Positions 1-64,000 of a stretch of DNA of 64,000 nucleotides are shown one piece after another. A program made the position numbers and the translations under genes. Below the pieces are notes generated by a model that searched no databases, was not told the DNA's origin, and saw only the letters and a list, made by a program, of their open reading frames with translations. Positions within the stretch are counted from its first letter, which is position 1, and each line of letters begins with the position of its first letter. Source of the DNA: Macrocystis pyrifera (lineage: Eukaryota > Sar > Phaeophyceae > Laminariales > Laminariaceae); assembly GCA_031763025.1 (NCBI GenBank), contig JASSKH010000020.1:11917547-11981546 (forward strand), in the 5' to 3' direction.

Positions 1-129
1 GACCGGTACGCCCACCCCCGTCGTAATATCAAGAACTTAGACAATAATTATAGCTCCAAATATCTTAATACCGTCGCCACCGGTATTTGCTCGGGAATCT
101 ACCCGTCGGGTATAACGGGGTGGAAACCA

Positions 130-161
<32 letters not shown>

Positions 162-166
162 GTACT

Positions 167-274
167 ATTACGGGGGTCCATAGTTAATAGGACCTATGAT
201 ATAGATAAAAACCTATATATTTACTTATTTTTACGAACAAAATTTGGTCCCGTTAACTATGGACCCACGTAGTA
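167..274. mobile_element. MITE family A copy
   Basis: ATTACGGGGGTCCATAGTTA at the left and a decayed inverse at the right (GGACCCACGTAGTA), with AGGACC...GGTCC inner arms and a CCTATATATTTA core. About 107 bp, no coding capacity. It sits just after a CAG run. Confidence 0.88.
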
Positions 275-410
275 ACAAGAAGGGACCGCTACGTCCCAAT
301 GGCGGGGCGGCCACACTTCAACCTATGAGGTGAAGCTATTTTATGCGAATCGACAACACTACTATATATCCTTGTTAAAACCCTTGCAAGAATCGGTCGA
401 GATTCTAGCC

Positions 411-440
411 ATTACGGGGGACCATATTAAATAATAGAAC
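411..440. mobile_element. MITE family A fragment
   Basis: Only the left end ATTACGGGGGACCATATTAA is recognisable. Confidence 0.55.
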
Positions 441-587
441 ATCCGACGTCATTATTAATAGCACGCACGCACGCACGCCTCCTTACCGTTTACCGTTGTC
501 GAGAAAGCGAACGCTCACGAAAGACCGCACCTACTGCTGTACCTCTGTGCGAACTCAACGTTTTTGACGGTATATACGACACGTACA

Positions 588-699
588 TCGGGGGGACCCT
601 ATTAATAGTAAATAAGACCTACGGTACACACAAAAACCTATATATTACCTATTTTTACTAACAATATTTGGTCCTATTTACCATGTTCCCCCGTAATAG
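588..699. mobile_element. MITE family A copy
   Basis: Left end altered (CGGGGGGACCCTATTAATA); right arm TTTGGTCCTATTTACCATG then CCCCCGTAAT intact. Confidence 0.85.
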
Positions 700-3689
700 T
701 CACTGCGCATACAGTAGTTGTAACTGCGCTACAGTACAGTACTAGCCGTGGAGTCCGGCCAACTCGCAGCAGGCCTACACACTAACCGCTCCAGAGTTGT
801 TGGAGCCTGTCCGGCAACCACGGCCTGCATTGTATTGTAGCGATGAGTTAATGTGAGAACAACAACAACAACAACAACAACAACTGCTGTGTGTAGCTGC
901 TCCGCCCGAGGGCAGGGTACAGCAAGCAGTACGCGGTACCAACAATATCATGCACACCAATGAACTTTCACCGGATAGAATCCGCCAATCACAGCTTTCA
1001 ACGGAGAATTTCGACCGTTTCACACTTCATCCATTCATCAACATGAAGGCACGGGATAAGCTCCCACTTGGTAGCATTATTGGGCAGAGACTCTTCCCAC
1101 CTTCGCTCATATCGTACGCGAGCGAGAGTCACGGGCTGTGGTCGAGCCTTTTACCGCACAGTAACTCTCGACAAAGGCGACGCTTGTTCCGTTCGAGGTG
1201 CACAGCACATTGCATTGCATTGGCTGCACTTCGTCATTTGTCGGATACGACGTTTCTGTCCTCTGCCATGAACAAGATCTACTCCAAGTGCTGCATGTAG
1301 TACAGTACACTGTACCCGTGCGTATAAAGTACAGCACATTATTTTACTCAGGTGAGAAGTCGGGGTGACTGCGATTGGCGTACGGTATCTCATGGATGTA
1401 CTGGAGGTGGAGCCTGCCTTTTATTATTATTAATAATAGTGTTTCTCTTCTGCAAGCTGTCCACTGAAGTTTGCTACGTACGTCGCCTCTGTACGTTCTG
1501 CTCCTGGTAGTGCATTGCACTGTCTCAACTTTTCTCACGTATCAGGTACTACTGCATTTGCTTGTGATGCATCAGATTCTGTATTATCGCAGTTTGTGAC
1601 TGCAGAACTCGTACCTCTCTCGGATGAAGAAACAGCACGGACACTGGATCTGCCGCATTGTGACCGCAAAACTTGTATCTCTCCAGGATGAGGAAGCAAC
1701 ACGGACACTATTAAATATATCTGCTACATGACCAAGGGTAAAAAGCGAACAACAAGCACTGTATGATAGACCTATCCCTAACTTTCAACACGCAAGATAG
1801 CACACCCCCCTGGGACAAATATCCGCGCCGATTTTCTCCAAATGAAACTAGGGCAATCCACGCAGCAACCAAAATGGTGGCCTTGGAAATCACTCGTCGC
1901 GATCTTTCAATAGGCAGACGCATCGCTCGGCGTTTCTACTACAGTACAGTATTACTGTCTGTCCCCACTGCTAAGGAAACCAGCGGACAATCTGGTCAGA
2001 GGGGGTGTGTTATCTTATCACACGTGTGGTAGTGATACGTACGTAAATACATTCCAATCACACGCTCATATCACACTCGTATCCATGGATATTTGGTGTA
2101 TATAGGAACGGCATCTACGCTATTTTCGTCTCCCCGAAATCGGAAAATAAATAATTGTTTCACGTGAAATATCTTTCTACGAGTACGTAGTACCATGCTA
2201 CTTTTTGTCAGAAGGCAAGCATAATAATACCAGTAATAATGAATCCGGACCAACTGCGGTGTACGTCTACGCTGCATCCGTCTACTACTGCCATCACGTG
2301 CAGCCAGCTGGTGGCGTGGTATCACGAGGCTTCGGTGGGGAAAAGGGAATGCTGATTTTTTCTGCTCCGTTCAGCGTGATGACCATTGTGTGCAGGCAGC
2401 ACGGGCGGCAGTTACGCGTTTTTCTATTGCAAGCGTTTGTTGCATCTACTGCTGTACTGTAGGTTCATGATGAAGATACCGGGTGTACACAGCACCTATT
2501 CATAGCAAACAGGCACATATCCACAGCACGTAACTAATTGAAGAGGTACGTCCTATCCGGCTCCAATGTGTGTACGCTTCTTCTGCTGGATATACGAGCT
2601 ACGCGAGAGTATGACATCAATCAGCTGAGAGAGACAAGATACCATGCATGTATAAATGTGCCGGGAGTATTTTGAAACTTAGACCGCCACCGAGGTGCGA
2701 GGCATGATACTGGTGCTATTAATACTGCATGTTCGTGTGCGTACTCGTAGCCTCATCCGACACGCCACTTGCTGATGAGGTGCGTGTTCTTCGTGCTCTC
2801 GAACTGTACGACTGTTGTTGCATGTTTTCCTCCCGAGCAGGCTCTCCTCATATATACGCCCATATGTGCACATACTTCCAACCGGACACTTGCATTAACA
2901 ATTAAATACCAGGTATTAAGAAACAGGAAGAAAGCAAGCCCTCACCGGGTTTCTTATTCGAAGATGAATGCGTTCTACTCTACACTATAATACAGTTCTA
3001 CCGTACACTACAGTACAATATGACTTCAATAGAAGTACAGTAGAACGACGTCCCCGTCACAAGGCGACCATAAAGGCCCCCAGAGCTCAAATAGTAGCTT
3101 TATAAGGTGACACGCCTCACAATACAAGGCAACTCGCCCTATATGTACTCTTTGGTACTACCGTAAGCTGGTGACACTTAAGACAACACACCCCCTCGGA
3201 CGATTTTCAAAGCTGGGTTTCTCTCGACAGCGGGGAGGGAGGACGTACTGAGTACGCCCAGCGATGCGTCTGTCTATGCAGCCTTCTCGACGATTTTTTT
3301 TTCCAAAGCCACCATGTTCGTTGTGTGTGCCCCCCACGTTCTGGAGGAAGCTGCGACAAGACGCGTGTTCTACCGTGTGCCCCGATCGTGCATCTACTTA
3401 CAAGCATGGCGCCCAACTTTACTCAATAGCACCACAGCGGAGTAATCTGCGGCAGAGCGCACCTGTGGAGCGACACATTACCACCTGGTATATCGTATTA
3501 TACTGTGTCGTACTGCGCCATGAATGCCAAAATAACTCGCGCTGCAGAAAGGAACGCCCGATACTGAGACAACTGCTACGAGCTAATAGGAACGCCCGAA
3601 TGACCCCCGAACATGATGTGCTAAAACTAACCCTCTGCCAGAGAACTACAGTAGTACTGCTCACTTGGTTGGCCGACCTCTGTGTATAC

Positions 3690-3993
3690 CTAGTAGGCTC
3701 TCATCCATACTATTTTCGCCCTGCTCAGCGCATGGAATGCCTCGTCCATGGCGATCGTTTCAGCGTGCTCTTCCAACTGGCCGTAGGGCGCTAAAAGTTC
3801 TGAAAGCAGCGGAAGCACCCCTCTCCCCTCGTCGTCCCATCTCCTACTTCGTTTTCAATCCTTCTCCTACTTCGGTTTCATCAGAGGACCCGTCGAGTGG
3901 ACCCTCGTTTCGTCCTCCGCATCTAGCCGCAAGGCTGTGATGATGGCATCCTGTTCTTCTATGCGCGTCCAGCTCTTGTTGACGGCGGCCATG
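3690..3993 (-). pseudogene. Possible decayed coding fragment
   Basis: From the minus-strand ATG at 3991-3993 a plausible coding start (MAAVNKSWTRIEEQDAIITA) runs 41 codons to a stop. The region further along reads LPLLSELLAPYGQLEEHAET in the same frame beyond two more stops. Looks like a decayed transposon or gene; I do not recognise the family. Confidence 0.25.
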
Positions 3994-4689
3994 GTGTTGT
4001 ATGGTCGCGGGGGAGTGGCGGGGTTGCCTGGCTATTTGTTTTTGAATATCGGCGTGGTTTGAATAAGGCGACCACCTGGCTCATTTAGGTGTTATGTGCT
4101 GTGGTACTTATTTAGGACTCGCCTTACATAGGTGCAGTACCTATATTGGGCGACTCGCTTGGCATGCGCTCCTAAAAAAGCCGTGCCAAGCCATGCTAGG
4201 TGGCCTTCAAGCCGTACTCGCCTGATGAAGTGTGCTTTGAAACGGAACCACGACTACAGCTGTACTCCCGAATTTCTTCTTTTCCTGTAGAAAACAGCCT
4301 CTCATAATATTAACAGGACCTGGTGTCCTGTACAGCTCTGCTGTTGTACTGTAGTATGATGATACCGCTGCGGGCCTGTTTCATCAGTTACGCCTTCCTA
4401 AGACAGGGTTTTGGGTTGCTCTGAGAGGTCAACGACAGGTTGCCCAGGTCTCACCACTTCATACTGCCCATAGTATGATTAAGATAAAAAAACACTCCCT
4501 CTAGGACGAATTTCCGAGCAAAAATTCTATAAACCAAGCGGGCAGGGGGGAACACACAACGAAAATGGTGGCTTTGAAAGGATGTCGTCCAGATATTTCA
4601 ATGGACGCGTTTGCTAGGCGACGCGTTGGCACCATCCCCATCGTTGAGAAAAAAACGATATACATACACCCGAACTAACAACTGAGCCA

Positions 4690-5025
4690 TCAGTCAGCGC
4701 CGACTGCTAGCTCAGCGGTTATGGTGTATCTCTAGTAAAAACACGATTCGGGGTCTACTGGCTGTTTAGCCGGGACTCGGATTTACTCGTGGGTTGCAAT
4801 CCCTTTAGTCAACGCTGATCCGAACAGGAGGTATCACGGTGCTTCTTTTTGCCTGGGAGTTTATACAATGACCTGCAGATGTATAGTTCCGTAATCTCCA
4901 CGACTTTCAGGAAAAATGGCAACGAGGACGTCGGAGAGATTTGAACCCCGGACTGTTGCTGACCGTTAGCTCGGTGGTTATGGTGTGCCTCTGAAAAACT
5001 TATCATGGAGAGGTTGTCCGAGAGG
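4690..5025 (+). repeat. tRNA-like direct repeats
   Basis: CTAGCTCAGCGGTTATGGTG near 4707 and TTAGCTCGGTGGTTATGGTG near 4966 are A-box-like strings about 260 bp apart with similar flanks (GACTG before, TCTG/AGTAAAAAC after). No complete tRNA is visible. Confidence 0.35.
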
Positions 5026-5071
5026 GTGTAGTACAGTACAGTACATTATGTTAATAGCAGAACCCGGGGAT

Positions 5072-5446
5072 AGTGGTAAGGGAATGGAAAGCAGGAACTA
5101 TCTGTACTGGCCAGAAAGGCAGCTTCTCATGTTCAGGAGACTTCTTTGTGTTGTCGTCTCATTCCTCTTCATGATGAGAGAGGATGCAGCTGTTGAGAGT
5201 GATTCGACAGGGGCTTGATTCAAGGCATCAAGCCCACTCTGCTCTCCTTCTATTGATCCGCTAGACGGGTAAATGCACTTGTCCGAGGAGCTTCCTCTGG
5301 TGCTTGTCTAGTCTTCTCCTGTCGGCTATCCTACTTGGTAACTATTTTATCTGCAAGGGAAACTTCAGAGCCCCGGCAATACTCTTAGGGTATTCAGGTC
5401 TTTGATACTACGGTCTATCCCATAACCACTTCTTTAGCCCGATGCA
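5072..5446 (+). repeat. Direct repeat, left copy
   Basis: Shares AAGGGAATGG, GAAAGGCAGCTTCTC, GGGGCTTGATTCAAGGC and CTTAGGGTATTCAGG with the copy at 5638-5978 throughout its length. The 191-bp spacer and ~350-bp arms would fit a TRIM-type LTR pair, but no primer-binding site is convincing. Confidence 0.85.
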
Positions 5447-5637
5447 ATATCGTATCACATGAGCCCACCCTGGATAGTCGTATGTGCAGACCACACGACG
5501 GTCGATAGATGATAACGAAGTTCATCCGAAAAAGACCGAGAAAGGAAGTCGAAGATACGGCTATTCGAAACAACGAAATGAGGTTAAAGATTTCCCCACA
5601 CCCTGTAGTGAGGCCTAGGCGTCCTGCCAAGTTGTAG

Positions 5638-5978
5638 AGTGGTAGTAAGGGAATGGACAGCAGGGACTATCTGAACCGACTATTAACAGAAAGGCAGCTT
5701 CTCTTGTTCAGGAGACTATTTTTGTATTGTCGTACCATTCCTCTTCACGGTGAGAGAGAAGGGAGCTGTTGGGAGCGATTCGATCGGGGCTTGATTCAAG
5801 GCGTCAAGCCCACTCTGCTCTCCTTCTATTAATCCGCTAGACGCGTAAAGACACTTGTCCGAGGAACTTTCCTAAGTATTGTTCTGCAAAGGAAACTTCA
5901 GAGCCCCGGGAATACTCTTAGGGTATTCAGGGCTTTGATGCTACGGGCTATCTCATTACCACTTCTATAGTCCGATAC
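5638..5978 (+). repeat. Direct repeat, right copy
   Basis: The downstream partner of the 5072-5446 repeat, shorter mainly by loss of sequence after GTCCGAGGAACTTTCC. Confidence 0.85.
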
Positions 5979-6339
5979 TACTGTATACCATACCATAATA
6001 TACTACTAAGATACACTTCATAACATCATGGGCCCCCCGACAAGAAGCACCTAACATGAGGAAGCCTTAGAACGTTATTGTGACACTATTATTGAGAAAT
6101 CTTTATCATAGACAGGATATAAGCATACCTGGTCAGATTTGGTGCACGTAGCGCTCGCCGCTGAGCACGATTTCTCAGTACAAAATTACTTCAGTAGAGC
6201 CTGATGCTCTTGCTTCTGTCGGTTATTTGTTATTCGTCGGCCTATACTGTCCCATGCGTGTTACACGCGGGGTGTCCGTTGTTAGCGTTAGGCACAATTA
6301 TTTTTCAGGGTGAGGAACGGTCTCCCACATTTTATTGGA

Positions 6340-6935
6340 AACTTCGATGCAACGAAATTTCACTGCATCCAACTTCCGTGGAGACGTAACTCTGACTTAC
6401 ATGCAGGAAGTAAAATTACTTCCACGGAAGTTGGTGGAACCTTCCATGGAAGTACAGTAGATTTACTAGAATCTTCATCCATCAAACCCCATCCCTCCTG
6501 ATCCCATCAGGACCTGCTCCCATTTATTTGGTACCACACCTGCTCCCACTCATAAGGTGCGGAACTGAAATCGGCTCTCCGCAGGAGCAGCTGGACGCCC
6601 ACCGGCTACCCTGATCCCGTCCAGACGCATGTATTGGAAGCTCTCACCAACTTGCATGGAAAAAAAAAGTTCCGAATTGCTTCAAAACTACTTCCATATT
6701 ACTTGCATGAAAAAAACCTCCAAGGAAAACATTGCCTCCATATTTCTTTCGTGGAGGTTCACTTCCATCCATGGAAGTAATCTAGGATTTAATTCCGTTG
6801 AAAGCAAATGTTACTTCCAAATTTAATTTTTTCCATATGACTTCCACCAAATTTTAAATTTACTTCCATATTACTTCCTTCCGTGGAAGTAAATTATTTC
6901 CATCAAAGCTTTTGCCAACTTCCCTAATGATATGG
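6340..6935. repeat. Degenerate ACTTCC/GGAAGT-rich tract
   Basis: Dense repetition of ACTTCCATGGAAGT-like palindromes at irregular 20-40 bp spacing. No gene seen. Confidence 0.75.
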
Positions 6936-6944
6936 AACACTCCA

Positions 6945-7470
6945 AGGTTGTGTTCTGTAGGTTACATACAGAAGCATACCCGGGGTGTTTTCCACTGTAT
7001 TTACCCTACAAATACCTCCTGTGAGTTATGTACGACATTAACACCCGCACCCGAATCTTTTTTAAGTTCTGTACGATATTTGTATCCCTACCCGGAATTT
7101 CTGTGAGTTCTGTAGGCCTGTGTCACAATACCCGGGGCACAGGTACAACATTTTCATGCCTGCCCGGAACTTATGTGAGTTCTGTAAGATCTATATATCG
7201 GATTCCGTACCCAGAACTTCTGTGAGTTGTGTACGACATTCATATCCGTACCCGGAACTTCTGTCACCTCTGTAAGACGGACTGGTTTCACAATACCCGG
7301 GGTACGGGTATACCTTGCAGTTTGGCAAAATACCCAGGGGTTCGGTACGTCTTCGGTTTTAGCCCAAACGTTATACCAGGTATGGTACTAGGTACCTGGT
7401 ACCACTTTATGGGTCTTTTCTCTTTTCTTCCTTATACTACGAGTATTTTCGCTGCCCGAAGATAAGTATT
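6945..7470 (+). repeat. Dispersed repeat with CCCGGAACTTCTGTGAGTT units, copy 1
   Basis: Starts AAGGTTGTGTTCTGTAGGTT with GAAGCATACCCGGGGTGTTT, then 5-6 units of CCCGGAACTTCTGTGAGTTC. The head matches the copy at 50455. Confidence 0.8.
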
Positions 7471-8154
7471 CAATTTCAACACTGTGCAATAGCAATATAG
7501 AACAGTGCGTATCGTAAAACTTTATATCGACAGTACCCATATGTATTCGAAGGCGATTCGCGTGGAGGGGGGGGCATCTTATACGTTATCGCAGTCGTTT
7601 CTAGTAGTCCAGGTACACGTCGCACGTACGCAATATTGCTGATAGATACGTATCACACACACGTGGTACAGTAGTAGTGTGTGTGTTCTTGCCGTTCTTC
7701 TACTTGTTGGTACCCAGCACACCCAGCCCAGTGCCCGTGTTGTTTCTTTGCCGTAGAGAAATGCAAGCTCTGTGGTCACAAACTACGACACAGAGATAGT
7801 GCATCGCAATGCAGTACTTGCCCGCCGATTAGGCAATGTGCCATCGTCCTGGGTAAACGGTAAACGGCAAACACACAACGTAGCAACCTAAACACATTGA
7901 GAGGGAGAATAGTGTACCAGGTGATGTCGCAAAGATAGTATCGTATATATTTGCGGAGTCACAAAGGCGGGTGGCGTATTGCCATCGCCACCATCTCACC
8001 CGAGACGAGACATCACTTTTTGTTGGATTTTCAGATTTTCCCATATTGAGAAGTAGTATAGTCGACTTTTTATAAAGCATTTATTTCACCCGTCACCAAC
8101 GAGTCACCAATTAATATGTTGCTTTAGTTGTTGGCCCCCTTGAGGCGTCAGCTT

Positions 8155-8630
8155 ACCCGTGTATTACCCTACCCGAACGTTTTCTGTGAGTTCTGAACGC
8201 CAGTGCGACAATACTCGTAACTTCTGTGAGGTCTGTACGACATTCATACCCACTCGTACCCGGAATTTCTGTATGTTATGTACGCCCGTACCACAACACC
8301 CGGGGTACGGGTACAACATTCAACATGCTTATAGCTGCGCGGAGCTTCTGTGAGTTCTCTACAGTACGTCTGTACAAAACTACCCAGAACTTCTGTGAGT
8401 TTGTAAGACTTATATACCCGTACCCGGAACTTCCGCATGCTCGGCATAACATTCATGACCGTACCCGGAAAGTCCATGAGTTACGTACGCCCGTGCCACA
8501 ATAATACCCGGAAATTCTGTGAATTGTGTGAGGCTTCAATACCCGTACCCGGCAAATCTGTAAGTTACGTAAGACTCCCATACCCGTACACGGAATCTGC
8601 AAACCCTACAGAATGTAACATTGGAACATT
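8155..8630 (+). repeat. CCCGGAACTTCTGTGAGTT array, copy 2
   Basis: About eight degenerate 45-60 bp units (ACCCGGAACTTCTGTGAG, ACGACATTCATACCC). Lacks the AAGGTTGTGTT head. Confidence 0.8.
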
Positions 8631-8639
8631 CCGCCAACT

Positions 8640-9125
8640 TCGTGCAAGCTTCCGCCGACGTTCATGGGCTTCGATAATAAACGTGGAAGGTGATGTCATT
8701 AAGGAAGCCCATGGACGAAATATACGGAAGCCGCCTATTAATAGTGAAAATATATGGTTATTGGAAGTTAGTGCAAGCTTCAGTAACTTGTGAAAGTTGA
8801 TGGAAGTCTATGGACTCTGGTGGGAGTATTAAAACTCGGTAGACTCCTATGGAAGTTAGTGAAAGTTTAGGAAATTCTTGTAAGCAGGTGGAAGTATATA
8901 GAGGTATGTATATCGAAGCTCTTAGAAGCTCCCACCGAACGTGGTTCTGTAAGTTTCAGCTGATGGAAGTTGGTGTAAGCTTCCACTTCCACGAACTAGT
9001 GGAAGCTTTGGTGTACTCCCATGGAAGCTTTCACGAACTCCCATGGAAGTATATCGACTCTAAGGAAAGATTTCATGAAACTTGTGGGAGCTCTTATGAT
9101 GGAAGAAGTCAAGATAGTAAATGAT
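8640..9125. repeat. Degenerate GGAAGT-rich tract
   Basis: Repeated TGGAAGTTAGTG/CATGGAAGT strings, the counterpart of 6340-6935 on the other side of the 7-8.6 kb block. Confidence 0.72.
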
Positions 9126-9129
9126 GTGG

Positions 9130-10428
9130 CACATCGGTAAAAATAGGGAGGGGAAGGGTTGTGATTTATTTTTCCCCTTTTGATACAATATTCACGCATG
9201 AACACGTTGGTATGTTGTTCTTGAAGTATCGCTACAACGCAAGGTTTACTATGTTGTGGTTGGCTGTATATAGTGAGGGGGGAGGGGGGCAGGGTTGTGG
9301 TTTGGTAGAGGCAATTTCGCAATGTTTGGAGCCTGGTATTTCGTGACGTAGGCCAATCACACAACACTAAAACTGACCAAATTGTGACAAAATTCGTACG
9401 CTGATTGGATGATGACTTGGTGAACCTAGCTTGTTAATTCCGCCGCCGATCGCAGCACGGCACACAGCGCCTGCAGCAGAAGCACCTCACGGCAGATAGA
9501 ATGCTCTCGATGGAGGAATCACATCTGACGACCGCGCAGCAAGCACGCCGCCCAATCGTTCGTGTTATGCCACCGGACAACCCCAAGACTAGAGACACAG
9601 ATCACAGCAGCAGCAGCAGTAGAGGCAGATGGGTGCGATGGCAAACTTGACAAGCGGTTGAGAGCAAGAACCATAAACTCCGAAACCTAAAACCAGAGGC
9701 AGAGCCGCCTCGACACCCGGACAGCAAGCATAGGGTCCATTCCGAAAATAAACTGATAACAAACTGTTTCTTCCTATGACTATTGTTTACTACTGTTGTA
9801 TTAAGGCCTCTGGTTGGTCGGGACACAGTTTCGCTTCTAGCGCCAGCCCTAGGCCCTTGACAAAAAAACACGGGCTATACTACCCTCTTCCGCTGTTCAC
9901 TACGGTCACTTTCGAATAGCTATTGCATATGGCATTCGTGCCAGACGTAACTTGTAACTTGGAGCGTTGCGTTTGAACCAGCGTGTACCCTGCTCGTTTG
10001 TTTTCACCTTGTTTTTTTATGGAAGCGTAGGCCATGGGATTGCTGATCAGATTAAGCTCCCACTTGTTCTCAAAATCGCTTCTGGGGTGGCTTAGTATTA
10101 GTACAGATTATCGCCTATACTATAATCAAGTCAGGAGCCTTAAAACATGCGCTGCTACCCCTTCTGAAGTATGCCTCTTGCGGGTTTTTAGCAAGGCCCG
10201 CGTTTCCCAGGTCCCGTTCGCCATTCTCCTGCAATGGGCGTATCACTAAATTTCATCCTGCCTCCACTTGCCTGCGTACCGCGATTTCGTCCAAGTTGCC
10301 CGCAGTGCTTCAACCAAGCGCACGCAGGTCAGGGTGGCGGTAAGGCGCCCCCTCGTCTCCTCGGACGCACACACGCGCACAACTGAAGCTCTCTCTTGCA
10401 AGGCGGAGCGAGAATCTTGGCGGAGATC
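9130..10428. other. Upstream region of the sulfotransferase-like gene
   Basis: Contains a short open frame (9501-9650) and ordinary sequence. No core promoter element can be named with confidence. Confidence 0.4.
9501..9650 (+). other. Short open frame upstream of the sulfotransferase-like gene
   Basis: ATG to TGA, 49 codons (MLSMEESHLTTAQQARRP...), with a CAG-encoded serine run. The composition is coding-like, but no conservation can be judged and no splice to 10429 is obvious. Confidence 0.2.
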
Positions 10429-10868
10429 ATGAAAATGTTTGGGGTGAATGCCTTCGAGGTGATGATGGTGATGGTGGTGGTTGCTTCGGCGGCAGTTTCA
10501 TCTGCCCCCCTTGAAGCTTCATCCACGGTTCCGGGAAACGCCTCCTCCTCCTCCCCCCCCTTCCCCTCCATATTACCTAAAACAATGTTCAGCTCTAAGC
10601 TTCGCATGGTTTTTGCTGTGGGGCTCGAAGGAACAGGGCACGACTACCTCCTTCAAGTCGACGATGACTTGTTCGCCAAAAATCGCAACTTGGTCCGGCT
10701 GCCCTTTGGTACTGGTAGCATGTACCACTATCTCGTGCGGACCTCCATGGGGTCGACTGCTCACTACTACGAGCAGGTGCTTGACTTGGCGCGGGCTGAT
10801 ATGCGCAAGGTGGCGCAACGCGGGGCGGACCTTCCTCCCCCCGGGACGGTGCTCATCATCCACGGAAG
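10429..10868 (+). CDS. Sulfotransferase-like gene, exon 1
   Basis: Starts at ATG 10429 and ends in phase 2 at CACGGAAG before GTGCTG. It encodes the hydrophobic N-terminus, a serine/proline linker and the GLEGTGH motif. A second ATG two codons downstream (10435) could be used with almost no effect. Confidence 0.72.
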
Positions 10869-13800
10869 GTGCTGTCGTCTGTAGGAGGATGCGTGCTTCA
10901 AAATGGGTGTTCCTGATAATTTATGTCGTTGTGATACTCGCTTGAGGGGGTCAATACCCTTAAAAACCCAACTGACCCTGAGAGCAACGAATGTGCAACC
11001 AGCTGAACAAGCCATTGCCTAGTTAGGCCATTGTGATCGGAGTGTACAATTTCCCAAAAAAATCGATTTTGGGAAAAGTTGGAAAGTTCTACAGAGGTGC
11101 GGAGGAATTTTGTCAGTATGTGGGCATTTCAATATACTATGTAGGGCAAAATGTCAAGAAAGCTGATTTTTTCATATTCGGAAAGAAAACACAGAAGACA
11201 TACACAATTTGCGCGAAAGCAAGCTTGGAAATTCTGAGAAAAGCGTTTTCCGATATTAAAGGCCCATGTATATCGAAAATTGTGTAAAACGCACACTATT
11301 GATGTTGCAGCCTAAAGGCGTGCCTCCTTGGGTATCTTTTCAATTGAGGAGCCTGTCGGTCCCAGTGACATTGGGTAATTACTATTACGGGGGACCATTG
11401 TAAATAGGACCAAATATTGTCGGTAAAAATAGGTAAAGATGTAGGTTGTTGTGTATACCGTAGGTCCTCTTTACTATGGTCCCCCGTAATACTAATAATT
11501 GCAACCCCTATCGTAGCACGTGCCGGAAGTATAAGTGTACAAGTAGACATGTTCACAAGGCAAACATGCGATTATTGTCTATCACAATGGAGACTCGCCC
11601 TAAATGCAGATCGGCCCTACGAAACACGTTTTCCTGCAGGTCGTCGTTGGTCTGGTTGGTCGGGGCTTGCCCATCGATCGGACGGGTCTGTTAGGGAAAA
11701 CGCCACCGAAACACACTGCGACGACGCGCGACCGCCCATTTGCCAACCTCACACCCCCAAAGGGTTGAGTTCAGGGTGGTAGTCAGGGTTAGGGTTATGG
11801 CTTTTAGTCGGGGGTGGAAGTAGTCTCGGCGGACGTGCGAGATTTACGTTGACCACCAAAGATCTACAGGAGGTTTCAGCAGGACCGACCTGCATATGGA
11901 TTGAGCCCAGAATGGAGGAGATTCCGTTAATTCCGGGAAGGATTATAAGTAATAGAAACCGCCATCAATCTCACTGCTCTCTCGAGGCCTGAGGTCCGGT
12001 TTGGTAGGAGAGAAACCGCATCCCTTCTTTACTATCTCGTCCAAACGGCTCACCCTGAATGCAGGTACTCGTACCCCTTCGGAGATGGCCAGAACAAGGC
12101 CTTGATGTACTTCGACCTGCGCCTGATGGCCGAGGTGGCGGAAGCGGAGGGCGTGGACTTTCGAGTCGTGTACTTGCGCCGACCAGTCAAGGATGTAATC
12201 CTGGCTAACACCGTCCACCGCCGGTTCCAAGAGTGAGCGAATCCGTACAGCAGCGGCTGCTTTCCATGATTTCGTCTCTGCATCAGTTCGAGTGTCTAGA
12301 ATGTTTCACCCTTCGTACAGCCCATCGCCCACAGTTCATGATCTAGATATTTCTAGGAAGATAGATGTATCTCCGATTTTGTATGATCTGTGTCATGTTG
12401 CCAGATAGGACCCGCACAATCTATTAGATCTACAGTAGCACACGCATCCTGGGTTGGACCTGTACTATGCAGACAGATCCTGCAAAACGTCTCAGAACGG
12501 CAGGTGAGGAACTAGATCATCTACAGTAGATAGATCAGATAGATCAGATAGTAGAGCATGACCATCTGTATTATATGTCCGAGTTGTGGAATATTTCAAA
12601 CATATCACGGAATGTGCCACGGACGTCCGTCACTCGCAAACATATGTGGTATGTGGTATCTCGATCTCGGTGTGTGCGACAATAGAGCTTGTATCTCTCC
12701 AGAATGAAACAATAGCACGGGCACTGTTTGTGCAGGATACCCGTGAGGAGAATGTGGGGTAGAACACAAACCGTAGTAGTACTGCTTCGGGGAGTGCTGC
12801 ATGTCCTGGGAATTGCGCGACTTGGACGTTGAATTCCCCAGGGCTCTCTACGGGCCTGACCCGATTTACGAGTCGGATCAGGTGGGGTTCAACGCCGCAT
12901 GGGTTAGGGTTGGAGTTGATGGAGTGTTCAAGTTCTCACGGTTAGGATCTGGTCGGGTGGGGTCTGGAGGGGTTCAGACTATCACGGAGGTTCTTTAATA
13001 TCACGGATCCGATCTCCTCGGCTCAGCCGTTTCGTGGGTAGAGTCCAGTGACCCTACCCGACCCGATCCAATACAATCCGATCCGATCCGATCCGATCCG
13101 ATCCGATCCCTGGAAAGCGACCAGTCCTTTAAAGATCCCTGGTGCTTGTAACCACTTGCAAGACATTGTCGCGTCAACCCCAGTCCCCTGTGTCGAACAT
13201 TACGCACAGGGAGCGGGAGCAAGGACAATACGGAGATATTCCGTGTCTTGTACGGTATTTGATAGACACCACAAGTGTTTACTTCGAGAACACCATTGGC
13301 ATTGGGAAGGGCAGTCATCGACCCAGCTAAATTAACACAACCTACGACATGCCATACAGTAGACGGAGCCTTGTGTCGTATTTTTCCGTTGTGTTTCGTT
13401 GCAATTTCATGTGTAGCTTGGTTCGTAACATTCGCGATGGCGTGTCGGTTCGCGGAACATGGCTCATTTCCCCTTCTCCAGTCGGAGACGCTATCTGCGC
13501 TTGCTTGTCACTCACGCAGTCGACACGGCAATTAGCGGCAATGGATCATAGTCAAGGAAGTCCTAGACGAACAGCTCACCACACAGTGACCCATATTTAC
13601 GCTCAATCTTGGAACGGCATTGCCCTACCGACGCTGCATTTGTACTCGCTTTCCATTTCTTGGCCCGCTTGGGCTTCTGCTAACCTGTTGTTTTATGTAT
13701 CCGTTGTTTGGCGTGGCAGTGCAATAGGCCCCAGGCCTCACATCACCCTCGAGCAGCGTTTCATGGAGTACATGCAGATAGTTCTTACCGACATCGCTGT

Positions 13801-14113
13801 CATGCACTCCTTCCTCTCCGAACTGGACCCGGCCTTCGTAATCTGCCACGACTTCGAGCGCGCCGGAGAAGTCGAGCAATCATCTTCGATCGCAAAATTT
13901 CTCGCGCCTAACGCGGAGGTCGCTGTACCACTGAGAAAATCATTGATGGCTGCGGCGAGAGCTCGCGGCGCATCTGCCGAGCATCTACCGTTCTACGACG
14001 CTCATGTAGTTGCCGCACGCCTGCAGCGCAAGATTGACGCCCTTGAGTCGGGCCTTTGTAACCGTGTACACTTGGAGGCAAATATGTCTCATGGCGTCAC
14101 TGAAGGCGTGTGA
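10429..14113 (+). CDS. Sulfotransferase-like protein (3 exons, complete)
   Basis: The gene joins three exons, 10429-10868, 12065-12232 and 13735-14113, at GT/AG sites whose phases fit exactly (987 nt, 328 aa plus stop). Residues about 10-28 form a hydrophobic signal peptide or anchor. GLEGTGH at residues 65-71 resembles the PAPS-binding P-loop-like motif of a sulfotransferase-like family. Residues 183-201 (YLRRPVKDVILANTVHRRF) resemble the strand-and-arginine 3'-phosphate-binding region of sulfotransferases. Exon 3 is mostly helical and acidic and ends in TGA. If the family call is right, the protein would transfer sulfate from PAPS to a carbohydrate or protein in the Golgi lumen; the substrate is unknown. 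I chose ATG 10429 because it is the first ATG in frame and gives the signal-like N-terminus. Intron 1 carries a family A MITE. Alternative: a generic P-loop protein of another function. Confidence 0.72.
10869..12064 (+). other. Intron 1 of the sulfotransferase-like gene
   Basis: This 1196-nt intron contains a family A MITE (11384-11490). An 84-codon open stretch at 11033-11287 is A/T-biased and resembles no family I know. A short GGGTTAGGGTT tract lies near 11780. Confidence 0.6.
11384..11490. mobile_element. MITE family A copy in sulfotransferase intron 1
   Basis: Near-perfect 107-bp foldback, flanked by ACT on both sides (11381-11383 and 11491-11493), a possible 3-bp target duplication. 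Confidence 0.93.
12065..12232 (+). CDS. Sulfotransferase-like gene, exon 2
   Basis: The acceptor AATGCAG precedes GTACTCG and the donor is GTGAGC. The 168-nt exon closes the frame on both sides and encodes the second conserved block ending in HRRFQ. Confidence 0.72.
12233..13734 (+). other. Intron 2 of the sulfotransferase-like gene
   Basis: A 1.5-kb intron with GATC-rich simple sequence near 12490-12560 and a tandem GATCC run near 13075-13110 that flips direction around 13060. I see no gene in it. Confidence 0.6.
13735..14113 (+). CDS. Sulfotransferase-like gene, exon 3 and stop
   Basis: The acceptor GGCCCCAG precedes GCCTCAC, the first base completes a Glu codon, and the frame runs 126 codons to TGA at 14111. 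The same frame is open upstream to 13349, which I read as intron because the acceptor and phase fit here. Confidence 0.7.
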
Positions 14114-15325
14114 CGAACGGCAATTGGTTCGACAACAGTCGTGACGTAAGCTTGCTATATAAAGCCGTAACTTCTAAGTTTTGGAGTGAATTACGTCGGC
14201 CGTACGCTCTGTGACCGGTGCTTGGGTTTTGACAAACGACTGTCCTTGAACATTTTCGATAGTAGCAGGGCTGACCCCAGCCAATATCCACGTGTACGCA
14301 CGCCATACGGCGGCGACATCCCGTTCTGTTTGTATGCACCATGTTGATCTTTGGCTGTAAGGCGTGATCACGATGGAGGGGGGGGTGGTCTTGTAACCGG
14401 GTATATAGAGCGTTGCACATGCTACATTGAAAAAAACCGCAAAGGTGCGGAACGGGTGAGGGTTGTCAATTGCCCCACATCGTAGATACTGATCACCCAC
14501 CAGAGGAGATTCATGTGGCAACCCGCGTGATTTGGTTATGATGGCGTGTTTGCCATGTGGTACCAACAATACTGTACCGTGGGATGTTCAGAGATAAGTA
14601 TCGTGGATCGTTCGGGCCTATTCAGGGTTATTCTATATTACATCTCTGTCCCCGCAATGGTGCTATGGGTTCATGTTCGTATCGTCTACGTCGACGCGTT
14701 TGGGTCAGTTGTGCCGCGCTGCATTTGTCGAAGTTGGGAGCAGCCGTGGATGAGTGCACTGCACACAGACACAATCATCGAGTCGACTGCGGGTCTCGTC
14801 ATTAGTGACACTTTGGTGCCATGGTGCCATCCGCGGGGAGGTTTTTAGCTGTGGGGATGCTGTCGGAAAGCACCAACCACTGCTTTTTCGTGAAGCCATC
14901 CAGGTTCGCCGAGCGCGAGCACTAACCCTAACCCTAGCCTACGATATCAACTGTGATCGCCAACAACCACATTCCATACGAGTGGCGGTTCGCGCGTCCT
15001 CGACGGTTTCAAACGTATAGTGACGTATCAATAGTACTAGCCACGCGGTGGGCTTGCTGAATGTGTTCTTCACGCCAGTCGTGTACACGAGTGCCCAAGT
15101 TCCGCAGGAATCGCGGCATGCGGTGCCCCATCCCGCGGGGCTCCCGTTTCATGACGTTAAGGAACAATTGCGAATTATCGTAAGCGGGCAATCCGTTGGT
15201 CTATAACATGGTCTCCCACCGGATATAGCGAGTTTCCTTGGACCTTTGCAGGTTCCCTCCATGCGTTCTCTCGGGGGACCAGAGCAGAGAGCATTCCGCT
15301 GCCGAAGTTCGGGCACCGTTGTGAG
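14114..15325. other. Intergenic, no gene seen
   Basis: Downstream of the sulfotransferase-like stop; contains CTAACCCTAACCCTAG at 14923-14938, a short telomere-like string. Confidence 0.45.
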
Positions 15326-15330
15326 ACGCT

Positions 15331-15503
15331 GCGGCAGTCCCAAACCATGATATTGCAGCGATCCCAAAAACGATGTTTCATCCGTCCCTAAACAACGATG
15401 TTGTACGAGTAGCGACTCCAGAAACGATTTTATCATTTCATTCCCAAACGATGACCGATGCAGCGACTGCAGAAACGATGCCTCAGAAGTCCTAAACGGT
15501 GAC
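15331..15503. repeat. Degenerate CCCAGAAACGATG array, short
   Basis: About five units of 30-40 bp (GCAGTCCCAAACCATGATAT, GCGATCCCAAAAACGATG, GCGACTCCAGAAACGATT). Same family as 18051-18560. Confidence 0.7.
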
Positions 15504-16539
15504 CTAATGTCAGGATTTGCTCGCTGGGCGTGTGGTTCACGCCTCCTGGGCTACGCCAGGCAACCCGCAGGCGGCAAGTATCTGCCAGACGAGGTCAGCC
15601 CACTGATTGCTGCAGGAGCTCCAGCACCGAACGGTTTATAAAATAACGGTACTCAAGGCCAGTGCTTTAAGATGCTTCAAGACTTGATTGTCGGTCGTGT
15701 CCGAGAGGACAAGAGAAAAAGAGAGGGCAGGATGAGGAGAAGCGGGGGGGGGGGGGGGGGGATGAGGAGTGATGGGGTGTGCAGGGACCATGCTTGTATA
15801 ACAATGAAAGCAAAACAGAACAAAGGTATTTATGAAGATCCCTCTTCGTATGGTGCAATAAAGAGCCAAACCCGAAGACCAAATACCCTTGTTCCTTAGA
15901 TTGGTCCGTAAAAGAAGGGTTATCTCGAGGCTTCTCTGTTCTGACCATGCCACGTACCTGGTATCTATTGAACTGGTAAATGTGGCATACCGCACTGCTG
16001 TACTGCCGTAGCACCTTATGCGGCTGTGGTCTACTTGCTACAGGGGTCTATATTTCCTATCGGTGACTCGGTGTAGGCTACAAGCTACTACGGGGTGCAT
16101 GGTAGTTTTCCTTAATACGGCCCCTTGGTGGCGGTGGCATAGTCACAATCTATACATTCAACGACAAAGTTGGATGATCCCACAATCAGGTTGCACTCTT
16201 GCTTGAACGTTGCTGCAAGTGTCGTATCCTACTCCGTTGTATGTTCAGCTCTGGTCTAGCTGGTTTATTCGTGTACTTGTCTGTACTACGTGTCGGCACA
16301 TTTCGCGCGTGCATCCCTGCTGTCTCGCCAAATAAGTAACATTGCCACCAGTAGTATTTTGCGGCACCGCAACGACATCAACCTCTCTTGCATCACCTAT
16401 GATGAGTGACGAACCTTTGTAAAGCTATTGCAACAACACGCCTAACCTGGCGAAATGAAAAAAACACAGTATTGTTGGGGCGGGTTGGAAGCATGGACGA
16501 GCATGCGAACCGCAAACGTTTCACGCATCGGCCTTCCAC

Positions 16540-17780
16540 TTGAATCTTCGCCAGTCTACACAAAACGAACCTTCGGTGACCCCTCGTAGTATTTCGGTGA
16601 AAGCTCGTAGTTGTTGTTGGTGCGCTGACTGCAAAAGCTCCGGCAGTCCGATCATACCGTGCTGTAGCGATTCCAACCGTTGTCGCTCCGGCATCCCACC
16701 CGAATATATGTTTGTACCAGAGGACTCCTACTGTAGCTTGTGAGATGTTGCCCTTGACGGCCCTTGTTGCGATATCCCGAGCAAAGATGTGAAACTCCTG
16801 TCGACGTCGTCCTCAAAATCAAAGACCGGCTTGTTTTCGGTGTCATCAGGGCCGACTCAGGCGCTCACCGCAGCTCCCGTGTGCGGACATCTCGTCCGTG
16901 AGCGCGGAGCTCGTCTGCATCGTTAAGTGTGGTCGCCCTGGATGTACAGTGCACATCTCTTCTGCCCAGTGTTGCTCCATGAACTACCATTCGCCTTCAG
17001 TCCAGCGGGTCCCCTGGCCTTCCCGTGGACCTTTGAAGGAACGACGCAGTCACTTCTATCTTGTCCCATATTGTTGCAGATTTGGCAGATGATAGAAATA
17101 GAAAGTGATGCCGGTGCTGCTACCATGACCGTACCACGGTCAGCGACCAATACCGTCTTGTTCCGCGACAGCCCGTCTATGTAGAGGTGGCATAGTACTG
17201 ACTAAATATTCGGGAGATCAAAGTCTGGGCACGTCCCGGTACCTCTCACTCAGACTTTGGAGAATGACGTAGGTGAAATGCCTCTCTGTAGTCGGTTTCT
17301 CTATCTCGGTCAGAAGGTTACGCAGTTACGTGAGTTGTCGGGGTGTTTTGTCCCGTCGTCATTCTCGTAGCAGTGAAGGCCTCGTGTGTGGCACGGAGAG
17401 TCTCGTAGGCGACCTAAGTTTTTCAACGACAGCTCTTTCACCGCCTTGATTCCGTTGCCGCGATTTCCGCGTGCGCTCTCTGCGTATGTATTCAGCAGAG
17501 CGATCGACTTCTCGATGACTATGTAGAGGATAGAAAAAAAAAATACAGTGGGAGCGGTTGCGTTCGGCTTGGCGTTGGTCAAGGTAATTTTAGTGAAGTC
17601 GTCGCCCCCGATGTCGTGATACTGGTCGGCCTGCCTTGTCCCTCGAGTGTGTGGAGGATATCTGGACAGAAGATGCTCAGCATGAAGCCAACCTCTTTGT
17701 ACCAGCCATCAAACTGGTCAGGGTATGTACCGCTGAAAAACTTGATACTCCTTAAGGCGCTGGGAAGGCCGCCCATCACG
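16540..17780 (-). pseudogene. Decayed LTR-retroelement gag-like fragment
   Basis: Minus strand from 17779: a gag-like head (LRSIKFFSGTYPDQFDGWYK) continues, after a frame change near 17590, into ALLNTYAESARGNRGNGIKA and KELSLKNLG. A zinc-knuckle-like CQICNNMGQ...C lies near 17085-17120 with the His replaced. Several stops and frame shifts follow. Order and spacing resemble a Ty1/copia Gag, but no pol motif is visible. Confidence 0.4.
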
Positions 17781-18050
17781 TTGAAATCTCCCCTATTCCA
17801 GCAGAGTTAGTCCTCTCGAACATAGCAGCAGCCAAAAAGTATGCGTAGTCAATTCGAAGGACCTCCGTGAGAGTTTACGTGCAGTCGTTCTTACTGTATC
17901 AACAGCAGCACCAGTGCAGCAGCAGGGTTAGTAGTTTAGTGTGGAACGAGTCGGTTACGTACCCACGAGGGCTAAACCGAACCTGACATGTCGAAGCTAA
18001 TCCTGCCTCACTCGACGAAACGTAAACGAACCAATCACATCCTTATAGTA

Positions 18051-18624
18051 GGTCGTTCCAGCGATCCCAGATGATATGTTTGACCAATCTCAGACGATGG
18101 CGTTGCACCTACCCTAAAAATGACGCCCGGCAGCCCCAAACGATTATGCGACAACGATCATAGACGCAAGATTACAGTTGTCCCAAACGATTGTGTTGCG
18201 ACGAGCCCAGACAAGGTGAGCCGGCACAGTCTCAAACATGACGTTGTACAAACCCCAGAAACAGTCTTCCCGCAGTCATGAAAGATGATGTTGCGGCACG
18301 TCCAGAAGCGATAATCCGGCAGTCCGATATTAGAAAGTATTAGTGACCCCAAACGCGATGCTTCGTTAATCCTCAACGACTATGTTGCAACGACCCCAGA
18401 GACAACATGTTCCGCCAATCTCAAATTATGGTGTGGGGAATCCAGAGACCGTCCCTCCGGCAATTCCAGAAGATGGTACCTGTGACTCGATCCCGGAGAA
18501 AAGTTTTTCTGCGGTGATCCCACAAACATGACGCGGCGTTCCGAGTACATTGCTCCGACAATGACACGACAAGCAATCCCGGGTGATCCGATGCTCCTCC
18601 ATCGGTCAATGATGGTGATGATGG

Positions 18625-18656
<32 letters not shown>

Positions 18657-18692
18657 GTGATGGTGATGATGATGATGATGATGATGATGGTC

Positions 18693-18724
<32 letters not shown>

Positions 18725-18780
18725 ATAATGATCCCAGACATCGATGTTGCCCCAACGATCTCTGTCAGTGATGTTCTTGC
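18051..18780. repeat. Degenerate CCCAGACGATG array interrupted by ATG repeat
   Basis: More than a dozen degenerate 30-40 bp units (CGATCCCAGATGATATG, CGACCCCAGAGACAACATG, CAATCTCA...). The (GAT)n block at 18610-18726 sits within it. Confidence 0.7.
18610..18726. repeat. (GAT)n trinucleotide repeat
   Basis: About 38 units with occasional GGT/CAT interruptions. Produces artefactual poly-Met and poly-Ile frames. Confidence 0.95.
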
Positions 18781-19299
18781 TTGATGCGGAGGTGTAGGCT
18801 CTTTTAGCAGCAAGAGCAGGAACGGTCGGTGTTGTTGGGGCGACGCAAAAGAGAAAAAGGGGCCAGGGACATCGATCCAGGCTGGATTTCAATACTTGAG
18901 CAATAGTGCCTTCTCCACGAATTTCGACAAGAGGGCTCCCCGTAGACATATTTCCGGATGAATCTCAACCTACAGTACCCTCTCCGTGCATACTTTCTTA
19001 TCTGCTGCCCTTTACTGGAAACCTGCCTGCTGCTTGCCCGGAACAATGCAACGGAGCAGGAGCAATAATGTTGCCCCCTCACCCGCCCAATACGAACGTG
19101 TAACCTTGCCGCCCGCGTGTGCTCTGCTGCTGTAGTTGCCCCGCTTTGAACTTTAGCAGAACGGCCCTTGCAGTATGCGATATATAGCCCAACAAAAAAA
19201 AAAAAAAAAATGCAGTAGCTCCTTCGGGGCTTCAAAGAGAAAATTGACGAAAACGATGACAGTATCATCAGCCACACGGAGTAGCTTGGGGGCTTGGCT

Positions 19300-19345
19300 G
19301 AGAAATGCGGGGGGAGGGGGGGGGGGGGGGGGGGGGGGGGAGGAG
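19300..19345. repeat. G-rich tract
   Basis: Near-pure G for about 40 bases with two A interruptions. Confidence 0.9.
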
Positions 19346-20439
19346 GGGGTGCTTAAGTTTTGCTTACCATGGCATTTTGACCCTTGACCACGCATCCCCT
19401 TCGAAGCGGAGCACCGGGGGGAGTGGCTTAGTTTTGAGGGGGCGCAAGAGAAGGTCGCCCGTCTCCTGCTCCATCGTGATTCGTTCCAAAATTTCTCCCA
19501 ACGCACCGAAAGCGCCCGCGTGGGGGGTGGGGCGTACTCATTCGTTGCTTGCCTTAGTCATCTGACCATTTGAGAGGGGGCAGGAATTTGAAAATACCAG
19601 GGTGATAACTTAAAGGAGAGTAGCATGCAGTAAATGTTCGCTTTGGGCGGCGCGCGAGCAGAAATTGTTCTTCGCCCGATTCGACCATTTCGAAAGACCC
19701 TCACGACGCTCCGTGGAGGGGTGTGGGGGGAGGCTACTTTAGGGGTCAGGGGCAAGGAGCAGAATACAACGGTGGTAGTATTAAAAGTGGGAACATGCTC
19801 CTCTTGTTGTTGGTGTTCCAGTTCGTCGTGTGGCCTGCGGGCAAGAACACGTGGGAGATATACCGTAGTCCGTCACCCCGCTCTGTCGCGAGACCGCTTC
19901 AAAAGATCACCCCGACACGCCGAGGCCTAACCCTAGCTATGGAGGGGGGGGGGGGCGGTTCTATGGACAAAATAAGTATCTGCGTCTGTTGAGGGGTAGT
20001 TGCAGTAATAGTCATACCGGTTATATGTATCACTGCTACCATACCGTACGTACTATTAATGTCAGCGTTACTGGCTTTCTTGCCGGCCGTGACTGCATTT
20101 TCGTGCTTTACCGTTCTTCGGTGGGTGGGGGTGGGGTATAGAGTCGTCTGCCTGCCTGCGCGTGTCAAATATATTACTTGAAACGCAATAATGGTTGATA
20201 AACATCGTCACAACAAGGCTTTGCTTTCATTTTGGCGCTTCAGCTGGTTTGATTGTTGTTGTTTCGCTGTTGTAGTGGCGGTGGTGGTGGTGGTGGTTGT
20301 TGTGCTCACATCATCCCACTCGTGTTTGTCCAAAAATAGTGAGTCCGTTGATCACAGGACAGGCTCCAAAAACTGGACAGGAGCGGAAGAATACCCCTCT
20401 CAAACAGGGGGGAAGACATCTTGCTGTTTCTGCCGGCTG

Positions 20440-20525
20440 TTGCTGTTGTTGCTGTTGTTGCTGTTGTTGCTGCTGTTGCTGTTGCTGATGTTGCTGTTGA
20501 TGATGATGATGTTGCTGTTTTGTTG
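20440..20525. repeat. (TGT/TGC)n repeat
   Basis: Imperfect TGTTGC trinucleotide run between two family C MITE neighbours. Confidence 0.9.
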
Positions 20526-20606
20526 CTGCTATCGTCGCTGTTGTCGTTAATCCAGTAATATAGCCATCCGATAATGTGAAGCATGGTGGTGTCACTGAGC
20601 TTCAAG

Positions 20607-20694
20607 TTTTAGGCCTGCAATCCCGTTTTGGGGGCAAAGTACTTAGAATTTGACTGGTTTGTGTCACCAAAACGGGACTTGCGGTTCTAAAAGG
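20607..20694. mobile_element. MITE family C copy
   Basis: Foldback with TGCAATCCCGTTTTGGGG and CCAAAACGGGACTTGCGG arms around an AATTTGACTGG core. Confidence 0.75.
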
Positions 20695-21110
20695 GACAAC
20701 ACCAAGAAAGTAAAGGTGAACAAAAAAAATGCTGGTTTGGCTGGTTTTGCTGATAGTATCATCGATGTCGGTGTTACTGCTGTTGTTGGTGTTGTCGAGG
20801 TTGATTGTTGTGCTTGGTATACTATGATACTAATTTGAAGGAACATTGACGACAATGTTGCTGCTGAGTTGTTGTTGTGTTGTTGGTGTTCATCTTCCCT
20901 CTTGCTGGTCAACAATGCCTGGTATTATGAACCAGGGTACCTTCTTTCTGTCGTTTGTGCCCGTATACTAAAAATAACGAGAAATTGGTTGTGCTTTATT
21001 CGTTTTGCTGTTGAAGTTTATATGACTAATTTAAGTGGAAATTTGTATCACCAGTTAGTTATATATGTATGTATGGTTTTACTTGTATCACCAGTTAGTA
21101 ACATGTACGT

Positions 21111-21449
21111 GGCGTCCCCGGTGGCTTTGGTAGGTGGTCCGCGAGCCTATCAGGATTAATTTCGTGAGTTCCAGTCTCACCGAGTGCATGCTCGTAGGGA
21201 CTTTTTCTTGCATAAAATTGATTAGCGGAAAGCGCGAGAGCGTGAGTTAGCTGTACATTCGATGAAAATCGACGAGCAGTGGGAATGCTGAACCCTATGC
21301 GCGTTAAAAAACTAAAAGCACGTACCGGGGGGGAGAAGGGACGACACCTGTGACCACGGCTTGTCCAGAAGATCGCTGAGGGTAAATCCTCCTACGAATT
21401 AGGCTGGAAAGTAAAAGTGATGTTAAAAAAATAATAATAAAAAAAATAC
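21111..21449 (+). mobile_element. tRNA-derived SINE, copy 1
   Basis: A tRNA-like head (GGCGTCCCCGGTGGCTTTGG; B-box-like GAGTTCCAGTCTCACC) is followed by a ~240-bp body with AGCGGAAAGCGCGAGAGCGT and GACGACACCTGTGACCACGG, ending in an A-rich tail. Highly similar to the copy at 46962, 25.9 kb away, in the same orientation. Confidence 0.82.
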
Positions 21450-21570
21450 CAGGTATATGGTTTATCTGTGCTGCGAGGCCACGAGTACTTGCAGTTAGTT
21501 TGTAGTTGTTATTACGTACAAAGACTGTACGTATGCGTGTCTTATTTTCTGTGTTTCGGTTGCCGTACCT

Positions 21571-21670
21571 CCCTTTAGAACCGCGGTCCCGTTTTGGGCA
21601 CAAACCAGTCAAATTCCAAGTAGTAGTTTGTCCCCAGACAGCAGAACGGGACTAACGTGCTAAAAGGGTT
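21571..21670. mobile_element. MITE family C copy, inverted core
   Basis: CCCTTTAGAACCGCGGTCCC left arm and AACGGGACTAACGTGC then AAAAGGG right arm. Confidence 0.75.
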
Positions 21671-21982
21671 GATGTTTGAATCCTTTTCCATTAATGAATT
21701 CCATGGGCTACTACTTGTGAGGTGGGTGTGGGTGAGGAAATCCCGACACGCTGATCAATCTTGAAATTAATGTACTCAAAAGACAGACAGAAGACACACC
21801 CTTCTTTTCTCAAAAAAATCAGGCTTGCTTGGCCAGAATCCATTCCTTGTTTTGTGTTGCGTTCACATTGTGTGTGTCAGTATCATGCGAAATATAATAG
21901 CCATGGGAGATGCTCGACGTTGTGCTCAAGTAAGTGTGGTGTCACAATAAGGCGCTTGCTCACAGATAATATTACGAGGTAT

Positions 21983-22078
21983 TAACCCTTTCAGTACCGC
22001 AGTCCCTTTTTGGGGTCAAATCACTTGGAATTAGAGTGGTTTGTCCCCAAATCGGGACTGCGGTACTAAAGGGGTTAA
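21983..22078. mobile_element. MITE family C copy, best preserved
   Basis: TAACCCTTTCAGTACCGCAG pairs with CTGCGGTACTAAAGGGGTTA over about 30 bp around AATTAGAGTGG. Confidence 0.88.
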
Positions 22079-22079
22079 A

Positions 22080-23334
22080 TAGTTGTGCTTCTGTTAATAG
22101 TTGGCGGGCCCATACTGCTGTACTGCTTGCTGTAACTACACGTAGCAATATCAGATACACTGCTGTACGAGTACACATCACGGCACATGAGCAGTGCACA
22201 ACATCCACGGAACAGGAATATTATGGAATAATTTTAAGAGTGAACTCTACGTAGAATACTACTGTTGATACTGGTACTCGTAGTACTGCTCTGTACTGCT
22301 GCTGATGATGATGATGATGCAGTCGTCCACAAGCTGGATTTCTCGTCGTTCATTATCAATGACATGTTTATCCTGTTGTTTATCGGCTATTGGGAATGGC
22401 GTGGAATAGCCCTATTGCTGTGGCCGTGTGTTCCGCAATCCGTATTACATTACATGACAGGTACTACATCAGTAGTACTGGTACAACAAAGAGCAGAGTA
22501 ACTAACTGGCTGCTACTCGTAACAGCTAGCTGCTGCTTGCTGTGTCAACATCGGATTTTCGATGTTTTCTGCAAAATCTACAATAGATTACACGTAGCGT
22601 ACGTACAGCGAGGCGAGCACAGAGCATCATCACAGCGAGCCAGCGAGCAGGGAGCCTTTCGATCAGTACCGAGCAAACGCCACACACAGCAGTTGGCTAA
22701 TGTTCATCACACACGCCTCGTACGATCCCCTGGCACAGACATGATGCGGATATTATGCGGACAGAATAGTCGTATAGTCGTACACTAATCAGCGAACAGG
22801 AACACTTTAAACAACGATTAGATTTTGTTCAAATTTTGTTCCAGCGCAACGAAAAAAAAAACGATCATGATACAAAAATATCTCATAAAAAGAGTGGGTA
22901 AAATTATATTAATTCATCTCTGGATATAATCGAACTGAAAATATTTTTTATAAATTTTGAAATACGTCAGCTGTGTTTTTGAAAAACTTCGGGAAAAGTT
23001 TTCTGACTCTTCCTGAGCGCTGATTGGTCAGTTTAAACTAAAAAGCGGAGGAAACTGGTGATTTAGGGTCCCCGAAGCTCGGAAAATGTAAAAAAATCAC
23101 TGCTGGGGGTCCTCGCCGCAAGAGCTTCACATTCAAAACATCGCCGTGATCTACACAACGAGCGCACTCCTCATCCTGCCCTCAGCACCCATTCATTCCG
23201 AGAGCTCTTTTTCTAGCATTGTTGCAAAAAGCATAAAAGCGGAGACAGATCTCGGGCCGGGTTGTGTTTGTTGTTCCTTAAAAGCCGACGAGCCTCCGAG
23301 ACACAGCACAAGGAAGTTTCCAAGCCCATAAAAA
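22080..23334. other. Region upstream of the glycosyltransferase-like gene
   Basis: AT-rich between 22800 and 23000, then more balanced sequence likely to include the 5' untranslated region. No gene seen. Confidence 0.4.
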
Positions 23335-26300
23335 ATGACCCAGTCTAACGGACTAAGCCCGAGGGCAAACAAGCACCCCCACAGCAACATCAGCAGCAGT
23401 AGCAGCAGCAGCACCACCAGCAGCACCACCAGCAACAGCAACAGCAACAGCCAGGGGGGCACTACCACTCCTAACCGATTCTTTCACGGCTCTACGCTGC
23501 CCAACATCTCCCCCGCTTGCCATCAAGAAGCATCCACCAGGAACTCGGACGAGGTTGCTTTCGAGGGGCTCTTCTGGACAACAGGCGAAAACAACAAAAT
23601 GAGGCCCAGATCTCCGAAGCAGCAGCAGCCTACATCGGTGTCAGGATCCAACACGAGCAACAAGCTCCACGGGGCACCAGCTGCACGCCAGACAGCGACA
23701 CCCATGCGTTCCGCGGTGCGCTTCCCTCGCCATCATGGCCACCATGATCTCAGCGGTCCCGCTGCTCTCCACTCTCCGCCCCGCTGGCGTATCGGGGAGC
23801 AGCGTGCAATCAGCACGAGCTGCTGCTGGTACTCGTGCTGGTGCTGGCGCTGGCGCTGCGGTGAGGCCTTCTGGTGGGGTGGGAGGGGTGCACTGCTCCT
23901 CGTTGTATCACGGCTGGTCTGATGACAGCCCGGTCGACAGAGGGCAGTGCGCTCCTCTTTTGCCGACTGCGATCATCGAGGCGGACGGGGTGGCTGGTCG
24001 GAGTGCACATGGACAGGGCGCCATCCTCTCCGCCATTGAGGAGGCTGCGTGGCTCGGCGGCCGCCGCTACGCCAAGGTGTGTTTTTGTTGTTCTTGCTGT
24101 TGATGTTTTTTTTCGTTGTTTGTTCTTTTCAGACGTACACAAAAACCAAGTGCGTCAGATGTGAGTTCGACCAATTCAGTGGTTAATATTAATATTAATA
24201 ACAACTTTGTGAGCCGAGTCTTGTGTTTTTTAGTGCTAAGCTCTTCTCGTTCAACATGATACCTGGTGGGTACTTGACACTAACTATTTACCAGTACTTT
24301 TTCTTGGTTGCGCTTTTTTGGGATAGAATCTTGAATCTTGCTTATTTGCTGCCGTTTGTACTGCCAGTGCTTGCTGGACGAGTTAAAGAAGTATTCTACG
24401 TCCATATGTAAATCCTACCTACCGGCGCGGTCAGACGGAAACGTAAGTACCATTTGGTCTTCATATGTGTACCCAACTGTCGTTATATTTCCGTCCAATT
24501 TGGCGCCAAGAATCTCTGCTATTCGGGTTTATGGCGTCTGATGTTCCGAGTTCCGAGCTGTTGGGTCTTCCTTTTTTTGTTCATATTATTATACCGAGCA
24601 GGCACAGCAGAGGCAGTGCCGCTGCTGTAATTTCCAGCACAATATCCACCAAATGGATGTTGATGCAGCCCAGCAAGCACGTACTACCTAGATGCAGAAA
24701 TCGGTGGTGAAATCGGTGGTGAAAAGACCAAGGGAAGGATGGATGCACGGATCAATAAATAGACGAAAGGGTCTTTTCACGGAAGTCTAACCCCTGCCAT
24801 CCTCCTTGGTTGTTGCGTGCCCTTGCTTGCTCTACTACCTATGCGTCCCGTTCTGTGCACAAGAAAGATTTTTTTTTTTTTTTTTTTTTATCCTCCTTGG
24901 AGATCTGGGTAAAAAAAGCTTACGCCCAACACAGAAAAGAAAGCCTCACGTTTGTTTGTAGAAAAAAACGAGCATGCATATACATATATTTATAAGGGGT
25001 ACATCGGCCCGCTCGCGCGTGTGAAATGCATGCGCGCATGCGCTCGTTTTTTACGTATACAATGTGTCTACGGCAGTCATTTTTGTTCAGCGCCTGGAAA
25101 TAACGAAAAAGGACAACCATCTCGAGGGATGCTCGCTTGTCGTGCTCGTTGTTATAAGTATCATACCTCATCATACAGCATACCTGTCATGCCTGGTTTT
25201 CACTTATATACGTACTCGTACAACGTATATGTAGATACAACAGCCACTTTTGTCCAGCCTCTGTCAAGTATCGGCAGAACCGTCGAGGGGTCCAAACTGA
25301 TGAAAACAATGTCACACGGCACACAGCAGTACTCGTAGTTATGGACCAGTCGCCACCCCCGCTACAGACTCTCCCGCTGCATGCATGCATGATGGATGCA
25401 TTATACTCGTGTGCACACATGGAAATTATCAGACATATCGGTACTCTTACCTATCGGAAGTATAGCTTCATGTTTGCCTCAACACCAACCGCCAGAAAAA
25501 TCATCACCATCCACCCCGGCTCACCCTACCCTCCCTCCTCCCCTCCCTTCCCCTCCCTGCCTCCAACCGCCGTCTGCCTCCTCCCCCTCCTCTTCTGCTT
25601 CCCTACCTCTCGGCGTCCTCCTCCCCTCCCCCCTGTCCTCCCCCCCCTGCCCCCTCTGCATCTCCCCCTCCTCCTTTGCCCCCCTCGCCCGTCCTCCCTC
25701 CCCCCCGCCCCACCCCCCCCCGCCCCTCCCTCCTACCTTACAACAAACCAACAACAAAACGAAAACAAAAATCGTTCGTTTCACTTCACGGTCCGGCTCG
25801 GTTCGGCAGGAATCTCCCACACCAGTATTTCGTTCGGGCCATGGAAGCCACCCTTCACAGTATCGCGACGGCAGACTCCGGTGCTAGCGTAGATGTAGTC
25901 CTGTTCAGCGAAGGGCGATGGGGCGGCATAGTGGACGAGGTCGGGGTGCCGTTGGACTGGAGCGTGCCGCAGGAGATCTGCGCGGGCCTAGGCCTCCACT
26001 GCACTCAGGTAACATAAATACATGGATATTACGGGGGTCCATAGTTAATAGGTAGGACCTATGGTATACACAAAAACCTATATATTTATCTATTTTTACC
26101 AACAATATTTGGTCCTATTTACTATGGAATAGATCTATAGATAGATAACCATGATGAGATGAGATTACATTCGAGTCGAAGATAAGGTGGAGTTAGACTA
26201 GATAAGACGTATTTTTGAGTTTTACGCCGCGTGAAAAAACAATATGTTCAATCAAGTATTAAAAATTAAAGGGCTTCAGCCATTCCTCGCAAGGGCTCAC

Positions 26301-28999
26301 TAATTTTTTCGACGCCGTGACAACGTTACCTACTACTGTAGCAGTAGCAGTAGCAGTAGCAGTAGCAGTAGCAGTAGCTGAGCTGTAGAAACAAACTATA
26401 GTAAGAGGGTGAAAGAAGATGAGAATTACGCAAAATAAGATTACATGAGATGGGAGATGTGCGCGGGGTTTCATTTAAGGTACCTGGTACGTAAATATAT
26501 CAGAAGGGGAAGATAGGAGAAGAGTTTAGTTCAGGTCTGTTTGGACCTAAACAAGTTCTGGCGTGTTGGGATATGGTGCGGCGTTCGCCGTCGATTTAAG
26601 TTATCAAATCATATACCTGGTACACGATAAAGCACTTTTCGCAGTTATTCAGTGCCCTCTGCGTTCCCTCCATGCGTGGGGACAAAAGGCGGACAAGGCG
26701 GATGGGCCCCCTACAATAATAATTGCTGTAAATCAGCTCACGCTTTTAGTTGTTCGGCGCGGTTCTCCCTGGCTCTCCCTCTCCTTCCCTCCCTCCTCTT
26801 GATTGGGGTGGTGCATGGTAGAACGCTTGCCCTGAACGCGATTTCGTCCCGGAACGAGTGAAGTCTCGCCTCACTTTATTCCCATCGTTTCGAACGAATT
26901 ATTTTTTAACGCTTCCGGTTTTTCTTGTCTTCCTTGTTCTTCTCCCGTTCTGTGGTTTTCGTCCAGACAGGCCGCGATTCTGCTTCATAAATTGAACCAC
27001 GTCGTTTCGAACGAATTCCTTTTTAGACGCTTCCGGTTTGTCTTTTGTTTGCTTCGTTGTTCTTTTGTTTCTCCCTTGCTTTGTATTATCGCCCTCACAT
27101 ACCCGTCAGAGTCATTATATCGCAACATATCGCAACATAATGACTACTACGATATCGCATGCAAATCCTTTCAACGCCCCTTTAGGTAAGTTGGTATCTT
27201 ATCGAGAGCTGCACAATTGTCTCATCGTTTCAAAAAAAACTTTATGTTCAACTTTTCACTCTTCCCGTGGTTTATTTTACTATATTTCGAGAGCTACAGC
27301 AGCAGTAGTACTAATATTTTTTGCTATAAACCCCTAAATAGTACCGCTCTGTCCCGAAATATAAAGAATGCTTGCATGTCAATGTTATATCCAAAAGGTG
27401 TTTATTTTGCGAGACATAAAAGTGGTGCCAGTACAAGATATCACATCGTTTCCTGTTAAGTTATTAATAATTTTTAGCGCTGCCGAATTTTCGATTTTTC
27501 GTACTCCTCCTCCTTCTTAATTTTGCTACTTTCTATTTCGTTTTCGATATTTGTTTTTGTGTGGACAGACGGTGATTCTCCTCAACGACCTTGGCACGCT
27601 GGCGGAAGCTTTGGACTGCCTCTCAGTCACCGATGTCTTGGTGGCAAGCGAGAGCGGTTTCTCGAAAGCCGCGGCGGCGCTGTCCGACCACATTAAGGTG
27701 CGTTTTTTTTTTTTTTCGTTTTTTTTACCTGTTTATCCTGTCCTGGCAACCATTTTCTTTTTTTTGCTAGTTTTCACTTGCTTTCATTATTGGCAGTATA
27801 TTACTTGTATGGCTAATGTTGTGCTCAGACAGCAAGTGTATCGTGGGTACCGGTCGTACATTTTACTTTCCGACTTGAATCGAGTATCAACCCTTTCAGT
27901 TTACTGCTATAAAAAGTATCCTGCGCTAACTAATTCCAACTATGTTGTCCCAAAAAATGCCAGTGCAGTTTTCTACAAATAACGGTTAGGGTTAGGTTTA
28001 GGGTTAAATTGTGCTCGACTTTTGTAAAGAGATTATGATACCTCAACTCTTTGTACCGTTACCTTTTTATCGATACTGCAAAAACAAACCTACACTACAA
28101 GTAAAATACGTCTTAGGGGGTTGTTATTTTATTTGGCAAGCCTGTACGCATTTTGCGTATGCCGTGTGCGCATGCATGCGTGTCGACCACATCAACAAGG
28201 GTGCTTTTTTTGTGGCCGCTGCATGAATGCATATGCAATATGCATGTCGACTACACCAAGGTTGATTTTTTGTGGTGTTTGCATGCACGCACACTATGCA
28301 TGTCGGAACACATCAAGATTAGGTATTCTGTACTCTTTGCTGTCTCTTTGCATGCATACAGCATGTCGACAACATGAAGGATAACCTTCTCTTCTTTCGA
28401 CGAGGTGATCTCTATGCGCATGAACCCCTTGGGCTCACACGTATATTTTTTAGACAAATTATTAATAGTTGGAAATTGGCGCGCGCAGTACAGGCTGATT
28501 TAGCAGTACAGGTTTGTACACGGGTGTAATTTTTTTTGCCTCTCGAAATAGGTTCGTTGACAGCCATGTATGTACGCATGTAGCACAACGTCACGGACCA
28601 CATTCAAGTGCGTGTTTTGTTTTTGTTTTGTTTGTTTTTGTGTCTGGAGATGGGTTGGTTGGTTAGTTGTTGGCGATTATCATGCGTACGTACGTGTACG
28701 CATGTGATTGTGAAGAGTGACTATTACTACTACTGTACGTCGCATTGATGAATAGATAAATAATAGCACAGCAGTTGGCGTGTAGCTATAATATCAATGT
28801 GTCGACTTTGCCAACGTGCATACAAAAAATTAATTTTACTCCCCTTGATAGGTAGATACACCCTCCCCGTGCATCCTATTGGCAAACTCCACTAACGCCC
28901 TATTTAATATTGTTATGAATAGGGGCTGACGAACAAGTGACACACAATGTAAAAGCGCTGCACATTGTCAGATGGCATACAGAATAGTGATAGTAACTT

Positions 29000-29080
<81 letters not shown>

Positions 29081-29316
29081 TCCACTCCCTACTGGCAAAC
29101 GTTGCAAAATGTGGAACCCCCCATCAATACCTATTTTTGTTGATATAATAGGTGCTGACGGACAAATGGGAAGTGGACGAAGACGAGATGATGTTGGCGC
29201 TCAACCCCGCGACGACTATCGCGGGCATGCCAGCCTCCCAAACCCGGGACCTCGAGACGCTCATCCACGACTACCAGCAATGCTCTTCTACAAAGGGTGG
29301 CGGCGCTTATGCATAG
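23335..29316 (+). CDS. Glycosyltransferase-like protein (at least 5 exons, 5' part uncertain)
   Basis: Supported exons are 23735-24076, 24133-24160, 25810-26008, 27569-27697 and 29152-29316 (stop TAG). Exons 3, 4 and 5 join in phase. Exon 3 encodes a stretch with YFVRAMEATLHS and DVVLFSEG, and exon 4 has LSVTDVLVASESGFSKAAA. This pairing of an FSEG-type strand with an AdvLvaSeSgFS motif resembles the C-terminal donor-binding half of GT-B fold, fucosyltransferase-like proteins of algae and fungi; that is my recollection of the family, not a search result. Exon 2 as drawn ends in phase 1, whereas exon 3 needs a phase-2 donor, so an exon is missing or exon 2 is misdrawn. ATG 23335 opens a different frame (CAG-encoded Ser/Thr/Asn runs) that overlaps the frame used downstream. 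A Golgi lumenal location is an inference. Confidence 0.5.
23387..23455. repeat. (CAG)n repeat in 5' open frame
   Basis: CAGCAGTAGCAGCAG runs encode Ser/Thr/Asn in the frame from ATG 23335. Confidence 0.9.
23735..24076 (+). CDS. Glycosyltransferase-like gene, first supported exon
   Basis: The frame from ATG 23735 (GCCACCATG sits just downstream) runs 114 codons to GCCAAG before GTGTGT. The part rich in Gly/Ala is followed by a more ordinary segment with HGQGAILSAIEEAAWLGGR. The start is uncertain: an overlapping frame from ATG 23335 stays open to 23922 and could be the true N-terminus if a short intron or frameshift joins the two. Confidence 0.45.
24133..24160 (+). CDS. Glycosyltransferase-like gene, 28-nt micro-exon (tentative)
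   Basis: TTCTTTTCAG gives a strong acceptor and GTGAGT a strong donor, and the phase-0 reading (TYTKTKCVR) continues sensibly from GGRRYAK. Its phase-1 end does not match the next exon, so another small exon probably lies between 24161 and 25809. Confidence 0.35.
25500..25735. repeat. Pyrimidine (C)-rich tract before an acceptor
   Basis: About 235 bases almost free of purines on the plus strand, ending about 75 nt before the exon at 25810. It makes long artefactual Pro/Ser frames. Confidence 0.9.
25810..26008 (+). CDS. Glycosyltransferase-like gene, exon with FSEG motif
   Basis: The acceptor GGCAG follows a long pyrimidine-rich tract (25500-25735). The donor CACTCAG/GTAACA is 19 nt before a family A MITE. 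The 199-nt exon starts after a phase-2 codon and ends in phase 0. Confidence 0.6.
26028..26127. mobile_element. MITE family A copy, right end lost
   Basis: Begins 19 nt after a glycosyltransferase-like donor. The right arm stops at TTTACTATGG without CCCCCGTAAT. Confidence 0.9.
26337..26378. repeat. (GCAGTA)n hexanucleotide repeat
   Basis: Seven perfect units of GCAGTA in an intron. Confidence 0.95.
27569..27697 (+). CDS. Glycosyltransferase-like gene, exon with SESGFS motif
   Basis: GTGGACAG acceptor, CATTAAG/GTGCGT donor, 43 codons in phase 0 on both sides. Encodes the conserved TDVLVASESGFSKAAAAL segment. Its 3' edge is echoed several times in the following intron. Confidence 0.62.
27889..27981. 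mobile_element. MITE family C copy, diverged
   Basis: Starts CAACCCTTTCAGTTTACTGC and contains CTAATTCCAAC; the right arm is weak. Lies in a glycosyltransferase-like intron. Confidence 0.5.
28150..28630 (+). repeat. Repeats echoing glycosyltransferase exon 4 donor
   Basis: The exon ends GTCCGACCACATTAAG/GTGCG followed by T-rich sequence. Related strings GTCGACCACATCAACAAGG, GTCGACTACACCAAGG, GTCGGAACACATCAAG and GTCGACAACATGAAGG occur every ~65 bp from 28184. A fifth, GGACCACATTCAAGTGCG, is at 28594. Confidence 0.7.
28870..28945 (+). repeat. Copy of glycosyltransferase exon 5 acceptor
   Basis: TATTGGCAAAC ... GAATAGGGGCTGACGAACAA parallels TACTGGCAAAC ... AATAGGTGCTGACGGACAAA at the true acceptor (29087-29175). 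The two copies are separated by the 78-C tract. Confidence 0.75.
29001..29078. repeat. Poly(C) tract, 78 bases
   Basis: Uninterrupted C run inside the last glycosyltransferase-like intron, about 70 nt before the acceptor. It creates artefactual poly-Pro/poly-Gly reading frames on both strands. Confidence 0.98.
29152..29316 (+). CDS. Glycosyltransferase-like gene, last exon
   Basis: ATAATAG acceptor, then 54 codons to TAG at 29314. Encodes KWEVDEDEMMLALNP and a polar tail. AATAAA at about 29440 could serve polyadenylation. A degenerate copy of its acceptor lies 236 nt upstream across a poly(C) tract. Confidence 0.6.
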   Translation: MLTDKWEVDEDEMMLALNPATTIAGMPASQTRDLETLIHDYQQCSSTKGGGAYA

Positions 29317-32300
29317 GCTGTGACTGGCTGACACTATACAGGTGGCTGTGATTGGCTCACAAGTATTTTACAACAGCGTAGCTAGCTAGCAATGTGTGTC
29401 ATCTCTCTCGCGCGGCGGCGCCGGCGAGAGGGCTAGGCTAATAAAGCGCGTCCTTTATTAAAGGGGCCGACTCTGGCGCAAGGGGTGTTTCATTTCGTTC
29501 GCGCCTTCCGTTTGTTTATCCCTCGTGTACAAGACAACAGAAAAGGAGAGGGAGGGGCGAGGGGGTACGTTTTTTATTTTCATGCTTTTTTTTTTTCAAT
29601 TTATGTCCGTTCTATGTTTCGAAGTGGGTGAGTGTGATGAGAGTGTCTTGTAAATCGGTGTGTTTTTTTGTCGGACGTATCACGATCTAGATAGATCATC
29701 TATCACGATCTAGATAGACCATTTACGATCTAAATCATCTAGATCCTTACAGGGATATTCTTGCGTACGTCGCAAGGATTATCACCAATCAGTATATTAG
29801 CTACCGATACTCGTGTGTAAGTCCGTACGCGTGCGTGTGTGTCCCGTCTCAGCTGTGCCCACCTTGACCGACCCGCTTCAGCAAGCGTTTCGAAAAATGG
29901 AGGGATCGAGAACAGTTGAGTATCCTCTTTTACTGCGTGCAACGTTGGAGGGCAGAGGCGTACTTTCTTGCGTGTTGTACGTGCTTTGGCGTAGTTGACT
30001 TGACATTGACGGGTAGGGCCTTACTTCATAGAAAAGACTCTCCTACTGTAGATTCAGGTTGTTAGTGGGTTTGTTAGTGTCGTGGAGGGCGGGTAAACAG
30101 TTCTTACCGCTTCGAGCTATAGCGTGCATGCGGATAAGTTAATCCCCGCATAAGAGAAAGGCTTCATTTATCCCGCTGTGACGGAACCGGGAGAGGGGTG
30201 GGTAGAGATCGTCAGAAAGATGATCAGACAGATCATGAGGTAGATCCTCAGGTAGATCACCAGATAGATTAATATCAGGCAGGTCATCTGGTAGATCCTC
30301 AGGTAGATCATTATCGGATTGATCATCGGGTATAGATCGAACTAACTCACTCTGTGCTCGCGCGGCGTCGCGCCGAGTGGGTTAAGGGGAGAGGGGGGGT
30401 GTAGGAACGAAAGAGAGAGCAACAGAGAGAGCACGGTTCGAGCGTGAAACGTGTTTTATTTTCGAGGAGCTCGCCGCTTGCTTGCTGTTGACGTTATCTG
30501 CGGGTATTCTTCTATGTATGGCAGAACCGCTTATAGATGACGAGTGATGCTTGGTTGGTCGATGGACTGCTTGATTGGCTGCTTGATTGGCTGATTCGGT
30601 GCTCTATGGGAAGAGGCTCCGGGGCTAATGTTTGTTTCTGTTTTGAGCCTCCTCATCTTTGTTTTCGACCACGAGCGTACAATTCGTCTTATTTCTGTCT
30701 TGCTCTCTCGCCTCTCGGGCTGTTTATGTCTTATTGACTAGGTGATAGGTTTATTTTGATGGTTGATTGGTCAGTCGATTGAGTGGTCGATATAAGCAGA
30801 GGGTGCCCCGGGGGCAATTTTCATCTCCCTTGGTCTTGTTTAGAGCCCTCCCCCATTTTCATTCCGATTAGCCCGTGTCTGTTTTCAATCCTGGTGATTT
30901 ATTTATATCTCCCTTTTCCCGCGAGATTCGATTATTGCTTGGTTGCTTGCTTGGTTGGTTGATGGGTTGATTGAGTTGATGGAGTTGATTGATTAGTTGA
31001 TGCAAAGGCGGCTCCGGGGCAGGTGCTCGTCTCCCGGAGCCCAGTGTTGAGCCTGCCTCCCTCCTGGTCGTTCTATTTGGACGAGGCCTTGGGTTCTCCC
31101 CTGTTGCTCTCTCTCCTCTCCCTGCCGAACTAGTTTTGGGGAGGAACCTTGTTGTGTCTTGGTTGTGATGGTTGAGTCTACTATTATGGCCTGGTCTAGT
31201 CTAGTCTCGCTGATCTATGGTACCATGTGATGCTGCTTGTCCCAGCCGACACAGCAACACGAAGTCGCGGGCACAGGAGAGCAGCAAGCAGGACCGAAGT
31301 AGAAGGCTGGGTTTTGACGTATGTGGGCGGCATTTATTACCATACGTCTACACAGACAGTCACTATATTATAATATACACACTGGTAACGTAACCCACGG
31401 TAGGGAAGTCTACAACGGTACAGTAAATATTAAATACCAGTATTTTTTTCGGCCTTAAGGCACGCCAGGTGAAAAAAGCAGACACTGGACAGATACCACA
31501 CGTAGTAGTGGTAACCGACGGTGTTGGTGGTCCTCTGTCTCACACTTTCATTTCCATTTAATTTGTCATCGTGGACGCCATCAAGTTCATCGGCGATTAA
31601 TTAGGGTTAGGGTAGGGTTAGGGGAGGGGAGGGTAGGGTGGGATGGGGAGGGTGGAGTGAGATGGAGTGGGGTGCTCACTCCACGCGGGGATTGGGGGGT
31701 GAGGTGAATCTGAGTGCGCTTGCAGCACTCGCTGTTGTTTGTAGTGAGGGTCGGTCGGTCGGTGCGCTTTGAATTATGTCGCGTCGAGGTTGATACGTAA
31801 TAAAGTTGCATATTCATGAGTTAAGTAATGTGTAGTTTAAAGGACACGGGCCATTGTGATGAAATCGGCGAGCGTATTGTGCCGGTATGGCCTACATGAT
31901 GGCATGGTGACCCTATGCAGTAAGATAGTATTGCGAAGGGAGGGACATCGAATCAATCAGCGTGGATGTATGTGAATGGGAGTGCGCGGTCGTCCTTGGT
32001 GAGGTTAGCCTGATTAATCAACAATATGAAGAAAAAAAAAAGCTGTTGACTTGCACGGATGTATCACTTACCACTTACAGTACAGTACGTAAGTAAGTTA
32101 CCCTCCAAGGGACTTATTTGAGAACAGAGAAGGAAACATTGACAAGAGCAAAAAAAAAAAGTGACGATCGCAAACTGCCACGGCCACTGCCTGATTCGAA
32201 GATGATGTACTCCTGGGCGCTCGCTCTCACGCTGCGCATAAACGGTTGATACAACACCGATTTATCTGTTTTAGTCGTTGCGTTGGAGCCTTAGCGGGGA

Positions 32301-32979
32301 CTAATAATAGCAACCATCGATGGATCAGATCAATCCATTATTATTATTATTATTATTATGCTTGCCTTCCGACAATATATAAACCGAATATCTTTCGGTA
32401 AATCAGTAGTATCACTCATACGCTTCTCTGCAAGTCGTTTCCGAATTTCCATTCCCCATATCATTTCAGTTGAGCTACCCTTCGCTATGCTATCGATGGG
32501 TGCTTGCAAAGGTCACCAACCCCTCCGGGAATGGAGTCCCGTCTATAGCGGGGCTAAACAAAACCACTCTAAATGTACAGTAACTACGGTATTTCTAGAT
32601 GGTCCTAAAAGGGTCCATCGGAATACAGTAAGCATATACACTCATCGGACAGATCGGATAGATCATCATTTTCTATTTCATCGTATGTATCTGTATGACC
32701 TAGCTCATGTTGCCCGATGGGAACCGTAATATTCTGCGTCTATATATAATACCACTTGTTCTGTGGGTAGAATCTGTACTATCAATACAACACGCAGATT
32801 ATGCACAACATACCACTATTAATACGCACGTTTTTCCTGGGTTGGACCTGGAATGTACAGATCCTGCACAAAGAACAGCTCAAACACGCCAGGTCGTGAT
32901 CTAGATCAACTAGATCGTAAACAGCTCATTATTACCGGACAGCGCGCTACGACAGAGGTAGCACATTTCCACTAAAATG
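29317..32979. other. Intergenic downstream of the glycosyltransferase-like gene
   Basis: GATC-rich simple sequence near 29680-29745 and 30200-30340, GATTGATTGG-type runs near 30740-31000, and a telomere-like GGGTTAGGG/GGGGAGG tract at 31601-31665. No gene recognised, including in a 123-codon open frame at 32358-32729. Confidence 0.5.
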
Positions 32980-33003
32980 TTTTCTGAATGACGGGGTTCC
33001 TTA

Positions 33004-33285
33004 ACCCAAAATCGTCGGAATAATGCCATACCAGGTATCTTGCTTCGAAAAATGTATTTTTGTAGACTTGGGCCATCACCCAAGTTCGTCGGAATAATGT
33101 CAATCTTGTTTCGAAAAATGATTTCTTTGTAAACTTGGACCATGGCCCAGAATCGTCGGAGTAATGTCAATCTTGTTTCGAAAAATGGCTTTTTTGTGTA
33201 CTTGGACCATGGCCCAGAATCGTCGGAGTAATGTCAATCTTGTTTCGAAAAATGGCTTTTTTGTGTACTTGAGCCATGCATGGGA
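33004..33285. repeat. 67-bp tandem repeat, 4 copies
   Basis: AATCGTCGGAGTAATGTCAA plus TTGTTTCGAAAAATGGC and ACTTGGACCATGGCC recur with a 67-bp period; the first copy is most diverged. Confidence 0.93.
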
Positions 33286-35254
33286 TTATCTATCGGGATG
33301 CAGTTTGGTTTTGCTGAAGTCAGTTTTCGGGTGACATACTATTAGTATTGGTGTGGGGCTCCTCAAGTGAGGAAGGAGCCTCAGAACAAAAATGGCGCTC
33401 TTCTACCGTACGGCAGTAGATCAAATACTTATGGCCCGTGTGCAAGAATGTTGAAAAAAAAGGAGAACAACCAAGCATTCATCGATCCACTCATGCATCA
33501 ATAATCGATGTGTAACGTTCAATGCTGGTATACGGTAACCATGGTATGATTTGCATGCTGATAAAAAACCAATCGGTTGATGGCAAAAACAAACGTGATC
33601 CTTCCACCAATCGCCGATCAAACCAATCAATCTATCAACCAAGCAACCAACGCTGTCACACATTTTGCAGCACAGATCACGACCTACAGGAGTCATCGGT
33701 ATCCCAACCTGTCGTTAAGGTCTTACCGGTACTTCAGCATACGATCTACAGGACCTGTATGTACATATGGGACCGATAGATCCAATAACGCTATCATGTG
33801 TGCCAGCTCATCATCATGCAGATTTTACGGCTCACACCCGTCAGCATGTGGGGCTAGAGGTACAACATAAAAATCGGGATGTAACTGCCCTGAACAAATC
33901 TACTGACTGTAGACTGCAGATGATGAAATCTACTGACTGTAGACCGCAAGTGATGAGGTGAGGGTCAGTTTTCACATGACATTTGTAACACGTTGTGAAC
34001 CACCGCACAACAGAACAAGAGAAAGGAGACGCAGGGGTCCACGAACAACAAAATCCCGGCACCCCATGTATTAATGTATCCATTTTTCGAGACACCGAAA
34101 GGGGGGGGGGGGAGATACTACAACCAAGTAAAAAAACGAATGTGAAAAAAAATAATAATAATAACGCGCTGACGCTGGCCTGGATTGTTGTCCATTTTGA
34201 CACTGGGAAGGAGTGTAGGTCGCCATCTCGTTTTCTCGAGCACCCTTGGGAGGCGTCTGAGAGCATCGGAGAAAATAGGGCCCCAAGCCACAGGAAACAG
34301 CAGTAAGTATTCGAGTTTTCGTACTACTGGAGTAAATTACGACTACAGCCAGCCAATTATATATCTTGGCGCGCCACCGAGACACATATACTATTATAAT
34401 AGTGTGAGCAAGCCTCAGAACCTAATATTAATAGTGACCACCTCCTTGAACAACCTTGAGCACAGCCTCTTATATAGGATTTAGTGCGGCGCTCGTCACT
34501 AAAAACACGATTTATGAATCCGACTTTTCTTGGCGTCCCGCGAAAATAAGTGAAGCTTATGTTTCTAGTTCTTATTATTCAAGGCTGTTTTTTTCTCCTC
34601 AGTGACCCTTTACTGTACAGAAAAAAATTTAAACAAAAACTGTTTGTCGTCCTCCAATGAGTGGTCCTGGTAGAACTGGTTAGCCCGTCCACCTCCCTAC
34701 TCCTTGCAACCTTTGGGGACCGTTTCAAGGGATAGCGGCCGGAACAAGATGAATGTTTTTGGTGTTACCAAGCGCCTACGGTATTAATAGTTGAAGCGTG
34801 AGCGCCCAGCAGTTTGCACTGGCAGGCCAATGCCGCACGCCTCCTTGCACTGAAAACTCGGACAACAACTTGTATCCCCCCCCCCCCCCCCATCACGCAG
34901 CAGCGGTCGTTGCTGTAAATCGTCAGCTTTTATCTCGTCAATTCGCCCCTCTGGAATCTCAAGAGAGGGTTACCACGCCAGACGCCCCTTCCTGCCTGTA
35001 TCATAGCCAATGACCTCAAGACCATGCACGGGGCGTTTTTGACCCTGGCGCATTAGGACGGTACTCCTGCCCTCCCGTCCTTCGAAGAACCACCCCTATC
35101 GTAAGAAAAATATGAAACGTTTTTCTCGACCAGGGGGGATAGGGGACAGGGGACAGGGGACACCAGTGCAGACGCTAAGGTACGTGTTTTCTGGAAATAT
35201 CTCCACGGGCTCAAACGAACGAGAAATATCTGGATCAACGGTATACATTTCCAC

Positions 35255-36015
35255 AGCTCGAATAGATCATCTACAGATAGATCACGATCTAGATGATCTA
35301 GTTCCCCACCTGCCGTTGTGAGAGGTTGGTTATGCAGGATCTGCCTTCTAGGGCAGATACAACCCCAGGTAACATGTGCTAGCTACAGTAGATCGTGCAG
35401 TTTATTCGGGTCCCACCCGGCCGGCAACATGAGCTAGATCATGTAAGACTGGAAATAGATATATCTGCTATGAAATATCTAGATCGTGAACTGGGAATGA
35501 TCTATAGATGATCTGTTCGAGGTGTTCAAATTTCCAACGGCAAGATATCCCCGTCCTTTTGGGTAAAATCGACTGTTAAATTCGTCCCAGGGGAGGGGTG
35601 AAATATCTTATCACCCGTGTTCTATACGGCACTCCACGGGTCTACGAGTCAACAAGCTATCCCCGCACCCCGCACAGGGAACAAGCCACCCCAGCTCCTC
35701 TGCCTCGTATTGCAACCTCACTCCTCGCCCTCGAGTAAAGCTACTCCCGTTGCCCTTTAACCTTTTCATACCTCAGATAGATCTACAGATCATACAGATC
35801 ATCTACAGATAGATTATCCACTGTACAGTAGTTCTTCAGCTGTCGTTGTCAGACGTTGAGCAGGATCTGCGTAGTACGGTCCTTCCCCGTTAAACAAGCT
35901 AGCCCTGCTGCCCTATACCCATTCCCAGCTAGATCATTTACCGATCGATCATTACAGATAGATCATGTACAGATCGATCATCTACAGATAGATCACCTAC
36001 AGATAGATCATCTGC
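35255..36015. repeat. GATC-rich degenerate repeats
   Basis: Clusters of ATAGATCATCTACAGATAGA-type strings, each following CACCTG(C/T)CGTTGTGA-like words (near 35312, 35830 and 36020). A similar combination recurs at 59630-59680. Confidence 0.75.
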
Positions 36016-36520
36016 TTCCTCACCTGTCGTTGTGAATCGTTTTGCGGGACTTGCATAATACAATCCTCCCCCAATTCAACAAGCTGCTCCTGTTGCCCTT
36101 CGCCCAATCAACACACATATTCGAAAAAATGGTTGGTAGTAGTACCACGGTTTCAAAGAAAGTCGCCCAGTAGCACTCAGTAGCACTGCAGATAAAACGG
36201 TTGAGCTTGTAAAAAATGGCCAAAAGTCCACCACGGAAGTCATGAGTAGAATAGTACAGTAGTCTCGCGGTTCCACGATGGTGCTGCAGATAAAGAGGTT
36301 TTGAGCTTCGAAAAAAGAGTTGGCAGCGTGGCGTGTCTCCCTTTTCCTTTCAACACGACATCACACCTCCCCTCCTATAATCGTCCCTAAGGCCAATTCC
36401 CTATTATCAAGAGAGTACGCCTTCTCGAACATGGCGCGGCTCTCGCAGCAAAGCACAAAGGTATCCCTGCTCCCCCGTGTTCAAGGCACAACTGCCTGCC
36501 TCTCCCCCACCCCCATACGA

Positions 36521-36544
36521 CTAGGGCCATGCATGATACCGAGT

Positions 36545-36629
<85 letters not shown>
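36521..36629. repeat. ACGACTAGGGCCATGCATGA element with 84-C tract
   Basis: TACGACTAGGGCCATGCATG, then ATACCGAGTA, then 84 uninterrupted C. Related plus-strand copies: 37105, 37190, 37255, 37365, 56280; inverted copies with G tracts: 37800, 37835, 38000, 38165. Confidence 0.85.
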
Positions 36630-36630
<1 letters not shown>

Positions 36631-37533
36631 TTCGAGCAAGCTATCCCCTCTTCAACAAGCTATCCCTGCTCCTATCATATGCCCTGCGGCTGCAGAGCAA
36701 ACAGGGAGTGTGTGTTCGTGAGCATGCGAACCATGTAAAGAAGAAAAATAAACATGGTATACATATTCCCCAGCTGGTCACCTCCAAGTCTAACTTCCAC
36801 TACCCGTCCCCCCACGGTATCATGTCCAGACAAAAAATCAAACAAAAATACATATTTCATCCCCCTCCTCCTCTCCCCCCTTCCGCGCTATCAATCAATT
36901 CGACGCTGCCATCCATAAGAGCGCACAAAGGCGCCCAAGCCCGCCACCCCATAAACGGCTCATGGTGGGATGCAGCTCACCCTTCCATGCGGCTCGCCGA
37001 ACACTTCACGGCGCTTCGCGCTTTGATACAAGCAATGCCTGCCTGGTCGGTGAAAACCCGACGTGCTCCGTCTCGGCATTATAGGGATACGAGGGTCTAT
37101 GCTCATACGACTACGGCCATGCATAACATGAGTAAACCCTCCCGCCCCTGTTCCATCCCGGCAATGAAGGGGTGCGAGGGTCTATGGTCGTACGACTCCG
37201 GCCATGCATGACATCAGTACACCCCCCTAGGCCCCCCCAGCTCCGTCTGGTCATACAACTACGGCCATGCATGACATAGAGTACACTTCCCCCCCCCCTC
37301 ACACCTAGCTCCGTCCCGGCATTGTAGGGTGCGAGGGTCTATGGTCATGTCCTATGAATACGACCCTGCATGACAATGAGTACACCCCCCCTCCGTCTCT
37401 CTGCCCCCTACCACAGCATGCCTCAAACACCAAGAAAAACATCGATGTTATACGCCTGCTCCCTCAACCCCCCCCCCCCCCCCCAAAAAAAAAAAGTATG
37501 CCTCAAAAATCAAGGAAGAACCAAAAGAGAGGT

Positions 37534-37677
37534 TTACCCCTGTTCCTCGTCTCGAAGGCATGGGCACAGCGTGTTCTTGATCATGGCGCGACCGTAAGGG
37601 ATGTAGGAGGCCGTATACCACACTGCTGCCATCATCTGGAAAATCAAAGCTAGAAGGACAATCCCGAACGGCGCACC
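37534..37677 (-). CDS. SFT2: SFT2 last exon, helix 4 and stop
   Basis: Acceptor TTGCTCAG/GGTGCG, 47 codons, stop TAA at 37536-37534. Contains YTASYIPYGRA, the most conserved C-terminal motif of the family, and a CPC tail. Confidence 0.92.
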   Translation of the reverse strand, partial: GAPFGIVLLALIFQMMAAVWYTASYIPYGRAMIKNTLCPCLRDEEQG

Positions 37678-37825
37678 CTGAGCAAAAAAAAAACATGAGA
37701 GTGCCCAGAGTCGATCGGGGTTTTGTTGCGGACAAGGAGGGTCATTGGGGGGGAGGGGGGGGGGGGGGGGGGGGAGGGGGGGGGTACTCATTGTACTCAT
37801 TATCATGCATGGCCGTAGGCGTATG

Positions 37826-37865
<40 letters not shown>

Positions 37866-40800
37866 GGGAGGGGACTGGGGGCAGGGAGACGGGGGGGGAG
37901 GGGGGGGTAGCATCGTCAGAAGGAGCGGTGAAAACAGTAGCGGGAGAGAGTTAGGGAGGGAGGGAGGCGTAGGGGGGTAGGGGGGGGGGGGGGTACTCGT
38001 GTCATGGATGGCTGTAGTCGTACGGCCATAGACCCTCCCATCCCTGAAGGAAAGGCGGGGGTGCGCTATCTAGGGTCGATCGGTCCTTTGTCAAAGACAA
38101 GGAAGGAATGGGAGGGGGGGGGGGGGGGGGGTGTACTCGATAGGAGAGATGTATTCGATCTCATGCATGGCCGTAGGGGGGGGGGGTACTCCTTTGTTGC
38201 TTGCCTCAGTCGTTCGAGGATGAGCACTCATGCCTTTGGCCTTTGGAGGCGGAGCACCGTTTCTACTCCCAACACAAGACACCTCCAACATGTGTCCGTA
38301 TTTTACAAAGAAACCTTTGTGGGGGTGCTTGTACCGAGAACTTACGGTCGGGGTAAGGAGGGTGGGAGGAAACATGCCACCACTACCACTACCACCACCA
38401 CTCCCACTACTACTATTACGGGGGTCTATAGTAAATAGGACCAAATATTGTCAGTAACAATAGATAAATATATAGGTTTTTGTGTGCACCATAGGTCCTA
38501 TTTACTACGGTCCCCCGTAATAGACATGTGCTACGATAGAGATAGCACTGTTTACCCGCAAGGCAACTATTTGTGACTGACGGAGCTCCCCAACTGAGCA
38601 ACCACACTAACTCCCCCAATAGGTAATGCCTTATCGCTGGAATGACCCCTAACTCAGGGGTCCTTTTCGTTTCAATATTTATTGTCGTTCACCACGGGTA
38701 CTTTTGATGTCTTGGGTGGCTTACTTGTTGTGTCCTCGTACCCGGTACGTTGGCATTGAGTTTGCTCACCGTGCTCCAATTGCGAATATTCTGTTCGGTT
38801 TTATCTGGTGCCAGTCTGTCGCCACACAATTTGTATTCTCTCTATATACAGGATGAAGAATCAGGAGGGACACTGGACGTACTGATGCCGGTGGGTAGAA
38901 AGGACGGTGGAGTGTGAAGACCACGCACACACAATACGATAGGCCAAGGTTTACGCCCTCTCCGGACTTAAGCAGGAAAAATTGCCGATCAAAAGTGTCG
39001 AATGAAAAGCGATGGCCAATGCGTGATTGAGGGACGATATGATACCACTCCATGGTCGAGCTACAAACGCTACGAGTCGTACCGCACGGGCTGAACATCA
39101 TCATCATCCTACCCGTACCGCGTCTGGGCGCTCGCGGTTCAATGGTTGATACTATCGCGAATGGCCATAGTAATCCGGACTCATCGTATACACAAAAAAC
39201 CCTATATATTCCAGTGTTTGTACTCTATGCACTCGTACACCGTTGATAACACCAAAGTCAGTCGTGTTGTGTTATTGGTCGTTGTTTTGGGGTTTCAAAA
39301 GGGGTTTAAGTGTCCACTTTTGTTTTATCAAAATCATTTTCGGGGGGGGGGGCATTCCTCAAGCGAGGAGCCTCAGAAAAGAAAAAGAAACAGAAACTAC
39401 CGTGGTACACATACATCAGCACCTCTGCTGGATCACAACCACCGCCACTATCTCCAGCCACTGCCAATAAAACCGAGCCGAGACAAGGAAACAGGTCATG
39501 ACTCACGATGAAAGCTAGAACGATGACAAAAATGAGCAGAATCAGGTATGCGGCACACGCGATCCTCCTTTTCTTGTGGCACATCTTCGTGCACTGTCGC
39601 CGGGGACCAATCAGAAACCTGGGGTGAGCCGGGACAGAGCAGCGTGACAAGCCAATCAGGTGAGGGCGATGTCAGTTTCGGTTTGCAGCATTGACTTCTC
39701 TTTTGGTGCGCCTTTCCCGTCTCGTGTGCAATTGGAGCATTGGAGCAGAGGGGGGGGGGGCATTGTGGTTCCCCAGTCGAGTTCTGATGGGTTTTTTTAA
39801 CTGATTTTTCGGGATTTCGTAAGGTTCCGGCACGTTTTTTGTGACCGCAGACTAATAATAACACGATAATAGGATAAAAAAATACCTGGTGGTGTCAGTA
39901 ATTAGACTCACGTATGGGGTGTGAACATAGGGGGATTGACTTGACGATTTTTCCCGGGCCAATAGTGGGTTCTGATGACTAGGACCTCCTGAACTAGATC
40001 AGGGCGATGTGTTACTGCGATAACAGCAATAAACAACGACCATAACCCACGATCAATCAGATTGATACCGACCGATCATCAGAGCAACTGACAGGGCATG
40101 GTGCCAACAGCAGCGAGGCAGTTGGCTCCACGATACTTCAAACCAGATCAGAGTGTTACGAACAGTATTGCCTGTCTCATCGCCATCAGCGCCATAGCGT
40201 CAGCATTGCAAGGGTTTGTTCAGCAGGGTACACACGGGAATGTACTCTGAAGGGATACCCGGGTATGTGCTTCAAAAGGGTATCCGCGCATGTACTCTCA
40301 ATAGGGGACCCGGGAATGTACTGTTAGAGTTCCTGGGTATGTACTCTAAGAGGGTACCCGGATACGAACTTTAGTAGGGTACCCGGGTATGTACTCTAAG
40401 AGGGTACCTGCGCATGTACTACAAGGGGGTACCCGGATATGTATTCTAGGGGGTACCCGAGTATGTACCCTAAAAAGATACCGGGTATGTACTCTAAGAG
40501 GGTACCCGGGCATGTGCTCCAAGAGGGTACCCGGGTATGTACCCGGGTATGTACTGCAAGAGGGTATCCGACTATATACTATTAACAGGGTAAGGGGTAT
40601 GTACCTCAAGAGGGTACCCGGGCATGTACTCGAAGGGATACCCGGGTATGTATTCTAGGGGGTACCCGAGTACGTACTCTGAGAGGATACCCAGGCATGT
40701 GCTCTAAGAGAGTACCCGGGTACGTACTCTAAGAGGGTACCCGGCCATGACTCTAAGGGGACACCCAGGTCTGTACTCGAGAGGGGTACCCTATTACCTA

Positions 40801-41116
40801 TTCAAATATTATAAAAATACAACCAGTTTAATGGGGCTGTGCTTCAAACCAGATCAGCGTGTTGAATGGTGTCTCTCTCGTCGCCAGGGGTACCCGAGAG
40901 CATAACCTACTACTAATACACTATGAGCATACCCTACATGTACCGACAAAAAAAACACATTGCAAATACTCACGCCGTGGCGCTGATGGCGATGAGAGAG
41001 CCCAGGCAGTACAGCAGCGCGAAAGAAGTGAGGTCTCCACTGATAACCATGACGGTGCTCAGGAAGGACAGGAGGTACCCGCAGACTAGGCAGATGCCGA
41101 AACCAATCAGCCGCTG
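37534..41116 (-). CDS. SFT2: SFT2-family Golgi vesicle transport protein (3' three exons)
   Basis: Three minus-strand exons, 41116-40974, 39618-39507 and 37677-37534, join in phase and end in TAA (132 aa visible). They give the full four-helix SFT2 core: QRLIGFGICLVCGYLLSFLS, then FALLYCLGSLIAISA, the family signature FLIGPRRQCTKMCHKKRRIA, then a third helix, and finally VWYTASYIPYGRAMIKN before a cysteine-containing tail. SFT2 proteins sit in Golgi/TGN membranes and help fusion of endosome-derived retrograde vesicles (known in yeast). The cytosolic N-terminal exon, normally 30-80 residues before QR, was not found between 41,117 and 49,145. The 1829-nt last intron holds a MITE and many G/C homopolymers. 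Confidence 0.9.
37740..38200. repeat. Inverted CATGCATGGCCGTAG elements with G tracts
   Basis: Three minus-orientation copies of the poly(C)-linked repeat inside the SFT2 last intron, with G runs near 37750-37790, 37831-37857, 37981-37993, 38115-38132 and 38177-38185. Confidence 0.8.
38415..38521. mobile_element. MITE family A copy in SFT2 last intron
   Basis: 107 bp, both ATTACGG/CCGTAAT ends intact. Confidence 0.93.
39507..39618 (-). CDS. SFT2: SFT2 exon with FLIGP signature and helix 3
   Basis: Acceptor CACCCCAG/GTTTCTG and donor TTCATC/GTGAGT. The 112-nt exon encodes the conserved GPRRQC loop and KKRR basic patch. Confidence 0.92.
40172..40207 (+). repeat. Inverted copy of SFT2 exon edge
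   Basis: TCTCATCGCCATCAGCGCCA here on the plus strand equals the minus-strand end of the SFT2 exon at 40974-41116. Similarity extends across the donor (GCGTCAGCATTGCA versus GCGTGAGTATTTGCA). Confidence 0.8.
40226..40790. repeat. Minisatellite, GGGTACCCGGGTATGTACTC unit
   Basis: About 20 imperfect units of 25-29 bp within the SFT2 intron. CTTCAAACCAGATCAG occurs on both sides (40139 and 40850), so the array lies between short direct repeats. Confidence 0.92.
40974..41116 (-). CDS. SFT2: SFT2 exon with helices 1 and 2
   Basis: Acceptor CATTCCAG/CAGCGG and donor CACGGC/GTGAGT on the minus strand. The exon ends two bases into an Ala codon, which the next exon completes. Confidence 0.9.
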
Positions 41117-41290
41117 CTGGAATGTGAGGGAGGGACACATCGCGCACATCTCGTTCGCAAGCGTCGGCTCCTGCTTTTTAAAACAGAGGCGCGCATTTTG
41201 TTGGGTTGGGTTGGGTTGGGTTGGGGTTTCGTATGGCCTGGAGGCGTAGGGGACACATCGCGCATATCACGTTCGTCAGTGCGAGCTCTT
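41117..41290 (-). repeat. Tandem duplication next to SFT2 acceptor
   Basis: GGGACACATCGCGCACATCTC (first 20 bases compared) and GGGACACATCGCGCATATCA recur about 115 bp apart, separated by a GGGTT run, directly upstream of the exon on the minus strand. Confidence 0.7.
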
Positions 41291-41543
41291 GAACTTTGAA
41301 ACAAACTTTGAAACCGACGGCTTAGTGTTGGTCAAAACGACCGTTGGGTTGGGTATGGCTGGGCATGATAGAGGGGATCGCAAACATCTTTTGCTATACA
41401 GCCACAACAGCACCGACAACACCAACATGAACATGAACAGGACTACATCACAATCCAAAGCAGCACCACATCATCAACATCACAAACACAAATAGGAATG
41501 TGAGTTGTGAGTTCGTCGGCTGTGAGTCAGTCGCCGACGAGTT

Positions 41544-41650
41544 ATTACGGAGCACCATAGTTAATAGGACCTACGCTGCACACAAAAGCCTTTATATCTA
41601 TATATTTTTACCAACAATATTTGGTCCTGTTTATTATGGCCCCCCGTAAT
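41544..41650. mobile_element. MITE family A copy
   Basis: 107 bp, flanked by AGTT on both sides (41540-41543 and 41651-41654). Confidence 0.92.
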
Positions 41651-42514
41651 AGTTGCCTATTATTATTAATAGGCAATAAACACAGTTGGCTGAACTCTTC
41701 CTGCGAGAAAAATGAAGGAACGTACCGCAGTGGAGAGGGGAGACCTACGCCTGCTAGATGACCCCAATTTGGCACGACTACTGGAAGGAAGCGGGAGAGT
41801 AGGGCGAGGATAGCAAATGGGATGAATAAAAAAAAAAAAACGTTGCGTGCGGAAATTCGCCGAGTTCTGCACTTTTGTACGAAATATCTGACTGTCGCGT
41901 TCGTGACTTGCGACTCTGAATAATCAAAGATAGCTACTACTGTGGGTACTTTAGTTCGCTATCCAGCTAAGAACTAGAAAATAGTCGGCGACTTACAGTC
42001 AGCCGACTCACATCTATATCTACAATATACCCTAACCTTGACTTAAAGTGACCCTTTGGGGCCTACCTGCTATTAATACCAGATTATTATTATAGAGATG
42101 AGCCACCAGAACAAGGCCTACGAATGTAGGCGTTCTCTATTAAACGAGCACGAGCGGGAGCACGAGCAGCGTCAGGGGCCAACAGTACCGGTAGGAGTAA
42201 AACGTCAGGAGACGCAACTTTTATCCCTCGACAACTAGAGTCGGCAGGATTTTGACGACAAACGACGAATCGATAGGTGCCGTTAGTCAACTAACTGACT
42301 TTAGTCGGCAAGTCGGCTCGCGAAGCCAGCTAATGGCCAGTCGCCCTGCCGATTGAAGTCAGGCGAGCGAAGCGAGCCAAATCAGCCCTCACCAGCCGAG
42401 ATGGCCTCGCCGGAGGGAGGGCTCGTCGGGGGCGACTATTACGCTATTTGCCTCCATTTTACACAACAAAAGTGCAATAAATATGGTCTATATATTCATC
42501 ACGTAATTTCCAAC

Positions 42515-42893
42515 ACAAAAAAAAAAGCGGTTTCAGTTTACACAAGAAAAAAGCTCCATACGGACAATCGATCCCTTGGCACCAACGGAGGCAGTAGTCC
42601 AGGCTAACCACCATCCAAACGACCACCGGGGCGGTGAACCCGGAGGCAAAAATCACGCTATCGGGCTTCAAGAAAAGCGGAGTAAGTATGGCTTAGGTTC
42701 ACGTGGGCTTCAACACAAAAAGAGGCGTTAGCAAAGCGCAGTAAGTATGCCTTAGATTCACGTAAGCGTAACAAAAAAAACGCCTTCACTTCACTTTACC
42801 CGAAGAAAAGATTCTAGACGGAGAATCGAACCCCTGGCACCAACGCTAGTAGTATTCGAGGTTAACCATTGTTAAATAGACCGCCGGGGCGTG
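42515..42893 (-). repeat. Two tRNA-like repeat units
   Basis: On the minus strand both units carry GGTGCCA plus a B-box-like GGGGTTCGATTCTC (42821-42834) or its decayed version (42563-42575) and a GTTAACC/GTTAGCC A-box-like segment. The GTAAGTATGGCTTAGGTTCA spacer also repeats. A stem check by eye does not give a sound cloverleaf, so I read them as SINE-like relics. Confidence 0.4.
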
Positions 42894-43222
42894 GATCCCT
42901 TCGTGGTGTCTCTCCCAACCTTGCGCGAGACGCGCGGGTCGATGACAAAGGCGAGTCGTAAAATATCTATCATACAGTGGTATCATACGAAAGACAAAGC
43001 GTGTCGCCGTCGGCACCGTCGAGGGAGATTACTAGCTGTCCCGCCATGTGTGTGTGCGTGTGGATCTCCCGCCGCGCGCTGCAGTGTCGCAGGGCATGAG
43101 GGTACTCGCAGCCCGCAGCGATTCACGCTGAAAAGCTGTGTCCCGCACTGAAAACGTATTCCTACAACATAGAGAACCCAATAAGTCGGATAGTCGACAC
43201 CTACGTTTCACGACGGAGTATT

Positions 43223-43329
43223 ATTACGGGGGACCATAGTAAATAGGACCAAATATTGTTAGTAAAAATAGGTAAACATATAGGTTTTTATGTTTACCAT
43301 AGGTCCTATTAACTATGGACCTCCGTAAT
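43223..43329. mobile_element. MITE family A copy
   Basis: 107 bp with ATTACGGGGGACCATAGTAA left end and CTCCGTAAT right end. Confidence 0.93.
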
Positions 43330-44917
43330 AGTCCGACTATAAAATACTCGGCGACTTACATCGGGTTGCCTTATTATAGCCCTAGATATATCTACTGTAA
43401 CGTATGCCAACTTATAAATAGTTGGCGACTTCCGCAGCCCTACCCAAGAGAGATACCGCTAACCACTGCACACAACTATACAACCATAAGCCAACTAATG
43501 ACTTTTAATATTATAGCTGGGCAAGTCACAGGCTTACATGAAAGGGTTAACGCACCTCCTGTCTCCTCATGCCCGGGAGGTTAATGTTGGGCATGCTCGG
43601 AAACCGATTCGTCGACTGAGCCGGGGCTGGATCCGCCGATCCGCCCCCAAGGTCGAACCATTTCCCGGGAGTTCTGTCGCTCGACATGATTCAGCCGCCT
43701 TTCCCGTCCGTGACCGAATGGAAACCGATTGGACACCGACTGAGTCCCGATTGTAAACGGAAAATATATCGAGTGTATTCCGGGTGTATCGAGTGTATAC
43801 CGGGTGTATACTCGATGTACGCTGCGTGTATTCCGAATGTGTATTAAGCGAGTGCACACCGAATGTGTACCGAATTAATACTGAAGGGACTGCGGGCTAT
43901 CTGAACAACTTTCAATTATTCGGGGAAGCACAGCGGCGCTGTCCACAAAACACTTCGTCGCGGACTTCGAACGACCCGCTCCGAAAACTGTCGACAGATT
44001 CCGAATCCTAGACCCAGCTGGAGTCTACTCCTGGGCCAAGGTAGAAAACGTGAAACGACGCGATGTGGGGCGGAGGGACGGAGGGAGGGAGGGAGGGAGG
44101 GAGGGAGCGTGGAGGAGCGGGGGGCGGGGATGGAAAGGAGGGAGGAAGGGGGGGGGGAGTAGCGGAGGGAGGGCAAGAAAGAAACGGTAGGGTAGGGGTG
44201 AGTTGAATAAAAAATACCCAGCAGTGTACTACAGGGCAGCTGGTGCCAACTCAGGATAGGGAAATATGCATCACTGATTCAGTGCTTGTGTTTAACGGTA
44301 GTGGAATACACATCAGGTACACAATACACGGTAGAAATATACCATTCATGTTTTGACATCTGACTACGATATAAGGAGATCAAGGCAATCTCAAGCGGCG
44401 CAGCAAGAGGGCAATGTCGAGTTTCAGTTGTCAGTTAAGGTGCTGTCAAACTCACAACCTGTTTTTTCGTCTAGTCTCTTTTCTTGGTCTCGACTCTTAA
44501 CTCTGGATCGCAGTTGTAGTTGCCTATACTCGTATACTCCGCAGGGGTGCCGGCAAAAGGAAGGGCAAGGAGGGGTGTACAGCAATGCAGAACTCGGGTA
44601 CAGTAGCGGTCTGTCCCTCTATAGTCCCAGCTGAGTAGTGGCGGTTACCGGCTATAGTGCTAATAGTGGCTGTGAGATCGCTTGGCACTTGGCGCAGATG
44701 GGAGCCACCAGTGTAACAGTGTGCGGAGTAATTAGTGCCGGTTGGTTGCCACCATGACTACAATACAGGTATTGTTGGCTGGCTCATACCGGCACCATAG
44801 AGGGAGCACCATTGTATATAGGGCAGGGGTGCGTCGCAGAGCCAGTAACTGAGGTAGGGTAGAGGTACTTGACTTAACAGAACTCGGGTACGGGAGGGCG
44901 CGATGCTGAACCTAAGG

Positions 44918-45070
44918 TCGAGTAGGGTAGGGTAGGGTAGGGTAGGGTAGGGTAGGGTAGGGTAGGGTAGGGTAGGGTAGAGTAGGGGAGGGTAGGGTAG
45001 GGTAGGGTAGCGTAGGGGAGGGGAGGGTAGGGGAGGGGAGGTACGGCAGGGCAGGGCAGGGTAAGGTAGG
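44918..45070. repeat. (GGGTA)n tract
   Basis: About 14 perfect GGGTA units, then degenerate GGGGA/GGGCA units. Opposite-strand frames read LPYPT repeats and are not genes. Confidence 0.95.
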
Positions 45071-46190
45071 GGCGTGTGCAAAAACTCTTGGGGCTAGGGT
45101 GCGCCGCAGTGCGCTGCAGGAAAAACAGCGGACAGAGCCCCTCCCTCCTCGCCACAACTTCAACAACCACACTCTCGTACGTCGAGGAAGCGAGGACACG
45201 CTGTCAATCAAGTCGGTCACTACGGCGGCTCAGTCTCAGACTGATCTTACTACAAATAAGAAACCGGAATATTGGCCCAGCCTGGATTTTATATTTGGGA
45301 ACAGTTTATTCTGCACAAAAACCAGTAGGATGGCTCCGTAAGTTTTAATTTCCACGCGAGTCTCTGAATCTCGGCCTGCCATTCCTGTCGGTAATACCCC
45401 CATAGACCCATATGGTGTCTAGCTCCTTTCAGGGGACCCTGCTAATATTAATACCTGGTAGTTAATAGGGCGTCCGGAATTGGAGGCTCCTTATACGAAA
45501 ACGTCCCATATCAGAGTTGTTACCGGCCCCTTACAGTCAGGATGTGTCCAATGCGGTTCGACGTCGAGATTCAGATTTAATTTTTTCGATCTCAAAAATG
45601 AAAGCATCTGCTTATGCAGTCCAACTATGCGAAATCTGGCCGGATCTTTTTCGATTTGAGAATCCGATGGCTCAAGTCGTCAGATTTTGGCCCAGAGTCC
45701 GACGACTGGCGTCATCAGATTTTCAAATCGAAAAATGGTACCAGGTATGGTCTCTAAATTCGAGATGTCATCCACGGCACAAAGCAGCAGCAGAACGATC
45801 GATGAGTTGGATGGTCACAAAGCTGTATAGCAACGTTCCTTCGCGCCCGACGCGCAGTCGGCGCGTCTCTTCGTGGCCAAACTACAGTCGGCTGGCGCGG
45901 GCTCGGGCCTAGAGACCAAGAGAAGCACACTCGGCGCGAACCTCTCCGTGGATACGTACTCGTAGACTACAGCAGCAGCTGACAGTCACATTGTGAAGTA
46001 CTCAGCACACAATATCAGGACAAGTTGACTCTAGCGCACTCGGCACGTCTCTTCGCCGCCAGACCGAAGGAAGTCAGCGTTGGAAGCGCGTCTCTCCGCG
46101 GCGCCGGACCACAGCAACAGCAGTTGGTCTCGGCGTTTGCTCCTATCTCTGTACGCGCAATAAATCCGATTTTTCCGCATAGGAAAGACT

Positions 46191-46430
46191 GTTTCGATTT
46201 GCGAAGTTCGCTGCTGAAAATTCGATAGGGCCAAAATCTGAAGCTCAAGCTTTGAACCGCGTAGGAAACAGCCTTAGTAGTTGGCAAAGATGGTGGGCAG
46301 AAATACGAGTGTTTCGATTTGCGAAGTTCACCGCTGAAAACTCGATCGGGCCAACATCTGAAGCTCAAAACCTGAACCGCATAGGAAACAGCCTTAGCAG
46401 TTGGCAAAGATGGTGGGCAGAAATACGAGG
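46191..46430. repeat. 120-bp tandem duplication
   Basis: GTTTCGATTTGCGAAGTTC starts both copies (46191 and 46311), with about 90% agreement including CAGTTGGCAAAGATGGTGGG near the end. Confidence 0.93.
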
Positions 46431-46961
46431 TGCCTTACACCGGTACTGTTCGCCATGGAAGGGGGTCTCTCAAAAAGGGCTGCCATATACCTAAGCCTGT
46501 ACCGTGGTACCCCACACCCTAACCCTGATTATCATCGAACTTGACCAACTCCGTGCCATACCAGTGCCATATCAGTGCCATACCAGTGCCTGTGCAGTTA
46601 AACAATCTGTTAAGAAAAAGAGGCTCAGATCGGCACGAACAATGTTAATAGTAACATTGGGTTGAGAAACACAGCTCAACCGCAGTGGGAGCAACTCTGA
46701 ATCCTATACAATAGAGTTAGATCAAGGTCGGAAAAAAAAACTGTCGTACCAGGTATCTGGTAAAGACATTGAGCCTGGACACCAAATCGACGTTTCTTAA
46801 CACTTGACGCCCACTACTGTATCAAAATGTCCGGAAATATAAGGACCGGATAGTATTTACATGAATAACAAATCGGTCCTAACATTTCCGAACGGGACGG
46901 TAATTTGTACCAGAGTGCGTATCATACCAGGTATATACCGGATACTGCTGCACACCAGGCC

Positions 46962-47309
46962 GGCGTCCCCTGTGGCTTTAAGCTTGGTAGGTGGTCCGCG
47001 TGCCTGTCAAGATCAATTTCGTGGGTTCAAGTCTCACCGAGTGCATGCTCATAGGGACTTTTTCTGGCATAAAAAGATGATAAGCGGAAAGCGCGAAAGC
47101 GTGAGTTGGCTACATTCGATGAAAATCGACGAGCAGTGGGAATGCTGAACCCTACGCGCGATAAATAATAAAGGCACGTACCGGGGGGGAGAAGGGACGA
47201 CACCTGTGACAACGGCTTGTCCAGAAGATCGTCGAGGGTAAAACCTCCTACGAGTGGGCTGGAAAGTAAAAGTGATGCATGATGAAAAAAAAAAAAAAAG
47301 AAAAAAAAA
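46962..47309 (+). mobile_element. tRNA-derived SINE, copy 2
   Basis: The same head with a better B box (GGGTTCAAGTCTCACC), same body, and an A-rich tail of about 30 bases. Its tail and matching length support retroposition. Confidence 0.85.
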
Positions 47310-47319
47310 AGTACTCGTA

Positions 47320-47472
47320 CTCTGTTATTCATACTCGTACAGGTAGTGAGTGGGTACGCGGGGTACCTGGTAATAGATGTGTCCAAGTTGTTCGTAATGC
47401 GAGTGAGTATACTGCTCTATGTACCAGGTATGCTGCTGGCCAAGCTGTGACTTCGACCAAACCGTTCGATAC

Positions 47473-47508
<36 letters not shown>

Positions 47509-49145
47509 TAGTTGCCAGGTGCAGCAATGGCAACGGCAACGGCAGGTCTCGGCTTTGCAAGCTCTGCAAGCTGCGTGAATTATACCTTACCCTGTTACCT
47601 GTTACCTGGTATACGAAACGCGTACCTGGTACCTGGTAAGCGATACCAGCGGGAGGCATGTACGACTTCGGGTGCACGTGTGCCAAGATGCTATTATTAA
47701 TTAATAGCATGTGTTGTAATTATTACGATAGTCGATTCGTACGGCCTCTCGTGAACGAGAAGGTAGTGACTCTCCCGCTGGGTAGCACAACACAGAGCAG
47801 TGAATGTGACAGGAACCACCACAACAACCCAACAATTCAATGTGCACTCCTTTTCGTCCTCTGCTGCGGATCTGCGACTACTGTCTGCTGTAGGTCTGCT
47901 TACTACTACAGCTATAGTACATGATACATATCCCGTTTCATAAATATTGGTCAAGCCTACAGCGGGCAAGGGGTCAAGGGGGGCGCAGAATTTGGTGCTC
48001 TTGGAATTTGGCTTCCCCTCCTGTTGCTTGGTTGTGCCAACGGTGTGAGAGAGATGAGGAGTGGACCTCGGGTAGGCAAGACGCGAGACCTCAGCAAGGG
48101 CCACTACGTGATCTACAAGAGCCCGTTACTGAAAAGAGGCACGGGGCGAGGCGGTTAGTAGATTGGTTGTGCTCCATCCCAGACTGGACAGGTTGCGGAC
48201 GCGATACACGGCATTGGAAGCTTGGAGTTGTGATCGGATGCATTCGTCAAGCAATCGTCAAGAAGTGATACTCTCACCTGCGTGGAAACAGGCGGTAAAA
48301 CAGAAAATAAAGAGAGAAGCCAGTACCGATACCCAAAGCCCAATATCGCAAAAAAGGGATGACATTGATTAGGGGTTTACAGATTAACAGAGCAATCGGC
48401 ACCACAAACTTGGAGCTTGGGAGCGTCGAAACATCTCTGGCACTCACCAGGAACGGGCTGGCCGATCGCTATCTGTCTCCTGTCCCGAGCACCTTTAGTC
48501 CAAAGAACCGGATGAAACAAGCACAAACGAAAAACGGCGCTACCGTGCTACAGTGCTACGGTGGTTTTCAACAAGAAAAAGAGGGATGTTTAATGTGAGA
48601 GGTAGGGAGCCTGGTTCGTGATCATCTGCGCCCTGGTCGCAGCCCTTGCTGATATTCCGAGCAGCCAATAGGGGAGCGCTACGTCACAGACCCGCCGGTT
48701 CGACCAGGTAGCAGGTAAGTTGTTACGGGTGGAACACCCAATTGCTAGATCGGCAGCGGACGTGATCTATCGAATTGCACATTCCTCCGAGAGGCAGGTC
48801 TTTGCTAAAACAAGTGAATTTACCTTCTTCTATCAAGGTTCCAAGAACACCTGGGAGAGAAAAGAGACTGGCCTGCTGCAGCTGTCTGCCTCTCATCTCG
48901 TACATCAGGCCCAGCACGAGAGCAAGTGAGCTTTTCGACCACCCGGCTCTCCCGAACCTACCCTTCGCAAAAGCTGTGCTTATTAACGCCCCATCGGTCC
49001 TCTCGCTGCCTCTCATTCGCACAGGCTTAGCGTGTTTACAGCTTGAGAGAACGCAACGCAACGGAATCGTCAGCTTCGATAGGCTTGTTGGTTTACAAGC
49101 AGGCGACTTCCAACTGCTTGCAAGGAAACAACGAGAGGCAACGCA
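47320..49145. other. Region upstream of COPG
   Basis: Contains clustered TACCTGGTA motifs (47360-47645), a CAACAG run (47475-47507) and ordinary sequence. The last 250 bp should hold the COPG leader; no promoter element can be named. Confidence 0.4.
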
Positions 49146-49284
49146 ATGATGAACGATATGGGCGGAGGAGCGGGTGGCGGGAGTGCGGGGGGCTTTGAAG
49201 GCGAGAGGCCGCTGACTGTGACGAGCGTGCTGAAGGAGTTCCAGGGGCTTAAGGACAAGTTTAAAAACGAGGACGAGGACGACT
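49146..49284 (+). CDS. COPG: COPG exon 1
   Basis: ATGATG start, Gly-rich stretch, then [20 protein letters not shown]; donor GACT/GTGAGT in phase 1. The acidic end matches the usual N-terminus just before the SPF-LEK segment. Confidence 0.85.
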
Positions 49285-49386
49285 GTGAGTTTCGAGGGCA
49301 GACACGCAATGGTGACTGCTGTTGTTGCTGTGCTGCTCTGCTGTTCTGCTGATGTGTCGGGTTTTACAGCAGTAGGTTGTGTCTGA

Positions 49387-49422
<36 letters not shown>

Positions 49423-52400
49423 CGTCTATTAATAGTCTACTCCTGCCTTTTCATGAGGTGTATCATATTTTATCTACCACTAGGGTCAGTATGCATGTGG
49501 GTTGGCATGTTACATGAGGATCATACGAGGAAGGTGACTCTGTAGGTTGGCAGTTGGCAAGCAGACTACGTATTAATATAGTAGTGATGACTGCTGCTGC
49601 TGCTGTGGCGGAAGTCGGATGGATGTCAGGTCCTATCTGCTCTTCTACTCCTGCTGTTGGTTACGAGCTGCTGCAACTGCCGCTGCTATACGTACCGAGC
49701 ACTGCTGTTGTAAGGGTGTTGTGCGTGGTGTACCAGGTATACGAGTACCTAGCGTGTCGTTGGTTTAATGCGTGTTTTTGTCTACATAATAAACCTCTAT
49801 TACGGGTGACCATAGTAAATAGGACCTACGGAACACACAAAACCCCATACATTTCCCTATTTTTTACCAAAAGGTTTGGTTATTAAACCGTGTTTTATTG
49901 GTTTGTGCGTAGAGGTAGGCCTACGGCAGTATCCAATACGCTACTGCTGCCGTTGATGTGCCAGGTATTTGTATTGATAGTAGGATAATTATGTGGTACC
50001 AGTACCTACCGTAGTTTTCAGTAGGTAGTGTACTCATATTAGTATTAGTATTATTATTAGTATTCAGTATGCTGCTGACGCGTACTACAGCAATGCAGCC
50101 AGTATATAGGCTACAAATTCCTCACGTGCGGCAGTAGTCTTTGTGGCATGTACGTACCGCAATAGTCAGTAGGCTACTGACTTTGCACTGGTAGGTAGGC
50201 TACTGCTGCTGCAAGCACGTCGGCGGCTGAATGTATGCTCCTCTTGAAGAGGAGGATTGCCCGCCGGCTCGCCTGATCCTACAGCAGTAGGTTGCACAGC
50301 AGTAGTAGTAGCATTACGGGGGGCCATAGTAAATAGGACCAAATATTGTTAGTAACAATATGGAGATGTATGGGTGTTTGGGTGTACCGTGGGTCGTAAT
50401 AACTATGGCCCCCCGTAATAGCACTGCTGTTGCACGCTCTTCTTATGAACGTTAATATTGCAAGGTTGTGTTGTGTAGGTTACCCAGAGAAGCATGCCCG
50501 GGGTATTTTCCCAGGTATTGGCCTACAAGGAACTTCTGTGAGTTCTGTGTATCATGCACAACATTCATACCCGTACCCGGAACTCCTGTAAGTTGTTTAC
50601 GATATTAGTATCCCTACCCGGAATTTCTGTAAGTCCTCTTCTCTACGGTACGCCCATACCATAAAATACTAAAATACCCGGCGTGCGGGTACAACATTTG
50701 TATACGAGTACCTGCCCGGAACTACTGTGAGTTCTGTACGTTTGTGCTATAGTAACCAGAACTTCTGTGAGTTCTTCACGCCTGTGCTACAATACTGCTG
50801 TGCCCGGAACTTCTGTGAGTTGTGTATTATACTGGTATATACCAGGTATACCACATTTCATGCCCGTACCCGGAACTGCTAGACGTTATTTGAGACTGCC
50901 TGTTGCACAATACCCGGGGTACGTGTAAACCTTTGTCACGATACCCGGGAGCCCGGTTACGTATTCGGGTTTAACCTCCGGAGTGCCCAAATATTATGTA
51001 CGTCGATGATTCGGGCGTTCTGACATTTTTATTATCTTACGTACCCGGTGCAGCTGCTGTTGATCCCTGTATTGCCGGAGCTGCAACCTTAGTGCCAGGT
51101 ATATATGTTCATAAAATAGAGTAAAAAAAACAGCTGTGAGACCTATGCCAATGGGAAAGCGAAGAATCAATAAAAACTTTGAATCAAAACAGTAACCGCC
51201 AAAAAAAAATTAGAACAGGCTTCCTGTGGGCACGTTTAGAAAAAGAAAAAGTTCCAAACTTTTGAAAAAGCCCGAAGAAAGCAAATCTGGGGCCGATGTT
51301 GGGCCAAGATCGGCTTGAGAAAAACTCAGGGCGGATGTTTGGTGCGAAGCGGCGGGATTCCGAGTCCTTGACAAACATCGATCGACAAAACCAACGACTG
51401 CGTCATGAATTCTCAACGGAGTGCGCTCGTTATAGGGGCTCCGACCCATCCTAGGGTCATCGTCTTCACACCATGGCCGGTGTCATGTGGCGGGAGCTGA
51501 CCGGGCGTATGATGAAACAATTGGCCGCTGGTGTGCACTAAACAGAAGACAAAAATTCTCCATCCGTCTCGAACAGCGAATGGCAACAAATAGGCTTTTT
51601 TTTCAGGTTTGGGAGGATACCGTAGGACGCCGCCGGCAAGCTCTCGCCCCCTAGACCGTGGATCCACCTGATACCTTCGAGGCCGTCATCTATATTCGTT
51701 GGCCTGGCTGGACACCGAGCGGGTTGTCCGTGGGCTGAGTCTATGTTGAGATCGAGCGTCGATCGTCGCACGAGTTGATTTCTATCAGCGTGTTGACAAT
51801 TTGCAACCAGAAAAATTAAATTGCGCCGCCTGCAGCCGTTGAGAAAAATAAAAGAAAAAATCAAACCTTTTTTTTCTCTTTTTTCCCACACTGGCAGTAC
51901 GAGGAAAATTTCGGCTGTTCTTCGAAAGCACTATTTTTGAAAGAAAGGTTTGGACTTCGCGTTTCCATTGGCATAGGTCGCACAGCTGCTGTTTTTTTTT
52001 TTTTTTTTTTTAATTTTGTAAATATTTGGCATTTTTTGAGACATGAACCCTTTTGGGGTGTTGGCTTACCGACCGACGACGGCTTGTCGACCGACGACCG
52101 ACGGCAATAGATGGCTCACGCGGGATTTTCAACCTAGTCTGTTACCGGGGGCCGTAGTAATAACATACCACTCTGCTGTCCCATAATAGAAGCACCAATT
52201 TTACACAAATTGCTAAACAAAACGTTTCTTATGTTTCGGGACAGAGCCGTAGTATTATAGTCCGAACCCGTGATGGTTAGGGTGGTAGGGCCGGGCACAG
52301 CCACTGCTGCCACTGCCACTGGCTGACTCAGTCAGGAGCGATCATACTGTCGCCAAAATCGATCGGTATACTGGATTGCAGGAGTATGCTGTCCCATTCT

Positions 52401-55400
52401 CTCGTGTCTCCTCCGGAAGCGGTGGGTTTCCGTACTATGATGTGGCGTGTTTCTTGGCCGTGCGTACGATGAAATAACGGCGAACGTACCGGCAAGGTGA
52501 ATCAGTGGTTTACCTCGCACTGCCAGTACATGCTGTACCAGTCATTGCCCAAAAAGCTATTAATAGGTATCCCCTCATGGTTACACACCATATGTACAGT
52601 TGACTACAATATGTTTACTATAATTACGATGTTCACTGTGGTTGGACAAGACACGTATGATATCCCGGTAACCTTGGTTTGATGCTGTCAAGATGGGGCA
52701 CTAACCGTTCCTCCCCCTGTGCTGGCGCCGTACCCTACATTCGACTCTACTATTGCATACTACGGTAATAGTACTACTGTAATGCATACCAGGTATTACG
52801 GGGGACCATAGTAAATAGGACCTACGGTACACACAAAAACCTATATGTTTGCCTATTTTTACTAACAATATTTTTGGTCCTATTTACTGTGGCCCCCCGT
52901 AATAGTATCAGTAATAATGCATACCTACTACTACTATTACGGGGGTCCATAGTTAATAGGACCTATGGTATACATAAAAACCTGTATATTTACCTATTTT
53001 TACTAACAATATTTGGTCCTATTTACTAGGGTCCCCGTGATAGTACTAATCAGAACCAAATATGCTGTGTAGGCATGATGGGATAGGCCGTTTTTGGGCC
53101 CACTATAGTGGGTGCTGATTACTACCTGGTATACCTGGTATACCTGGTATACCTGGTGCCGGGTATGTATATATTATTACTATTACGGGAGTCCATAGTT
53201 AACGGGACCAAATTTTGTTAGTGGAGCCTCGTACTCGTTTATAGTATCGGAATACGAAGCATGTTAGCGTTTCAAATATATCGGTTGAACTCACAGCTGA
53301 CGTGCTTTCTTAGTTTCTTATAAATATATATATATCAATCTTCGAGGAACCTTTCCGTAATTATTTATTTTTCGATTCGGAAATGCTATCTGACCAAAAC
53401 AATTAAATAAATTGACCCCAATTTCATTTTATTTATTTCGTACTGGAAATAGAGAGAAGTGTTTATTTTCCGTCTTCGGGCACACGAAATAGATAAATAT
53501 ATAGGTTTTTATGTATACCATAGGTCCTATTAACTATGGACTCCCGTAATACCAGGTATGTACCACTATGTGTGGCCCTCCGTGTTATCGAGTATTAATA
53601 GTAGCAGCCTGGGTTTCTTGGTGTGGGCGATGCTGCAGTTGTCAGTCAGCTCTCAAGGTCTATATCACCGCTTTGCACGGGTCGGTCAAGAGTTTGAAAA
53701 CCTACTGACCCGACCCGACCCGACCCGGCCCGTTAGCCTTGAATACTTTCCCGGCCCGACCCAATCCGTGAGATTTGAAAATCTTGCTGACCCCACCTGC
53801 AGGTCGGGTCATCACCCGTGAAGAGCCCTGAAATTTTCGCCCCTACGCTCCAAAAGGGGTTGTGTAGGTTTCGTTTCGGCATTGACGGTTTCGTCCCCTT
53901 TCCCCCCCTCTCGTAAATTGCCTCCTTTTTGTAGTTTTTGGACATCGTGTCGACAGTTTCGACATACATATGTTGTGATATATATATCGAATGTCGAGTT
54001 TTTAGTGGAGATCGTGTCGAACGTGTTTTGCTCTCCATCCCCGGGCATCCTCGAGTCTTTTCCATGCTGAATGCTGACGCTGGGCAAAAGCTTCGATGTA
54101 TCGAATGTCGAAATCGTACCGATTACGATTGTTTTCTTGTTTGTTGGTGTCGTATCGAACCCTAGTTTTTTCGTCTCTTGTGTTGACGTTTTTCACCCTT
54201 TATCTACAGATCCAAGATTGGAAAAGTGACGGTTCGGCAGGATTCTGACCGTTTCAAAACCAGTTTATCTCCCTTGCAGCGTGCTTACTTTGGTCATTGA
54301 CGGTTCCGTCCCAATCCCCCTCTTAAACATGCCTCTTTTCATCTCCGTGTTGACAGTTTCGCATTTCCAGGACTTGGAGAAGGCGACGGTTCCGGTGGAT
54401 AAACGGCGGTCTCTTCCCTTTCCCAGCCTTGAAAACAAAAACAAAACCAAAAGTGATGATTCAGTCTGGATGGTTGGTGCTGACGTTTTTCTCTTTTCCT
54501 CCGCTTACAAAACAACAGGCCCGTTCTCCCCCCCACGAAACAAGCCTGTTTTATTTTGGGCGATAATATTACTTAAATCGATCGAAGTATTATTAATAAT
54601 ATGACACATCGCCTACAAAGATGAGTTTCGACGAACTCCTCGATCTCACAGCTGTTGCTTTTTTCGTTTTTATCAACACTGCAGAAGGATATGTTGGCTG
54701 TGAGGTCGATAGACATGTTCGAAAACCATATTTGCACATGCTGCGTGTTGATTTTTTGTTTGCACAAGCTGCGTGTTGATTTTGTGATCGCGGTTCTGAC
54801 GGTTTGACGCTTCTCCCTCAACCCGCGCTCATTTTTCGTTGTTTTCGTAAAAAATTATGCAAGGTTATTTTCTTTTGAGATTATTTGTTCGAAACCCGTG
54901 ATTGCTGTCTGCGTGCAATGCTGTGCTACAGTACTTGGGGTCGCGCGTACAGTACTTGCACCTTGTTGTTGGACAGCTTCGCCCCAAGCATATGCCTTTT
55001 TTTGTATTTTGTGTTGGCGTTTTCGCCCTACTAAACTCACCGCTCTTATAGTTTCGTCAATTTTTTTGTGACAGTTTCTCTCGAAACATGGCCCCTTTTG
55101 TGGTATATTTTGACGGTTTCGCCCTAAACACGCCTCTTTTTTTTTTCCTTGTTTTTTTTTTTTTGTTTTTTTTTGTTTTGACAGTTTCGCCATACCAGGA
55201 CTTGGAGAAGGCGACGGTTCTTCAGGAGTGCCGCGTCTTTAGCGACAGCAATGTTGTCACCACACACCCCCGCCGCTGCGGACTGCTCATCACCAAGCTT
55301 CTGTACATCCTTACCCAGGGAGAGACCCTATCTTCCTCGGAAACGACTGAGGTACATATCATGTTATATCACATCGTACCGTACCATATCATATCGTATC

Positions 55401-58400
55401 GTATCGTATCATATCATGTTATATACTGTCGTATCATGTACCAGTATATAGATGGCGTCTCTCTTTAACGAAAATACTTGAGTGCCACCCGCCCCCGACT
55501 CAACCGCCTTCTGAAATTAGCCAGCCAACCCCTGTAGTGTGCTGTCCCTGGTGTATACTAACAGATAATAACGCTTGAGGCCAAGTCAAGCGGTAGCCAC
55601 CAGTGTTCGTATAAAACTGTCCTACCTGGTGTATTCGTGGTGATTGCTTTTCGGCGATGTTGCGGTTTTCGTTGCTATTGCCATGAGTTTCTTCTAGAGG
55701 GATACCGATATCGTTTACCGTGAGTTCTACGAGGTACCTGATAGCTCATGGTATCATACCCGGTGCAATCGTTGTTTCAAGTACGTATTACACCTGTTTT
55801 TGTTTAGTTTTTGCTGAGCGTTCCCGGCCACGCTGCTGCACGTCCTTACCCGGGAGAGACCCTCTTTTCCTCGGAAACGGCTGAGGTCAGCTTTTTGTTT
55901 CATGTAGTTGTATGTAGGATTGTTTCTGTAGTTTTGTTTTGCCGGGAATAAATGCGTACTCGTACCTGTTATCTTCACATTAAACCGTCATTTCTACCTA
56001 GCTGCGCCGGTACACCCAGTGTCCGTCCTCATTATTTATCCTAGACAGATACAAATTATGTGGTCGCAGACTGTGAACCGTGGAAAACACAATATATAGT
56101 CGCAAAATTAGTCGAGGTAAACCAGGTGAAACGGCAAAGTACCGGGCACGAGAATACAGGACGTATTTTTTCGATTTATGCCTGGTTTTGATTTGTTTAG
56201 TTGCTTTCCGCCACGTAAGTGTAAGACGCACGCGGTGTTCACGACACACATGTAAACCACACCCCTACCCCAAGATCGTACGACTACGGCCATGCATGAT
56301 ACTGAATACCCCCCCCCCCCTAACCAAGAATCCGAGCCGATCTTCTCCGAATCAAGGGGGGGCACACATGTTGTGGCGTTGTGGCAATCAGGGGGGCATG
56401 TAACCGTAAAAAGCGGCGTCTGTTATGACGGTTCGGTTTTGACGTTTCAAGTCCTACTTGAGTCGCCCTTTCCCCAAAGGCAAAAATCTCAGGAAACGGC
56501 ATCTTGAGTCATAAATTTTGAAGCTCCCACACTAAAACTGGTATATTACGCCTGAAGGGCCGTCCGTCATGGATCTAGACTGCCATCTCCGGACGTAGTC
56601 GCCCCGAGTTGTGTTCCGGGGTGACTCGCAAACTGTTTCAGAGCCAGGACCACAGCATCACAGCATGCGGCGTACGAGTCACCTGGTCGAATGAAGGGAG
56701 GCGTTTACCCATGACACGCAGCGTGTGGTGTAGCGGTTCGGCTTGACCGCTATGTTGCGTCACCCCCCTCCCAGGTGTCCTTCGGAGTGACAGCGCTGAT
56801 CGAGGACGACAACCTGCGGCATATCGTGCACCTGTTCAAATCAAAGAGGCGTGTAACCGTAAAATGCAGTGCGTATTGTCTCGGTTCGATTTTAACGCAT
56901 ATATTGCGCCGCACCCCCCCCCCCGCCCCCTATTCCCAGGTGTTTTTCGGAGTAACGAAGCTGTTTCAGAGCCAGGACCACAACCTGCGACGTATGATGT
57001 ACCTGTTCATCAAGGAGGTCGCCGAGACATGCGACCCGGATGACGTCATCATCGGTGAGTTTATTGCAGTGGGGATGCGGGGTACTACTATTGTTGTGCC
57101 CAATTTTACCGTTTTCGGACTGCAGTCCCGTTTTTGTGACAATTGTAGACAAGTTACTTGAAATTAGAGTGCTTTGTCCCCGAAACGGGACTGCAGTTCT
57201 TGAAGATTTAAGACCTTTAAGATTTTTTTTTTTTTTTTTTTTAATCCTCCGGCGGATTGGTAAAAAATAAAGCTTAAGCTCACCACACTTGCACGTTCCA
57301 ATTTCGTGTCGTGTGTCAATTTAGCCCATAGCTCTCTCCCGTTGTAACATCAGAACAGGCTGCTGTTACCCCTGGAGTTTGGGCACGTTCACCCGACCTG
57401 ACCCCCGAGAGGAGCAGGTGCGGTGGAGATCATCCGGTTTAATAAATACGAGGGCTACTATTAATAATTGGTCTTCATGTTGATGTCTAAACGATACTTA
57501 CGGTATAGTGCCGCCCAGAATGACCAGACTTTTCGGCAGGTGAGACCAGGTGAATCCGGTGGTCACGAGAAAAATTTAACTACGTGCAATCGTACGGGAT
57601 CATGTTTTCAGTATTACCGGGGAAAATAGTAATCAGGACAAAATATGCTTTTATTACGGGGGGGTCCATAGTAAATAGGACCGAATATTCTCAGTAAAAA
57701 TAGGTAGATTATAGAGGTTTTTATGTATACCATAGGTCCTATTAACTAGGGACTCCCGTAATAGTAAAAACACTGGAATATACGAGTTTTGTGTACAGAA
57801 TGGGTCCTGATTACTATGCCCCCCCCGCAATAGTAAAAGATGAGACCATGTTAGAACTAAGACCACGTTTATTTGGGCAGCTTGTCATGGGGTGGTCTGA
57901 AAATCGGTCCACCACTACACTGTTTTTTTTTTGTTGACTTTTATCCTCCGACGGACTGGCAAAAAATAAGAAAAAACCAGAAAAAAAAATAGAGCTGCAA
58001 CCGCTGTACAGGAAAACATCTAACTCTAATTTGAAGTAATTTGTCCCGTAACGGGAGTATAATGACGAAAAGGGTTAAGGTCATCACCTTTATATTTCCA
58101 CATGCGTTAGATAACGCAAGTGTCCGATGCTGCCGTTGCAGCATCAGCAGAACAGGGTGCTCCTATCGTATGATATGTATTCATGCCTCGGGCCTTTGTT
58201 TGTTTACCGTCCCCTTCACTTTCGAGCTCCATTTCAAACGCAATTATCAAGAATGACCGGGGATACGTGGTACCGGCCCCCCAGCTCTCGAGCGGCTCGC
58301 AGGAAAGTTCTGGGAAACAAATGGTGTTTGTTTGGTTTTTGAATGTTTGACAACTGCCCCTACGTACCGTATAAAACTTCCTCCGTCCTCCATGTTGTTC

Positions 58401-61400
58401 CCGGCCGGCCGGTCTGTTGTTAGCTGATCCTTGCCTTGATCATGGTGCTCCTTGTTAAAGCTGCGGCTGCTGCTGCTGCTGCTGCTATGCTGTTCGTCTT
58501 GATTGGTGCGTTGGGACTGCCGTGTGCTGCTGTTAACCATGAATAAACTATTTGTTTTGAAACGGAACGCAGTGACGTCGAGCTTGACGAAGGACATGAA
58601 CTCTTCGGAAGACCTCTACCGTGCCAACTCCATCCGTGTTCTCTCCAGGATCATCGACGCCACAATGCTCGGTGCTATCGAGAGGTATGATGCTATCGAT
58701 GTATCTTACTCAGTGGTACCAGTGTACTGGGAGATGCTGGTACACGGGGAGGTGCTATTGAGTGGTACATGTGCTATTGAACGGTCTAGGTACCATACTG
58801 GGATGTACTGGTACGTGTTATTGAGTGGTCTAGGTACCAGTATACTGGAGCTTAGATATACTGGAGACACTGGTGCGTGTTATCGAGCGGTACCACTCTG
58901 ACTCAACATGTAAGGAATTTTTTATTAAATTGATATGCTAACTGTACCTATATTGCAGGTCAGACTGGTACGTGTTTTCGAGCGGTTTAGATATCAGTAT
59001 ACTGGGAAGCATAACGCGTGGATGTGTTATTTATGAGCGGTCTACCACAGGAATCAGTATACTGGTGGGCACTGGAATGTGCCACTATTGTAGGATGTGA
59101 TCATCATGTGGTGGTGTGTGTTACTTGTAAGTTATACCTACAGCAGTAGCGGTCATGGCATCTTTCTGGCGCTGTGTGCAGCTGAGAAGTGCAAGCATGC
59201 ACTACTGTATTGAGAATTACCAACATTTGCCTGTATGTGTCGCTCGGAGATACCCGTACGTCTGTTGCTGAGAAGTACCGAGTATGTGCTACTCAGAAGT
59301 GCCCAAGTACTTGTGTCGCTGAGAGGAGAACCCGGTTTTGTTACTGGAAAGTACCAAGTAATTCATGCGGTACTAGAAGCAATAACGAAAACAACCCCCG
59401 CTGCCAAAAAATGCAATCGCAATGAAAACCCCAGGTACCTCAAGCAGGCCATTGTGGACAAGAATGCTCTGGTGTCCAGCTCGGCCCTGGTGTCCGGTAT
59501 CCTGCTCTACAAGATCAGCCCGGAGGTAACTTATGAAAACAAGAGTAACATGAGCAGTGCGGAACCCGAGTATTAGCAGTTTCACGCATCAGACAGACCA
59601 TACAGATGATCATGGTCTATCTTATCTATCTGTCTACTGTAGATGATCTAGCTCTTCACCTGCCGTTGCGAGAGGCTGTTCAGGATCTGTCTTATAGGGC
59701 AGATCCAACCCAGGAAACATGCGCTAGATCATGTGGGCAGCAGATTATACGGGGCCCGCCCGGCAACTTGAGCTGAATAATACTTGACGCTAAAAAGTGT
59801 GATGACGATGATTTCAGCAACGGTATCGGCGTGATTGGGAGGCGGTAGACATGGTTGGTGTCCTATTTACAATGGTTGAAAACAAGGGAGTCGTACGATG
59901 ATTCCGGCAACGCTAAGTGCGTCGTGACTGGGAGCCGGTAGACATGGTTGGTGTCCGAGTTACAATGGTTGAAAACAAGGGAGTCGTACGTAAGTTTGGT
60001 GCACTAGTTAGCAGCGGGAAAACGATCACTATCCTAGGAGATAGATGGTGGCCACAGGCGGCGAAACAGGAACGGGATAAGATTAGCAAAAAGTTTCTGT
60101 GTAGTATATGCAAACAACGTCATGAACACCCAACTAAACTGTTGGAGGTGTCTCTATTAGGAGTAGGAACGGTGCTCCGTCTCGAAAGGGATGCGTGGTC
60201 AATGGTCAAATAACTAAGGCGAGCAATAAATGAGTACGCTCCGCCCCCGCTGTTTTATGTTTCTTCATTTCTTGTTTCGTGTTTTGTGTTACGTGGTCAG
60301 GTGGTCAGGCGGTGGGTCAACGAGGTCCAGGAGGCAGTGACCTCTCAGCACGAGATGGTACAGTACCACGCTCTCTCCCTACTATACCAGATCAAAGCCC
60401 ACGACAGGCTGGCAGTCTCCAAGCTGGTGAGATGCATCGATCACGTTGTCGTGCTTTGGTTTGGTTTTGTTCCGGCTTTTGCTCCTCTTGGCTTGGCTTG
60501 TGTCTATTGGTGTTGTTGATGATGGTAGTGATTTTGGTGGTGGTGGTGATAGCGGTGGTGACTTTGTTGGTATTGGCGTTGGTGATGGTGGTGGTGGTGA
60601 TGTTTTTTTTTGCCGTTTCCGTTGATGTCGACTCTACGGATACGTCTACTGTGCCCGTGAATTGGAACTGACTGTCCCATGTATTTTTTCTTTCTTGAAG
60701 CTCAGTGACATGCATGTATAGTTACCATATTCATATATTCATCTCTTGTTGCGTCTGTTTGTGTGTTTGGTTGTTTCTTGGAAACTCGTTGGCATGTATG
60801 GTGTGTACGTTCGTTGCTTTCATCTCCTTTGGGGTGTGTTTTGTGTTCCAGGGTGTGTGTGTGTGTTTTTTTTTATAAGGTCGTTCGCATTTTTTTTCTT
60901 CGTTTTTGTTTTTTTCGTCTCTTCTTGCGTGTGTTTTTTTCGTCTTTCTTCAAGCTTTCTTAACAAACTCGTTCTTTTTCATCTCTTGTTGCGTGTGTTT
61001 TGCGTTCCGTCTGCGTCGGGGGGGGGGGGGTTTATTTTCTTGGCTTCCGTCGAGTCAGGTGACGCAGCTTTCGCAGAGCCCAATGCGAAGCCCCCTTGCG
61101 GTGTGCCTCCTTATCCGCTACATGAGCAAGATCCTCCACGACGACATCTCCGCGACCAACGCGAGAGCGGCTTACCAGGTATACCCGAGCTTACTACGGC
61201 TGTGAGTAAGCTGACTATAGCTCGCCGACCCTACAAGGTGGTACCGACCTGCAAACAAATAGGGCTGCGAGTAAGTTGACGGTAAGCCGCCGACCCTATC
61301 AGGTGTGACACTAACCTCCCAGCAATACGATAGGACTGCTGTGAGTTAAGTTGGGAACAAGTCGCGGACCCTATGAAATAGGTTTGTTAGTAAGTTGACG

Positions 61401-63463
61401 ATAAGCCACCGACCCGATCAGGTATATGACATCAACCTGCCTACGGCTGTGAGGAAGTTGGGAAAAGATCGCGGACCCCACGAGGCACCAATCTAGGGTG
61501 CGCCCTTCCGTCGGTATTCGATCAACCATGGATATCCCGATAGCCACACTGGAATTGCTTTAGTCGCACTTCGTGAGCTTCGCACTAATTGTCTTACTGT
61601 TTTTGCTTTCAGTGTCTAACTACACCCGCCGCTTTACTTGCTTGGAAACGGCCGTGCTAAACGCAACGGCAGTAAAGTTTCTGGAAATTTATCGCCCAAC
61701 CCGCTCTCCTTGTTTGGAAACGGTCGGTCGGGCGTGCAAATATAGCGCGAGTAACAAGCTCCTGATTTTCATGTTGTTTTTGCTCGCGTGTCTGAATAAA
61801 GTTCCTGGAAAGTTCTCTGAGACACCGGTCGGAGATGGTGATGTACGAGGCTGCCAGGGCGATCTGCAACCTTCCCGGAGTGGAGATGAACGATCTCTCC
61901 CCCGCCATCAACGTCCTGCAGGTGTGTCTCGGTGACTTGATTCCCATTGTTTGTGAGCGATTTATTGGTTCCACAGCGGTCTACTGTTTTTTCTCTCGCG
62001 TGGGAGCCGTATGGTCTGAATGATCGAGGGCAAGTCTCCTGGGTTGGATCTGTGCTTCTGTGCAGAATCCGCACGACAAGCACGGCAGGCTAACGATCTA
62101 GATGAAGGCACATACTATAGATCGTCATATATCTACATACCAGGTATCAATTGTTTCACTTTTCGACTCTTGATGTTCTCCGTTTTTTTTTCCGTTTGTG
62201 TGCCCTAGTGCTGGGATCTGAATGATCTAATGATCTAATGATCTAGATCTAGATCGTCATCCATCCATCAATACTTGGTATGTCCGACGTTGTTCGCCAG
62301 CTTATCACTGACCGACTAGCACATTTTCGTCGTTGTTTTCTGTCTGTTTTTTTGTTTTTTTTCGTTCTGGACTCTTGTCTTCTAGCTGTTCCTATCCTCG
62401 GTGAAGCCGGCCCTCAAGTTCGGCACCATGCGGACTCTGAGCGAGGTGGCAGCCAAGTATCCGATGAGCATCATCAAGTGCAACTCGGACATGGAGGTTC
62501 TCATCTCCGATCCTAACAGGTGGTGAAACGGCTGTTTTTTTTTCTTTCTTTCTTTCTTTCTTTCTTGCAAGGGTTTGAGTTTAGTTTATTTTAGTTACTT
62601 ATTGAGTTTTTGTTGCTATTTGGGCTTTTGGAGTACTTCATCGTTGTAGGGAGTTTTTGGAGATGCTTAACTTTATAGGAACATGGCAGTTTTGAATTAT
62701 CTGATGATTTTTTCGGCGATTTGTTTTTCGTCAACGGTTTTGTCAACAAATTTTGTTGACGAAAAACTTTTTTAGATGCATGATTTTTCCAAGCAGTTTT
62801 TATACTTGCTGACGATTTTGTTGGCAAACGTTTATGATATGTAGTTATGTTGACGATTTTGTTGGCGATGTTTCTTGTTTTTCCTTGTTTGTTTGTTGTT
62901 TGCGCAGATCGATCGCGACGCTAGCCATCACGACTTTGCTCAAGACTGGCACGGAGGGCTCGGTGGACCGCCTGATGAAGCAGATCTCGTCCTTCATGAA
63001 CGAGATCGCAGACGAATTTAAGATCGTCGTCGTCAAGGCTATCCGTCAGGTCAGTAAGGAGGCGTTTTGACGGCGATTCAACGCTTTTTTTCATCTGTCT
63101 CGCTGTCTCTTTCTCTACTTTTTCCGTGTCTCTCTGCACAATCTCTGCCTGTTTTTTAGTTTTGGTCTCGTTCTATCGTTGCCTCGTCTGTGGTGATTGC
63201 TTGGTTTTGGCTCTCTGTAGTTTGGTCTACTCTCGGTTTCGTGTGCTTTAAGCGGGCCCTTTCCTTCCCTCTCCTTCCCTCCTTCCCTCCCTCCCTCTTG
63301 CTCTTCCTCGTGATCACTCCAGCTGTGTCTGAAGTACCCTCTGAAGCACCGCGTACTGGTGGGCTTCTTGGCCACGTTCCTGAGGGAAGAGGGGGGTTTC
63401 GAGTTTAAGAAGGCCATCACGGACTGCATCGTCGAGCTCATGACCGCCATCCCCGAGACAAAG
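49146..63463 (+). CDS. COPG: Coatomer subunit gamma (COPI coat), N-terminal part
   Basis: Eleven exons are visible and the gene continues past the window end. Exons 2-11 join in perfect phase and read as the adaptin-type alpha-solenoid of gamma-[139 protein letters not shown] and [14 protein letters not shown]. Gamma-COP forms the F-subcomplex of COPI, which returns vesicles from Golgi to ER. Tandem ATGs at 49146 and 49149 start a Gly/acid-rich head. Exon 1 ends in phase 1 but exon 2 begins in phase 0, so a micro-exon of 2+3n nt (expected SPF-like linker) is missing from the 5.9-kb first intron. The appendage domain lies outside the window. Confidence 0.96.
49389..49421. repeat. (TGC)11 repeat in COPG intron 1
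   Basis: Perfect TGC triplets about 100 nt after the exon 1 donor. Confidence 0.95.
49799..49895. mobile_element. MITE family A copy, right end decayed
   Basis: Good left arm (ATTACGGGTGACCATAGTAA) and core; the right arm is scrambled beyond TTTGGTTATTAAA. Confidence 0.8.
50313..50419. mobile_element. MITE family A copy in COPG intron 1
   Basis: 107 bp, flanked by AGC on both sides (50310-50312 and 50420-50422), consistent with a 3-bp target duplication. Confidence 0.92.
50455..50975 (+). repeat. Dispersed repeat with CCCGGAACTTCTGTGAGTT units, copy 3
   Basis: Head AAGGTTGTGTTGTGTAGGTT and body as at 6945, here inside COPG intron 1. Confidence 0.8.
51131..51991. mobile_element. ~860-bp element with ~35-bp terminal inverted repeats
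   Basis: The left end AGCTGTGAGACCTATGCCAA (in 51131-51165) is the inverse of the right end TTGGCATAGGTCGCACAGCT (in 51955-51991), continuing into GAAGC/GCTTC-type flanks. The interior has overlapping minus-strand open frames of 64-117 codons that I cannot assign; a non-autonomous or decayed DNA transposon is most likely. Confidence 0.75.
52795..52903. mobile_element. MITE family A copy in COPG intron 1
   Basis: 109 bp; the left end overlaps an ATACCAGGTAT motif. Confidence 0.92.
52937..53041. mobile_element. MITE family A copy in COPG intron 1
   Basis: 105 bp, only 33 bp after the previous copy and in the same orientation. Confidence 0.92.
53182..53550. mobile_element. MITE family A copy split by ~260-bp insertion
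   Basis: Left half 53182-53226 (ATTACGGGAGTCCATAGTTA) and right half 53486-53550 (ATATAGGTTTTTATG...CTCCCGTAAT) together make one element. The A/T-rich 53227-53485 segment between them has no coding sequence that I can see. Confidence 0.85.
54345..54395 (+). repeat. Copy of COPG exon 2 acceptor and 5' edge
   Basis: TTGACAGTTTCGC, a CCAG acceptor and GACTTGGAGAAGGCGACGGT are shared with the real junction 830 nt downstream, then similarity stops. A weaker third copy lies at 54208-54240. Confidence 0.85.
55199..55351 (+). CDS. COPG: COPG exon 2
   Basis: Acceptor CATACCAG, 51 codons, donor ACTGAG/GTACAT. Encodes [14 protein letters not shown] and [20 protein letters not shown]. Pieces of this exon recur in both flanking introns. 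Confidence 0.95.
55825..55886 (+). repeat. Copy of COPG exon 2 3' edge and donor
   Basis: Matches exon 2 from CTTCTGTACATCCTTACCC to TCGGAAACGACTGAGGT with substitutions and two small deletions that break the frame. Lies about 500 nt downstream of exon 2. Confidence 0.85.
56609..56700 (+). repeat. Second, more decayed copy of COPG exon 3
   Basis: Shares CTGTTTCAGAGCCAGGACCA with the true exon and the following GCGGCGTACGA-like stretch. Lacks an AG acceptor at the matching place and is out of frame. Confidence 0.7.
56775..56848 (+). repeat. Degenerate copy of COPG exon 3 with intact acceptor
   Basis: CTCCCAG precedes GTGTCCTTCGGAGTGAC, matching the real exon's start. It reads [20 protein letters not shown] in the exon 3 frame. 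The frame stays open through the 91-nt spacer into exon 3, so use of this acceptor would insert 55 residues. It might be a decaying duplicate or an alternative exon. Confidence 0.75.
56940..57054 (+). CDS. COPG: COPG exon 3
   Basis: Acceptor TATTCCCAG, donor ATCATCG/GTGAGT, 115 nt. Encodes [20 protein letters not shown]. Two degenerate tandem copies precede it. Confidence 0.95.
57112..57206. mobile_element. MITE family C copy in COPG intron 3
   Basis: GGACTGCAGTCCCGTTTTTG and CCCCGAAACGGGACTGCAGT arms around TTGAAATTAGAGTG. It begins 57 nt after the exon 3 donor. Confidence 0.85.
57613..57831. mobile_element. MITE family B host element (interrupted)
   Basis: Inverted ends ATTACCGGGG/CCCCCGCAAT with AGTAATCAGGAC/GTCCTGATTACT arms, related to but distinct from family A. 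A half-copy is recognisable near 39157-39225 (CCATAGTAATCCGGACT...CCCTATATATTCCAGTG). Confidence 0.7.
57653..57762. mobile_element. MITE family A copy nested in a related element
   Basis: 110 bp, inserted inside a second foldback whose halves are 57613-57652 (ATTACCGGGGAAAATAGTAA) and 57763-57831 (ending CTGATTACTATGCCCC then CGCAAT). Confidence 0.88.
58018..58077. mobile_element. MITE family C fragment
   Basis: Core TCTAATTTGAAGTAATTTGT, CCCGTAACGGGAGTA and terminal AAAAGGGTTA are retained; the left arm is missing. Confidence 0.6.
58573..58684 (+). CDS. COPG: COPG exon 4
   Basis: Acceptor ACGCAG, donor ATCGAGAG/GTATGA. Encodes [19 protein letters not shown] and [12 protein letters not shown]. 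Its donor edge seeds the intronic minisatellite that follows. Confidence 0.96.
58685..59065 (+). repeat. Minisatellite seeded by COPG exon 4 donor
   Basis: Units containing GTGCTATTGAGTGGT or GTGTTATCGAGCGGT, near 58750, 58766, 58826, 58872 and 58969, match the exon's last bases and donor (GTGCTATCGAGAGGTAT). They alternate with GGTACCAGTATACTGG. Confidence 0.75.
59435..59525 (+). CDS. COPG: COPG exon 5
   Basis: Acceptor ACCCCAG, donor CCGGAG/GTAACT. Encodes [20 protein letters not shown], a highly conserved gamma-COP stretch. Confidence 0.96.
59808..59990 (+). repeat. 92-bp tandem duplication in COPG intron 5
   Basis: GTAGACATGGTTGGTGTCC and GAAAACAAGGGAGTCGTACG recur with a 92-bp period, two copies. 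Confidence 0.9.
60301..60426 (+). CDS. COPG: COPG exon 6
   Basis: Acceptor GTGGTCAG, donor AAGCTG/GTGAGA, 42 codons. Encodes [20 protein letters not shown] and DRLAVSKL. Confidence 0.96.
61059..61178 (+). CDS. COPG: COPG exon 7
   Basis: Acceptor CGAGTCAG, donor TACCAG/GTATAC, 40 codons. Encodes [19 protein letters not shown] minisatellite containing donor-like CAGGTATA starts at the junction. Confidence 0.94.
61179..61485 (+). repeat. Minisatellite seeded by COPG exon 7 donor
   Basis: About five units of 60-75 bp share GTGAGTAAGTTGAC, GCCGACCCTATCAGGT and CCTACGGCT. The fourth unit (ATCAGGTATATGAC...CTACGGCTGTGAGG) matches the true exon-intron junction. Confidence 0.75.
61802..61921 (+). 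CDS. COPG: COPG exon 8
   Basis: Acceptor GAATAAAG is weak but forced by an in-frame TGA just upstream and by homology. 40 codons: [20 protein letters not shown] then [17 protein letters not shown]. Donor CTGCAG/GTGTGT. Confidence 0.92.
62386..62519 (+). CDS. COPG: COPG exon 9
   Basis: Acceptor GTCTTCTAG, donor CTAACAG/GTGGTG. Encodes [20 protein letters not shown]; the usual RYAAVRTLNKVA has drifted to [12 protein letters not shown] here. Confidence 0.95.
62908..63049 (+). CDS. COPG: COPG exon 10
   Basis: Acceptor TTGCGCAG, donor CGTCAG/GTCAGT. Encodes [20 protein letters not shown] and [20 protein letters not shown], the best conserved region of the protein. Confidence 0.97.
63323..63463 (+). 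CDS. COPG: COPG exon 11 (last in window)
   Basis: Acceptor CACTCCAG, donor ACAAAG/GTATAC, 47 codons. Encodes [20 protein letters not shown] and [12 protein letters not shown]. The following intron runs off the window and carries a MITE. Confidence 0.96.
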
Positions 63464-63790
63464 GTATACTGCGTAGATGACCGACGGAGCCGCCTACTTT
63501 TTTTTTTGTCTGGTAGTCCCATGTATCTCCTTCGCGCTTGTTTTATCTTCCCCTCGTAGTCGTAGCTCAGATGCGGGGTCGGATACTGTAGCAGACTCTC
63601 TCTCGTCGAATCGCGCCTTGCGTTTTTAAGGCGAGAAGGCTTCAGCCCTTCCTTTTCTCGTCGAATCGCGTGGATGTGAAGCGGTTAGCACGTAACATTA
63701 CACGTTGTGGAATACCCCCTCATCACACCGGTCTCAGCGCCATCACGATCAAAACTACCACCCCCACCACCGCTACCACCGTCAAACACT

Positions 63791-63897
63791 ATTACGGGGG
63801 ACCATAGTAAATAGGACCAAAAATTGTTGGTAAAAATACGGAAATATATGGGTTTTTGTGTGCACCGTAGGTCCTTCTTACTATGGTCCCCCGTAAT
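63791..63897. mobile_element. MITE family A copy in COPG intron 11
   Basis: 107 bp with intact ATTACGGGGG and CCCCCGTAAT ends. Confidence 0.93.
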
Positions 63898-64000
63898 GCT
63901 ACCGCCTACCACCCTCACCAACTCCACCACCACCGACACCGACTCCCGTCCACCCCTCCCTCGCCCACTTTCCCAACCCATCATCCCCTTATACTTGGTT

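What the first reader, a model, noticed from the sequence alone, without database searches (positions are those of the whole stretch)
23735..63463. Splice-junction echoes: exon edges recur in neighbouring introns across two or three genes
In COPG (exons 2, 3, 4, 7), the glycosyltransferase-like gene (exons 4 and 5) and SFT2 (one inverted copy), the duplicated pieces cover the exon-intron junction rather than random intron sequence. This suggests a local duplication process that favours splice junctions, or selection for decoys. I know of no described process giving this pattern at so many exons.
Basis: partly seen in the sequence, partly recalled or inferred. Interest (0 to 1): 0.8.

Follow-up and report, generated by a model that had tools for sequence, protein, structure and literature searches.

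The report
Duplicated exon edges in kelp introns
In a gene that is very probably from giant kelp, and in a neighbouring gene, small pieces of DNA that straddle the border between a coding stretch and an intron have been copied into that intron; the same oddity, called "mirages", is already known from lancelets, so this looks like a new example in a distant organism rather than a new kind of thing.

Summary
The echoes are real. The assembly's size and contig count match the published giant kelp genome. Exons 4 and 7 are tandem units reaching 13 and 5 nt into the exon. The third gene's copies are weaker, and it has no Pfam match. Six junctions carry head-to-tail units of about 65-150 bp, 2-5 copies. 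Direct copies lie in the intron adjoining the copied edge (7 of 7).
Such boundary-spanning repeats are published as "mirages" in amphioxus, so "no described process" is wrong. Junction preference is unresolved. Counting independent duplication families shows one: 8 of 13 against 2.9 expected, hold-out 3 of 3 against 1.2; but numbers are small, one gene supplies 6 of 8, and I devised this count after seeing the hits. No sign of selected decoys: 11 of 15 echoes keep the splice dinucleotide, as identity alone predicts.

The parts
55199..55351 (+). COPG exon 2; both edges are echoed
54347..54392 (+). echo of COPG exon 2 acceptor edge (24 intron + 22 exon nt, 42/46), upstream in intron 1
55828..55887 (+). 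echo of COPG exon 2 donor edge (E 1.1e-12), downstream in intron 2; one-base deletion breaks the frame
56940..57054 (+). COPG exon 3
56570..56867 (+). two further tandem units (about 150 bp) of the exon 3 acceptor edge; the unit 56868-57018 holds the working acceptor (80% and 70% identity to it)
58672..58885 (+). two tandem units (99, 115 bp) starting 13 nt inside exon 4; marginal (76%, z 5.4)
61174..61485 (+). array of five units (45-71 bp) starting 5 nt inside exon 7 and running into intron 7
41132..41363 (-). two tandem units (118, 114 bp, 78%) over the SFT2 exon A acceptor; unit 41132-41249 holds the working site
40172..40220 (+). inverted echo of the SFT2 exon A donor (40950-41000), 42/51
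28878..28939 (+). echo of the third gene's exon 6 acceptor (29109-29168); weak
28596..28638 (+). weak echo of the third gene's exon 5 donor (27686-27726), partly poly-T

Best explanation
The echoes are leftovers of small local duplications, mostly head-to-tail, whose unit reached from the intron into the exon. After such a duplication the copy that joins the rest of the exon keeps working and its splice site, the outermost one, is used; the other copy falls inside the intron, is spliced out and decays. Some units were repeated again into short arrays. Shown: the copies, their tandem layout at six junctions (one marginal), their side, their decay. Inferred: the order of events, use of the outermost sites (no RNA data) and lack of function. 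In kind these are the 'mirages' of amphioxus. Whether duplication starts more often at junctions than elsewhere is undecided.
For: Adjoining units at COPG E3 acceptor (3), E4 donor (2, marginal), E7 donor (5), E18 donor (2, perhaps a third), E19 donor (3) and SFT2 A acceptor (2) (borders of five of the six families shown). Direct echoes lie in the intron that adjoins the copied edge: 7 of 7 purely exonic edge 40-mers scoring 26 or more, of 62 edges; 7 of 7 junction windows scoring 24 or more, of 40, one of them nearly tied 26 to 24. Tandem duplication predicts this. Reading the outermost sites gives an intact COPG frame for exons 2-11. Echoes carry frame breaks and lost splice sites. In the ten junction pairs, exon parts are better kept (374/426) than intron parts (308/384), as expected if only one copy is constrained.
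Against: E2 acceptor, E2 donor, third-gene exon 6 acceptor and E18 acceptor (real copy against its echo at 3.1 kb) do not abut, and no clear homology at the predicted offset was found outside the matched piece: ranks 10 and 24 of 130 (E2), 116 of 130 (third gene), 81 and 58 of 135 (E18), though the two E18 echoes do agree with each other at 390 bp (ranks 2 and 9 of 131). The SFT2 donor echo is inverted. These need template switching, or tandem units since eroded.
Confidence: 0.75

Rival explanations
1. No junction preference: local duplication is uniform, and junction copies stand out only because exons are recognisable and one copy is protected from decay.
For: Window test: 60-mers scoring 32 or more, 4 of 40 junctions in the window and 2 of 18 in the hold-out, against 19.7% of 1038 and 28.0% of 429 intronic windows, unmasked. 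A neutral simulation gives junction/intron ratios of 0.32-0.69; observed unmasked at score 28 about 0.47 in both stretches. At score 26 with full masking, 6 of 40 junctions against 16.6% of intronic and 14.7% of intergenic windows.
Against: Family counts: 8 of 13 against 2.85 expected by random placement, P 0.0025; the neutral simulation, 288 replicates in six settings, gives overall ratios 0.57-0.77 and no replicate reaches 2.5. From intergenic density, 0.8-1.7 expected and 8 seen, though that density rests on 4-5 families. At score 40 with full masking the junction/intron ratio is about 1.1 (window) and 1.7 (hold-out), above the simulation.
Confidence: 0.5
2. A mutational process starts small tandem duplications preferentially at exon-intron borders in this genome.
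For. Hold-out alone: 3 of 3 families span a junction, P 0.035 by placement, 0.002-0.016 by density. A like pattern in amphioxus.
Against: Few families, one gene supplies 6 of 8, the window was chosen because of the pattern, the family count was devised after the hits were seen, the result varies with masking (ratio 2.1-2.8; single-hit count only P 0.048-0.082), and the window test is negative.
Confidence: 0.35
3. The echoes are kept by selection as decoy splice sites or alternative exon pieces.
For: 11 of 15 echoes keep AG or GT; the exon 3 echo lies in one open frame with exon 3.
Against: Both exon 18 donor echoes and the second exon 19 donor echo lost GT, and the SFT2 acceptor echo lost AG at the aligned place; overall retention is what identity predicts; the exon 2 donor echo is frameshifted and the nearer exon 18 acceptor echo holds a stop.
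Confidence: 0.06

Closest known systems
[quoted passage not shown] PGBD5 in PMC3902484, passage read)
   Same: Tandem units with intron and exon parts; both donor and acceptor edges; units 150-160 bp (globins), 10-72 bp (Adh3), 60 and 108 bp (PGBD5), here about 65-150 bp; few copies (3 and 6 in two haplotypes of BflGb6; 2-5 here); many but not all keep AG/GT.
   Different: Organism is very probably a brown alga; copies are more diverged (59-89% between units here, against 81-100% in BflGb6); some echoes do not abut and one is inverted; no RNA or haplotype data here.
Variable internal tandem repeats at exon-intron boundaries of human genes in segmental duplications (PMC2812944, passages read)
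   Same: Tandem repeats lying on exon-intron borders.
   Different: Recent, variable between paralogues and able to form new introns; short units (30 bp on average).
Inter-boundary and intronic exon duplications (Exonize, PMC12343006, passages and results section read)
   Same: Exon sequence matching intronic or exon-intron stretches of the same gene; reported in significantly more genes than full-exon duplications.
   Different: A catalogue across 20 genomes; no statement on junction preference in the passages read.
Intron gain by tandem genomic duplication (PMC3443670, PMC2891723, passages read; PMC4974935, search listing only)
   Same: Tandem duplication of a short segment carrying splice signals.
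   Different: There a duplicated exonic AGGT creates a new intron; here existing introns lengthen.
Duplication of an exon with adjacent intron in mutually exclusive exons (PMC6071210, passages read)
   Same: Unit covers exon and neighbouring intron.
   Different: Whole working exons there; broken exon edges here.

Membership tests
mirage tandem duplications | tandem repeat spans an exon-intron boundary | tested here: met
   COPG E3 acceptor, E18 donor, E19 donor, SFT2 A acceptor; E7 donor by 5 nt; E4 donor by 13 nt and marginal
mirage tandem duplications | both 5' and 3' boundaries are affected | tested here: met
   donors E4, E7, E18, E19; acceptors E3, SFT2 A
mirage tandem duplications | copies are head to tail | tested here: met
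   met for six arrays; not met for the E2 edges, the third gene, or the real E18 acceptor against its echoes, which are therefore filed only as echoes
mirage tandem duplications | regular splicing is not disturbed | not testable with these tools
   no RNA data; outermost sites give an intact COPG frame for exons 2-11
mirage tandem duplications | copy number varies between haplotypes | not testable with these tools
   one haploid assembly
intron gain by tandem duplication | intron lies at a new position | not tested
   no related genomes held
selected decoy splice sites | splice dinucleotides kept beyond neutral expectation | tested here: not met
   11 of 15 kept, about 10-12 expected from 80-88% identity (by eye)

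The most novel reading that the evidence does not exclude
Kelp, like amphioxus, has a mutational process that starts small tandem duplications preferentially at exon-intron borders, several-fold above background, and so lengthens introns from their edges.
Probability: 0.3. Interest if true: 0.65.

Novelty: new member of a known kind. Interest (0 to 1): 0.42.

Why it matters
If the preference is real, introns grow from their edges in two unrelated lineages, which would make the origin of long introns and of cryptic splice sites testable by simple counting. If not, it still shows that mirage-type duplications occur far from lancelets, and that exon-edge echoes can mislead gene prediction.

Tried and rejected
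Survivorship as the whole explanation of the family excess: a pairwise simulation gives 1.1-1.5 fold longer detectability; the full forward simulation gives a deficit against random placement, so it does not suffice alone. Tandem unit equal to the present offset as the null: 7 direct junction families among 13, 3.65 +/- 1.54 expected; two of those 13 (SFT2 40136, COPG 60738) pass only the E 0.05 cut. Random stretches of the same genome as a second gene sample: 28 stretches of 10 kb; the predicted exons (51 at score 20 against 26 on reversed sequence, 31 against 5 at score 24; L030 included) look by eye largely like repeated transposon genes, so unusable. Counting echoes in other genes by HMM or protein search: PF00118 gave 54 matches, with two pairs of profile ranges overlapping by more than 10 positions, but the positive control failed, since known COPG echoes were not reported at E 10; no conclusion drawn. 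COPG protein in viral contigs: nothing. COPG exon 1 (49146-49284) does not join exon 2 in frame; its donor was kept in the junction counts although that model is uncertain. Junction placement at hold-out exons 15 and 16 is approximate; the exon 20 acceptor was shifted by 3 nt. The family-level count was written after the hits had been seen, and the hold-out ORF list had been read by eye before.

Ten paper searches were run in one open-access library; only two named kelp or brown algae. I saw no report of boundary duplications in brown algae in them, which is weak evidence of absence.

Full report
What the window is. The window lies at C201:11917547-11981546 of an assembly of 537,376,219 bases in 223 contigs. 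The published giant kelp (Macrocystis pyrifera) assembly has 537 Mb and 35 scaffolds plus 188 contigs, listed as 223 (PMC10498591, passages read). So it is very probably giant kelp, a brown alga; the identity rests on these numbers only.

Gene models. COPG runs on the plus strand from 49146 and continues past the window. Exons 2-11 join in frame and match coatomer gamma at E 1.6e-147. Exon 1 is uncertain. SFT2 is on the minus strand, exons A 40974-41170, B 39507-39618, C 37560-37677. The third gene (23735-29316; exons 4-6 searched) has no Pfam match at E 1, so its "glycosyltransferase-like" label is unverified. A fourth gene at 10430-14113, also without a Pfam match, was added as a control.

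The copies. Sixty-base windows centred on 36 junctions were aligned to 2.5 kb on each side, with reversed flanks as control. Four direct hits (score 32 or more) and one inverted hit were found, none in the controls: COPG E2 acceptor and donor, third-gene exon 5 donor and exon 6 acceptor, and SFT2 A donor (inverted). BLAST with masking adds COPG E3 acceptor and SFT2 A acceptor. Longer alignments and unit-by-unit comparison show that E3 acceptor, E4 donor, E7 donor and SFT2 A acceptor are tandem arrays of 3, 2, 5 and 2 units of about 150, 100, 65 and 118 bp. E4 and E7 reach only 13 and 5 nt into the exon, and E4 is marginal.

A hold-out stretch. There the exon 18 acceptor is echoed twice upstream, the exon 18 donor twice downstream (with a further weak tandem unit, z 2.5), and the exon 19 donor twice downstream. 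The exon 18 donor unit of 93 bp is followed directly by its copy. So new cases turned up in the same gene outside the stretch that prompted the finding. The other hold-out junctions showed at most a weak copy (exon 12 edge, score 29).

Side. Of purely exonic edge 40-mers (62 edges), seven have a direct local copy scoring 26 or more, and in all seven it lies in the intron adjoining that edge (reversed control 1 of 62). Among 40 junction windows, seven score 24 or more and again the best hit is on that side in all seven, once nearly tied. Head-to-tail duplication predicts this; insertion at random would not. For the E2 edges, the third gene, and the E18 acceptor against its echo at 3.1 kb, however, no clear homology at the predicted offset remains outside the matched pieces, and the SFT2 donor copy is inverted, so not all events were simple tandem duplications, or some have eroded.

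Is it more than elsewhere? Two kinds of test disagree. Junctions 4 of 40 in the window and 2 of 18 in the hold-out; intronic windows 19.7% of 1038 and 28.0% of 429 unmasked. With transposons, tandem arrays and low complexity masked: 3 of 40 and 2 of 18, against 10.5% of 657 and 10.9% of 211. Exon-centre 60-mers: 1 of 22. A neutral simulation with exon constraint gives junction/intron ratios of 0.32-0.69; at score 28 unmasked both stretches give about 0.47. Only at score 40 with full masking do the ratios rise above it, to about 1.1 (2 of 40 against 4.6%) and 1.7 (2 of 18 against 6.6%). (b) Counting independent duplication families in genes (BLAST E 0.01, within 3 kb, dispersed repeats dropped, tandem and low-complexity stretches masked): 8 of 13 span a junction against 2.85 by random placement, P 0.0025; COPG in window 3 of 6, hold-out 3 of 3 (P 0.035), SFT2 2 of 3 (P 0.04), third gene 0 of 1, control gene 0 of 0. 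Keeping long-unit tandem arrays: 8 of 15, expected 3.5, P 0.008; across the masks and cut-offs tried the ratios are 2.1-2.8, P 0.001-0.015. The neutral simulation gives overall ratios 0.57-0.77 in six settings of 48 replicates each, no replicate reaching 2.5. From the intergenic density of families (4 in 27.9 unmasked kb at E 0.01), 0.8-1.5 junction families are expected and 8 seen; in the hold-out 0.24-0.48 against 3. An earlier count by single hits gave 5 of 14, P 0.048; 5 of 17, P 0.082; 6 of 23, P 0.064, at rising E-value cut-offs.

How I weigh this. The tests measure different things: (a) asks what share of sequence lies in repeats, which a few large intronic arrays can dominate; (b) asks how many separate events there were. 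Test (b) points to a several-fold excess that survivorship does not explain in my simulation. But there are eight families, six in one gene; the window was chosen for the pattern; the family count was written after the hits had been seen; and only the hold-out is free of the first choice. I call the preference unresolved, at about one in three for a real mutational bias.

Function. Aligned AG or GT is kept in 11 of 15 echoes (read by eye); 80-88% identity predicts about 10-12. Both exon 18 donor echoes have lost GT. The exon 2 donor echo is frameshifted. Nothing suggests selected decoys or alternative exons, except that the exon 3 echo shares an open frame with exon 3. There are no RNA data.

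What is known. [quoted passage not shown] units are 10-160 bp, both boundaries are affected, many but not all copies keep AG/GT, and the authors' data suggest that splicing is not disturbed (PMC3087553, passages read). PGBD5 of lancelet has imperfect 60 and 108 bp repeats over splice sites (PMC3902484, passage read). Human genes in segmental duplications have tandem repeats at exon-intron boundaries (PMC2812944, passages read). [quoted passage not shown] The six tandem arrays here meet the sequence features of mirages that I could test. My searches of one open-access library, two of which named kelp or brown algae, showed no such report there.

Noticed in passing
38411-38523, 41543-41653, 43219-43331, 50309-50421, 52794-53044, 57652-57764, 63788-63897 and others: A short element of about 110 bp with inverted ends (TATTACGGGGG...CCATAGTAAATAGGACC), many copies in both orientations, also in other stretches of the genome (L012, L017, L019, L022): probably a MITE-like element.
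   Followed up: partly
21111-21446 and 46961-47314: A dispersed repeat of about 340 bp, mostly 88-95% identical to copies in L015, L019, L022 and L023; one part resembles a tRNA B box, so perhaps a SINE (my reading, not tested).
   Followed up: no
29001-29078 and 36546-36629: Uninterrupted runs of 78 and 84 C on the plus strand, the first inside an intron of the third gene.
   Followed up: no
40226-40791: Minisatellite of about 25 bp units, some 22 copies, in an SFT2 intron.
   Followed up: no
L030 (C194:8174553-8177693): A second, diverged coatomer-gamma-like stretch on another scaffold, PF08752 E 2.4e-8 with one TGA inside the match: paralogue or decayed copy.
   Followed up: no
59805-59990: A two-copy 93 bp tandem duplication wholly inside COPG intron 5, 88% matches: an intron-only counterpart of the junction arrays.
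   Followed up: partly
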